A DNA stretch of 37,636 nucleotides from a virus: positions 1 through 37,636 of IMG/VR virus record IMGVR_UViG_3300027704_000064; one strand, written 5' to 3'. Below are positions 1 through 37,636 of the stretch, one piece after another. The position numbers were made by a program, and so were the translations under genes. Numbering within the stretch: position 1 is the first letter of the stretch; each line of letters starts with the position of its first letter. The notes under the pieces were generated by a model. That model saw only the letters and a list, made by a program, of their open reading frames with translations, was not told the DNA's origin and ran no database searches.

Positions 1-135
1 AAGCAGATAGCCGCTAGGGGTAACCCTGTAGCTAAACATGCTAGGGCGTTTAACCTAGCGCACACTTTCGAGGACCGTAAGGCGAAGTCTAAGCGTGGGC
101 ATCGTAAACATAAGGGAGTACAGATAGATGAGTAA
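1..135 (+). CDS. C-terminal fragment of a small basic phage protein
   Basis: An open frame enters from the left edge and stops at 133-135, giving 44 residues with no start in the window. The visible part is very basic (RKAKSKRGHRKHKG near the end) and contains NPVAKHARAFNLAHTFEDRK. It resembles, from memory, short lysine/arginine-rich phage proteins with an NPVAK...FN...DRK...KRG..KHKG pattern; their function is not known to me, though nucleic-acid binding would fit the charge. The next gene starts inside its last codons, as expected in a tightly packed early operon. The missing start means the genome continues to the left, or joins the right end if circular. Confidence 0.55.
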   Translation, partial: KQIAARGNPVAKHARAFNLAHTFEDRKAKSKRGHRKHKGVQIDE

Positions 136-367
136 AGAAATGAGAGAGAAGCGTACTATGATGGCGTATGACCTGAGCGAGCGTAAGGCGCGCACATGGA
201 CCATAGAGGAGGCTATACAGGTCTTTACCGATAGCGACACACTCGGTCATGCGAAGGATAGAATCCTAGCCATGTACCTAGACCTGCATACCACGATGGA
301 CTACGACACACTAGAAGCAGCCTATGCACTAGCTTTTGATTCACCTAGAAGGAGTAACGCACAATGA
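128..367 (+). CDS. hypothetical early protein, 79 aa
   Basis: The frame overlaps the end of the preceding gene by 8 bases and the start of the zinc-ribbon gene by 4 bases (ATGA), typical of translational coupling. GGGAG upstream of ATG 128 serves as ribosome binding site. The protein is charged and probably mostly helical (SERKARTWTIEEAIQVFTDS...AKDRILAMYLDLHTTMDYDTLEAAYALAFDS is split here by the ellipsis only). No motif is recognised. Position suggests an early host-takeover or accessory role, but this is inference from location only. Confidence 0.6.
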   Translation: MSKEMREKRTMMAYDLSERKARTWTIEEAIQVFTDSDTLGHAKDRILAMYLDLHTTMDYDTLEAAYALAFDSPRRSNAQ

Positions 368-546
368 GATGCAACGCATGTAACGCAGCACTGACGGACG
401 CTGAGAGTGTACGTAAGAATAAAACAACAGGCAAATACTACGATTTGTGTAGGGAATGCTACCACGAATATAAAATTAATTTATTATCTATACAAAAGGA
501 CACTTTTGACACACCACCTGTTATACTAAACAAAAGGGAGACATGA
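364..546 (+). CDS. small zinc-ribbon protein, 60 aa
   Basis: Two CxxC pairs (C3-C6 and C29-C32) separated by about 22 residues form a classic four-cysteine zinc ribbon; the intervening sequence is basic (SVRKNKTTGKYYDLCREC). Small zinc ribbons of this kind in phages usually bind nucleic acid or host proteins. The tail after residue 37 (KINLLSIQKDTFDTPPVILNKRET) is less conserved-looking and overlaps a promoter-like element at 499-527, so the DNA does two jobs here. Specific role unknown. Confidence 0.65.
   Translation: MRCNACNAALTDAESVRKNKTTGKYYDLCRECYHEYKINLLSIQKDTFDTPPVILNKRET
499..527 (+). promoter_or_regulatory. phage-type promoter, GACAC-N18-TATACT (site 1)
   Basis: GACAC at 499-503, exactly 18 bases, then TATACT at 522-527, preceded by TGT (extended -10 form TGn). 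Five other sites in the window share this architecture. Predicted start near 534, giving a leader of about 95 bases before the gene at 630. It lies inside the 3' end of the zinc-ribbon gene. Confidence 0.6.
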
Positions 547-585
547 TTGTTATCCTGTTGAACAATTGAAGTAACTACAAAGTAT

Positions 586-615
586 TAAATAATTGAATAA
601 CTGGATTGTACTCAT
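586..615 (+). repeat. 30-bp control repeat, copy 1
   Basis: This 30-base stretch matches 34530-34559 at 26 of 30 positions in direct orientation. The last 15 bases (CTGGATTGTACTCAT) are identical, as are the first 10 (TAAATAATTG). It lies in the 5' leader of the gene at 630, just before the ribosome binding site GGGAG. The region 547-629 otherwise holds no gene. Probably a protein-binding site or a regulatory RNA element. Confidence 0.6.
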
Positions 616-629
616 AAGGGAGAAGTGGC

Positions 630-1022
630 ATGGCATTTAACAACAGGACAAGGGCGGCACAGTTGATTGACTTTGAGGGATTATCCTGGGGGAAGCTCCG
701 GCCTACAGACATAGATTTGTCAATTGACTGGCAAGGCAAGACGTTTGTGTTTGTGGAGTTAAAGAGTGGACATGCAGCCCTGACAGTAGGCCAGCGTATA
801 CACCTAGAGGGGCTAGTTAGGGCGATAATGAGAGGAGGCAAGACAGCCTACGCTATCTACGCGCAGCACGATACGCCCACCACAGAGGACGTTATGGCGA
901 AAGATGCAGTAGTTAATTCGGTATTTAATGGCATGAGTTGGTCAAGAGAGGACACAGGCAGTAGTTTGTATGATATACTAAACAAAATGCACGAAACCCA
1001 CCTAGAGGAGCAGTCAGTATGA
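630..1022 (+). CDS. PD-(D/E)XK-like nuclease family phage protein, 130 aa
   Basis: Shows the layout of a small PD-(D/E)XK fold: TDID around residues 26-29, then a beta strand with FVFVELKSG (E43-x-K45) and a following glutamine in VGQR (Q55), a typical order of D, E-x-K and Q. Many podoviruses carry a similar protein of about 120-135 aa with the signature TDID...F.E.K...GQR. Function unproven; a DNA nuclease or a degenerate DNA-binding relative are both possible. It is preceded by promoter site 1 and contains promoter site 2 near its 3' end. The start at ATG 630 has GGGAG 9-13 bases upstream. The next gene overlaps its stop. Confidence 0.6.
   Translation: MAFNNRTRAAQLIDFEGLSWGKLRPTDIDLSIDWQGKTFVFVELKSGHAALTVGQRIHLEGLVRAIMRGGKTAYAIYAQHDTPTTEDVMAKDAVVNSVFNGMSWSREDTGSSLYDILNKMHETHLEEQSV
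951..979 (+). promoter_or_regulatory. phage-type promoter, GACAC-N18-TATACT (site 2)
   Basis: GACAC at 951-955 and TATACT at 974-979, 18 bases apart, with TGA directly before TATACT and AAAC after it, as in site 1. It lies inside the nuclease-like gene and would start transcription near 986, just upstream of the gene at 1019. Confidence 0.5.
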
Positions 1023-1378
1023 AGACTACAGTAGACCCAAACGGACAGTACAAAGGCATAGCAAAAAATAAGCTAATACAGGCCGCTGGTCTGTTGCCTT
1101 TATTTGCACAAGATGTGTCTATGAGCAAACCTGACGGCATACAGGAGTGTTTCGACATGCTGATGGAGTGCTACGGTTTCGGAGGCAGTCAAGATGGCTC
1201 TGGCTGGGGTACAATAGCCCCTGACACTGGCGTGTATACCTCTGAGCATGAGGGTGACCCCGACATGGACCCTTTGATTAAGTTCGAGATAACACCAGAG
1301 CTAACGTGGTACGTCTACCAGTACGCCATTACAGGCCTCACAGACGGTGATAAGACAATGATAGTGAGGATGGACTAA
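1019..1378 (+). CDS. hypothetical protein, 119 aa
   Basis: Start overlaps the previous stop (ATGA-type). The N-terminal part may be helical (GIAKNKLIQAAGLLPLFAQ); the middle is rich in Gly and Asp (GFGGSQDGSGWG), and the C-terminal part alternates hydrophobic and polar residues (KFEITPELTWYVYQYAITG). Acidic overall. It may be expressed from the promoter-like site at 951. No family recognised. Confidence 0.55.
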   Translation: MKTTVDPNGQYKGIAKNKLIQAAGLLPLFAQDVSMSKPDGIQECFDMLMECYGFGGSQDGSGWGTIAPDTGVYTSEHEGDPDMDPLIKFEITPELTWYVYQYAITGLTDGDKTMIVRMD

Positions 1379-1379
1379 C

Positions 1380-1595
1380 ATGATATGCGAATTCAGTTTT
1401 AAAGGTGCGCCTGTGTACATACGGGCAGCATCAATCATTGCAATTATGCAAGATAGTACATCCGTGGGGAGAACGGTAATATTCACAGAACCACCGCTAG
1501 ACTCTATCATAGTCGATGAGAGTGTAGACGTTGCTTTTGAGGAGTGGTACATTAACCTGAACGAAGCCGATGAAGGGAGTGAAGACGATGACTGA
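1380..1595 (+). CDS. hypothetical acidic protein, 71 aa
   Basis: Starts two bases after the previous stop. The sequence reads as short beta strands (FSFKGAPVYIRAASIIAIMQD; GRTVIFTEPP) and ends in a strongly acidic tail (NEADEGSEDDD). The arrangement 'I.AI......GRTVI......IIVDESVD' recalls small FlbD-like/DUF phage proteins, but the match is weak. The next gene begins inside its last codons. Function unknown. Confidence 0.55.
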   Translation: MICEFSFKGAPVYIRAASIIAIMQDSTSVGRTVIFTEPPLDSIIVDESVDVAFEEWYINLNEADEGSEDDD

Positions 1596-1770
1596 ATACA
1601 CATTGTGGCGTAACGGTAAACTACAGGGAACGTACGACGGCAAACCGGAGGCTATGAACGCATGGGACAAGCTAGTTGGGTACGCTATAGCACCCGACAT
1701 GGTACGCCTGAAGAAAGACGACCACATCTTGTCAGAATACACACCGATGCCAGAGAGGAACTTACGATGA
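1588..1770 (+). CDS. hypothetical protein, 60 aa
   Basis: ATG 1588 is chosen over the in-frame ATG at 1570 because GGGAG at 1574-1578 lies at a proper distance before 1588 and the overlap with the previous gene is then only 8 bases. The protein (MTEYTLWRNGKLQGTYDGKP...) is short, with alternating charged and aromatic residues and no known motif. Next gene overlaps by 4 bases. Confidence 0.55.
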   Translation: MTEYTLWRNGKLQGTYDGKPEAMNAWDKLVGYAIAPDMVRLKKDDHILSEYTPMPERNLR

Positions 1771-1883
1771 GCGTACTAGGCGTAATAGTAACGGGGTGGC
1801 TAATATTTTCTGCTACCCTTATCATAGGAATCTGGACGTACCAATTTGCCCTATTAAAATTTGGGAGAGAAAACGATGAGTGA
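1767..1883 (+). CDS. single-span membrane peptide, 38 aa
   Basis: Too short for most gene callers. ATG 1767 follows GAGAGGA at a reasonable distance and overlaps the preceding stop by 4 bases; the frame ends at 1883. Residues 2-28 are almost all hydrophobic (VLGVIVTGWLIFSATLIIGI...), followed by a short charged tail (KFGRENDE). That gives one transmembrane helix with the tail probably in the cytoplasm. Small early membrane peptides may act in superinfection exclusion or membrane targeting, but no family is recognised. Confidence 0.55.
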   Translation: MSVLGVIVTGWLIFSATLIIGIWTYQFALLKFGRENDE

Positions 1884-2079
1884 TATGCGCGGGTTGTTCG
1901 ATGAAATGTCAGAAGGTGAGAGATGCCACATGGTCAATCTCTTGTACAAAGAGGGCTACGTGCCTGTTAAGCTGAGGAAACTACTAGAGGACGCAGAAGA
2001 AACAAAGCGTGAGTTCGACATAGTGGACAGCGCGTGTGACCATTGGAAACAGACAGCGGAGGACTTAGGCCATGTTTGA
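1876..2079 (+). CDS. hypothetical protein, 67 aa
   Basis: Starts at ATG 1876, overlapping the membrane peptide gene by 8 bases, with GGGAGA at 1863-1868 upstream. Sequence is helical and charged (RKLLEDAEETKREFDIVDSACDHWKQ), likely a small helical bundle or coiled coil. Ends overlapping the acyl-carrier-like gene. Function unknown. Confidence 0.55.
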   Translation: MSDMRGLFDEMSEGERCHMVNLLYKEGYVPVKLRKLLEDAEETKREFDIVDSACDHWKQTAEDLGHV

Positions 2080-2371
2080 AGCAGACGAGCGCGACCCATG
2101 TTGGGATTGCGTGATAGATATACGTAGAGCAGTACGGCTGGACATGGAGGAAGGCGGCTACGAGAGATGGGAGGACGTAGATTCTCTGGGTAAGTTAGAA
2201 ATCCTGGCTGGGATAGAAGACCAGATGGACGTTAACATACCTATAGATGCCGTGGAGCATGTACATAGTTTGGACGAGTTCGTAGAGGCTTGTTATGGCG
2301 TTGTAAGGGCGTACCACTGGGCCTTGTGGTCTAAGGGCATGATACCTAAAACTAAAGGGGAGAGCAAATAA
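2072..2371 (+). CDS. acyl-carrier-protein-like small protein, 99 aa
   Basis: Residues about 14-85 read like an acyl/peptidyl carrier protein. Helix I-like VIDIRRAVRLDMEE is followed by a loop and DVDSLGKLEILAGIEDQM (D37-S38-L39), then VNIPIDAVEHVHSLDEFVEA. In carrier proteins the order is DSL, a helix with E..alle..f, then I.IP......i.Tv.d.v, and the Ser of DSL carries 4'-phosphopantetheine. The conserved GxDSL glycine is Val here (VDSL), and an extra C-terminal segment (YHWALWSKGMIPKTKGESK) is present. No ketosynthase or other fatty-acid enzyme is encoded nearby, so a role would rely on host enzymes. It could also be an unrelated helical protein. Confidence 0.45.
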   Translation: MFEADERDPCWDCVIDIRRAVRLDMEEGGYERWEDVDSLGKLEILAGIEDQMDVNIPIDAVEHVHSLDEFVEACYGVVRAYHWALWSKGMIPKTKGESK

Positions 2372-2565
2372 TGTGGACAATTGAGATAATGAAAGAAGAA
2401 AAGGCATTAGAGCCTTACACATTTCCAGCAGAGGACGCAGAAAGAGCGGTTGAAGCGTATGAGCAGTTCCTCGTATACTTCCGCAAGGACGAGCGCTACA
2501 ATTTACAGTTGTTTTTTAACGACAGTCTAATACTAGAAAAAATTGACGAAAACGAAGATTACTAG
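2371..2565 (+). CDS. hypothetical acidic protein, 64 aa
   Basis: Starts on the last base of the previous stop (TAATG), with GGGGAG upstream. An acidic small protein (MWTIEIMKEEKALEPYTFPAED start; KIDENEDY end) with a likely beta-alpha-beta pattern: WTIEIM strand, AERAVEAYEQFLVYF helix, YNLQLFFNDSLILEKI strands. It is the last gene before promoter site 3. No family recognised. Confidence 0.55.
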   Translation: MWTIEIMKEEKALEPYTFPAEDAERAVEAYEQFLVYFRKDERYNLQLFFNDSLILEKIDENEDY

Positions 2566-2594
2566 GACACAAACCGAATAACCCGTGGTATACT
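2566..2594 (+). promoter_or_regulatory. phage-type promoter, GACAC-N18-TATACT (site 3, replication genes)
   Basis: GACAC at 2566-2570, 18 bases, TGG then TATACT at 2589-2594. It starts at the very end of the upstream gene and would initiate near 2601, giving a leader of about 60 bases for the SSB gene. It probably drives the whole replication module. Confidence 0.65.
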
Positions 2595-2642
2595 AATGAC
2601 TAAGGTGAAGGAGAGGCACCTAATCAACCTCCCCACTTCAAC

Positions 2643-2660
2643 TAATCCTATGGAGGATTA
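2643..2660 (+). promoter_or_regulatory. hairpin enclosing the SSB ribosome binding site
   Basis: TAATCCT (2643-2649) and AGGATTA (2654-2660) are perfect inverted repeats with a 4-base loop ATGG. The Shine-Dalgarno GGAGG (2652-2656) is split between loop and 3' arm, just before ATG 2663. In the transcript this would hide the binding site, which suggests translational control of the SSB, possibly by the protein itself. Confidence 0.5.
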
Positions 2661-2662
2661 AT

Positions 2663-3067
2663 ATGACTGCACAACAAAAACAGCAAGGGTACGTAGCTAA
2701 GGGCGTTGTTGCCTTCTCTAATCTCACCGAGTGTGAGGTGTATCAGGGGCAATCAACAGGACGCTACACTGTAGTGATAACTATGGATGACGCAGAGGCA
2801 TCAAAGTTATCTGACTTCGGTGTTAAGCTCAAAGACTACGAGGGGAAAGCACAGCGTAAGTTTGCTAGCAAGTTCCCTGTCTTGGTAAAGGACTTGGATG
2901 ACAACCCAGTGAGGGGTGAGATACCCTACGGCTCCGAGGTTCGCGTTTTATGGGTGCCTAGTAAAGAGCCACACCCGCAGCATGGTGTCGGTACTTACGC
3001 AGAGCAGGTGCGTGTTGTGACGCTTGCTGAGACTTCACAGGTCGGTGGAGTACCGGAGGACTTCTAG
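2663..3067 (+). CDS. single-stranded DNA-binding protein, T7 gp2.5-like role
   Basis: 134 aa, first gene after promoter site 3 and directly upstream of primase-helicase. It contains VFQG-like YQGQSTGRYTVVITMD, GVKLKDYEGKAQRKF, GEIPYGSEVRVLW and a C-terminal acidic tail ending in PEDF. Podoviral SSBs of this type coat single-stranded DNA through an OB fold and use the acidic tail with terminal Phe to contact the polymerase, as T7 gp2.5 does. The assignment rests on motif memory, length, tail and context. Its ribosome binding site sits in a perfect hairpin, suggesting regulated translation. The primase-helicase start overlaps its stop. Confidence 0.7.
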   Translation: MTAQQKQQGYVAKGVVAFSNLTECEVYQGQSTGRYTVVITMDDAEASKLSDFGVKLKDYEGKAQRKFASKFPVLVKDLDDNPVRGEIPYGSEVRVLWVPSKEPHPQHGVGTYAEQVRVVTLAETSQVGGVPEDF

Positions 3068-4680
3068 TGTCTTATCCTGACTACGCTAAAGCAACGGTTG
3101 TGGGGCATAAGCCCTGCACCGTTTGTTCTTCTAGTGACAACGTAGCGGTGTATTCAGACGGTGGTGAGCATTGCTTTACCCCTGACTGCACCTACCACAT
3201 AAACGGCCAAGGACGGCCTAACAGGGACACAAGTATGTCAACACCCAGTACCAAATTAGATATGAACGGCACCGTGGCCGCTATACCAGACAGGCGTATC
3301 AGTAAAGCAACGTGCGCCAAGTTTGGGGTGATAGTTGAATACGGTAAAGATGGGGGCATAGATAGCCACCACTACCCATACTACAACACAAAGACTGGTG
3401 ACATAACGGCCAGCAAAAGGAGGATGTGTGCGGAGAAAAGATTTTCGTGGACGGGTGACAGAACAGACACAGGATTATTTGGACAAAATTCCTGCAAGGG
3501 TTCGGGAAAGTATCTTACAATCACGGAGGGGGAGCTTGACGCCCTCGCAGTATCTGAGATGTTCGACAATAAATGGGACGTTGTTAGCCTCAAGGACGGG
3601 GCGCAGTCAGCAGCCAGAGATGTCAAGTCACAACTGGAGTGGCTTGAGGGGTATGAGCAAATTGTTCTCTGCTTCGATTCTGACAAGGCAGGAAAGATTG
3701 CTGTTGAAGCGGTCAGAGATTTATTCAGCCCGAACAAAGTCAAAGTTATAGAGTTACCTGTCAAAGATGCTGGCGTCATGCTGGAGAATGGGCGGGTGCG
3801 GGACTTTGTTAAGGCGTTCTGGGACGCTAAGAGCTACAGCCCAGCAGGTATCGTTAAGGCTGACGAAACGTGGACTGACGTGCTGGCGTACCGAGACACG
3901 CCCTCTACTCCGTATCCGTGGGATGGCCTGAACGAGCTACTGCTAGGACAGCGCACTAAAGAAGTTAATATCTGGGCGGCAGAGACAGGCGTGGGCAAGT
4001 CGCAAACGATGCGTGAGATTATACACCACATCATCACAACTTCTGACCAGCAGGTAGGGTGCCTGATGCTAGAGGAGTCTGTCGCTAAGAGTATGCTGGG
4101 GTGGATGAGTTTCCACGCAGGGCGTCCATTGCACAGGGAGCTAGAGAACATACCAGAGGAGGAGCTGCGTAGGTACTGGGAGAAAGCCAGCGCAGGTAAT
4201 CGCTTTGTATTGTTAGACCACAAAGGATGGCAGTCTGACATTGAGGTTCTCAAGTCGCGTGTGCGCTATATGGCGAAGGCTTTAGGATGCAAGACCATCA
4301 TACTAGACCACCTCCACATCGCGCTCTCAAGCGTAGCTGGTGCCTCTGGTGACTGGTCAGGCATTGATGAGCTGGTGACGCAGTTTACAGTGCTGGCCCA
4401 GGAATGTGACATTTGCATACACATCGTCAGTCACGTAAGCGCCTCGCGCAGTCTACGTGGTTCAAAAGGAATTGAGAAGCTGGCTGACGCTGTTATTTTT
4501 TTAGAGCGCGACAAGCTCAACGAAGACGCAGAGATTGCTAACACTACGTCTGTGATTGTATCCAAGAATAGGTTTGTAGGAGACACAGGCACAGCGTGTT
4601 ACCTACGCTACGATAAATTTACAGGCCGGATGACGGAATGTCCTAAGCCTGACGCACTAGGAGTAGTGGATGAGTTCTGA
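3067..4680 (+). CDS. primase-helicase (T7 gp4-like)
   Basis: 537 aa, close to T7 gp4 (566). GTG start overlapping the SSB stop by one base, with GGAGG at 3054-3058. N-terminal zinc site C17-x2-C20 and C36-x4-C41 for primer-site recognition; TOPRIM region with TEGELDALA near residue 152 and CFDSDKAG near 200; DnaB-type helicase domain with Walker A AETGVGKS near 306, Walker B-like TIILDHLH near 411, and HIVSHVSASRSLRGS near 455. Ends in DEF, an acidic-aromatic tail likely to dock on the polymerase. It unwinds DNA and lays primers at the fork. A strong internal start at 3235 may give a shorter helicase-only form, as in T7. Confidence 0.93.
   Translation: MSYPDYAKATVVGHKPCTVCSSSDNVAVYSDGGEHCFTPDCTYHINGQGRPNRDTSMSTPSTKLDMNGTVAAIPDRRISKATCAKFGVIVEYGKDGGIDSHHYPYYNTKTGDITASKRRMCAEKRFSWTGDRTDTGLFGQNSCKGSGKYLTITEGELDALAVSEMFDNKWDVVSLKDGAQSAARDVKSQLEWLEGYEQIVLCFDSDKAGKIAVEAVRDLFSPNKVKVIELPVKDAGVMLENGRVRDFVKAFWDAKSYSPAGIVKADETWTDVLAYRDTPSTPYPWDGLNELLLGQRTKEVNIWAAETGVGKSQTMREIIHHIITTSDQQVGCLMLEESVAKSMLGWMSFHAGRPLHRELENIPEEELRRYWEKASAGNRFVLLDHKGWQSDIEVLKSRVRYMAKALGCKTIILDHLHIALSSVAGASGDWSGIDELVTQFTVLAQECDICIHIVSHVSASRSLRGSKGIEKLADAVIFLERDKLNEDAEIANTTSVIVSKNRFVGDTGTACYLRYDKFTGRMTECPKPDALGVVDEF
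3235..4680 (+). other. possible internal translation start of the primase-helicase (short helicase form)
   Basis: An in-frame ATG at 3235 (residue 57) follows AGGGA (3223-3227) with a 7-base gap, just after the zinc-binding domain ends. The product would have 481 aa and lack the zinc domain. T7 gene 4 makes such a short form (4B) from an internal start at a matching position. Confidence 0.4.
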
Positions 4681-6367
4681 GGTAGTCTTTGATATAGAAA
4701 CAAACGGCTTAACACCTGACAAGATATGGTGTGTGGCTGATAGTACGGGATTCTTCTCTACAGAGGAATACTCATTCAACGATGAGGATATGTATTATGG
4801 ACACAATTCTATTGGATTTGACCTCCCTGTTCTTGCTAATATATGGGGGCTTTGTGGTGGGCGCAGTAATCAACGAGACACGCTTGTACTATCCAGACTG
4901 GCTAATCCTAGCAGGGCTGGTGGGCATAGTCTTGATGCTTGGGGTCGTCTTCTGGGGTTTCCCAAAGGAGAGCATTCCGACTGGGACAGATACTCTCCCG
5001 AAATGCAGCGATACTGTGAGCGAGATGTGCAACTTACCATATCCGTACTTGCCGAAGTAAAGAAAGAGCTGGTGGGATTTTCTGAGCGTTCTATAGAGTT
5101 AGAGCATCAGGTAGCTTGGATTGTACAGGAGCAGGTAAACAATGGGTGGCTTCTAAACCAAGAGGCTGTCTTCATGTTATTAGCAGAGTTAAAGGAGAAG
5201 AAAATTGAACTGGAAGATACTGTACGCACTACGTTTACGCCAAGATGTAAAGGTGGAAAAGAAGTTACCCCTAGAATCAACAAAGATGGTACGCTCTCCG
5301 CTGTGGGCCTCAAGTATTATGGCAGAGATTGGCATAGGGATATTGGTGGGGTTCACACTCGCGTGGATTTTCCAGAATTTAACCTAGGCTCTCGTAAGCA
5401 GATAGGTGAGTACCTAATTGCGTTAGGCTGGACGCCTGCCAAGTATACAGACAAGGGCGCACCTATTGTGTCTGAGGTTGTTCTTAAAGACGTAGAGGGC
5501 ATACCAGAGTGTACCTTGATAGCTGACTACCTGACTGTCGTTAAGCGCATAGCAATGGCACAGTCATGGTTAGACAAGGTAGACGCAGACAGCCGAGTAC
5601 GTGGTCAGGTTAACTCCTGCGGGGCTGTCACTGGACGCATGACACACTACAGCCCTAACATGGGACAAGTCACCGCCGGGAGCAAGATATACGGCTCTGA
5701 GATGCGTGACTGCTGGGTTGTTGCAGACGGGTACAAGTTGGTAGGCATGGACGCCTCTGGATTAGAGCTACGGATGTTAGCGCATTACATGAACGATGCT
5801 GCTTATTCACAGGAGATATTAAATGGAGACATTCACACAGCAAACCAAAGAGCCGCTGGCTTATCTGACAGAAATACAGCAAAGACTTTCATTTACGCTT
5901 TCCTGTATGGAGCTGGAGATGCAAAAATTGGGAGTATTGTCGGGGGAGGTGCGAAAAGTGGTAGAGAACTTAAAAGAAAGTTCCTTGCAAACACTCCCGC
6001 CCTCGCGCAACTCAGGGATAGAGTTAGCGCGGCTGCTAAAAGAGGTTGGCTACGGGGACTGGACGGTAGACGAATTGCTGTCAGAAGCCCCCATGCTGCT
6101 CTCAATACTCTGCTTCAAGGCGCAGGAGCTGTAGTTATGAAGCAGGCGCTAGTTAACCTTCACAAGTTTGCTACGTCACAGAAATTAGACTTTAAGATTG
6201 TCGGCAACATTCACGATGAAATACAGACGGAAGTTTCGGGGAAGGACGCAGAACGTTTTGGCAAGTTAGCAGTGTACGCCATGACAAAAGCAGGAGAAGA
6301 TTTTAACCTGACTATTCCGCTTGCGGGAGAGTATAAAATTGGAAACTCATGGAAGGAGACACACTAA
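4670..6367 (+). CDS. polA: DNA polymerase, family A (PolA type)
   Basis: 565 aa replicative polymerase. The 3'-5' exonuclease domain shows DIET at residues 8-11, HNSIGFDLP near 45, and YCERD near 114. Polymerase motif A is DASGLELR near 361, motif B RNTAKTFIYAFLYG near 398, and motif C NIHDEI near 511. The residue equivalent to E. coli Phe762 is Tyr (KTFIY), as in T7, a state linked to fast synthesis by virulent phages. It is about 140 aa shorter than T7 gp5, so a thioredoxin-binding insert is probably missing or reduced. The start overlaps primase-helicase by 11 bases. Partner proteins SSB, primase-helicase and exonuclease share acidic tails. Confidence 0.95.
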   Translation: MSSEVVFDIETNGLTPDKIWCVADSTGFFSTEEYSFNDEDMYYGHNSIGFDLPVLANIWGLCGGRSNQRDTLVLSRLANPSRAGGHSLDAWGRLLGFPKGEHSDWDRYSPEMQRYCERDVQLTISVLAEVKKELVGFSERSIELEHQVAWIVQEQVNNGWLLNQEAVFMLLAELKEKKIELEDTVRTTFTPRCKGGKEVTPRINKDGTLSAVGLKYYGRDWHRDIGGVHTRVDFPEFNLGSRKQIGEYLIALGWTPAKYTDKGAPIVSEVVLKDVEGIPECTLIADYLTVVKRIAMAQSWLDKVDADSRVRGQVNSCGAVTGRMTHYSPNMGQVTAGSKIYGSEMRDCWVVADGYKLVGMDASGLELRMLAHYMNDAAYSQEILNGDIHTANQRAAGLSDRNTAKTFIYAFLYGAGDAKIGSIVGGGAKSGRELKRKFLANTPALAQLRDRVSAAAKRGWLRGLDGRRIAVRSPHAALNTLLQGAGAVVMKQALVNLHKFATSQKLDFKIVGNIHDEIQTEVSGKDAERFGKLAVYAMTKAGEDFNLTIPLAGEYKIGNSWKETH

Positions 6368-7230
6368 TGGCACAAGTTGATACGTTAGTTCAAGACATAT
6401 ATAAACTACTAGAAACTAAACAGATACCAGAGGGAGTAGACATTGAGCAAGAATGTGAGGCTTTTGGGCGAACAATGGCAGACACACTACGTGAGCAGCT
6501 CCAGTCCTACAGTAGTAGTGGTAAGCTACGTCTATCAGCTATTGGAAAACCAGACAGACAACTATACCATCGTCACAATGGTGCAAAGGGAGAAGAACTT
6601 AAAGGGAGTACCTACGTTAAGTTTCTCTATGGTCACCTTGTCGAAGGAATGCTTCTTGCATTAACGTCAATAAGTGGACACAGTGTTACAGACGAGCAGA
6701 AGGAGGTAACTGTCAATGGCGTCAAGGGTCACATGGATGGTCGTATTGATGGGGTGCTTATGGACGTTAAGTCTTGTAGTTCCTTTGGGTTTAAAAAGTT
6801 TAGAGATAATAAACTGCACCAAGACGATGCCTTTGGATACATCGCACAGCTTAAAGCCTACGCTCACGCTGAAGGAGACACTACTTACGGCTGGCTTGCA
6901 ATGGATAAACAAAACGGAACTCTAGCGTGGCTACAGTACGATGAGACAGACACTACAGCCGACTACTACAACGCAATCAACTGGAATCCAGAGGAGAGAG
7001 TAGGCGATATAAAAAAGCTCGTTGGAAGCGACTTGCTTCCGGCCCAGTGTTACGAAGAAGTGCCGGATGGCAAGAGTGGAAACATGAAGTTAGCGATTGG
7101 GTGCAGCTATTGCGACTACAAGTCCTTATGCTTTCCAGCCCTGCGTACTTATTACTATGCAGGTGGTCCAAGATACTTAACCGTAGTAGCAAAAGAGCCT
7201 CGCGTTCTGGAGGTTCCAGATGAGTTTTAA
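6367..7230 (+). CDS. RecB/Cas4-like exonuclease, probable 4Fe-4S protein
   Basis: 287 aa when started at ATG 6367, which overlaps the polymerase stop (TAATG) and follows AAGGAG; an upstream ATG at 6349 has a poorer site. PD-(D/E)XK core: GHMDGRIDG (D124), then LMDVKS (D133-x-K135) and AQLKAY (QxxxY), as in RecB/Cas4 nucleases. Cysteines C30, C246, C249 and C255 give the C...C-x2-C-x5-C set that holds a 4Fe-4S cluster in Cas4 proteins. It likely takes the place of T7 gp6, degrading host DNA, removing primers and helping recombination. Ends in PDEF, like the SSB and helicase tails. The HNH gene overlaps its last 11 bases. Confidence 0.8.
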   Translation: MAQVDTLVQDIYKLLETKQIPEGVDIEQECEAFGRTMADTLREQLQSYSSSGKLRLSAIGKPDRQLYHRHNGAKGEELKGSTYVKFLYGHLVEGMLLALTSISGHSVTDEQKEVTVNGVKGHMDGRIDGVLMDVKSCSSFGFKKFRDNKLHQDDAFGYIAQLKAYAHAEGDTTYGWLAMDKQNGTLAWLQYDETDTTADYYNAINWNPEERVGDIKKLVGSDLLPAQCYEEVPDGKSGNMKLAIGCSYCDYKSLCFPALRTYYYAGGPRYLTVVAKEPRVLEVPDEF

Positions 7231-7579
7231 AATGAAGGCATGTGCGAAATGCGAGGTAGAGAAGCCCTTCACCGACTTTCATAAACATAGTCGGGGGAGC
7301 CAAGGAGTAATGTCCTACTGTAAAACGTGCGATAATGAGCGTGGAAAGTGCCGCCATCGGCGTAACAAAGTTGAGTTAATTAAATATAAGGGAGGTGCCT
7401 GCGAACATTGTGGTGGGGTTTTTCATCCAGTGCTTTACGACTTTCACCATAGAAACCCTAAAGAGAAGGAGTTTGAGATAGGAAATAAGCGCCTTGAACT
7501 ACCAGCGGTGCAGCAGGAGTTAGATAAATGTCTTCTTCTCTGCGTTAGTTGTCATCGAATGGTGCATTACAATGATTAA
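7220..7579 (+). CDS. HNH endonuclease with N-terminal zinc finger
   Basis: 119 aa. C8-x2-C11 and C34-x2-C37 form an N-terminal zinc finger (KACAKCEVEKPFTDFHKH, SYCKTCDNERG). The second half is an HNH nuclease: CEHCGG (C61, C64), the YDFHHRNP strand with H76-H77, then LDKCLLLCVSCHRMVH with C108, C111 and H112/H116. It is placed between two DNA-metabolism genes and overlaps both, as mobile HNH genes of phages often are. It probably cuts DNA at specific sites and may spread into related phages or help packaging; target unknown. GGAGG lies 7 bases before the start. Confidence 0.85.
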   Translation: MSFKMKACAKCEVEKPFTDFHKHSRGSQGVMSYCKTCDNERGKCRHRRNKVELIKYKGGACEHCGGVFHPVLYDFHHRNPKEKEFEIGNKRLELPAVQQELDKCLLLCVSCHRMVHYND

Positions 7580-7949
7580 TAATCAAAAGTACAGGAGTAA
7601 GTTAGAGGCTCTGGTGGCCTCTTTGTTAGGCCCTACGTGGCGCTACGAGCCTTTTAAGGTGGCTTACGTGACGCACAGGAACTATACGCCTGACTTTGTG
7701 TACACTACTAAGAATATGCACATCTTAGTGGAAGTTAAAGGATTCTTCCGAGTAGGTGACACACAGAAGTACAAAGCAATTCGAGATGCACTCAAGGAAA
7801 ACCAGGAGCTAGTCTTTTTTCTACAATCTGCGAAAACAAAAGTACGCAAAGGAGCTAAGATGAACATGGGACAATGGTGTGAGAAAGAAAGTATTAAGTG
7901 GTTTGAAAGCGTAGAAGATTTAAAGGAGTACGCCGATGGACACTTTTGA
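7572..7949 (+). CDS. endonuclease I, Holliday junction resolvase (T7 gp3-like)
   Basis: 125 aa. YRSKLE near the N-terminus, NYTPDF (D41), ILVEVKG (E54-x-K56) and following DTQKY match phage T7 endonuclease I, whose catalytic residues are Glu20, Asp55, Glu65 and Lys67. It resolves branched DNA before packaging and degrades host DNA. The length is slightly below T7 gp3 (149 aa). The start overlaps the HNH gene by 8 bases without a clear ribosome binding site, so translation is probably coupled. Confidence 0.85.
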   Translation: MINNQKYRSKLEALVASLLGPTWRYEPFKVAYVTHRNYTPDFVYTTKNMHILVEVKGFFRVGDTQKYKAIRDALKENQELVFFLQSAKTKVRKGAKMNMGQWCEKESIKWFESVEDLKEYADGHF

Positions 7950-8094
7950 GGAACTGTGTGTTAAACTAATGGTTAAGAGCGACATTGAGGACATAATTGA
8001 TTTGTTACAACTTACACCAGAAGACCTAGTGAGGCGGTTTGAAGACCGACTTGAAGAAAACATAGTAGCAATACGGGAGTTCTTAAATGACTGA
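7936..8094 (+). CDS. hypothetical acidic protein, 52 aa
   Basis: Starts at ATG 7936 within the end of the endonuclease I gene, after AAGGAG at 7923-7928. Reads MDTFEELCVKLMVKS, then LLQLTPEDLVRRFEDRLEENI, ending FLND. Acidic and helical. Similar short proteins (E-L-L-x-L-T-x-E-D-L-V-x-R-F pattern) occur beside endonuclease genes in podoviruses, with no known function. Promoter-like site 4 lies in its first codons. The stop overlaps the next start. Confidence 0.65.
   Translation: MDTFEELCVKLMVKSDIEDIIDLLQLTPEDLVRRFEDRLEENIVAIREFLND
7939..7967 (+). promoter_or_regulatory. weaker phage-type promoter, GACAC-N18-TAAACT (site 4)
   Basis: GACAC at 7939-7943, 18 bases, TGT, then TAAACT at 7962-7967, followed by AATG. 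One base differs from the TATACT of the other sites. It could raise expression of DUF3310, RNR and MazG genes. It sits in coding sequence, so chance similarity is possible. Confidence 0.4.
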
Positions 8095-8431
8095 CAAGAC
8101 TATATGGCATGAGCTTGATAGGTTGCACAACATAGACCCACCACCACAAAGCCGTCTTAGTGACGCTACGCCACAAGAGTGGGACAATGCGGCTAAAGCC
8201 ATCAACAAGCAAGTAGGCGGCAATCACTACAAAGAAATGGCAGAGCAGCCGATAGAATTTATTACGGCTAATCAGTTAGGTTTTTGTGAGGGCAACGCCA
8301 TTAAGTACATCTGTCGGTACAAAGCTAAAGGTGGCGCAGAGGATATAGAAAAAGCTATCCACTACCTACAGATTCTTAAAGAAAGCATAGCAGAAAAAGA
8401 CAAACTATACGGGCTAGGAGGCACAATATGA
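8087..8431 (+). CDS. DUF3310 family protein, 114 aa
   Basis: The C-terminal two thirds match the DUF3310 pattern seen in many phages: QVGGNHYKEMAEQPIEFI, then GFCEGNAIKYICRYKAKGG, then EDIEKAIHYLQIL. These proteins are often labelled nucleotide kinase after a T7 relative, but the activity is not well supported. The first 40 residues are a variable region. Its place before RNR and MazG is consistent with nucleotide metabolism. GGGAG lies before the start, which overlaps the previous gene by 8 bases. Confidence 0.8.
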   Translation: MTDKTIWHELDRLHNIDPPPQSRLSDATPQEWDNAAKAINKQVGGNHYKEMAEQPIEFITANQLGFCEGNAIKYICRYKAKGGAEDIEKAIHYLQILKESIAEKDKLYGLGGTI

Positions 8432-8598
8432 GCAAGTACATCTACGTGGTAGGGGATAAGAACGCCCCTAAGACTAACCAGTGGGACGCCATGACTAACA
8501 ACGAAGCGGAAGCAAACCGCCTTGTTAGTGAGGGTGTTGAAGGTACTGTGATGAAAAAGGTTACAGTCAGCAAACCTTTTAAGAAGAAAACACAATGA
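8428..8598 (+). CDS. hypothetical basic protein, 56 aa
   Basis: ATG 8428 overlaps the DUF3310 stop (ATGA) and follows AGGAGG. The protein starts MSKYIYVVGDKNAPKT, has a helical middle (TNNEAEANRLVSEG) and a basic end (KKVTVSKPFKKKTQ). No family recognised. The next gene starts in its last codon. Confidence 0.6.
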   Translation: MSKYIYVVGDKNAPKTNQWDAMTNNEAEANRLVSEGVEGTVMKKVTVSKPFKKKTQ

Positions 8599-8837
8599 AT
8601 ATTGTGGATTTCCCGCCCCGTGAGGATGAGCTATCAAAACATGCTGGTGAGCGTCTAAAGTCACAGCTAGACGAAAGCACCATTCTTACGTTAGAACATG
8701 GCACGTACACTGTGTTCTTTGATACAGGGGACTCTATTATTATTTTGTCTAACGCCGCTGGTGCTGGTGAGGTATTACTCAACCTTGAGAAAGGCAAATT
8801 AGCTTTGTTAGCAGAAGTTCTTGACTCAGAGACATAG
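8595..8837 (+). CDS. hypothetical protein, 80 aa
   Basis: Overlaps the previous stop by 4 bases. Reads as an alpha helix (EDELSKHAGERLKSQLDE) followed by beta strands (GTYTVFFDTGDSIIILSN) and a C-terminal helix (LLNLEKGKLALLAEVLDSE). It may be a small alpha/beta domain. No motif recognised; it lies directly upstream of the RNR gene. Confidence 0.55.
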   Translation: MNIVDFPPREDELSKHAGERLKSQLDESTILTLEHGTYTVFFDTGDSIIILSNAAGAGEVLLNLEKGKLALLAEVLDSET

Positions 8838-8847
8838 GAGACTACAC

Positions 8848-10728
8848 ATGGACCAATACCAAGAATTTATTGCAGCCAGTAGGTACGCTAGATGGTTGCC
8901 AGAACAAAAAAGACGAGAGACATGGGAAGAAACTGTAGGGCGTTACTGTGATTTTTGGTTGCGCTCAAGAAAACTTGACGCTAAAAACGCTCGTATTGTG
9001 TGGGAGGCCATTACTGCCCTTGACGTAATGCCCTCAATGCGCTGCTTAATGACAGCGGGACCAGCACTGGAGAGAGACAATGTTGCAGGGTTTAATTGTT
9101 CGTATCTACCTATTGACCATCCTCGCGCTTTCGATGAGCTTATGTATATTTTGCTTTGCGGTACCGGAGTTGGGTTTAGCGTGGAGAGGCAGTACGTGGG
9201 CAAACTACCGGAAGTAGCGGAGGCTTTCCATGATTCTGACACAGCTATTGTAGTGCCTGACTCAAAGATAGGCTGGGCTAAGTCGTTCAGGCAGCTCATG
9301 TCCCTTCTGTACGCAGGAGAGTGTCCTAAGTGGGACACCAGCAAGGTAAGAGGTGCAGGCGAGCCGCTTAAAACTTTCGGTGGACGAGCTTCTGGACCAC
9401 AACCTTTAATTGATTTGTTTGTGTTCACTACTAATATGTTCAAAGGTGCCGCAGGAAGACGCCTGAGCAGCCTTGAGTGCCATGACTTGTGCTGTATGAT
9501 AGCCAAGGTCATCGTAGTAGGCGGTGTTCGTAGGAGCGCACTGATTAGCTTGAGTAACCCCAGTGACGATAGGCTGCGTGGTGCTAAGAGTGGTAACTTT
9601 GGGTTACTGCACTCTGAGCGATACTTAGCTAACAACAGCGCGTGTTATACAGAAAAGCCGGAGTTTGGTTTCTTCTTAAAAGAAATGGTTGCTTTGCATG
9701 AGAGTTACTCTGGTGAGCGTGGCGTGTTTAGCCGTGTGGCTGCACAAAAGATTGCCGCTAGGAATGGCCGTAGAGAGTCTGAGCATGACTTTGGTACTAA
9801 TCCCTGTTCAGAGATTATACTACGTCCCAATCAGTTCTGTAACCTGACAGAAGTTGTTATACGTGCCGAAGATACTTTAGAAACGTTGTGTGAGAAAGTT
9901 AAGATAGCTACCATACTGGGTACTTTGCAATCTACACTAACTGACTTCCGTTACTTACGTAAGATATGGAAGACAAACACAGAAGAAGAAGCGTTGCTGG
10001 GTGTTTCACTGACTGGGATTATGGACCATGAGGTGCTGTCTTCCAGTGAGCTGAACGAAACAAAACGCTGGTTAACTACAATGAAAGAGGTAGCAATTGA
10101 AACAAATAAAGAATGGGCGAAAAAGCTGGGAGTCAATCCAAGCGCAGCTATTACTTGTGTTAAGCCTAGTGGTACTGTTAGTCAGTTGGTCAACTCTGCT
10201 AGCGGTATTCACCCTAGGTTTGCTCCTTACTATCTGCGTACAGTTCGCGCAGACATTAAAGACCCACTCTCAGAGTATATGGCTTACTACGGTTTTCCTC
10301 ACGAAATATCTGTGGAGTCGGATTCAACTCTGGTTTTTGGTTTTCCAGTGGCAGCTCCCGTGGGTGCGGTATGCACAGCAGAAGTGGGCGCTATGGAGCA
10401 GCTACGCTTGTGGAAGGTCTATCAAGACTACTGGTGTGAACACAAGCCGTCTATCACAGTGTACTACAAAGATAATGAGTTTCTACAGGTAGCTTCGTGG
10501 ATGTGGGAAAACTTTGATGTAATGTCAGGCATCTCACTGCTACCATTTGACGGTGGCGTATATCAGCAGGCTCCGTACCAAGAGATTACCCAGGATAAAT
10601 ATAATCAGCTTTCGGGGGAAATGCCAGTCTTTGATTGGGAAGAACAGGCGAATTTTGAACACAACACTGACTCCACACTAGGCGCACAAGAGTTAGCCTG
10701 TGCTGGTGGTAGTTGCGAATTAATATAA
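8848..10728 (+). CDS. nrdJ: ribonucleotide reductase, class II (adenosylcobalamin-dependent)
   Basis: 626 aa from ATG 8848, which has AGGAG 7 bases upstream; the in-frame TTG at 8821 is less likely. Conserved active-site set: FNCSYLPI (first redox Cys near 83), NPCSEI with Asn, thiyl Cys and Glu near 317-321, FCNLTEVV for the second redox Cys, and C-terminal CAGGSC as the disulfide shuttle. A single-chain reductase without a small radical subunit gene nearby fits class II, which uses vitamin B12. It makes deoxynucleotides for phage replication without oxygen dependence. The host must supply cobalamin. Followed closely by MazG. Confidence 0.92.
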   Translation: MDQYQEFIAASRYARWLPEQKRRETWEETVGRYCDFWLRSRKLDAKNARIVWEAITALDVMPSMRCLMTAGPALERDNVAGFNCSYLPIDHPRAFDELMYILLCGTGVGFSVERQYVGKLPEVAEAFHDSDTAIVVPDSKIGWAKSFRQLMSLLYAGECPKWDTSKVRGAGEPLKTFGGRASGPQPLIDLFVFTTNMFKGAAGRRLSSLECHDLCCMIAKVIVVGGVRRSALISLSNPSDDRLRGAKSGNFGLLHSERYLANNSACYTEKPEFGFFLKEMVALHESYSGERGVFSRVAAQKIAARNGRRESEHDFGTNPCSEIILRPNQFCNLTEVVIRAEDTLETLCEKVKIATILGTLQSTLTDFRYLRKIWKTNTEEEALLGVSLTGIMDHEVLSSSELNETKRWLTTMKEVAIETNKEWAKKLGVNPSAAITCVKPSGTVSQLVNSASGIHPRFAPYYLRTVRADIKDPLSEYMAYYGFPHEISVESDSTLVFGFPVAAPVGAVCTAEVGAMEQLRLWKVYQDYWCEHKPSITVYYKDNEFLQVASWMWENFDVMSGISLLPFDGGVYQQAPYQEITQDKYNQLSGEMPVFDWEEQANFEHNTDSTLGAQELACAGGSCELI

Positions 10729-10740
10729 CTGGAGGCGTGT

Positions 10741-11061
10741 ATGAAAAGTTTATATTTGAATGAGTATCAATTAATGGCAGCGGAGACTGCTAATTACGAT
10801 GACCCTATCTATCCGATAGCGTCACTGATGGTAGAGTCAGCAGAGTTAGCCGACATATTCATTAAGCCGTGGTTACGGGGGGATGATGGTGACCCCGATA
10901 GGCAAGAGGTTGTTGCGGAGGCAGGGGACGTACTGTGGAACCTGTGTAGTCTACTGACAGACATGGGTATTACTTTGGAAGAAGTAGCTACCTACAACAT
11001 TAAAAAACTAAAGTCGCGTCAAGAGCGTGGCGTAATTGCAGGTAATGGAGGTAACAGATAA
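10741..11061 (+). CDS. MazG-like nucleoside triphosphate pyrophosphohydrolase
   Basis: 106 aa with the MazG metal-binding pattern ExxE (E32-S-A-E35) and ExxD (E60-A-G-D63) on two helices: LMVESAELAD and EVVAEAGDVLWNL. Such phage enzymes hydrolyse nucleotides and may adjust nucleotide pools or alarmone levels. GGAGG 9 bases before the start. It follows the RNR by 12 bases and overlaps the next gene by one base, so all are likely co-transcribed. Confidence 0.85.
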   Translation: MKSLYLNEYQLMAAETANYDDPIYPIASLMVESAELADIFIKPWLRGDDGDPDRQEVVAEAGDVLWNLCSLLTDMGITLEEVATYNIKKLKSRQERGVIAGNGGNR

Positions 11062-11234
11062 TGACGATGACACCACAAGTAGCACAAGCAGCGGCACAGT
11101 TTTTACAGAGAGTTACTTTAAGCCCTCCAGAGATTGAGGCTTTTGGAGTAGTAATGCAGGCATTAGAGGCGATAGTAGAGTCTAGTTCTGACCCCATCGT
11201 TTCGGCTGACCAGAGCGAGAGTCCAGATGCGTAA
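11061..11234 (+). CDS. small protein at the end of the rightward arm, 57 aa
   Basis: ATG 11061 shares a base with the MazG stop and has GGAGG upstream. Reads MTMTPQVAQAAAQFLQRVTL...EIEAFGVVMQALEAIV, then an acidic tail (SSDPIVSADQSESPDA). Two amphipathic helices are likely. Its last 53 bases overlap, tail-to-tail, the M15 peptidase gene of the leftward arm. Function unknown. Confidence 0.6.
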   Translation: MTMTPQVAQAAAQFLQRVTLSPPEIEAFGVVMQALEAIVESSSDPIVSADQSESPDA

Positions 11235-11535
11235 AATTAGGATACCTGCCTACCGATATACCTATACTCTCTACGTAGTCAGCTACTTCAGAAGGGGGTA
11301 TGCCTTTAAGCTGTACGTCAGACGCTCTCCCAAGCGTGTGCTGCGAGGCTTCAGCGCCACCTACAGCGGCGTTGTGAGCAATACAGCGACAACCTGACGT
11401 AATGACTACAGGGACTTTAAAGTGGAGCCTGACGGCTTCCAGAGTCTCTAAAAGGATAGAGTCTACGGTATCAAAGCCACAGCCACACTTACAAGCGAAC
11501 TCAGAGCGTTTAAAGTATTGTGAAAGCTGTGCCAT
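11182..11535 (-). CDS. M15-family peptidase, likely endolysin
   Basis: 117 aa; a D,D/L,D-peptidase of the Peptidase_M15_3 type. Zinc ligands in SQHTLGRASD (H66, D73) and FTHLDSR (H103, with D105). The start region LSQYFKRSEFACKCGCG carries CxCxC typical of this family, and PVVITSGCRC is also conserved. It would cleave peptide cross-links in the cell wall at the end of infection. It has no signal peptide, so release needs a holin; two membrane protein genes lie immediately upstream. The last 53 bases overlap an opposing gene. The start overlaps the previous stop (TAATG). Confidence 0.85.
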   Translation of the reverse strand: MAQLSQYFKRSEFACKCGCGFDTVDSILLETLEAVRLHFKVPVVITSGCRCIAHNAAVGGAEASQHTLGRASDVQLKGIPPSEVADYVESIGISVGRYPNFTHLDSRSGQPKRWGQN

Positions 11536-11750
11536 TAATCGTAGTCTCTCTTTTTAAATGTTTTATAAGTTGAATACACTTTAGTTACAGCAAGTCCTAA
11601 ATTCATAATAAGAAGGACTCCTGTACCTAACATTATCCATTCATTGAGTTGTAGTCCCAATACGGTCCCCGCAGCAACACCGTAAACAACAGGCTGCGTT
11701 ACCAAAACTGCATTCTCTACAGTTTTACTCACTGCGTTCACCGGAATCAT
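11535..11750 (-). CDS. two-TM membrane protein, candidate holin
   Basis: The longest frame starts at 11789, but ATG 11750 overlaps the previous stop as ATGA and gives 71 aa, so I prefer it. Two hydrophobic stretches, about residues 16-35 (LVTQPVVYGVAAGTVLGL) and 40-60 (MLGTGVLLIMNLGLAVTKVY), with a basic-acidic tail KTFKKRDYD. Size and two helices fit class II holins. It precedes the peptidase in the operon. Alternatively it could be an accessory (anti)holin to the 3-TM protein at 12025. Confidence 0.6.
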   Translation of the reverse strand: MIPVNAVSKTVENAVLVTQPVVYGVAAGTVLGLQLNEWIMLGTGVLLIMNLGLAVTKVYSTYKTFKKRDYD

Positions 11751-12028
11751 CCATGTAGTTCCCATACATACAGTAGCGCGGCAATCCATGCTACAGTGTT
11801 AACAGAAGACAGCACCATAGTAACATGGCCCCAGAAGTACGGAGCTGCTCTAGCAGACTCTACGTGCAGGTTGGTAATCTTATGGATTTTATCTTTTAAC
11901 CTCGCATCTTTCAGCTCTTGCCACGGCCCCCGCATAGCAGGGTGGTACAAGTATTTAAACTCTGACTTTAGTTTAGCTAAGTCCCTAGCTAACCCATCTT
12001 TCCCTTCGTAATCAAACTGGTCGCTCAT
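11747..12028 (-). CDS. lysis-module protein with C-terminal membrane segment, 93 aa
   Basis: The N-terminal 65 residues are charged and helical (LARDLAKLKSEFKYLY; LKDARLKDKIHKITNLHVE), followed by one hydrophobic segment (WGHVTMVLSSVNTVAWIAALLYVW) ending four residues before the stop. A tail-anchored topology with most of the protein in the cytoplasm is likely. Located between two holin-like genes, so a role in lysis or lysis timing is probable. It overlaps both neighbours by 4 bases. Confidence 0.6.
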   Translation of the reverse strand: MSDQFDYEGKDGLARDLAKLKSEFKYLYHPAMRGPWQELKDARLKDKIHKITNLHVESARAAPYFWGHVTMVLSSVNTVAWIAALLYVWELHG

Positions 12029-12435
12029 CGTGATGCCACTCCTTTAGTTTTCTCTATTGTCCTTGCGCCTGTCAGCCCTAACATACCCATTAGTAACGGT
12101 AGCATGACAGTCATATCTAGGGGCTGCATGATGATAGGCGTGTAAGCCTCTACAATCGGTCCTCCCATCGGTATAACCACGTAGTTAATACCCAGTGCAA
12201 AGACAGTCAACCAGCCGCAGGCGGGACGCCAGCCACCTTTAAAGAGAGATTCACTAGAGGCTTCCGCTTTGTTAATCTCTAACTGTGCTAAAACCTGTGC
12301 GTGTGCGTTCTGTTCAGCCATCGTAGCTATCTTGTACGATATTTCTGCTTGCTTATCTTTGTCTACAATAAACTCAGACAATAGATTAGAGATAGGGTCT
12401 ACCAGTGTGCCTACTATAGCTGTTGCAATACTCAT
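12025..12435 (-). CDS. 3-TM holin of the gene-transfer-agent type
   Basis: 136 aa. N-terminal amphipathic part (ATAIVGTLVDPISNLLSEFI), then a charged helix (NAHAQVLAQLEINKAEASSES), then FKGGWRPACGWLTVFALGINYVVIP and hydrophobic stretches up to LPLLMGMLGLTGARTIEK. The GGWRP..GW pattern followed by hydrophobic helices is characteristic of the family called 'holin of 3TMs, for gene-transfer release'. It should permit wall hydrolase access or release of virions. Its place with the M15 peptidase supports a lysis role. Confidence 0.75.
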   Translation of the reverse strand: MSIATAIVGTLVDPISNLLSEFIVDKDKQAEISYKIATMAEQNAHAQVLAQLEINKAEASSESLFKGGWRPACGWLTVFALGINYVVIPMGGPIVEAYTPIIMQPLDMTVMLPLLMGMLGLTGARTIEKTKGVASR

Positions 12436-12683
12436 TTAGATTTAGCTCCAGAACACTTCCAACGTTTGCGTGACAGGTTATTGGGCGTGTTAGGGTCGCT
12501 TGCTTTCTTCTTAGACACGCCTTTCTTTATTCCGAGACTTCTAGCGCAGTACGCATCACCTTTAGAGGTGCCTGCTTTGACTCTAGGCCCACCACCTTTG
12601 GCAGCACCTGCTTGCCCGTAGCTAACTTTCTTTCCGCTAGAGGTTACTTTAACCTTTGCTTTTCCTTTTGCTGGTTTAGTCAT
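12432..12683 (-). CDS. basic small protein, 83 aa
   Basis: Very lysine-rich (KGKAKVKVTSSGKKVSYGQ; IKKGVSKKKAS). Contains AYCARSLGIKKG, and PNTPNNLSRKRWKCSG near the end, a pattern (YCARS....NTPN.LSR..WKC) common to small conserved phage proteins near internal virion genes. Two cysteines (in YCARS and WKC) are notable. Likely a DNA-binding virion or packaging-associated protein, unproven. Overlaps the holin gene by 4 bases. Confidence 0.6.
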   Translation of the reverse strand: MTKPAKGKAKVKVTSSGKKVSYGQAGAAKGGGPRVKAGTSKGDAYCARSLGIKKGVSKKKASDPNTPNNLSRKRWKCSGAKSK

Positions 12684-12982
12684 TATTTGTACCCCATGAA
12701 GTTAGGTGGAGGAGAATACCCTGAATTAAACATTCTTTCATCATCGTTAGAGTACGCTACCATCTCATCTGTAACTCTACCCCTATATTCTTCAAGCCAC
12801 TCCGTATTATCTCTTACAAAATTAATAGTGCTATTGTACGCATCTCCAAAACTACCTAAATCACTTTTACTATTTTCTTCTATATTATCTAAATGAGTTA
12901 AACGTGTAACAATAGCTTTCCGAACAGCAGGCTCTTGCGCTTCTTGTAACTGATTAACTAGCTTTTCTTGTTCAGCAGACAT
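12683..12982 (-). CDS. hypothetical protein of the structural operon, 99 aa
   Basis: Begins one base after the large virion protein gene above it and ends on the first base of the basic protein gene. Reads as helices (EKLVNQLQEAQEPAVRKAIVTRLTHLDNIEE; INFVRDNTEWLEEYRGRV) with an acidic and proline-rich end (FNSGYSPPPNFMGYK). Similar small proteins follow ejection-protein genes in podoviruses. Function unknown. Confidence 0.6.
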   Translation of the reverse strand: MSAEQEKLVNQLQEAQEPAVRKAIVTRLTHLDNIEENSKSDLGSFGDAYNSTINFVRDNTEWLEEYRGRVTDEMVAYSNDDERMFNSGYSPPPNFMGYK

Positions 12983-12983
12983 A

Positions 12984-14753
12984 TTATTTGGCCTCTTGTT
13001 TTTCTTCTTCTTCTGTTTGCTTTAGTAATTCTAGTAAATAAATACGTTCTATAGCAAAATCTCCGGGGCTAGCGTTAAATTCTTTTAATGCCCTACCAAC
13101 AAACTGCCTTCTTTTCCCGTTAGTTAGTGCTTTCCATCCTTTGTAAGCCGCATACGTACCAGCAGTAGCGCCTGCAAATATACTTAAACCTGCCGCACCG
13201 CCCCCAAAAGCAGAAGCTAACCCAGCCGCGCCGTATGTACCAGTAGCTGCTAAAGCTAAAGGCGTTTTAGGTAGATTAGCAGCAGAAGCAGCTTTTCTAC
13301 CTATCTCAAGTAAAGAGTTATTCGCTTCTTTAGCAACTAAAGGTATTAAAACATCTTGAGCTTTAATAAGGTTATGCGTCCTATTCATTAAGTCATGTGC
13401 GTCACCGTTGGGTGTAGCTGCTTTTATACGTTGATTAATTGCGTCACGTATCTGACGGGCCGCTGTTTGTTTAGCAGAGTGTTTAGCTTCGTCATATACT
13501 TTTGAACCTGCTTCTACGTAGGCATCAAACTGTTTTCTCATTTCTAACAGATGTAGTACCCTTGGTCCTTTATCTGTTACTGACTGCACAGGCAAATCAT
13601 TTAATAGTTTAATGGCTTCTTGAAAATATCCTTCTGCAAATTTTTGTCCGTTTTGATAAAGAGAGTCGTAACCGTCCATAGTAGCAATGTCGTCAACTAC
13701 TTTTTGTAAGTCTGCTTTTAAAGTATCAACATTAACGTAAGGATTTCCTGCTTTTCTTAAAGCTATTTTAGTATCTTCAGTTAATTTTTTAGCTTCTTTA
13801 TAAATTGCACTATAGTTATGCGTGTTCCATTTAGTAGGGTCTACATCGTCTACTAGCCCAACGGCTTCAATCATAGTGTCTTCTGGAGAAGACGGGGTGT
13901 ATGTTTTATTTTGAGTACCCATTGGGCCTTTTTCAACAGAAGTAACACCGTCCCCTACTCTTGTCTCAGGAGTTAGCATCTGAGTAATGCCATTTTTTCT
14001 AAGCCTCTGAACCCTAACAGTTCCTTTTGCAACTTGTTTTCGCCCCATTTTAACACCCGGAATAGCGCCCAATTTAGGAATAGCTACCTCGCTAACTACT
14101 CCGGTGTCACGCAAAATACCTGCTTCTAAAGGATATTTTTCTTCAAAAACACCCCAAGATTCCATGCCTTCTCCTAAAGCGGTCATTGCGTAGTTAGCAA
14201 CCGCACTATCTTTTATAGCACTAAGTCCGTTCCTTACTACGGCGTTATCAATAACTATAGACTTACCCCAAGTTTGTTTCCAAGCGTTAATCCCTTCGTT
14301 ACTAATAAGCTCGGCTGTCTTTAGTAGTGGTCTTGCTAAGTCAGCCGCTAAAGATAAAGGATTAGCCATAGCAGGGTCATCTGTAGGAGCGCCTAACTCC
14401 CCTTCTTGTAACTTTTGACCTGCTTCTTGAAAAGCGCCCATAGCTTCTTGTGCGCTCATTGCTGTTGTGTCAAACATAGCGTCACCTTTGTCTGACAAAT
14501 ACTGCGCCCCAGCAGCTACTGTTTTCTGTACGTCTTGGCCTAAACCTTTTGCTGCATTCATAAAGTCAGCAAACGGCTCATTTTGCACAGGAGGGGTTGG
14601 TGGGTACGTTACAGCTAACGCCGAGTTAATATCTTCGTCAGTCATAGAAGAAGGAAAGTTGTGATTTTTCATACTTCCGTCAGGCATTTTTACAGGTATT
14701 GTTTTAAAGGCAGGTACTGGAGTATCCACAGTTACTGGCGTAGGCGTTGCCAT
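12984..14753 (-). CDS. internal (ejection) virion protein, 589 aa
   Basis: Long, low-cysteine, helix-rich protein with an N-terminal Pro/Thr-rich segment (PTPVTVDTPVPAFKTI) and KMPDGSMKNHNFPSSMTDED, a pattern seen at the start of several phage internal proteins. Near residues 495-545 is a Gly/Ala-rich hydrophobic stretch (LALAATGTYGAAGLASAFGG...GLSIFAGATAGTYAAYKG) able to enter a membrane. By position (after nozzle and smaller ejection genes) it corresponds to T7 gp15/gp16-like ejection proteins, which form the channel for DNA entry. No lysozyme motif seen. Start shares a base with the previous stop. Confidence 0.65.
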   Translation of the reverse strand: MATPTPVTVDTPVPAFKTIPVKMPDGSMKNHNFPSSMTDEDINSALAVTYPPTPPVQNEPFADFMNAAKGLGQDVQKTVAAGAQYLSDKGDAMFDTTAMSAQEAMGAFQEAGQKLQEGELGAPTDDPAMANPLSLAADLARPLLKTAELISNEGINAWKQTWGKSIVIDNAVVRNGLSAIKDSAVANYAMTALGEGMESWGVFEEKYPLEAGILRDTGVVSEVAIPKLGAIPGVKMGRKQVAKGTVRVQRLRKNGITQMLTPETRVGDGVTSVEKGPMGTQNKTYTPSSPEDTMIEAVGLVDDVDPTKWNTHNYSAIYKEAKKLTEDTKIALRKAGNPYVNVDTLKADLQKVVDDIATMDGYDSLYQNGQKFAEGYFQEAIKLLNDLPVQSVTDKGPRVLHLLEMRKQFDAYVEAGSKVYDEAKHSAKQTAARQIRDAINQRIKAATPNGDAHDLMNRTHNLIKAQDVLIPLVAKEANNSLLEIGRKAASAANLPKTPLALAATGTYGAAGLASAFGGGAAGLSIFAGATAGTYAAYKGWKALTNGKRRQFVGRALKEFNASPGDFAIERIYLLELLKQTEEEEKQEAK

Positions 14754-16090
14754 TACTTAACCTCCGGTGTTTCTGGGTATATCATTGTTCCTGTTGCTAC
14801 GTCCCAAAAAGGTTCCTGTGTAGGAGTAGCGGCGGCTGTTTGTTCAGGCACTATAAAAGCATCTAAAACTTCAGTCTGACCTGATAAAAATGGTGACTTT
14901 TTAAGGAAAGCCTTTGTATCTGTAAACTGTTTACGCATATTTATTATCGCTTGTTTACGCATTTTAAGAATACGTGTAAGAGCTTCGGGTGTGTTTACAG
15001 GGTTAGCACCAGCAATATCTTTTGCGAACTCCATATCTTTATCTGACAATCCTGTTCCAGAACCAAAAGCCGTAATTTCTTTTCCGACTAATTTACCAAT
15101 GTTTGCCATGTATTCTTGTTGATTTGCAGCGGTGTTTTCTACGCCTAGTTCTGCGCCCATTTCTAACATCCACTGTTCTATAGGTGCTGTAGCTCCTGTA
15201 GCCATATCAGGAATTAACGATAAGTTTCTATCAATAATATCTAAAACAGCAACGTCATCTCTTACGTTATTATAGAGGTCTATAAAATTATCTACGCCAC
15301 CTAAAGCTAACTTTTCTACTACATTATTAGAAATGTTTGTAATTTTTTGTAGTGCCACATTAGCAGATAAGCCCATTGCAGAAGGTTCTTTCCATGTGTT
15401 GTCTTTAGGGTCAAAGACATAACCGTATTCATTTGTTCGCATTGAAACAGGGCCTACGCCTGTCATTTGATATGCTTTTGCATCACCTTTTCTGCCACTT
15501 AGTACGTTTTGGAACTGTTGCACAGTTAAGTCGCCAAGGTCTTGAGCATCAAACTGTTCCTTAGTAATTCCAGCATTTACAGCTAACGCTCTCCGAGCAG
15601 GTAAACCTCCTTTTATTACCAATTTTTCAGTCTCTAATTCAGTGACTGTTTTCTGGTCTTGTGGAATGTCGCTAGCCCCTGCTAGTATACTTGAAGCTAA
15701 TCCTGGTCTTCCAACAGCAGTGGCTCTCTTAGCTAAACTTTCTCTTGTTTGTTGTTCTTTAAGTTTAGCGTCTTCAGCTATTCTCCTATCATTAGCTAAT
15801 GCTCCTGCTGCCATTGATTCTTTATTGTTACCTATTTTAGCATAAATATTAGCAGCAGCCTCTAATCCGTCAGCGGTAGATAAATCTTGTTCAGCTAAAT
15901 CACCACGACCTTGGGCCTGCCTAGCTTCAGGAGTCATCATAGAGTAATTATCTATTGTTCCCCCTGACAGAGTACCTGCTAAGTTACCTGCGCCCCTAGA
16001 AAATACATCTAAAGGCACACCACTAGGCAGCGGTTGCGCTTTAATTGCGTTGTTCATTTGTGCAAACATTCCTGATAAGTCAGCAGCCAT
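14753..16090 (-). CDS. internal virion (ejection) protein, 445 aa
   Basis: Helix-rich protein with many Ala, Gln and Lys residues (ANIYAKIGNNKESMAAGALAND; KLKEQQTRESLAKRATAVG). No enzymatic motif seen. The region 270-390 includes VAVLDIIDRNLSLIPDMATG, and KAIINMRKQFTDTKAFLKKS-like helices follow. Its location between the two other large internal proteins, with one-base overlaps on both sides, suggests an ejection protein assembled inside the capsid. Assignment from context and composition only. Confidence 0.55.
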   Translation of the reverse strand: MAADLSGMFAQMNNAIKAQPLPSGVPLDVFSRGAGNLAGTLSGGTIDNYSMMTPEARQAQGRGDLAEQDLSTADGLEAAANIYAKIGNNKESMAAGALANDRRIAEDAKLKEQQTRESLAKRATAVGRPGLASSILAGASDIPQDQKTVTELETEKLVIKGGLPARRALAVNAGITKEQFDAQDLGDLTVQQFQNVLSGRKGDAKAYQMTGVGPVSMRTNEYGYVFDPKDNTWKEPSAMGLSANVALQKITNISNNVVEKLALGGVDNFIDLYNNVRDDVAVLDIIDRNLSLIPDMATGATAPIEQWMLEMGAELGVENTAANQQEYMANIGKLVGKEITAFGSGTGLSDKDMEFAKDIAGANPVNTPEALTRILKMRKQAIINMRKQFTDTKAFLKKSPFLSGQTEVLDAFIVPEQTAAATPTQEPFWDVATGTMIYPETPEVK

Positions 16091-17127
16091 TATGTTCCCC
16101 CTCCTATCCCACCTAACATACGTAACAGACCAACAAGGTTCTGGCTTTCTGCGTTAGCGTAGTTAACGTCAGCAGTGCTTCGGCCTATACCTAATTGTGC
16201 TAACAGACCAGCCGTGTTTTGATTTGCGCTGGACGTTATTTGTCCTTGTTGTAAGCCTTGATTACCAAACCCTTGCATTTGTTGATACGGCATGTATTGA
16301 TTTTGGAACATTTGGTTGCCCATCTGCGACTGCACATTCTGATAGTTACCGCCAGCCGTAAGAGCTGACTGTCCTAATTGATTATACTGTGCAGCTTGTG
16401 AACCATATTGATTAGACAAACTACCATACTGATTAGCCATGTTAGCTTGGTTCATCATTTCTGTTTGAGCTTGTCCCATTGCTTGCATAGATGCTTGGTT
16501 TCTTGCTTCGGATTGTGCCTTACCAAAAGCAAATTGTTCAGGAGAACCGCCATAAGCCTCTGTAGACATGCCTCCTCGACCAGAACCAAACAACCCTGCA
16601 TTCATAGAGTCTTGTTGTCTTTGTTCTTCTGGACGTTGCATGTCACGCATACGACCATATATATCTGATTCTCTTTGCGATGTGTTTTGTAGTGAGTTCT
16701 GCATTGCGGCGTTAGAGGCATTATAGGCACCACTGCCTCTTTGGTTAGCTTGCTGTTGAAAACCCTGATTTTGGTTATACATATTATTAAAACGCGGGTC
16801 CATGCTTTGTGAAGAAGCAAACATACTGTTAGCTCCAGTTTGCATATTGTCTACGTTTGCTTGTTGACCGCTTGACAAAGCATTCGTCATCTGTCCGGTT
16901 GCAGGGTCATAGTTTGTGGAACCCAGACCACTTGAGACACCCCAAGGTTGGAAAGTACCGTACCCTGTAATGTCAGCTTTTGCTGTGTCTAAATACGCAT
17001 TGGTATTTTGACGGTTATTATCCATATTCCCTTGAAGTTTATTATAACCGTAAGCACCCGCTGCTATGCCAGCGGCAGAGCCGCCCCAATTATCCCACCA
17101 AGAGGTAGCTTCTGCTGGAGTCGGCAT
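16090..17127 (-). CDS. Gln/Asn/Gly-rich internal virion protein, 345 aa
   Basis: Strikingly rich in Gln, Asn, Gly, Met and Ser (for example NQYGSLSNQYGSQAAQYNQL and QMGNQMFQNQYMPYQQMQG), with a short hydrophobic start (WDNWGGSAAGIAAGAYGYNK) and a C-terminal LLRMLGGIGGGT. Low-complexity Gln-rich proteins of this type occupy the same place in many marine podoviruses, after the nozzle gene, and are thought to be ejected with the genome (T7 gp14 position). Function inferred from position. Both borders are one-base overlaps. Confidence 0.55.
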   Translation of the reverse strand: MPTPAEATSWWDNWGGSAAGIAAGAYGYNKLQGNMDNNRQNTNAYLDTAKADITGYGTFQPWGVSSGLGSTNYDPATGQMTNALSSGQQANVDNMQTGANSMFASSQSMDPRFNNMYNQNQGFQQQANQRGSGAYNASNAAMQNSLQNTSQRESDIYGRMRDMQRPEEQRQQDSMNAGLFGSGRGGMSTEAYGGSPEQFAFGKAQSEARNQASMQAMGQAQTEMMNQANMANQYGSLSNQYGSQAAQYNQLGQSALTAGGNYQNVQSQMGNQMFQNQYMPYQQMQGFGNQGLQQGQITSSANQNTAGLLAQLGIGRSTADVNYANAESQNLVGLLRMLGGIGGGT

Positions 17128-17342
17128 CAGAACGTCCCTCCATCAACTACACCACCGCCTGTCATAGTACCAGTGAAAGAGGGGTTTACGTTACTTAAAG
17201 TCTGGTTACTAAAAGTTGATATTGCGCTAAACTCAACGTCAAAAGCAGACCCAGATATACGTTTTGCAGGGTCGCTAGGAGCTTTTAAATCCCTTGCCCC
17301 AAATGTTATATTCGGACTTGTTGGATAAGTGTAAGTTGTCAT
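17127..17342 (-). CDS. hypothetical small structural-operon protein, 71 aa
   Basis: Short, Ser/Thr/Gly-rich protein lacking charged clusters (PNITFGARDLKAPSDPAKRI; SFTGTMTGGGVVDGGTF). Lies between nozzle and internal protein genes with one-base overlaps on both sides. Composition suggests beta strands and a virion role, perhaps a tail accessory. No family recognised. Confidence 0.55.
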   Translation of the reverse strand: MTTYTYPTSPNITFGARDLKAPSDPAKRISGSAFDVEFSAISTFSNQTLSNVNPSFTGTMTGGGVVDGGTF

Positions 17343-18988
17343 TATAAAATTCTCCCTTGGAGTGCTTGTATGTTTATTTCTTGTATGCTAATTAAACTTC
17401 CTGTAACATTAGAAGTAAAACCAATAGATATATTACGACCACTGCCCCACACGTTATATTTTAACTCAGTAAGTTCGTTAGTAACACCGTATTCTCCTAC
17501 TCTTGCGTTAGCTTGGGGCGTAGCTTGTACCCACTCGACTGCTCCTGTTGGGTTGGGTAATGGTAACAAGGGTACACCTACTACTGCATCGTAAGGCGTC
17601 CAGTTGCTAAACGCAGGTCTATTATTTATGTTTTTTTCAATAGAGTTATTAACAGCACTATTAAAGTTAAACCCCCAATTAAGAGTTAAAGTTCCTGCTA
17701 AACCACCTATCACAGTAACGTCTACTTGTTTAGGAAAAAGCACATTTACTGGAGAACCTAGATTTAAAGGATTACTTTGATATTCCATAAGTATTTTAGT
17801 CGCAACAGCAGCTCCTCCTGAGTCTAAAGTAACATCTTCTGCGCCCGTGTATACATAAACACCCCCAGAGCCTCCAAATAAAGTTGTTCTATTTCTAGTG
17901 CGTAACCCACAACCTACCTTTAAAATGTCCCAACGAGTTGCTCTAAATGCACCTGTTTGTAGTGGTTGCCATGTGTCAAAAACGTAAGCAGAATTACTAC
18001 TTCTAAAAAAACAACAATAAAAGCTGTCCTCTTTATGAAAAATACCTTGAATTTCAGACGCCTGCTCACTAACAATAGCCGCTTGTATGTCACTTCGTAT
18101 GTTAGAAGATACATCATTTAAAGGCAGTGTGCTATCCTGTAACGTTCTATTTAAAGAACGGATACCAGACGCATCACAAAACATAAAGTCTTCTCCTGTA
18201 GGAACTAGGCTGTCTCTAGCAAGACACCCAATGCCTTCTATTGTATCTGAAAGACGTAAACTGTTTACTACGTCACTTGTAGTGCTGTATACTAAAATGT
18301 TGTTCTCACCAAAAATAACTAAAAAATTGTTGTGTGCTGTAATAGCTGTTATTGTTCCGTAGCCGGAAGGCCAATATTCTGAAGTTTGCAAAGAACCTGA
18401 GCCGCCTGCGTTCCATACTGTTCCGTTTAAAATACTAGACCAAGAAACTGAAGTAGGGTTATTACTAAAACCAGCAAACCAAAGGCGCCCAAACGCTGCG
18501 TGAACACAACTAGGATTACCGTCAGTACCCGCAATACCCGCCATGTTAACTTCTGCCCATGTTCCTCCTGCGTATACAAGAGGATTTTGCCCTACTTGTA
18601 CAAAATACATTTTATCGTTTAGTTGTGCCATCTGCCAATTATTACCACCAACAGTGTAATTTACTGGAAGTGTTTGCTCTACTAACTCAAAAGGAGCAAC
18701 TGTTTGTTGAATAAATATTTTGTTGTTACCGCAGGCAAATATTGTAGACACGCCAGTATCTTCTTTAATAAACTCGCCAATTACAGCAATAAAAGAAGTT
18801 CCTAGAACAGTAGGGTTTGTTGTTAAATACTTAAACCCTTTGCGGCTAGACAGTCTTCCTAATTTATCTATTGTACAGTTATTCGCAACAGCACAAAAAC
18901 TAGGGTCTGACGTAAGAGGAGAGTCTTCTGTATTTAAACCACCAAAACCAGGAGAAGGTAACGGAATATTTATTTGTTGTTGTGGCAT
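17342..18988 (-). CDS. tail nozzle protein (tail tubular protein B, T7 gp12-like role)
   Basis: 548 aa, beta-rich. The start PLPSPGFGGLNTEDSPLTSD and NNCTIDKLGRLSSRKGFKYL fits the N-terminal pattern of phage tail tubular protein B/stabilisation proteins (G-G-L-N...L...CA.A.N...D..G...R.G). Repeated strands such as NNFLVIFGENNILVY point to a beta-propeller-like nozzle. It follows the tubular A gene and shares a base with it. It forms the distal tail tube through which DNA exits. Shorter than T7 gp12 (794 aa). Confidence 0.75.
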   Translation of the reverse strand: MPQQQINIPLPSPGFGGLNTEDSPLTSDPSFCAVANNCTIDKLGRLSSRKGFKYLTTNPTVLGTSFIAVIGEFIKEDTGVSTIFACGNNKIFIQQTVAPFELVEQTLPVNYTVGGNNWQMAQLNDKMYFVQVGQNPLVYAGGTWAEVNMAGIAGTDGNPSCVHAAFGRLWFAGFSNNPTSVSWSSILNGTVWNAGGSGSLQTSEYWPSGYGTITAITAHNNFLVIFGENNILVYSTTSDVVNSLRLSDTIEGIGCLARDSLVPTGEDFMFCDASGIRSLNRTLQDSTLPLNDVSSNIRSDIQAAIVSEQASEIQGIFHKEDSFYCCFFRSSNSAYVFDTWQPLQTGAFRATRWDILKVGCGLRTRNRTTLFGGSGGVYVYTGAEDVTLDSGGAAVATKILMEYQSNPLNLGSPVNVLFPKQVDVTVIGGLAGTLTLNWGFNFNSAVNNSIEKNINNRPAFSNWTPYDAVVGVPLLPLPNPTGAVEWVQATPQANARVGEYGVTNELTELKYNVWGSGRNISIGFTSNVTGSLISIQEINIQALQGRIL

Positions 18989-19854
18989 TAAGCAAATCTC
19001 ACGTTTGTATTGTAGTCTTGGTCATTGGCGTACCAGTTTAATTCATTAGCATATAAGGCGCTGTCTTGTGCAATAGCATCACTAAGGTGCCTATCGGCTG
19101 TCATAAACAATTCAGAGGTAGGTGCCCCACTCACTTCCCCACGCTCGCGAGAGGCAAGCGCAGTGGCAAGAGTAAAAACGGGAAGTGAGGGGACTAAAAT
19201 TCTATCATTAGCATTTACTAACGGTGCCTGGTGGCTTGTTCTGTCTATGCCAATACCCCACTTAGCTTGAGGAGCAGTAGAACCACTATTTACAGGCGAA
19301 GGGGGCCAAACTGTAAGCTCTATTGAGCCTTCTAAACTAAAATTTCCTCCGGTTGGTACAGAAGGTCTTGACCCGCTTGTTTCGCCTGTAATAGCGAAAG
19401 AAGTAGGTCTTCCTGTAATCGCCGGATTAGGGGTTTGATAGTAATTACGCATGGCTTCTGTTGTAATCCAAGACATATTATTTATAGGTTGAGTCTTATC
19501 CTGTAACATAAAAAACCCATCCAAAACTAACGGAAAACTATAAACACCATGAATTATGTAGTGGCTATCAATAGACTTAGGCAAAGCTATTGTATTTCCT
19601 TCGTAATAGTTAAACTGAGTATACACACCTTGGTCCAAGATAAAATTGTTTACATTAGTATCGTCAAGTATAACAGAATCTGTGCCTCGTAAAGCACCCC
19701 ACTGCCACGCATCTTCTACTCTGTCTTTAGCGTCATTTACAGCACTTCCTATAAAAGCCCAGTAGGGATTAGCAGCACCATCAAGCTGTTCAGCCGTAAT
19801 TTGTTCTTCTCTAAGTCGAACTAATACGCTATTTATTAATTGTAGATATGTCAT
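18988..19854 (-). CDS. tail tubular protein A (adaptor, T7 gp11-like role)
   Basis: 288 aa. The N-terminal block MTYLQLINSVLVRLREEQIT and the following AFIGSAVNDAKDRVEDAWQW are typical of tail tubular protein A: L..vN..L..lge..., then I...ln.A...V....W.W. It connects the portal to the nozzle. The middle is strand-rich. It lies directly before the nozzle gene and downstream of the 1125-aa protein. Family length is usually 190-300 aa. Confidence 0.75.
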   Translation of the reverse strand: MTYLQLINSVLVRLREEQITAEQLDGAANPYWAFIGSAVNDAKDRVEDAWQWGALRGTDSVILDDTNVNNFILDQGVYTQFNYYEGNTIALPKSIDSHYIIHGVYSFPLVLDGFFMLQDKTQPINNMSWITTEAMRNYYQTPNPAITGRPTSFAITGETSGSRPSVPTGGNFSLEGSIELTVWPPSPVNSGSTAPQAKWGIGIDRTSHQAPLVNANDRILVPSLPVFTLATALASRERGEVSGAPTSELFMTADRHLSDAIAQDSALYANELNWYANDQDYNTNVRFA

Positions 19855-19869
19855 TTGTTAGTTCCTATG

Positions 19870-22800
19870 TTATGCGTTACGAGTTCTTCTACCACGCCCA
19901 TCTTCTTCGTAAGTTTGCTTAATATACCTGCCAGATTTTTTCTGTACTGCTCCAACAATGTCACCAGCAATTGCTTCTTTCTGTTCCCGCAACACTGCCA
20001 TGCGTTTCTGAACAGAAGCTAAGTCTCCTTCAGACAAAGAAATGATTTGAGTAATTCTAGCTAAACGATACAACTCTTTGTCAATCATGTAGTTATCTTG
20101 TTCTGCTTTTTGTTGTCTTTTATTTTCTCCTCCTCCTCCTCCTCCTCCTCCTCCTCCGGATGGTGGCGTTGGTGGCAATACCTCCGATACTGGTTGGTCG
20201 TTATAAGATAGTGGCAATACCTCCCCATTAGGCAATACGTCTTCACCACCTTCATTACCTATGGGCAATACGCCTTCACCACCTTCATTACCTATGGGCA
20301 ATACGTCTTCACTTCCTCTATTTTCCTGTTGATTAGACAAGGCTTGTTCTTGCATAGCCCGTCTCATCATCTCGTCTTTTATTGTCTGTTCTTGAGGCAA
20401 TACATTTTCATCACCGTAACCAAACGCCTCGTCAAGAAAATTTGAATTAGGGGGTGGGCCATTAGGTAACACGGTTTCTTGAGGATAACCAGCAGCTTCT
20501 AGGGCCGCGTTTTCTCTGTCTTTTGTTGCTTTTCCTGTTAACGCATCTATAGCGTTTTGTAAAAATGAACTAGCTTGTTCCCCACCAGTGTCACCTTCAG
20601 GTAACTGACTTTCTATACTTCCTTCTGTTAAATCGGGGTCTACTCCTAAATTTGCATACAGTTCGTTAGGGCTATTACTAGCCTGTAAGTTCTGTTCCAT
20701 GTAACTTTCAAAATCAGCGCTGTCAGATAACCCAGACGCGCCTGACTCCCAAGCATCGTAAGCATCAGTTACTATGTTAATTGCATCTGACCATGATTCT
20801 GCTCCAGACGATAACATTCCTTCTACGTCACCTATAAAGTTTGCTGCTTCTTTGGGGATTGAAGTTACTTTATCTTTTAAATAATCTATTCTTCCCGGTC
20901 GGTTCCCGCTTGGTGTATTAAATCTTGCTCCCGCCATTGGGTCTGTTTCTTGAATGTGCGTCCACGGAATTGAATCACTACGGGGCGCCCACGCAGAAAA
21001 TCTTTCGTCATAACGAACATTTTGTTGGAAGTTGTAATCTGCGGCGCTGTTTAACGAGTTAAGCGCATCTCCTTCAGTAATACTTCCTGCGTCAAGGTCA
21101 GAAAGGACTCCGTCTACCCAATCCTGAGATTCTAGATTCCCACGGTGGTCAGGGTTGTCTGGGTCTATATAATTAACATCTCTAAAAAAATCTAAGTCTT
21201 GATTAGATGCCTGAGATTGCGCCATACCAACTAAATCATAATTAGAGTTTTCGTATTCGCCTGTACGTGAGTTATAACCTAGGTATTCTTCTAGCCCCAT
21301 CGCAGCCTCTAACGCACCCCTTTTATGGTCTTCCAGTGCTTGGGCGTGTTCTGGAAAGTTACGCTTGTCCTCGTCCGAGTAATACGTATCTGCAAACGCT
21401 TCGCCGTACAGGTGGTTTGTCTTCTCAAACCATTCTTGTCTAAACGCCTCATCCCATTTATCGCCAGCAGCAGACGGTGCGTACAATGCGTCACCGCCCA
21501 AAAACTCTGAAGCAACGTTAAAAGGGGTTGCTAAAAACTCTAATGTGTTTGATATTGGTGCTGTACTTAGATACTCGGTGTCAAACCCCATTTTATTTAA
21601 AAGACCTTCTTCTCCAAATAATTTTCCAAAGTCTGTAGTCTTATGAAGTTTTGCTATGTGTTCTCCAAACGCAGTTTCTCGAGTTGCATAATCGGCTATT
21701 GCCTCGGGTGACATGCCTGCTATCTGAGCATCTGTCATATCAAGATAGTTCCACTCAGGTTTTCCTAGTTCTTGTCTAGCTAAGTCTGCTATGTCATCTG
21801 TTTGGAATACATCATTAAAGCCATCTTTAAGGGATTGAATACCTCCTCCAATTAAGCCGCCATACGCAATATTTTCTAAGTCAAACTCACCTTCCATTGC
21901 ACCTGAAACAAAAGCATTACCAGCTCCTTCTATAGCACCTGTCTCAAAACCCCCACCTGCGTATGACGCATAATCGCTTATCATCCCGCTTGTTGCACCA
22001 CCAACCCCACCTTTAAGTCCTGCCACAGCAATGTCGGTTAAATCAAAACCTTGTCCTGACGTTGCTTGGCTTAAAGCGGTTGTACCTGCGCCTGTTAAAG
22101 CACCTGTTATAACGTTTGCACCTAGAGTTGGCACTACAGTTCCTGCGGTGGCTCCGGCTGTAGTACCCCCTAGAGCTGCTCCTGCTGGGGCCGCCGCCGC
22201 CCCTATAAACGTAGCCTGCGCTACTGCCATTACAACAGGCATAACTTGGTCAAAGAACGCGTCAGTATCTGGACCCTGCTTGTTCTGTTTTACGTACTTC
22301 TGATACTCTCCTTTTCCTGCGCCACCTGATTTGTGATAGTATCCGCCGTGTCCGTCAAACTTTAATTTGTTACCTAATTCATCTTCACCTAAGTCTGGAC
22401 GGTTATCCCCAAACCCTGTGTTTAGTACGTATATTGCATCGCCGTCTTCGTAAATAGGCATTTTACCTTGTTGTACATACTGATTATTTACAAAGTCATG
22501 TTGAGTAGCGCGAGTACCAGAGTTAACGCTGGACAAAGAACTGCCGCCGTTCATCAAACTACCGTTACCACTTAGCTTTCCGCTTCTGCCACCAAACGCA
22601 TCAAGATTTTCGTCAATGTTAAGGCTATCCATATAGCCATATACATCGTCAGTGTTAGTAAAAGCAGGGCCGGAGTAATTAGTTAGTGAATTACGATTAT
22701 TGTTCTCTGTTTGTGAAAATGAACTATCACCCTTTTTTAACAAATTTATAAAAAAGTTAGGGTCTTTTTTGAGTATGGCGTTTGTTTGGTCTGTTGTTAA

Positions 22801-23247
22801 GTTGCTATAAGCACCACTTTGTAAAGTTGGAAGGTTACCTTCTAACGCAGTAGCCCAATTAGCATCAGACCATTTACTTGTGTCGGCGTAAGGATTAGAA
22901 GCAGAAGTCTGCATCATACCTTGTTGTGTTGGTTGTGGGCCACCACCTGCCGACACACGCCCTGCTCCTATTGAATTAACTTGTTTGTTAGGTGTGTTGT
23001 TTTGCATAGCTTGTTTCATCATGGCATTTTTTATTGCCTGCGCCTGCGAGGGTGGTATCGTACCCTGTTGATTAGGGGCAGGAGTCTGCATCATACCTTG
23101 CTGATTAGGCAAGGTTTGTTCTTGCATAGCCTGTTTCATCATAGCGTCTTTTATTGCCTGCGCCTGCGAGGGTGGTATTGTACCTTGCTGGTTTGTAGCT
23201 AGATTATTTAAGCCCTGCAAGTTAAGTCGTGTTCCTTGTCCAAACAT
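19870..23247 (-). CDS. giant virion protein with hydrophobic Gly/Ala domain, 1125 aa
   Basis: Largest gene of the window. N-terminus has two 40-residue repeats carrying GTIPPSQAQAIK and MMKQAMQ; a degenerate third copy lies near residues 949-974. Residues about 330-430 form a Gly/Ala-rich hydrophobic domain (FIGAAAAPAGAALGGTTAG and TALSQATSGQGFDLTDIAVA), a likely membrane-inserting glycine-zipper region. Near the C-terminus are short repeats of EDVLPIGNEGG and a run of ten glycines before a basic helix. No protease or lysozyme motif recognised. Probably an ejected or tail-associated protein helping DNA cross the envelope. It is placed between fibre and tail-tube genes. Confidence 0.6.
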   Translation of the reverse strand: MFGQGTRLNLQGLNNLATNQQGTIPPSQAQAIKDAMMKQAMQEQTLPNQQGMMQTPAPNQQGTIPPSQAQAIKNAMMKQAMQNNTPNKQVNSIGAGRVSAGGGPQPTQQGMMQTSASNPYADTSKWSDANWATALEGNLPTLQSGAYSNLTTDQTNAILKKDPNFFINLLKKGDSSFSQTENNNRNSLTNYSGPAFTNTDDVYGYMDSLNIDENLDAFGGRSGKLSGNGSLMNGGSSLSSVNSGTRATQHDFVNNQYVQQGKMPIYEDGDAIYVLNTGFGDNRPDLGEDELGNKLKFDGHGGYYHKSGGAGKGEYQKYVKQNKQGPDTDAFFDQVMPVVMAVAQATFIGAAAAPAGAALGGTTAGATAGTVVPTLGANVITGALTGAGTTALSQATSGQGFDLTDIAVAGLKGGVGGATSGMISDYASYAGGGFETGAIEGAGNAFVSGAMEGEFDLENIAYGGLIGGGIQSLKDGFNDVFQTDDIADLARQELGKPEWNYLDMTDAQIAGMSPEAIADYATRETAFGEHIAKLHKTTDFGKLFGEEGLLNKMGFDTEYLSTAPISNTLEFLATPFNVASEFLGGDALYAPSAAGDKWDEAFRQEWFEKTNHLYGEAFADTYYSDEDKRNFPEHAQALEDHKRGALEAAMGLEEYLGYNSRTGEYENSNYDLVGMAQSQASNQDLDFFRDVNYIDPDNPDHRGNLESQDWVDGVLSDLDAGSITEGDALNSLNSAADYNFQQNVRYDERFSAWAPRSDSIPWTHIQETDPMAGARFNTPSGNRPGRIDYLKDKVTSIPKEAANFIGDVEGMLSSGAESWSDAINIVTDAYDAWESGASGLSDSADFESYMEQNLQASNSPNELYANLGVDPDLTEGSIESQLPEGDTGGEQASSFLQNAIDALTGKATKDRENAALEAAGYPQETVLPNGPPPNSNFLDEAFGYGDENVLPQEQTIKDEMMRRAMQEQALSNQQENRGSEDVLPIGNEGGEGVLPIGNEGGEDVLPNGEVLPLSYNDQPVSEVLPPTPPSGGGGGGGGGGENKRQQKAEQDNYMIDKELYRLARITQIISLSEGDLASVQKRMAVLREQKEAIAGDIVGAVQKKSGRYIKQTYEEDGRGRRTRNA
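20128..20157 (-). repeat. (TCC)10 microsatellite coding for ten glycines
   Basis: Ten perfect TCC units on the plus strand read as ten GGA glycine codons in the leftward 1125-aa gene (PPSG...GENK). Perfect codon repetition means slippage could change linker length in steps of one glycine without loss of frame. Confidence 0.9.
22981..23190 (-). repeat. 120-bp imperfect tandem repeat at start of the 1125-aa gene
   Basis: Two copies, 120 bases apart, encode 40-residue units around GTIPPSQAQAIK, A-M-M-K-Q-A-M-Q. The second unit has diverged at its end. A third degenerate copy of the MMKQAMQ helix lies at about 20324-20402. Likely an internal duplication. Confidence 0.75.
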
Positions 23248-23281
23248 TATACGATTCCTATTCGGTCAATTAATGTAATGC

Positions 23282-24640
23282 TCACGCTTCTAACGCCTCA
23301 ACTCTATCTGTTAACTCTTGGTTAGCTTGTGTAAGCTCCTTAATAGACTCGACAAGCAGGCCGACCATGTTTCCATATCCTACAGCGAGGTAGCCGTCTT
23401 CGTCTTCGATAACAGCTTCGGGGAGTACAGCTTGTACTTCCTGTCCTATCAGACCAGTGGCTACTGTGCCGTTCTCTATGTACGAGAAGGTTATGCCGTT
23501 GAGGGTGTTTACCTTAGCGAGTGCGCCAGTGATAGGCTCTACGTTCTCCTTCAGGCGTATGTCAGAAGAAGACCCCATCGAACCTGTGTGTAACCAGTTA
23601 CCAGTATTACCTGCCATGATGAGAGTGCCGCCTCCTGACAAAAGCCTAATGTCGCCCGCTGTCACAGTGTTCCGTTCAGCATCGGTAGCGTTAATGATTA
23701 TGCTCTTAGTGTGAGAATTACTCTCTCCTGCTCTGTTTCCTATTGCTATGGCTCCTGTACTTTGACTTATCTCTCCTGCTTTGTATCCTATTGCTATGGC
23801 TCCTGTACCTTGTGTATCCTCTCCTGCTTGGAATCCAATTGCAATTGCGCGATGCCCCTGCGTAGTGTTACCTGCCTTAGTACCAATAGATACCCCATCC
23901 AGTCCCTGTGTAACTTCTCCTGCCTGGTATCCAATAGCAATGGAGGTAGTGCCTTGCGTAGTTTGTCCTGCTTGGTATCCAACAGCAATGCATCCGCCAC
24001 TACTGCCTTGCGTAGTTTCTCCTGCTTGGTATCCAATAGCAATGGAGTCAACGCTTTGCGTAGTTTGTCCTGCTTCGTATCCAATAGCAATGGAGGTACG
24101 GCCTTGCGTAGTTTCTCCTGCTTTAGTACCAATAGCAACGGCTAAAGTTGCTTGCGTAGTTTTTCCTGCTCTATTACCAATAGCGACAGCAAAACTGCCT
24201 TGCGAAGTAACTCCTGCACCCGGCCCAGCTCGAAAGCTATCAAGCCCAGCGCCTTTGCTTAGGAGGCTTCCAGTTGCTTCAAGGGTTGTGAACTTTCCTG
24301 AACCTTGTGAAGCCACTCCAATAGAAGTTGCAACTAAAGTTGTAAAAGCACCTGTGGATGGAGTAGACGCGCCTATTGTGGTTCCGTTTATTGTACCTGC
24401 CACAAGTGTCGCGGTTCCAGTAAACGTGTTGTTTCCAGTAAACGTGTTGTTTCCAGTAAACGTGTTGTTTCCTGTCCATGTGTTGTCTAGAGGAAGAAGA
24501 CTATCGTTTAAACTAATAACACCACCAGCCGTAGACCCTACCCAGAGTTTTCCGTCTGTAGTGTTTACAGCTAATTCTCCGACAGCTAAAGATGCAGGTG
24601 TTCCTGTTGCATTGTTTTTTGTTTGAATTACAACGGCCAT
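23282..24640 (-). CDS. tail fibre/spike with repeat shaft and S74 chaperone tip
   Basis: 452 aa. Residues 1-50 are the attachment part; 53-77 carry four NNTFTG-type units; 149-310 hold ten repeats of about 16 residues with core AIAIGYQAGETTQG, resembling YadA-type trimeric head/stalk repeats. From 357 on is a Peptidase_S74 intramolecular chaperone: SSDIRLKEN (S359-D360 the expected self-cleavage site, Lys364 nearby), then GLIGQEVQAVLPE and a C-terminal coiled coil. Such chaperones trimerise fibres and are then cut off. The protein probably binds the host surface. It follows the adhesin gene at 24653 by 12 bases, with AAGGAG upstream. Confidence 0.85.
   Translation of the reverse strand: MAVVIQTKNNATGTPASLAVGELAVNTTDGKLWVGSTAGGVISLNDSLLPLDNTWTGNNTFTGNNTFTGNNTFTGTATLVAGTINGTTIGASTPSTGAFTTLVATSIGVASQGSGKFTTLEATGSLLSKGAGLDSFRAGPGAGVTSQGSFAVAIGNRAGKTTQATLAVAIGTKAGETTQGRTSIAIGYEAGQTTQSVDSIAIGYQAGETTQGSSGGCIAVGYQAGQTTQGTTSIAIGYQAGEVTQGLDGVSIGTKAGNTTQGHRAIAIGFQAGEDTQGTGAIAIGYKAGEISQSTGAIAIGNRAGESNSHTKSIIINATDAERNTVTAGDIRLLSGGGTLIMAGNTGNWLHTGSMGSSSDIRLKENVEPITGALAKVNTLNGITFSYIENGTVATGLIGQEVQAVLPEAVIEDEDGYLAVGYGNMVGLLVESIKELTQANQELTDRVEALEA
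23711..24196 (-). repeat. array of ten ~48-bp repeats in the fibre gene
   Basis: Ten in-frame copies coding for units of about 16 residues with the core A-I-G-x-x-A-G-x-x-T-Q. Copy 4 carries a three-residue insertion (SSGG). High identity between copies allows recombination to lengthen or shorten the shaft. Confidence 0.85.
24417..24488 (-). repeat. 18-bp tandem repeats in the fibre gene
   Basis: Three exact 18-base copies at 24417-24470 and a fourth changed copy to 24488 encode NNTFTG units (TGNNTFTG...). Exact DNA identity suggests recent duplication. Confidence 0.85.
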
Positions 24641-24652
24641 GCGGTAAACTCC

Positions 24653-26740
24653 TTATGGGGTGGTTATAGTTATAGAAGTAAAAATACACGCCGTGTTGTC
24701 GCTTGGATTATCAAAACCTAGACGGCTTATTAACAAAATAGCGCCTGACGAGCCTGCTAAAAATGCCGTCCCACTATTATTTATTAAAGCTGCTAGCACT
24801 GAAGGTATTTTATCTGCCGTAACGTTTCTTGGAATGGTAACTGTTAATGTGTCACTTTCGGTAGCTGGGCTACGAGTATTTGTAACATTAAAAGTAAGAG
24901 TTGTTCCTTGCGACCAAACACCCGAAGGAAGTAAAGGTACTGACCACGCTAAGGAAACAACTGTTGTATACGGTAATGAAAATAGATATAAAGGAATCGC
25001 AGGAGTAAGCACCATAGGTGCAAGACCTTGACTAAACACATACGTAGGAACAATTGAACCAGTTCCTTTTCTTTCTCGTTTAATGTAAGGTGAAGTAACT
25101 GTATTTACGTAAGCTGAGTCTGCATAAACTACTGTTCCTCTAGGGTTGCCATGCCATGTGTTTTGTGTAATTAAAGTAGCAGAGTTAACAAAAAGAGGCT
25201 CAACACCGCTTCCTCTTAAATTCATGTCTTTGTTGTAAATAACAAAATCTTTAATTGCCCCAACCCAACCCCCATTTGTCGGAGATGGTGTGCCTGAAGT
25301 ATCTTTATCTCCTATTGAAAATTTTACAGGTGCTTCACTTGGCGCTGAGACACTATTAGAAGCAATAACAGTTGGCACTGCATTATTTACGTCAGTAACA
25401 GAAAGATACAACGTACCGCCTACTGCGTCATACTCCATAAAAAGACGTTGTTGTTTATTTAATGCAGGGCCGTTACCTACACTTGAACTCATACTTACGC
25501 CGTTCCAGCGAAACAGCCAGCTCAAATCTGTATTAACGCGCAAATATGAATTTGAACTGCTATATTTTATAGCTAACGCTCCTGAAGTACTAACAGGAGC
25601 AGCACTCGCTACTACTGTCATAGCGATGCTCCAGCCGCCTGTCTGAACCATGTTGGTACCATACAAATCCACACGGGAAGTTCCATTAAATGCAGCACCA
25701 CTATTAGAATAAGTGATTGCCGACAGATTCTTTGAATCTGGCATCCCGGCAATTTGAATGCCTTTTTGCACTTGAGGTTGAGATGTATTTGTATTTCTTG
25801 CTTGCTGGAGTGTTGTTAAGAATTTAATATCAGAAGAAAGATTAGACGTTGTGGGTACAATTACCGAATAAGCGTTTGCAGGAACAGGCACACCGTCCAC
25901 TAGAAGGTTGCGTGAGTTATTGCCTACCCACAGCACATTAGGTGTTTTTTCTATTGCGTGTGGCTTCCAAGACCCATCAGATGCCGTCCTGCCCTCTGCC
26001 ACATTTTCGTCCCGCAAGGTCTTAAATACAGGAACGTCATACAAGTCAAATACCTGCACTAGCACTCTATCAGCAGGTGTCGCGCTCCATAACCATTGCT
26101 CAACAATATCTAAATTTCCGTTTGACGCTCTTATTAAGCCATAGAGGTAAGTGCCGTCATACGAAAGCCCTTCAAGTTTTCCCGCTTCGGCGTTAAATGT
26201 GAATGCAGGCGTTCCTACGTTTGGATATGAATTGGTAGTATAATTGTATTCAACAATTGAACGGTTACCGTTAGACGTGCCACTTGGTTTGCCACCAAAA
26301 TAAAGAGTCCCCCCAATGACTACGGCAGCGTCTGGGTTAAACTCTGTATGCGACGGCGCTATATTGAAAGATGTAATCTGCCACTTGCCTGATAAGGACG
26401 GGTTTGGGATAAGTTTATAAACAGTGACTATATCAGTAGTATCATTAAAGTTATTAATAACGTAAACAACGTCCTCAGTGTCAGAGGCGGCATTTACTTC
26501 TAATTCAGTTGTATTAACGCTACTTAAATCAGCATGAAAGTCGCTAAAAAAGGCCCTAAGCTCAGACTGCGCGGAGGAAAATCCAGACAAATTGTTAACG
26601 CCAAAACTTACGCCGGAGTCACTAGCCGCAACTAATTGATTTGATGTTGCATCATAAGCAAGACTTTGTAGTGAACCTTGTGTTGCAGACGCAGGAAGAT
26701 AAGAAATACCTGTCTCTAGTAATAGTTGTCTTGTAGTCAT
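24653..26740 (-). CDS. large adhesin-like tail protein with beta-propeller and LamG-like parts, 695 aa
   Basis: N-terminal half repeats blade-like units: SLQSLAYDATSNQLVAASDS, VYVINNFNDTTDIVTVYKL, KLEGLSYDGTYLYGLI, resembling a beta-propeller of the kind seen in SdiA-regulated/phytase-like proteins. Residues about 350-510 look like a LamG/concanavalin A-like lectin fold (AAFNGTSRVDLYG, GGWSIAMTVVAS, QRLFMEYDAVGGTLYLSV, GAIKDFVIYNKDM). The C-terminal part is strand-rich. With the fibre downstream it is a strong candidate for receptor binding to a sugar. No catalytic motif seen. Start follows AAGGAA. Confidence 0.6.
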   Translation of the reverse strand: MTTRQLLLETGISYLPASATQGSLQSLAYDATSNQLVAASDSGVSFGVNNLSGFSSAQSELRAFFSDFHADLSSVNTTELEVNAASDTEDVVYVINNFNDTTDIVTVYKLIPNPSLSGKWQITSFNIAPSHTEFNPDAAVVIGGTLYFGGKPSGTSNGNRSIVEYNYTTNSYPNVGTPAFTFNAEAGKLEGLSYDGTYLYGLIRASNGNLDIVEQWLWSATPADRVLVQVFDLYDVPVFKTLRDENVAEGRTASDGSWKPHAIEKTPNVLWVGNNSRNLLVDGVPVPANAYSVIVPTTSNLSSDIKFLTTLQQARNTNTSQPQVQKGIQIAGMPDSKNLSAITYSNSGAAFNGTSRVDLYGTNMVQTGGWSIAMTVVASAAPVSTSGALAIKYSSSNSYLRVNTDLSWLFRWNGVSMSSSVGNGPALNKQQRLFMEYDAVGGTLYLSVTDVNNAVPTVIASNSVSAPSEAPVKFSIGDKDTSGTPSPTNGGWVGAIKDFVIYNKDMNLRGSGVEPLFVNSATLITQNTWHGNPRGTVVYADSAYVNTVTSPYIKRERKGTGSIVPTYVFSQGLAPMVLTPAIPLYLFSLPYTTVVSLAWSVPLLPSGVWSQGTTLTFNVTNTRSPATESDTLTVTIPRNVTADKIPSVLAALINNSGTAFLAGSSGAILLISRLGFDNPSDNTACIFTSITITTP

Positions 26741-26817
26741 TAGGTTTCCTTAGCAGTGATAATAGTAATTAAATTGCTGCCTACTTTAGAAGTAGACAAC
26801 AATTATTTTTTAGTTAA

Positions 26818-26994
26818 TTAAGAAAGTGTCCAAGTAACAGGATAAACTGTTGTTGCAGAACCTCCAGAGGGGATGTGGTAATACGGAGAAGCTACTCCTG
26901 TATCATTAATTGTTGCTGTGTTTATTACGTTACGTACAGAACGTACTTTATTACTTGACGTTTCTTTTACAGTATTTATAGTTTGAACTGCCAT
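26818..26994 (-). CDS. small protein, paralogue of its upstream neighbour, 58 aa
   Basis: ATG 26994 with AAGGAG upstream, stop at 26818. Reads MAVQTINTVKETSSNKVRSV, then RNVINTATINDTG and a beta-rich end (TTVYPVTWTLS). The pattern V.....S...R..RN matches the next gene (27007-27198), and both lie between terminator and adhesin gene. Possibly a capsid decoration or tail-adaptor protein present in two versions. Too short for standard ORF cut-offs. Confidence 0.65.
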   Translation of the reverse strand: MAVQTINTVKETSSNKVRSVRNVINTATINDTGVASPYYHIPSGGSATTVYPVTWTLS

Positions 26995-27006
26995 ACGTTA
27001 TACTCC

Positions 27007-27198
27007 TTATGCGGGGGTTGTTGTTGAGGTTGTCCATGCTTCAGTTACGGCTTTTGTTTGAGTTGCTCCAGCAGCTCGCCAGTAAACTGTAGTGTTTTGT
27101 TGTACAACTTCAGTGCCTACAGAAGAAGTCCACATATTGCGGATTGAACGGTCAGAAACATCTTGTACGGTACTACGGAAGGCTGTTGTATAAGCCAT
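27007..27198 (-). CDS. small protein, first gene after the capsid terminator, 63 aa
   Basis: AAGGAG before ATG 27198. Reads MAYTTAFRSTVQDVSDRSIR, NMWTSSVGTEVV, and a Thr-rich end (TKAVTEAWTTSTTTPA). It shares the V..VS.R.IRN pattern with the following 58-aa gene, so the two probably arose by duplication. It directly follows the terminator after the capsid gene and may be an accessory head or tail component. No family recognised. Confidence 0.65.
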   Translation of the reverse strand: MAYTTAFRSTVQDVSDRSIRNMWTSSVGTEVVQQNTTVYWRAAGATQTKAVTEAWTTSTTTPA

Positions 27199-27220
27199 GA
27201 TAATTCTCCTTGTTAAAAGT

Positions 27221-27272
27221 AAAAAGCCCCGCCCCTCAGTCTTCTCCGGTTACCGAAAAAGTCAAAGAGAGG
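27221..27272 (-). terminator. terminator after the major capsid gene
   Basis: Read leftward: CCTCTC, then a 9-bp hairpin CTTTTTCGG-TAA-CCGGAGAAG (with two G-U pairs), then GAGGGG closing a lower 6-bp stem, CGGGGC and TTTTT (27225-27221). It lies 22 bases after the capsid stop and before the tail genes. T7 has a comparable partial terminator after its capsid gene, which lowers tail-gene expression; here downstream genes show no promoter of their own, so read-through is likely. Confidence 0.7.
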
Positions 27273-27294
27273 AAGAGCATTATTGTGGTATGGT

Positions 27295-28257
27295 CTAGTT
27301 GTTAACTACAACGTTAACGCCAGACTCAGGACGGTAGCAAGCGCGACCAAACAGACGGTCAGCGGTGTACAGAGTGCTAAGAAACTCTTGCTTGTACTGT
27401 GTCTGTGAACGTACACCAACTTGCTCTGCAAGAACGTAAGCGTCCTTGTGAGCCAACAGTGCGCCACGTTCGCCAGAAGCTGCTCGAACAACAGGTACGT
27501 TAGTGCTGACGTAAATATCTACGCCGTACAGCTCACCAATTTTACCGGAGACTGTTCCTTTGTTATTTACAAAGTCAGTAGAGTTGTAACGCTCAATGCC
27601 ACGAATGTCATTACAGAGGCTAGGTGGGATTACAAAGAAACGGCCAGTCATCGGCACATCGTTGTCATCCAGAATCTGCAAAGCGTTACGGAAAGTACCG
27701 TCAGTAAAAACGTTAGCAGCGGGTACGCCAGTTGCTACGTAAGGGGTTGAACCACCAACGCCAGCAGCAGGGACAGAAGGCATAATAGACTGACTGTGAA
27801 CCCAGCTAGTACCGTTTCCGTCACCCAACTGTGTACCAAGGGTAAACAAAGAAGAATCGGCCTGTCGTGCTAGTGCATAGCCAGCGTCAGAAGTGTAGAA
27901 CCTACGAAGACTAGCCAAAGCCTGAACTTCAGTAATATCTTCAATCATACGGGAGTATTCCCAGTGTTGGTCGATATTAATAATCAGTTCGTTTTCAACG
28001 TCTGCAAGCAAAGTTACAGAAGTAGCTGACGCCTTAACAGAAGCGTTACCACGGATGGGAGAAGGAACGTGAATAACATCACCTTTCTTTCCTTTCATGG
28101 ACATTTTTTTAACAAGGTTAGCGAGGACAAGAGACTTCTCGTACTCAGCGATGACTTCATCCGACCAAATTTGGGGGATAAAAGTAGCGGCTGTACCAGT
28201 GTTTCCACCGGGGCCAGGAATTGAACTTACTTGTGGTGTTGCGGGAAATGCTGCCAT
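27295..28257 (-). CDS. major capsid protein
   Basis: 320 aa, the first gene after scaffold. Features of an HK97-fold coat protein: N-arm PATPQVSSIPGPGG, E-loop-like region KGKKGDVIHVPSPIRGN and VKASATSVTLLADVENELII, spine helix ITEVQALASLRRFYTSDAGY, and late motif GKIGELYGVDIYVSTNVPVV. This pattern occurs in T7-like and marine podovirus coats (T7 gp10A 345 aa). It forms the icosahedral head. GGAG lies before the start. It is followed by a strong terminator. Confidence 0.85.
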   Translation of the reverse strand: MAAFPATPQVSSIPGPGGNTGTAATFIPQIWSDEVIAEYEKSLVLANLVKKMSMKGKKGDVIHVPSPIRGNASVKASATSVTLLADVENELIINIDQHWEYSRMIEDITEVQALASLRRFYTSDAGYALARQADSSLFTLGTQLGDGNGTSWVHSQSIMPSVPAAGVGGSTPYVATGVPAANVFTDGTFRNALQILDDNDVPMTGRFFVIPPSLCNDIRGIERYNSTDFVNNKGTVSGKIGELYGVDIYVSTNVPVVRAASGERGALLAHKDAYVLAEQVGVRSQTQYKQEFLSTLYTADRLFGRACYRPESGVNVVVNN

Positions 28258-28277
28258 GTTATATGACTCCTAAAAGG

Positions 28278-29081
28278 TTATTTAACGCGACCCTCTTGAT
28301 ACGCCAGCATAATCTCAGGATTGAGTGCTTCATAGCGGTCAGGGTCTGTTTTCATCAGTTTAATTATGTCAGCCCTACGATAAATACGTTTACTACCTGA
28401 GTTACCACTGCCACTTACAGAGCCTGTAGAGGCTTGTTTAACGGCGGCTTGTCTAGCTTGTGTTTCATTCTGAACAGCTTGTCGAGCAACCGAAGTACGT
28501 TCTTTAAAGTTGCTGACAAGTTCATCAGCGGCATTAAAGTCATAACCTTGGTCTGCACGTTGGTAAAGCTCCATGCGAACAGGTGACCCTTGTACCCACT
28601 CAGTAAAAGCAGGGGCTTGCAGAACTTGCTGCATGTCAGGGTGTTTCTGTTGCAGTTGATTTAGCGAGGATGTTCGCTTCATCACTTGAGCTTGCTGTTT
28701 AGCGTTCACCACATCAGGATGTGTTTCTATCGCGTGACTTACTGCCTTTGCAGGGTCTTCAAAAAAATCTAGTGACTCTGGTTCAGGCGTTTGGTTTTGT
28801 GGTTGAGATTGGTTATGTATATAACCGTCTACTACTTTACGAAGTTCGCCTACTTCTGACCCTTGTGAACCAATTAGCTTTTCAGCTTGTTGGTGCATAC
28901 CTACTACCTCTTGAATGCTTTTTCCCCTGTATTTTTCAGGAAGCTCATATTCAATAGTAGGCTCTGGGGCTGTTGCTTCAGGTTCAAACGATAGAGTATT
29001 GTCTAACGTGTCTTCACCTTTGCTAACTAAATCATCTGTATTTTGAGTGTCTTCATAAGTATCTAGTATCTCTGCTGCCAT
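28278..29081 (-). CDS. capsid assembly (scaffolding) protein
   Basis: 267 aa, very acidic N-terminus (EILDTYEDTQNTDDLVSKGE) and long helical middle: LPEKYRGKSIQEVVGMHQQA, EKLIGSQGSEVGELRKVV. The C-terminal segment is basic (SGNSGSKRIYRRADIIKLMK). This arrangement, with PEKYRGKS...V......L....G...E...LR, is typical of podovirus scaffolds placed right before the coat gene. It guides coat assembly and leaves before DNA packaging. Confidence 0.8.
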   Translation of the reverse strand: MAAEILDTYEDTQNTDDLVSKGEDTLDNTLSFEPEATAPEPTIEYELPEKYRGKSIQEVVGMHQQAEKLIGSQGSEVGELRKVVDGYIHNQSQPQNQTPEPESLDFFEDPAKAVSHAIETHPDVVNAKQQAQVMKRTSSLNQLQQKHPDMQQVLQAPAFTEWVQGSPVRMELYQRADQGYDFNAADELVSNFKERTSVARQAVQNETQARQAAVKQASTGSVSGSGNSGSKRIYRRADIIKLMKTDPDRYEALNPEIMLAYQEGRVK

Positions 29082-29100
29082 AATTAAATCTCCGGTCCAT

Positions 29101-29343
29101 TTAGGAATTGTCGGCTTTCTTTTCTAATGCAATTTTTTGTTCCCGATTCTTTACCCATTTATCGTGCGCTGTAGGAAAACCAGCGGCATCGTTTCCGGGT
29201 AAAACAAATTTAGGGATGTGTTGCACTTTATTAGCAAGTTTGTTACAGGTAAGGCAATCTACTGTTACAGTCTCGTTATCTAATAGTTGGTCGTACATGG
29301 TTGTACCGCAAAAGGTACAATAAAAATCATTTAGCACTTTCAT
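29101..29343 (-). CDS. zinc-ribbon protein between portal and scaffold, 80 aa
   Basis: CxxC pairs C9-C12 and C30-C33 form a zinc ribbon at the N-terminus (FYCTFCGTTM; VDCLTCNKLA), followed by KFVLPGNDAAGFPTAHDKWV, a pattern found in phage proteins of unknown function at this position. A head-assembly accessory is possible. It overlaps the previous gene by 4 bases. Confidence 0.65.
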   Translation of the reverse strand: MKVLNDFYCTFCGTTMYDQLLDNETVTVDCLTCNKLANKVQHIPKFVLPGNDAAGFPTAHDKWVKNREQKIALEKKADNS

Positions 29344-29591
29344 ACATCTAACGCCTCCTCCTCAGCCCTTAAAAGGGTTTCCTGAAAACAAAGCATTTTG
29401 TCAATAGTGTTTATTTGACCTTTACGAAAATGTAGGTTATCGTTATTTGATATGTCTCTAATATCACCTATAAAAGCAGTTTGGTCTTCTAGCTCAAGCA
29501 GTAGTATGCTCCAGCCTTTAGTCTTAAACATCTCTTTCATGTAGGCGAAGTAGTCTTCATCCGTAAGGTCTTCTACTTCTTTATTTTCCAT
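29340..29591 (-). CDS. conserved head-gene-cluster protein, 83 aa
   Basis: First gene after promoter site 5, with AAGGAGG upstream. Acidic and helical: EDYFAYMKEMFKTKGWSILL, then NLHFRKGQINTIDKMLCFQE. Many marine podoviruses carry a protein with F.T.GW..L......F..G......LHFRKGQ...I..... between portal and scaffold, without known function. Likely a head-assembly factor. Confidence 0.6.
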   Translation of the reverse strand: MENKEVEDLTDEDYFAYMKEMFKTKGWSILLLELEDQTAFIGDIRDISNNDNLHFRKGQINTIDKMLCFQETLLRAEEEALDV

Positions 29592-29638
29592 AGTATCCTC
29601 CTTGCCAAAGGGTATGAGGATATACAGGTATTACACCC

Positions 29639-29667
29639 AGTATACCACAGTTTACTTAAAATGTGTC
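29639..29667 (-). promoter_or_regulatory. phage-type promoter, GACAC-N18-TATACT (site 5, capsid genes)
   Basis: On the minus strand GACAC (29667-29663), 18 bases, TGG and TATACT (29644-29639). It lies just after the stop of the 44-aa gene and 48 bases before the next start. Predicted start near 29632. It would boost scaffold and capsid expression; together with the terminator at 27221 it isolates a capsid transcript. Confidence 0.65.
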
Positions 29668-29668
29668 T

Positions 29669-29803
29669 TTATTTTTTAGTTTTTTCTTGTTTTTGTTCTA
29701 CACTGTCTAAACGAGCAGTCATGTCTTTAAGTTGGACATGAATCTCCTCTAAAAGACCGTTAACTTCTTCTAAAATCTTGTTTAAATCACCACGCATAAG
29801 CAT
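29669..29803 (-). CDS. small coiled-coil protein, 44 aa
   Basis: ATG 29803 after GAGGGA, stop at 29669. Nearly all helical with heptad-like leucines/isoleucines (LNKILEEVNGLLEEIHVQL; TARLDSVEQKQEKTKK). It lies right after portal and ends two bases before promoter site 5. Possibly a small oligomerisation or head-completion peptide. Too short for usual gene callers. Confidence 0.6.
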   Translation of the reverse strand: MLMRGDLNKILEEVNGLLEEIHVQLKDMTARLDSVEQKQEKTKK

Positions 29804-29817
29804 AAGTATATCCCTCT

Positions 29818-31875
29818 TTAGTTATTTCTAGTTTGTTGAGACTGAGATAGTCGTATTGCTGAGTCCAGATTTATCCGTTTCTCCTCTATGTCCAGTTTAC
29901 GTTCTTTAAGCTGAGTGTCTGCAATTTGTAGCCTTTGTGTAAATTCTTCTTTAGTTACACCTGCTTTAACGTCAGTAACAGCGTCAATTCGCTCATTTTC
30001 AATCTTTCTAGGCTCTAAGTCAGCTTCAACAGTGTATTTATTAGCTCTGGCGTTGCTTTCAGCGGCTTGCGCTTTAAGAACCTCAATTTGCTGAACTTGC
30101 ATTTGCATCTGCATTTCGTGCATCTGCTTTTCCATTTCTACTTTTTCTGGGTTAGGTTCTGCTGCTTTCTTAAGGTCTGCTTTTAAAGCCTCTCCGTTGT
30201 CTAAGTTCATGTTGTCAACAATTGCCTCTACAATGCTCCCGTACATAGGGGATTGGTCTGAAGTAGTCTGAAGCAACTGTACTAGCTGTGAGACTTGATA
30301 TTCTTTGCCCATAAGCCCTAAAGTGGACTCTGCAAGGAACTTATAGTCCTTTACGGGGTAATTATCAGGGTCAAACTGCATGTATCTGTGGGCAGCTTTA
30401 GTGACAAAGGGTAACCAAAATCCGTCTTGAAAGCTAATTAAAGTACGCTTTTGACGCTTAATAATGCTCCCTAAAGCCATAGAAGTAGCTCCAGTCTTGT
30501 TGTTACTACCCATTCCTTGTGCAAATTCAGCCCCGTCTACTGCTCCGGTAGACTGTTGTACCATTTTTTGTAGTTCTGCGGCTTGTGAGAAGGTTATTTG
30601 ATTTACGTTACCAAAGTTAAATTCTTGTAGGACTTCTCTAGGTGGTCCGTTAGTCAATATCATTTTACCGGGACGAACTACGGGTTGATGGCCTCTAGGA
30701 ATGCGTGTAGCGTCCATAGCGAGCATTGGGTGGATAGTTAGGGCCAGAGCATCAATACGCGCCCTAATCTCCGCGTCAAGGGCTTTCTGGCTGTTGTAGC
30801 CCTTCTCACAGACCCCACGGCCCCAGAATAAACCTGGAACAATATCCCACTGAAAAGACACTACGGGCCTGTCTTGCATCATGTAGGGGTTTGTTTCTGC
30901 TTTTAACAGGTTAGTTTCGTTAGCTATTACTACTACTGCCTCAACCCAATAAGAATCGTTTTCAGGGTCTTGTTCTATAGGAGAACCATCTAAGTTAACA
31001 ACCTCAGATAAATCATCCTCACCGTCTTCTGGCGCATTAGCTTGGTCTAAAAGGTGTCTTGGGACAAGGCCCCAATACTTCAAAAGACGTACTTTGTCTT
31101 CATCTGCTGGTGAGTCTAATTCTGGGTTAGGCTCAAGGTCACTGTCGTCTGCTGCTGTGCCTATGTGACAGTCTTTGTATATGCCTTGTTCTTGTAGCTG
31201 TTGTACGTAGTGTAGGGGTACAAACTCATCTGAGGCACAACCGTGTGCTGTATCAACAGAAGTAGCTACGGGGTCAATTAAGAAGTTTTTAGCTTGTATT
31301 GGTTTTAATTTAACTACTGTCCTGTCTACTATCTGTACGCCTATCATAGACAACTGGCCGTCCATTGCAGGTTCTGTAGCAGGAGCCATTTCTTTTACTT
31401 CTTCTAAACAGACTTCAGCAATGCCTGTACCGTAGACCGCTGCGTTAATAAGGACTTCTGAACAGGCTTGTCTAACTTTTTGTAGTCTAAAGTCTTCTTG
31501 TAGTTTGTTCTGTAAGAAAGCAACGTCATTTGGGTCTTGGTCCATTGAGTCATCACGAATACTAAATTCCTGTCCGTGACCAAAGGTAGCTTCTTCAATG
31601 TCACTAACACAAGACTCTACTGCTTGCTGTAGTGCAGGAGTAACAATCTTAGACCTTTCAGTAGTGCGTATGGAGTCTTCTTGTCTCCAGATGCCACGCC
31701 ACAAGCTGTAGTATTCATCCCACTGAGAAAAGTAGTTAGCTTCTGTAAAGTCTGACCACTCCTGTGTTTTACCTAATACGTAAGACTGTAAGGAGCTGCT
31801 AGACTCAAACATGGGGTCGTGATAGCTATCATCTGTTGACTTATCAACTATTGTGGCGTTGTTGTTGTATGCCAT
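29818..31875 (-). CDS. portal (head-tail connector) protein
   Basis: 685 aa. N-terminal half: SLQSYVLGKTQEWSDFTEAN, WRQEDSIRTTERSKIVTPAL; middle: LFWGRGVCEKGYNSQKALDA and RIDALALTIHPMLAMD, which fit portal wing and stem motifs of podovirus connectors. The last 130 residues form a long charged coiled coil (EMEKQMHEMQMQMQVQQIEV) extended beyond T7 gp8 (536 aa). It forms the ring through which DNA enters and leaves. Position after terminase supports this. GGAG precedes the start. Confidence 0.85.
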   Translation of the reverse strand: MAYNNNATIVDKSTDDSYHDPMFESSSSLQSYVLGKTQEWSDFTEANYFSQWDEYYSLWRGIWRQEDSIRTTERSKIVTPALQQAVESCVSDIEEATFGHGQEFSIRDDSMDQDPNDVAFLQNKLQEDFRLQKVRQACSEVLINAAVYGTGIAEVCLEEVKEMAPATEPAMDGQLSMIGVQIVDRTVVKLKPIQAKNFLIDPVATSVDTAHGCASDEFVPLHYVQQLQEQGIYKDCHIGTAADDSDLEPNPELDSPADEDKVRLLKYWGLVPRHLLDQANAPEDGEDDLSEVVNLDGSPIEQDPENDSYWVEAVVVIANETNLLKAETNPYMMQDRPVVSFQWDIVPGLFWGRGVCEKGYNSQKALDAEIRARIDALALTIHPMLAMDATRIPRGHQPVVRPGKMILTNGPPREVLQEFNFGNVNQITFSQAAELQKMVQQSTGAVDGAEFAQGMGSNNKTGATSMALGSIIKRQKRTLISFQDGFWLPFVTKAAHRYMQFDPDNYPVKDYKFLAESTLGLMGKEYQVSQLVQLLQTTSDQSPMYGSIVEAIVDNMNLDNGEALKADLKKAAEPNPEKVEMEKQMHEMQMQMQVQQIEVLKAQAAESNARANKYTVEADLEPRKIENERIDAVTDVKAGVTKEEFTQRLQIADTQLKERKLDIEEKRINLDSAIRLSQSQQTRNN

Positions 31876-31896
31876 ACGGGTAAATCTCCGGTTACT

Positions 31897-32121
31897 CTAG
31901 GGTTTAGTAATGTACGTGTATTCTTTAATTACAGTTAATGTTGCGTTTGCTTGAACTAGCATTAGGGCGTTAGTGTCAAAATCAAAATGTTGAATTGTAC
32001 CTGCTAACGTATTTCCACCAGCACCATGCCCAAAATGTACGGTTACGGCATCACCCATATTAATACTGTTTGCAGTAGGGTTTAAATTATTTCTAAAGCC
32101 TGCTTCTAATACACTAGCCAT
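31897..32121 (-). CDS. hypothetical protein between terminase and portal, 74 aa
   Basis: Starts two bases after the terminase stop region, with AGGAT upstream. Beta-rich (AVTVHFGHGAGGNTLAGTIQ; ALMLVQANATLTVIKEYTYI), with no clear motif. Its position between terminase and portal suggests a head-related role. Unrecognised. Confidence 0.6.
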   Translation of the reverse strand: MASVLEAGFRNNLNPTANSINMGDAVTVHFGHGAGGNTLAGTIQHFDFDTNALMLVQANATLTVIKEYTYITKP

Positions 32122-32124
32122 CTA

Positions 32125-33390
32125 TTAATATCCTGTCAAATCGTCTATGGGTTCCCAGCCTTCTAAGTCATCTATGGCTGCTCCGTAGGCTGGTTGGGAA
32201 AGCTGCTCAATGTACGCTAAAGCGTCTATAAGGTCATCGTGTGTTAGTCTGCTAGGAAACTGAAAAAGCTGGTCCATAAAGGTACTATTCCATTCGCCTA
32301 CGTTTAACGTAATGCGTTTGTTCTCCATAAGCCCCTGTAAGGCCCAAACAACACGGTCTGTTTTTTTCTTATTTCCGTGGCTTAATAGCTCTATTCGGAA
32401 GTATCTATTTAATTTACGTTGTAGGTCTGTGAGAGGAGACATAACTGCTTGTTGAGCAATTCCTTTTTCGATGCCCACCGAGCGTGGTTTATAGTTTTGA
32501 ACCACCTTGAAGATGCGGTTAGCGGTTTCGTTGAGGTCCCAGCGCCCGTGGACAATTTCGTGTACGAACCAGTCCCCTTCGGGATTAACGCCAACAACGG
32601 CGATAGCAGTTTCGTCAAGTCGGGATTTTGTAGTTTTTCCTCCAACGTCTTCAAATCCCGCAAGGTCGCAGGCGATATAGTAGTCGTGACCAGAAAGTGG
32701 CTTTCCACAAGGTTCCTCCCTAAATTGTAACCATTCTTCTCGAAATAGCTCTGAGTCTTTAGCCTCAAACTTAGCTAAGAATTCCTGACGGAAAGCAAAG
32801 CTACTCATTGATTTCTTAGCGGCGTTAATTTCTTCCGGGTCTAAGATGGGGTTATCGTAGCTTGTTAGGTGCCACGCTTTCCAATCTTCATCTCCTGATA
32901 GTTCCGCGTATTGGTATAAGTCCCAGAAGTGATTTCTTCCGGTGGGAGTACCAATAAACACAGCGTGACCCTTTTGGTCAGCTAGGGCAGGCCGTAGTAC
33001 CTCCTCCCAAACAGAAGGCTTCATGCCTGCGTATTCGTCTAATACTACAAATTTAAGAGAGACTCCTCGCATGGTGTCAGGGCGGTCTGAACCCTTGAGG
33101 CTGATTGTTGCACCATTAATGAGCGTAAGCTGTAGATTGTTGATATGTGCTTGTTTAACAACAGGTCTACCAATGTCCATAAGCACTGACCACATAACGT
33201 CTCTTGCTTGTCCTTGGGTCTGTGCGACATAGAATACGTGGCCTTTCTCTGCCTGCAACGCTTCAACAAGTAGTCTGTAAGCGGCGTAGAGGGACTTCCC
33301 GCACCTTCGCCCAGCAGCAATAACTTTAAATCTTGTTTCATCTGCCCATACCTCTTGCTGCCACGGTAACAGCTTTATGTCTAATTCCAT
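32125..33390 (-). CDS. terL: terminase large subunit
   Basis: 421 aa. ATPase with Walker A GRRCGKS (27-33), Walker B FVVLDE (114-119), and motif III-like FIGTPTG near 150. The nuclease part carries YYIACDLAGFED near 208-219, later IGIEKG-like VGIEKGIAQQ and HDDLIDALAY near 386, giving the Asp residues of the RNase H fold. It cuts and pumps DNA into the head. Shorter than T7 gp19 (586 aa) but similar to compact terminases of marine podoviruses. Start overlaps the preceding stop by one base (TAATG). Confidence 0.92.
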   Translation of the reverse strand: MELDIKLLPWQQEVWADETRFKVIAAGRRCGKSLYAAYRLLVEALQAEKGHVFYVAQTQGQARDVMWSVLMDIGRPVVKQAHINNLQLTLINGATISLKGSDRPDTMRGVSLKFVVLDEYAGMKPSVWEEVLRPALADQKGHAVFIGTPTGRNHFWDLYQYAELSGDEDWKAWHLTSYDNPILDPEEINAAKKSMSSFAFRQEFLAKFEAKDSELFREEWLQFREEPCGKPLSGHDYYIACDLAGFEDVGGKTTKSRLDETAIAVVGVNPEGDWFVHEIVHGRWDLNETANRIFKVVQNYKPRSVGIEKGIAQQAVMSPLTDLQRKLNRYFRIELLSHGNKKKTDRVVWALQGLMENKRITLNVGEWNSTFMDQLFQFPSRLTHDDLIDALAYIEQLSQPAYGAAIDDLEGWEPIDDLTGY

Positions 33391-33557
33391 TATTTCTTTG
33401 CGTTCTTTTTAGCAGCCGCTGACAAGTCTTTAAAGTGAAATAGCTTTACGCTAGTCTTGCCGTGAGTTTTTCCACTATGTAACGAACCATCAGGCATCTT
33501 GTGGGTTCCTCCAGAGTGAGAGTCACCATTTTTTTTGTAGTGCTTTACACCTTTCAA
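33390..33557 (-). CDS. second half of a split small protein (GTHKMPDGSLHSGKTH family), 55 aa
   Basis: Open in the +1 frame relative to the 28-aa gene just upstream; the only near start is TTG 33557 without clear ribosome binding site. Core GVKHYKKNGDSHSGGTHKMP and GSLHSGKTHGKTSVKLFHFK is a pattern of small phage proteins, normally preceded by a Lys/Pro-rich segment in the same frame. That segment is present here in the other frame. Either a frameshift joins them, or the gene is broken, or TTG is used. The stop overlaps the terminase start. Confidence 0.5.
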   Translation of the reverse strand: MKGVKHYKKNGDSHSGGTHKMPDGSLHSGKTHGKTSVKLFHFKDLSAAAKKNAKK

Positions 33558-33558
33558 T

Positions 33559-33645
33559 TTAGTAACTACCCAATTTCTTTTTCTTTTTGGGTTTAGGCTT
33601 AGGTGTAGACTTAGCGGGGGTCTTTTTAGCAGCGCTACATTTCAT
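33559..33645 (-). CDS. first half of a split Lys/Pro-rich protein, 28 aa
   Basis: ATG 33645 overlaps the upstream stop (ATGA). Encodes MKCSAAKKTPAKSTPKPKPK followed by KKKKLGSY and a stop at 33559. The A-rich run coding for the lysines (AAAAAGAAAAAG) is slippery-looking; moving +1 there continues into the conserved second half. A single protein of about 80 residues is the probable functional product. Confidence 0.5.
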   Translation of the reverse strand: MKCSAAKKTPAKSTPKPKPKKKKKLGSY

Positions 33646-33899
33646 TTTTTTATTCCTTTAGTTCGTAAAAGTCTTTGAGCTTTGTCCCTTTCTTTATCTG
33701 TTATACCACTACCCGAACCTTTAGCTAAAATGCTTTCTAAAGTTTTTCGGTCTGCTGTTGACAGTCTGGGTGGTCCAGCCATTTTTGATTTAGTAGACTG
33801 TGGTGATTTTGATTTAGTAGACTGTGGTGATTTTGATTTAGTAGAAGTTGAAACTTTATTTCGAGCGGCTGCTCTTTGTTTGTCAGTCATGTTGGGCAT
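33642..33899 (-). CDS. basic repeat protein, 85 aa
   Basis: Contains tandem units STKSKSPQ, STKSKSPQ, STKSKMAG encoded by a 24-bp DNA repeat, in a Ser/Lys-rich arm (RNKVSTSTKSKSPQ), then a helical C-terminus (LSTADRKTLESILAKG; TDKERDKAQRLLRTKGIKK). Basic, DNA-binding-like. Lies between terminase genes. Function unknown. GGAG precedes the start. Confidence 0.55.
   Translation of the reverse strand: MPNMTDKQRAAARNKVSTSTKSKSPQSTKSKSPQSTKSKMAGPPRLSTADRKTLESILAKGSGSGITDKERDKAQRLLRTKGIKK
33787..33845 (-). repeat. 24-bp tandem repeat inside the basic repeat gene
   Basis: Two exact 24-base copies (33787-33810, 33811-33834) and an 11-base partial copy encode STKSKSPQ units. In-frame length change is possible. 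Confidence 0.9.
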
Positions 33900-33909
33900 T
33901 GTTTACTCC

Positions 33910-34041
33910 TTATCTATTGTTTCCTACAAGAATATTCCACAAGTGAATAATCTCTGTTTGTACATCTTCTAAACTCATTGTAAGCTCAGGGTTTGCTTGT
34001 CTTATCATACTAATAAACTGTTCATTGTCTATAGGTGGCAT
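33910..34041 (-). CDS. hypothetical small protein, 43 aa
   Basis: ATG 34041 with GAGGAG upstream; stop at 33910, 10 bases before the next start. Reads MPPIDNEQFISMIRQANPEL then TMSLEDVQTEIIHLWNILVG. Helical, acidic, lies between the TerS-like gene and the basic repeat gene. No family recognised. Too short for many gene callers. Confidence 0.6.
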   Translation of the reverse strand: MPPIDNEQFISMIRQANPELTMSLEDVQTEIIHLWNILVGNNR

Positions 34042-34046
34042 ACTAT

Positions 34047-34412
34047 TTACTCCTCATCTATTGTCTCAAAATCCCCTTCAAGGGACTCATTAGGGGACGA
34101 TAACTCAACTCCAGGAACCCCAGAAATGTTTACAGTAATAGCACTTCTAGTAGTAGTACCCGCTAACTTGTCAAAACCACTAACAGGTAAGATACGGTCT
34201 ACTATCAATTTCCATGCGGCTGATTGGCTTTTATGGTCATCGTTTAAAGCAGCATCAAAGATAGTTTCTAGGACTTTAGCAGACTTAGGGGATTTTAACA
34301 TCCTTTGTCTATATTCTTCCATTATGCCCCTGTCTTCTTTAGGGCGTCCTACTGACTTCTTAGGTGGAGTTTTCTTAGGTCTACCTACCGGATTACCACT
34401 CTTTTTTGTCAT
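34047..34412 (-). CDS. probable terminase small subunit
   Basis: 121 aa. N-terminal basic arm with two AT-hook-like units (VGRPKK and VGRPKE), a helical core (EEYRQRMLKSPKSAKVLETI; HKSQSAAWKLIVDRILPVSG) and an acidic C-terminus (NESLEGDFETIDEE). Small terminases often show this order: DNA-binding arm, oligomer helices, acidic tail to TerL. First gene of the leftward structural operon, downstream of promoter site 6. Assignment by position and sequence pattern, not by a strong motif. Confidence 0.65.
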   Translation of the reverse strand: MTKKSGNPVGRPKKTPPKKSVGRPKEDRGIMEEYRQRMLKSPKSAKVLETIFDAALNDDHKSQSAAWKLIVDRILPVSGFDKLAGTTTRSAITVNISGVPGVELSSPNESLEGDFETIDEE

Positions 34413-34448
34413 ATATTTGGTTAACCTTTTAGTTAATGTTGATTTACA

Positions 34449-34487
34449 CTAGAGAGATAGCAGGAGGGGAGTACCTAAAGGGGCCAT
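34449..34487 (-). CDS. possible 12-residue leader peptide upstream of TerS
   Basis: ATG 34487 has AGGAG (34499-34495) at a 7-base distance and reads MAPLGTPLLLSL then stop, within the leader of the TerS transcript. CAGGAG and CTCCTG flank it as an inverted repeat (34500-34495 and 34466-34461), which may cover the ribosome binding site. Could tune expression of the structural operon; chance occurrence is possible. Confidence 0.3.
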   Translation of the reverse strand: MAPLGTPLLLSL

Positions 34488-34529
34488 GAGGAATCTCCTG
34501 TTGTTTAATTATGTTACCACGTTTAGTTG

Positions 34530-34559
34530 TAAATAATTGTAATCCTGGATTGTACTCAT
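34530..34559 (+). repeat. 30-bp control repeat, copy 2
   Basis: Direct repeat of 586-615 (26 of 30 identical; last 15 bases CTGGATTGTACTCAT exact). It lies between promoter site 6 and the TerS gene, in antisense orientation to that transcript. Confidence 0.6.
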
Positions 34560-34603
34560 TTGGTACTGTTGCTTAACTCTGTGTGTCTATAGGTTACTTA
34601 TTT

Positions 34604-34632
34604 AGTATACCACACTTTTTAACAAAAGTGTC
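34604..34632 (-). promoter_or_regulatory. phage-type promoter, GACAC-N18-TATACT (site 6, structural operon)
   Basis: On the minus strand GACAC (34632-34628), 18 bases, TGG, TATACT (34609-34604), AAAT. Predicted start near 34597, leader about 185 bases before TerS, including the 30-bp repeat and a short leader frame. It would drive the leftward structural operon. Confidence 0.65.
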
Positions 34633-35139
34633 CCTATTGGCCTAAATAGACCTATCTAATTACCCTACTAGTCCCTATGGGAAGCCTTCCTCTAAATGAC
34701 TACACACGCCCCCTGATTGCGAGTAGTTCTCATCCCCCTTCTGGGTGCTAGAGTAATACTTGTATTTTCTTTTAAATTCAGTAGTTTAACTTGTATTTTC
34801 ACCTTTTGAGTAATTATGGGGTTACCCCCTTGTTTTCCTTATAATTAAAACCCCCCGGCCCCTTCTGTTTCCTTGCGCCTCCCACAGCCCTACCACAGAA
34901 TCCCACAGAACACAATGGTATTATTCACGTTGACAAAAGGACACAAGTGTGGGCCATGGTGGGTACCACTATAGCGCCTAACACAGAACACAATAGAATA
35001 CAATGGTAATAATACCGTATACTTATGTATGTTGATGTGCTACCATTATGCAGTAGTATAACTATCTATACCAGGGTAGCTACCATACTACACAATAGAA
35101 TACAAGGTATTTATTTGGTAATAGTTTACACAAATATAA
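34633..35139. other. divergent control region with repeats, candidate origin/regulatory zone
   Basis: No gene seen over this ~500 bp stretch. It holds: two direct copies of ACTTGTATTTTC (34758-34769 and 34789-34800, 31 bp apart); GGGGTTACCCC hairpin near 34818; a C/T-rich run (34850-34885); two copies of CACAGAACACAAT (34904-34916, 34982-34994); two copies of ACACAATAGAATACAA (34988-35003, 35090-35105), with GGTA-containing flanks; and the palindrome GGTAGCTACC (35075-35084). Repeats around AT-rich DNA between divergent operons suit an origin or a multi-site operator. Function is inferred. Confidence 0.5.
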
Positions 35140-35167
35140 TTGACAGTGTACGCCATACGCTTATAAT
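35140..35167 (+). promoter_or_regulatory. perfect sigma70-type promoter for the right early block
   Basis: TTGACA at 35140-35145, 16 bases, TATAAT at 35162-35167: both hexamers match the bacterial consensus. Start expected near 35174, about 40 bases before the first gene (35213). A strong host-type promoter, likely active at once after DNA entry. Confidence 0.8.
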
Positions 35168-35173
35168 TACAGG

Positions 35174-35200
35174 ACACACACACACACATATATATATATA
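35174..35200 (+). repeat. (AC)n-(AT)n dinucleotide tract in the early leader
   Basis: Alternating ACACAC... followed by TATATA... lies between the -10 box and the ribosome binding site AGGA at 35200-35203. Alternating purine-pyrimidine DNA that melts easily; as RNA it leaves an unstructured leader. Confidence 0.85.
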
Positions 35201-35212
35201 GGATGAAACAGC

Positions 35213-35428
35213 ATGGCTACATCATTAAAAGGTTGGAAACGAACAGCGCCACAAGGGGAGCAGACAAGCGCAGACGGTACATATAAGGTCGTTAAGGGCA
35301 CAGACGGTAGTTGGCATTTGTTTAGCATTAAACGTCGGTCAGACCTGTTTTCTTACATGCTAGACACTAGCTATGTTAACACTTACGCAACTATGCGAGC
35401 CGCAAAGCTCGCCTCACAAGGAGTATAG
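35213..35428 (+). CDS. first right-block early protein, 71 aa
   Basis: Directly downstream of the sigma70-type promoter, AGGA 9 bases before ATG. Reads MATSLKGWKRTAPQGEQTSA, DGTYKVVKGTDGSWHLFSIK, then AKLASQGV. Basic, beta-rich middle and helical end, like small early host-takeover proteins, but no family is recognised. Confidence 0.6.
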   Translation: MATSLKGWKRTAPQGEQTSADGTYKVVKGTDGSWHLFSIKRRSDLFSYMLDTSYVNTYATMRAAKLASQGV

Positions 35429-35432
35429 AGAT

Positions 35433-35555
35433 ATGAACATACAATGCGCCACACTATCCGAGCTCGCAAAGGTATGCGCTCAACTGGTACGAGAAGGTGT
35501 CTTGTTTGACGCCCACACTGCCACACTCGAAATCACAATGACCGGAGGTTACTGA
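35433..35555 (+). CDS. small early protein, 40 aa
   Basis: ATG 35433 follows AAGGAG at 35418-35423, so the longer frame starting at 35373 inside the previous gene is not needed. Reads MNIQCATLSELAKVCAQLVR, then EGVLFDAHTATLEITMTGGY. Small alpha-beta protein with the pattern of short phage proteins; unknown function. Confidence 0.6.
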   Translation: MNIQCATLSELAKVCAQLVREGVLFDAHTATLEITMTGGY

Positions 35556-35556
35556 T

Positions 35557-35643
35557 ATGTCACAAGTCGACAGAGCACACAAACTGGTAGTTCAAGCTGT
35601 ACTGCCTGCCTACTTGATTATCACTACATATTTGGGAGTATAG
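35557..35643 (+). CDS. tiny hydrophobic early peptide, 28 aa
   Basis: GGAGG at 35544-35548 sits 8 bases before ATG 35557. Reads MSQVDRAHKLVVQAVLPAYL then IITTYLGV. The last 20 residues are hydrophobic, suggesting membrane attachment. Below usual size limits, but the strong ribosome binding site and exact fit between neighbours support it. Confidence 0.5.
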   Translation: MSQVDRAHKLVVQAVLPAYLIITTYLGV

Positions 35644-35646
35644 AGA

Positions 35647-36486
35647 ATGAAAACAATTACACGCGCAGAAATAATGTCTACAAAGTTACTGACTAACAAA
35701 GCTAAATTGTGGGCATACAGTAATATAGAGTATCTAAATACGCCTATGCGTATACTAGGTACTAGCACAAAGGTCGAGAAAGGTAGCGACAAGCGCGACA
35801 CCTATATTGTTTATATGCAACCCGCTGACAAGGTAGCACTAGACACTATATGCGCCATGGCGGTAGCAGGCGGATGCAAGGCGCCATGTTTAAAGTCTAG
35901 CGGTCAGTTAGGTATAAAGGAAGGTAATGCCGACAGGGCCGCTACAAAGCGCACTGTATGGTACCTTATGCGATATGACTACTTTGTACTCCAGTTAAAA
36001 GCAGACATTGATAAAGCAGAGCGCAAGGCTATAAAAACAGGCATTCCCGCGCTATTCCGTTTAAATGGTACCAGTGATTTAGACTTTTCAGGCATCATAT
36101 CCCAGCGCCCACGTTCACAATTTTATGACTATACCAAAATACTGTCGCGCGTCCGTAAAAATACGTTAGACAACTATGACTTAACTTTTTCTGGTAGTAT
36201 GTATAGCGTACAAAGTAAAGCGGCACTCAAAAAGGCAGTACAGGCACGTTATAAGATAGCCGTGGCGTACAATACAAAAGGTTTGCAGTCAGATAATATA
36301 CAGGTACCTAGTGACGCGGTATCTTTTGATACTACAGACTTACGCCCTCTGGATTCTAGCGGCACCATAGGCGTACTAAAGCGTAAGGGCAGTAACAAAG
36401 TACAACGAGCGAGCGAAGGCTATCAATCCTTTTTTGTTACCGCTGATAACGTAGCAGAGTTTAACAACATAATTGCAAGGGGTTAG
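35647..36486 (+). CDS. conserved phage protein of GP88-like type, 279 aa
   Basis: A cysteine pair in GGCKAPCLKSSGQLG (C77, C81), followed by RAATKRTVWYLMRYDYFVLQ, RLNGTSDLDFSGII (138-151), FYDYTK (159-164), YDLTFSG and VAYNTKG, ending VLKRKG. I know this block order from phage and plasmid proteins of unknown function, often annotated as gene product 88-like. The conserved Asp/Cys positions could mean an enzyme, but none is established. It heads the right early block after two tiny genes, so an early role in host takeover or defence evasion is likely but unproven. Start after GGGAG. Confidence 0.6.
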   Translation: MKTITRAEIMSTKLLTNKAKLWAYSNIEYLNTPMRILGTSTKVEKGSDKRDTYIVYMQPADKVALDTICAMAVAGGCKAPCLKSSGQLGIKEGNADRAATKRTVWYLMRYDYFVLQLKADIDKAERKAIKTGIPALFRLNGTSDLDFSGIISQRPRSQFYDYTKILSRVRKNTLDNYDLTFSGSMYSVQSKAALKKAVQARYKIAVAYNTKGLQSDNIQVPSDAVSFDTTDLRPLDSSGTIGVLKRKGSNKVQRASEGYQSFFVTADNVAEFNNIIARG

Positions 36487-36489
36487 AAA

Positions 36490-36876
36490 ATGAAAAACAA
36501 ACGAGATGGAAAACCTACAGGACAACGTGTGTATGTGTACTTTAACTTACACCGTAAACTCTGGTCTGTCCGAGCGCTAGATGGACCTCACAAGGGCCGT
36601 GTGATAGCGCATAAGCGAGGCGTAGTATTACAAGACGTATCCCCTAGGGTATCGCAAGCGGGACGCCAGCGCGTCCTACGGGAGCGTAAAAAGAATGTAC
36701 ATGCTGGTCTAGTGGGGTATTGGGTGCCGTTCAATACGCCTATAGTCGAACCTATGCGCGCTATAACATACAATCCGTACAAGTACGAGTCATTTGTATA
36801 CGTGGCTGACGAAAGCGCGTACACTGGCACACGTAAAGCACTACTATTAAACAGGACCGTGAGGGTATCACTATGA
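36490..36876 (+). CDS. conserved phage protein with KNVHA motif, 128 aa
   Basis: Reads VYVYFNLHRKLWSVRALDGP, KGRVIAHKRGVVLQDVSPRV and RVLRERKKNVHAGLVGYW. Podovirus and siphovirus proteins with VN.H...WSV......G.V..H......L.D..F.V...GR..VL......NVHA..VG are known to me as a common family without known function. Basic. Located beside the GP88-like and methylase-like genes, a frequent neighbourhood in such phages. Confidence 0.6.
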   Translation: MKNKRDGKPTGQRVYVYFNLHRKLWSVRALDGPHKGRVIAHKRGVVLQDVSPRVSQAGRQRVLRERKKNVHAGLVGYWVPFNTPIVEPMRAITYNPYKYESFVYVADESAYTGTRKALLLNRTVRVSL

Positions 36877-37184
36877 AACAGAAAATATTTAATACTACAA
36901 TCACGCCCACTAAAAAAGGCCATAGAGTGTGGATACAAGGTTTAGCCGCGCATGGCTGGCGTGGTGGTGACACGTTTACTACTACCATAGATGGTGAGTG
37001 GATAGTGTACGCGAAAGCCACCACGGGCAAACTACGCAAGGTTACAGCGGGTAAGCATGGTGGTTTAATCGACACGACCAGCAAAAAAGTAACATTGTGG
37101 GCGGGTGATTCTACGCGCGCAGTGGTGGGCATTTCAGATAACCGGATAGTGATTAAAAGAGGCGTAAGAAGGCGTAAGAAATGA
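36873..37184 (+). CDS. conserved basic phage protein, 103 aa
   Basis: Overlaps the previous stop by 4 bases (ATGA). Beta-rich: KIFNTTITPTKKGHRVWIQG, FTTTIDGEWIVYAKATTGKL, and a second part GLIDTTSKKVTLWAGDSTRA, ending IVIKRGVRRRKK. The pattern 'RVWI.G......G...G' followed by 'K...I.......L......' recalls a small double-repeat AbrB/SpoVT-like or related fold in phages; the match is weak. Likely DNA- or RNA-binding from its basic tail. Function unknown. Confidence 0.5.
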   Translation: MKQKIFNTTITPTKKGHRVWIQGLAAHGWRGGDTFTTTIDGEWIVYAKATTGKLRKVTAGKHGGLIDTTSKKVTLWAGDSTRAVVGISDNRIVIKRGVRRRKK

Positions 37185-37636
37185 AAACAATACTGTTTCT
37201 ATTTAACAGCTCACAATACGCGGTACAACCGTGGCTAGATGATGGGCGGTATCATTGTGTCAGTGTGGACCATAGCGACACAGACCACAGCGACACAGCG
37301 CGCCCACAATGGACGCACCCGCGTCATAGTAGGCTAGACGTAGACCTAGTGGGGCGTGACGCAGACAAGCGCGTAGACAACGCCCTAGCGGGTCTAATGC
37401 TGTCTGCGCCATCGTTTATAATGTCATTCGCGCCATGCACTAATACGGCTTGCAGTGGTGCCGCTCATTTCGCACGTAAACGCAGGGAAGACCCGCTATT
37501 TCAACATAACGCGACCATGTTAGCGCGTTTAGTGCTGGCGTGGGACTGCCCGTCTATCGTGGAGAATCCCGTTAGTGTACTAGCGACAACGTGGAAAAAG
37601 CCTACAGGGTACGTACACCCGTGGAATTTTGCATCC
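37181..37636 (+). CDS. DNA cytosine-methylase-like protein, 3' end missing
   Basis: 152 residues visible; the frame runs off the right edge. FAPCTNTACSGA (C86) matches the catalytic PPCT-type loop of phage C5 methylase-like proteins, and SIVENPVSVLATTWKKP (E128-N-P) is their ENP motif, followed by the usual W..P...HPWNF. Family members are about 180-230 aa, so 30-80 residues are missing. The first Pro of PPC is Ala here, which may affect catalysis. Probably protects phage DNA from restriction or acts in base modification. Contains a duplicated DHSDT. Start overlaps the previous stop. Confidence 0.7.
   Translation, partial: MKTILFLFNSSQYAVQPWLDDGRYHCVSVDHSDTDHSDTARPQWTHPRHSRLDVDLVGRDADKRVDNALAGLMLSAPSFIMSFAPCTNTACSGAAHFARKRREDPLFQHNATMLARLVLAWDCPSIVENPVSVLATTWKKPTGYVHPWNFAS

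Follow-up and report, generated by a model that had tools for sequence, protein, structure and literature searches.

The locus described here raises the question of whether a series of promoter-like elements, in which an ordinary -10 hexamer is joined to an unusual upstream box, forms a promoter class of a phage, and which factor might read this box. The window, i.e. the whole stretch of 37,636 bases that was analysed, is the virus record IMGVR_UViG_3300027704_000064, both ends of which are open. Matches were obtained for a T7-like polymerase, a primase-helicase, a Cas4-type exonuclease, a ribonucleotide reductase (RNR), TerL, the portal and the capsid. The probable TerS gave a DUF5681 match under the family cut-off (E 1e-4), and the gene at the SSB position had no family match of its own in the family profile search. 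A comparison of the first 12 kb with phage isolates gave no match at the DNA level; with RNR as the criterion, Lentibacter phage ICBM2 and other roseophages come closest among the isolates (~60%). The Cobavirus group, which includes ICBM2, was reported to be without RNA polymerase (PMC6918029). The search for a host by means of the MCP in genome contigs delivered relatives of 57% at best, located in mixed MAG bins, so that no host can be assigned.

Anatomy of the six sites

Six GACAC-N18-TAWACT sites had been listed in the initial annotation, and all of them were found at the coordinates, strands and 18-bp spacing given there, each with TG before the hexamer (Table 1). The random-sequence control gave far fewer matches, with a mean of 0.05 and a maximum of 1 in 100 dinucleotide shuffles compared to 6 in the window. 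Between spacings 11 and 29, exact GACAC combined with TG.TATACT (up to one mismatch) occurs at 18 alone, six times. The TGn in front of TATACT or TAAACT at 6/6 sites makes these extended -10 elements, most commonly in the form TRTGn followed by TATACT (or TATAMT). No TTGACA-like -35 element lies at 16-18 bp: GACACW at 17 bp matches TTGACA in only 2-3 of 6 positions, and GACA, which lacks the TT, fits a -35 element only if the spacer is taken as 19 bp. In the window and its relatives the box is longer than GACAC, with the consensus AGGACAC. Few copies of AGGACAC exist besides the promoters, so the idea of a site dispersed across the whole genome was rejected. A literature search returned no paper joining GGACAC, promoter and phage.

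Table 1. Predicted promoters and associated genes, in positions of the window
Position	Strand	Feature	Context
499..527	+	AGGACAC-N18-TATACT, predicted promoter	3' end of ORF 364-546, upstream of ORF 630
951..979	+	AGGACAC-N18-TATACT site	within ORF 630-1022, 40 nt upstream of ORF 1019
2566..2594	+	AGGACAC-N18-TATACT, predicted promoter	upstream of ORF 2663 (SSB position) and the primase-helicase/polymerase genes
2663..3067	+	SSB-position gene	before primase-helicase and DNA polymerase; homologs in many relatives
3067-4680	+	primase-helicase	between SSB-position gene and DNA polymerase
4670-6367	+	DNA polymerase	behind primase-helicase
7939..7967	+	GACAC-N18-TAAACT site	start of ORF 7936-8094 (MDTFEELCVKL)
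29639..29667	-	AAGACAC-N18-TATACT, predicted promoter	between portal and ORF 29591; small genes, then scaffold and capsid
32125-33390	-	TerL	directly behind probable TerS
34047..34412	-	probable TerS, 121 aa	first gene downstream of the 34632 promoter, directly before TerL
34604..34632	-	GGGACAC-N18-TATACT, predicted promoter	upstream of TerS; start of the leftward late operon (TerS, TerL)
35140..35167	+	TTGACA-N16-TATAAT, canonical sigma70 promoter (12/12 match)	before the rightward early genes

All six sites face genes on their own strand, as had been claimed, and the downstream ORFs confirm this. Two of them, 951 and 7939, had been placed in coding regions; this is correct, and site 499 has to be added as a third one, leaving 2566, 29667 and 34632 as intergenic sites. 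The suspicion that the coding-region sites are due to chance is weakened for 7939, where codon conservation exceeds the needs of the protein: in L252 and L254 (L numbers denote loci of relatives) the GAC and TGTGTTAAACT codons are unchanged at a background codon identity of 0.31-0.36 in RNR. Although its -10 element (TAAACT) is the weakest among the six and the site is absent in L091 and L088, this excess over background makes a weak real site possible, and 7939 may act as a weak internal promoter. Site 951 is a doubtful promoter; it was not seen in L091, the sole relative compared, and ranks with 7939 as the least supported site. For site 499 a counterpart is present in L090 at 7716, in the 3' end of the homologous gene. 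At the same position L176 and L296 carry TTGACAC with a partial -10 element, which looks promoter-like despite differing amino acids.

Orthologous sites and canonical counterparts in relatives

Relative loci were collected with the capsid, helicase, TerL and RNR proteins as queries. The matrix scan of relatives suggested in the initial annotation was carried out with five of the window sites and scored against shuffles. Orthologous AGGACAC sites, which mostly exceed the shuffles, were detected in L091, L009, L174, L007 and L011. They are located at the SSB position (L091 ~9240, the ortholog of 2566 with the same gene downstream), at TerS (L091 3063 minus, L009 4082 and L174 649) and at the capsid operon (L009 8186, L174 5071 and, with AAGACAC or TGGACAC as the box, L007 292 and L011 1488). 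L362 has the capsid site of L174, and L380 has a site between helicase and polymerase. Taken together, orthologs of 29667 are present in L170, L007, L174, L362, L011 and L009, and those of 34632 in L171, L009/L334 and L174. The spacers within these orthologous sites have diverged; the genes downstream (TerS, the gene before scaffold/capsid, SSB) are the same.

All 5-mers at spacings 10-24 in front of extended -10 elements were ranked without bias, and GACAC at 18 came out on top in each set: 6 observed against 0.03 expected in the window, 11 against 0.06 in the clade when the window was left out, and 17 against 0.09 for the two together. In the sister groups TTGAC at 18 either led or was surpassed solely by CTTGA at 19, a 5-mer that overlaps it (39 vs 0.58 and 46 vs 0.43 expected). 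Counts are given here as the safer statement, since binomial values assume independent contexts and the loci are related. Two pattern scans of viral contigs each yielded ~40 stretches, nearly all with one match; besides known clade contigs, the new contigs of the second scan included only L362 and L380 as clear relatives. The orthologous positions and the 5-mer enrichment in relatives strongly support the interpretation that the family represents promoters and is not a product of chance.

In the wider relatives the same positions, upstream of the same genes, are occupied by ordinary sigma70 promoters, TTGAC(T/A)-17-TATAAT with TRTG. The peak of TTGAC likewise lies at 18 bp and the TRTGnTATAMT part is shared, but TTGAC(A/T) stands where the clade of the window has AGGACAC. 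No N18 site of the clade has TT before GACA, which bears out the initial remark that GACAC deviates from the sigma70 -35 consensus. Among distinct upstream regions, 43 of TTGAC type, 17 bp from the -10 element, were counted at TerS (including L090, which reads TAGACA) versus 4 with GACAC-N18; at the capsid operon the ratio is 54 to 4. The SSB position is more varied in relatives, with TTGCAA, GTGACA and others. In Lentibacter phage ICBM2 (Cobavirinae), TTGACA-17 sites are combined with TGn -10 elements. Thus, as read from the sequences, the -10 half of these predicted promoters is kept and the -35 half is exchanged at several unlinked positions: a group of marine phages has put AGGACAC for TTGAC at several separate putative later-gene promoters. 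To our knowledge, it is uncommon in nature that a phage clade alters the -35 specificity of several promoters and leaves the -10 element as it was.

Phylogeny gives a divided picture. The four labelled GACAC-type rows group together in the TerL tree (100/83 support), with L090 next and the canonical L330 outside. The helicase tree mixes GACAC-type and TTGAC-type phages, with L380 outside the group of the window, L088, L089 and L090, which makes recombination or repeated change likely. L090 carries TAGACAC or CTGACAC at 16-17 bp from the -10 element (TAGACA/CTGACA at 17-18 bp) and can plausibly be regarded as an intermediate between the TTGACA and the AGGACAC forms. For the route of the change two readings are open: GACAC may have replaced TTGAC in place, or the GACA core may have shifted outward by two bases. 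As canonical sister phages and an intermediate are at hand, the evolution of such a promoter takeover could be followed.

Candidate readers of the AGGACAC box

At the early promoter (35140), which is without a TG element, the window has kept TTGACA, so that TTGACA and AGGACAC promoters coexist in one genome. Its counterparts read TTGACA in L171 and TAGACA in L330, both with the same spacing as in the window, and TTGACA-18 in L335. From the map we infer an order of switching in which the canonical class is used early and the AGGACAC class later. AGGACAC at the later promoters together with one canonical early promoter suggests an agent, made during infection, that alters how the host RNA polymerase reads promoters, and a change in a shared trans-acting reader would be expected to exchange the box in parallel at several unlinked promoters.

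The best explanation, with a probability of about 0.5, is sought in post-early promoters with a divided recognition. Host sigma70 RNA polymerase would open them through the extended -10 element, and the -35 contact would be supplied or altered by a candidate phage protein specific for AGGACAC, either DNA-binding or modifying sigma region 4. We count for such a factor the fixed spacing, the orthologous sites, the canonical early promoters, the grouping in the TerL tree and the lack of an RNA polymerase or sigma match in the ORFs scanned; against it count that no gene for it was found, the exclusion of the early protein 36873-37184 as sole determinant (see below), the intermediates in L090 and the mixed helicase tree. 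The initial annotation had proposed an activator or a changed RNA polymerase. On the sequence evidence the first part, extended to a sigma-remodelling factor, fits best; the second is disfavoured, since no RNA polymerase was recognised in the ORFs scanned and the -10 element is the ordinary extended one of the host. More tentatively, this might be a new form of sigma appropriation, in which a predicted phage protein unrelated to MotA and AsiA redirects sigma70 RNA polymerase to AGGACAC and the steps TTGACA, TAGACAC and AGGACAC can be read in living relatives.

Scans against PHROGs and Pfam, which covered part of the ORFs of a record open at both ends, gave no match to an RNA polymerase, a sigma factor, MotA or AsiA. 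A conserved early protein of 103 aa (36873-37184), found in 17 viral loci, has neither a PDB nor a Pfam match, and its structure prediction without alignment, at a pLDDT of 39.5, was of no use. It was rejected as sole determinant because L330 carries an 87% identical copy beside promoters of TTGACA type. As to genes exclusive to GACAC-type phages, the only one among the early genes is ORF 630-1022, whose product we take, judged by eye, to be nuclease-like, and it was set aside; a few further ORFs are confined to these phages, and their absence elsewhere may reflect locus coverage. A factor reading AGGACAC would be a concrete target for discovery.

In T4 middle promoters the host -10 element, often extended, is kept, a MotA box takes the place of the -35 element, and AsiA, which contacts DNA between -32 and -37, remodels sigma region 4 (PMC6755090, PMC2988021). 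The family described here shares the host-type -10 element, the phage-specific box at fixed distance, the retained -35 element of early promoters and, among the ORFs scanned, the lack of a phage RNA polymerase; the kept -10 and replaced -35 halves are seen in sequence only. However, AGGACAC lies at about -37 to -31, 18 bp from the -10 element, whereas the MotA box is of TTTGCTTtA type, centred near -30 and 12±1 bp from the -10 element (PMC2988021). No MotA or AsiA homolog was recognised among the ORFs scanned, and relatives hold a canonical -35 element in the same slot. Because box, distance and known factors differ, a working similar to that of T4 middle promoters is proposed, not membership in this class. 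The late promoters of the phiEco32-like phage 7-11 (PMC8948821) are likewise two-part, precede later genes at places on the map that are conserved, and occur alongside early promoters of host sigma70 type. In contrast to the sigma70-like -10 element found here, both of their halves are changed (GTAAtg-16-aCTA) and read by a phage sigma factor, and no sigma factor gene was recognised here among the ORFs scanned.

Extended -10 promoters are able to function without a good -35 element. The sites might thus belong to the ordinary sigma70 promoters of the host, their -35 element (nnGACA, 19-bp spacer) being weak and drifted, with recognition carried by the strong extended -10 element and no phage factor involved. 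The forms in L090 and L088 (TAGACAC, CTGACAC or TTGACAC, 16-17 bp from the -10 element) form a bridge to GACAC-N18 and make such a gradual drift conceivable, and since the early promoter lacks TG, a difference between the two classes may need no factor. We consider this unlikely, although it deserves serious attention, because a 7-base AGGACAC fixed at exactly N18 at unlinked sites, TT never being present at N18, is not what drift would lead one to expect, and because a perfect TTGACA early promoter exists in the same genome. A concerted change would also result from a switch to a host with its own sigma factor, primary or alternative, preferring AGGACAC-N18-TATACT; these same genomes have retained TTGACA-16/18-TATAAT at their early promoters and the extended -10 element is unchanged, which renders this distinctly improbable.

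It is very improbable that a dimeric regulator binds a dyad in the spacer (ACAC...GTGT), be it an activator of MerR type or a repressor at its operator. The reading of GACA as a -35 element gives the 19-bp spacer of MerR-type promoters (PMC11049809), ACACTTTTgttaAAAAGTGT is present at 34604-34632, and like arms occur at TerS of L090 and L009 and at the capsid site of L011; but column composition accounts for the pairing seen across the dyad, and the dyad is absent at 499, 951 and 2566. Chance matches and coding coincidences, finally, could be invoked for three of the six sites, which lie in reading frames, above all for 951. As a source of 2566, 29667 and 34632 chance is already refuted, and in view of the shuffle counts, the single spacing, the matrix matches and the 5-mer enrichment it is almost certainly not the explanation of the family.

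Further observations

Ahead of the early promoter a 26-nt repeat of CTAACACAGAACACAATAGAATACAA type occurs three times at 34890-35105, spaced 88 and 102 nt. A short palindrome-like element, AGGACACAAGTGTGGG, lies upstream of the same promoter at 34938-34953, and GGACACAAGTGTGGGCC recurs in the corresponding region of L091. L330 is a mosaic phage, with early genes 87-94% identical to those of the window and a backbone of lower identity (TerL 65%, helicase 43%). Tandem 48-nt (16-residue) repeats are located on the minus strand at 23724-24217, within ORF 23282-24640.

What the first reader, a model, noticed from the sequence alone, without database searches (positions are those of the whole stretch)
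2072..2371. A phage-encoded acyl-carrier-like protein
The 99-aa product has D37-S38-L39 followed by the helix and 'NIPIDAVEHVHSLDEFVEA' order of carrier proteins. No fatty-acid or peptide synthesis enzymes are nearby, so it might load host acyl chains, bind host enzymes or mimic host ACP. Such proteins are rare in T7-like phages.
Basis: partly seen in the sequence, partly recalled or inferred. Interest (0 to 1): 0.6.

Follow-up and report, generated by a model that had tools for sequence, protein, structure and literature searches.

The report
Divergent carrier protein in marine phage
A marine tailed phage carries a small early gene whose product looks like a highly divergent acyl carrier protein, the cell's fatty-acid shuttle; phage carrier proteins are already known, but this is a rare, altered version whose target in the host has not been identified.

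Summary
An intact 99-codon ORF lies at 2072-2371, with D37-S38-L39 followed by a carrier-type helix. Sequence support is weak but consistent: PF00550 is below its cut-off, while NCBIfam ACP models and a profile-profile comparison give E about 1e-3 to 1e-4, always in register with the Ser. It outscored 20,000 shuffles and every unrelated ORF among 6,420. AlphaFold2 models of this protein and its 79-82% identical homologue place Ser38 at the start of helix II, and the Foldseek PDB hits are almost all acyl carrier proteins. Selection is purifying (dN/dS about 0.2-0.3), and the Ser is kept. It is an accessory gene: only one other phage lineage was found, and relatives with the same neighbours show an empty site. 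It differs from AcpP by a shorter helix I-II loop, no LGA before DSL, Gly in place of Asp after DSL, and a long conserved helix IV. No PPTase or lipid gene was found nearby. Phage-encoded ACPs are already reported, including in a podovirus, so this is a new variant of a known kind. Best guess: a host-modified specialised carrier that engages host ACP partner enzymes. Phosphopantetheinylation and function are untested.

The parts
2072..2371 (+). divergent carrier-protein gene, 99 aa
2183..2185 (+). codon of Ser38, predicted phosphopantetheine attachment site at the start of helix II
   Evidence: position; register with ACPs; helix start
2270..2356 (+). codons 67-95: extended helix IV and conserved C-terminal tail, 26 of 29 residues identical in the homologue
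1876..2079 (+). upstream 67-aa ORF of unknown function, overlaps the carrier gene start by 8 nt (ATGTTTGA); same pair in L002
2371..2565 (+). downstream 64-aa ORF, start overlaps the carrier gene stop (TAATG); no family match; not at this place in L002
2663..3067 (+). putative ssDNA-binding protein gene that flanks the insertion on the right (assignment inferred from position and acidic C-terminus)
   Evidence: no family match

Best explanation
It is a divergent, free-standing carrier protein of the acyl/peptidyl carrier fold, made from the early gene block of a marine podovirus-like phage. I infer that the host PPTase attaches 4'-phosphopantetheine to Ser38, and that helix II plus the unusual long helix IV and tail dock it to one or a few host ACP-partner proteins (lipid synthesis enzymes or ACP-regulated proteins). 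There it would act as a specialised carrier or competitor during takeover, not as a replacement for the housekeeping AcpP. Shown: gene, selection, profile similarity, Ser conservation, accessory status. Predicted: fold. Inferred: phosphopantetheinylation, docking and the takeover role.
For: Independent ACP models all align within residues 24-86 in register at the Ser: PF00550 E 0.016, PHROG 5934 'acyl carrier protein' E 0.0048, PDB ACPs E 0.027, NCBIfam ACPs E 4e-4, and 6.9e-5 for the homologue, hhalign E 9e-5 at 59.5% probability. It outscored all shuffles. AF2 pLDDT is 82 and 79 with Ser38 opening helix II; Foldseek PDB hits are nearly all ACPs with probability up to 1.00, and the viral library returns phage ACPs. 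Helix II (15/16) and helix IV with its tail (26/29) are among the most conserved parts. Computed pI is 4.5 and net charge -12, typical of ACPs. No PPTase or lipid gene was found in the phage, so any partner must come from the host.
Against: It scores below the PF00550 gathering cut-off and far below every NCBIfam ACP cut-off. Foldseek E-values are 0.1 or worse, with TM mostly 0.4-0.55 by query length. The models rest on only two sequences. The Asp that follows DSL in E. coli AcpP is Gly40, the LGA before DSL is missing, helix II with the IP motif has fewer acidic residues (5 against 8 over 21 aa), and E. coli M44 is Ala46. These changes could weaken PPTase or FAS docking.
Confidence: 0.55

Rival explanations
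1. An unmodified ACP mimic or decoy: the fold and helix II are kept to dock on host ACP partners (AcpS, Fab enzymes, SpoT, others), but the protein carries no acyl chain and works by blocking or redirecting them.
For: Loss of the Asp after DSL and of the LGA motif, fewer acidic residues in helix II, and a conserved extra surface in helix IV and the tail. ACP helix II is the general docking surface, including for SpoT (PMC3340395).
Against: The Ser and its immediate D-S-L context are conserved in the only homologue, which a pure decoy does not need; two sequences are too few to weigh this.
Confidence: 0.22
2. A spare housekeeping-type ACP that supports host fatty-acid or phospholipid synthesis during infection, as proposed for other phage ACPs.
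For: Carrier fold and DSL Ser; phage and prophage ACPs are interpreted this way in PMC11705849 and PMC8224337.
Against: Far below AcpP equivalog cut-offs (16.9 bits against 70.45); no fab genes found; the FAS-type motif LGADSLD is changed.
Confidence: 0.13
3. A small helical phage protein that resembles carrier proteins only by chance or by convergent helix packing.
For: All single-sequence scores are sub-threshold; the first 33 residues mostly do not align; Foldseek E-values are not significant on their own.
Against: Agreement of independent models in one register, the 20,000-shuffle and 6,420-ORF controls, Ser38 at the helix II start in two models, and almost only ACPs among the PDB fold hits.
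Confidence: 0.1

Closest known systems
PF00550 PP-binding / bacterial AcpP (acyl carrier protein)
   Same: DSL Ser at the start of helix II, small acidic protein, predicted carrier fold, IP motif and register through about residue 73
   Different: below the family cut-off; shorter helix I-II loop; DVDSLG instead of LGADSLD; helix IV about twice as long with a conserved aromatic tail; 99 aa instead of about 78
PHROG 5934 'acyl carrier protein' and annotated phage ACPs (Erythrobacter phage R6L gp32, Brevundimonas phage Bajun, Olleya phage Harreka_1, Pseudomonas phage pf16, Xanthomonas phages)
   Same: phage-encoded stand-alone carrier protein, no fatty-acid genes annotated in the neighbourhoods shown
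   Different: those keep a GxDSLD-type motif (DSFD in one) and are found by tblastn with E. coli AcpP; this one has DVDSLG and no tblastn match in the phage collection
Putative ACP of the podovirus Alteromonas phage R22Y (PMC11705849), probably the ORF at L104:23774-24067
   Same: podovirus carrier-like protein with a DSLG motif
   Different: no evident similarity outside the motif by eye; a Schitoviridae phage; the match to the paper's gp30 is my inference because the held record carries no annotation
DltC-type carriers (D-alanine carrier proteins)
   Same: Gly in the same place after the Ser (recalled for B. subtilis DltC); weak DltC model match (E 0.1)
   Different: match weaker than to ACP models; no DltA-like ligase in the phage ORFs scanned

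Membership tests
acyl/peptidyl carrier protein (PF00550) | profile score above the curated cut-off | tested here: not met
   15.9 bits against 20.8
acyl/peptidyl carrier protein (PF00550) | conserved Ser in a (D/H)SL motif at the N-terminus of helix II | tested here: met
   S38; helix 38-52 in both models; conserved in the homologue
acyl/peptidyl carrier protein (PF00550) | four-helix carrier bundle | tested here: met
   predicted only: helices 13-27, 38-52, short 58-60 (58-61 in the homologue), 67-87; PDB fold hits overwhelmingly ACPs
acyl/peptidyl carrier protein (PF00550) | detectable homology beyond the motif | tested here: inconclusive
   residues 36-70 align at hhalign E 9e-5 but 59.5% probability; residues 1-33 mostly do not align
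acyl/peptidyl carrier protein (PF00550) | 4'-phosphopantetheine on the Ser | not testable with these tools
   needs mass spectrometry
bacterial AcpP of type II FAS | LGADSLD motif with strongly acidic helix II | tested here: not met
   sequence DVDSLGKLEILAGIEDQMD; 5 acidic residues against 8 in E. coli over the same 21 positions
bacterial AcpP of type II FAS | equivalog model score (TIGR00517 cut-off 70.45) | tested here: not met
   16.9 bits; homologue 20.1 bits

The most novel reading that the evidence does not exclude
A phage-evolved carrier-fold effector: the ACP scaffold was remodelled (shortened loop, extended helix IV, altered helix II) to capture one host ACP partner, for example the PPTase, a lipid enzyme or a stringent-response regulator, and so reprogram host lipid or stress metabolism early in infection.
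Probability: 0.25. Interest if true: 0.6.

Novelty: new variant of a known kind. Interest (0 to 1): 0.33.

Why it matters
The function of phage-encoded ACPs is openly described as unclear in the literature (PMC5463345). A short accessory gene with an altered docking surface, no lipid genes beside it and a natural empty-site comparison is a manageable case for asking what such proteins do, but it adds one rare variant to a known category.

Tried and rejected
Looking for more homologues: tblastn of both proteins against 50,697 phage records, viral-contig scans with this protein, its two-sequence alignment and its core and a genome-contig scan with the core gave only L001 (the same phage) and L002. 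Looking for carrier genes in relatives chosen by DNA polymerase: none among 30 records. Regex and phmmer over the 84 loci then held: only the known copies. The upstream neighbour against the ACP profile: no match, used as a control. PADLOC: no match. The PF00940 RNA polymerase search was uninformative because no control rang. A tree of carrier proteins was not attempted because only about 38 residues align. The promoter scan of 1-3200 found no more sites than shuffles. A DltC-type reading was considered from the Gly after DSL and set aside because ACP models score better.

Full report
Observation. The ORF at 2072-2371 on the + strand is intact and encodes 99 residues with D37-S38-L39. It starts inside the end of a 67-aa ORF (8-nt overlap, ATGTTTGA) and its stop overlaps the next start (TAATG), so it sits in a tightly packed, probably translationally coupled block of small genes upstream of the replication genes. 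The overlap with the upstream ORF is also present in the related contig L002. Between the window and L002 the protein is 79% identical overall (82% over the tblastn segment), differences fall mainly in third codon positions, and dN/dS is about 0.22 to 0.31, so the protein is under purifying selection.

Is it a carrier protein? No single sequence score is decisive. PF00550 gives E 0.016 and 15.9 bits against a cut-off of 20.8; PHROG 5934, annotated acyl carrier protein, E 0.0048; the best PDB chains by sequence are ACPs at E 0.027; NCBIfam ACP models reach 4e-4, and 6.9e-5 for the homologue; hhalign against an alignment of eight phage ACPs and E. coli AcpP gives E 9e-5 at 59.5% probability. All of these align the same stretch in the same register at the DSL. 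With a profile built from that alignment, the protein and its homologue are the two best of 6,420 open frames, and the protein exceeds all 20,000 shuffles of itself (13.4 against at most 11.0 bits). AlphaFold2 gives mean pLDDT 82 for this protein and 79 for the homologue, with Ser38 as the first residue of helix II in both. Foldseek against the PDB returns almost exclusively acyl carrier proteins or complexes that contain one, with probabilities up to 1.00 although E-values exceed 0.1, as is common for short helical proteins (several descriptions name the complex and not the chain). I conclude that it has the carrier fold (about 0.85).

How it differs from AcpP. The loop between helix I and the Ser is about 10 residues in the models (in E. 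coli AcpP about 20, from memory). The LGA before DSL is absent (DV here); the Asp after DSL is Gly40; over 21 positions helix II and the IP motif hold 5 acidic residues against 8 in E. coli. Helix IV runs from 67 to 87, roughly twice the usual length (comparison from memory), and with the following tail (...CYGVVRAYHWALWSKGMIPK) is 26 of 29 identical in the homologue. These look like marks of a specialised carrier, or of a binding surface adapted to a particular partner, more than of a spare AcpP; that reading is inference.

Distribution. Scans of IMG/VR, GenBank phages and one genome per bacterial species gave only two lineages: this phage (and L001, the same phage) and L002. The upstream 67-aa ORF is found in four further contigs (L089, L090, L091, L093), and none of their records has a PF00550 match. 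In the two whose ORFs I listed (L090, L093) it is followed after only about 107 bases by the same downstream gene, a putative ssDNA-binding protein (my assignment from its position before primase/helicase and its acidic C-terminus), with no carrier gene. That interval holds a TTGACA-16 nt-TATAAT promoter-like sequence in L090, L091 and L093. In addition, 0 of 30 other records with related DNA polymerases have a PF00550 match; many of those are fragments. The carrier gene and the 64-aa ORF after it are therefore best read as an accessory insertion between the 67-aa ORF and the downstream promoter region; in L002 a different small ORF follows the carrier gene. Loss from the four relatives is not excluded.

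The phage. It has primase/helicase, family A DNA polymerase, Cas4-type exonuclease, phage endonuclease I, HNH endonuclease, ribonucleotide reductase, MazG, DUF3310, peptidase M15, GTA-type holin, major head, portal and terminase genes. The nearest annotated polymerases are those of pelagiphages HTVC103P/104P at 48% identity, then other marine phages. No tRNA gene and no AcpS-type PPTase were found.

Mechanism. I infer that a host PPTase modifies Ser38 and that the protein then works with one or a few host ACP partners, as a specialised carrier or competitor. ACP helix II is the docking surface for FAS enzymes and also for SpoT (PMC3340395), and bacteria do use specialised ACPs for single pathways (AcpR in sphingolipid synthesis, PMC9386255). 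Which partner, and whether acyl transfer or competition matters, is unknown. The rivals (unmodified mimic; spare AcpP; chance resemblance) are scored in their own section.

Novelty. Phage ACPs are known: R6L (PMC5463345), R22Y (PMC11705849), Eneladusvirus jumbo phages, where they are called rare (PMC7760394), and roseobacter prophages (PMC8224337). This protein is a new, strongly divergent variant in another phage group; its interest is modest until a partner is found.

Noticed in passing
L090:3193-3299, with equivalents in L091 and L093; window 2566-2662: A TTGACA-16 nt-TATAAT sequence and a purine-rich leader precede the putative ssDNA-binding protein gene in the relatives; the window keeps part of the leader (AGGTGAAGGAGAGGCA) behind TGGTATACT.
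   Followed up: partly
window 7220-7579 and 364-546: The HNH endonuclease at 7220-7579 matches the C-terminal half of PHROG 5558 'Lar-like restriction alleviation protein'; the 60-aa ORF at 364-546 weakly matches the other half of the same family.
   Followed up: no
L104:23774-24067 (Alteromonas phage R22Y): 98-codon open frame with a GLDSLG motif, probably the 'ACP' reported in the R22Y paper; it scores only 5.9 bits with my ACP profile and has no PHROG match.
   Followed up: partly
window 1588-1770 and L002:5296-5502: A small ORF (EYTLWRNGKLQGTYDGKPEAMNAWDK) lies upstream of the carrier gene in the window, but its relative lies directly downstream of the carrier gene in L002, so small early genes shuffle around a stable pair (67-aa ORF plus carrier).
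   Followed up: no
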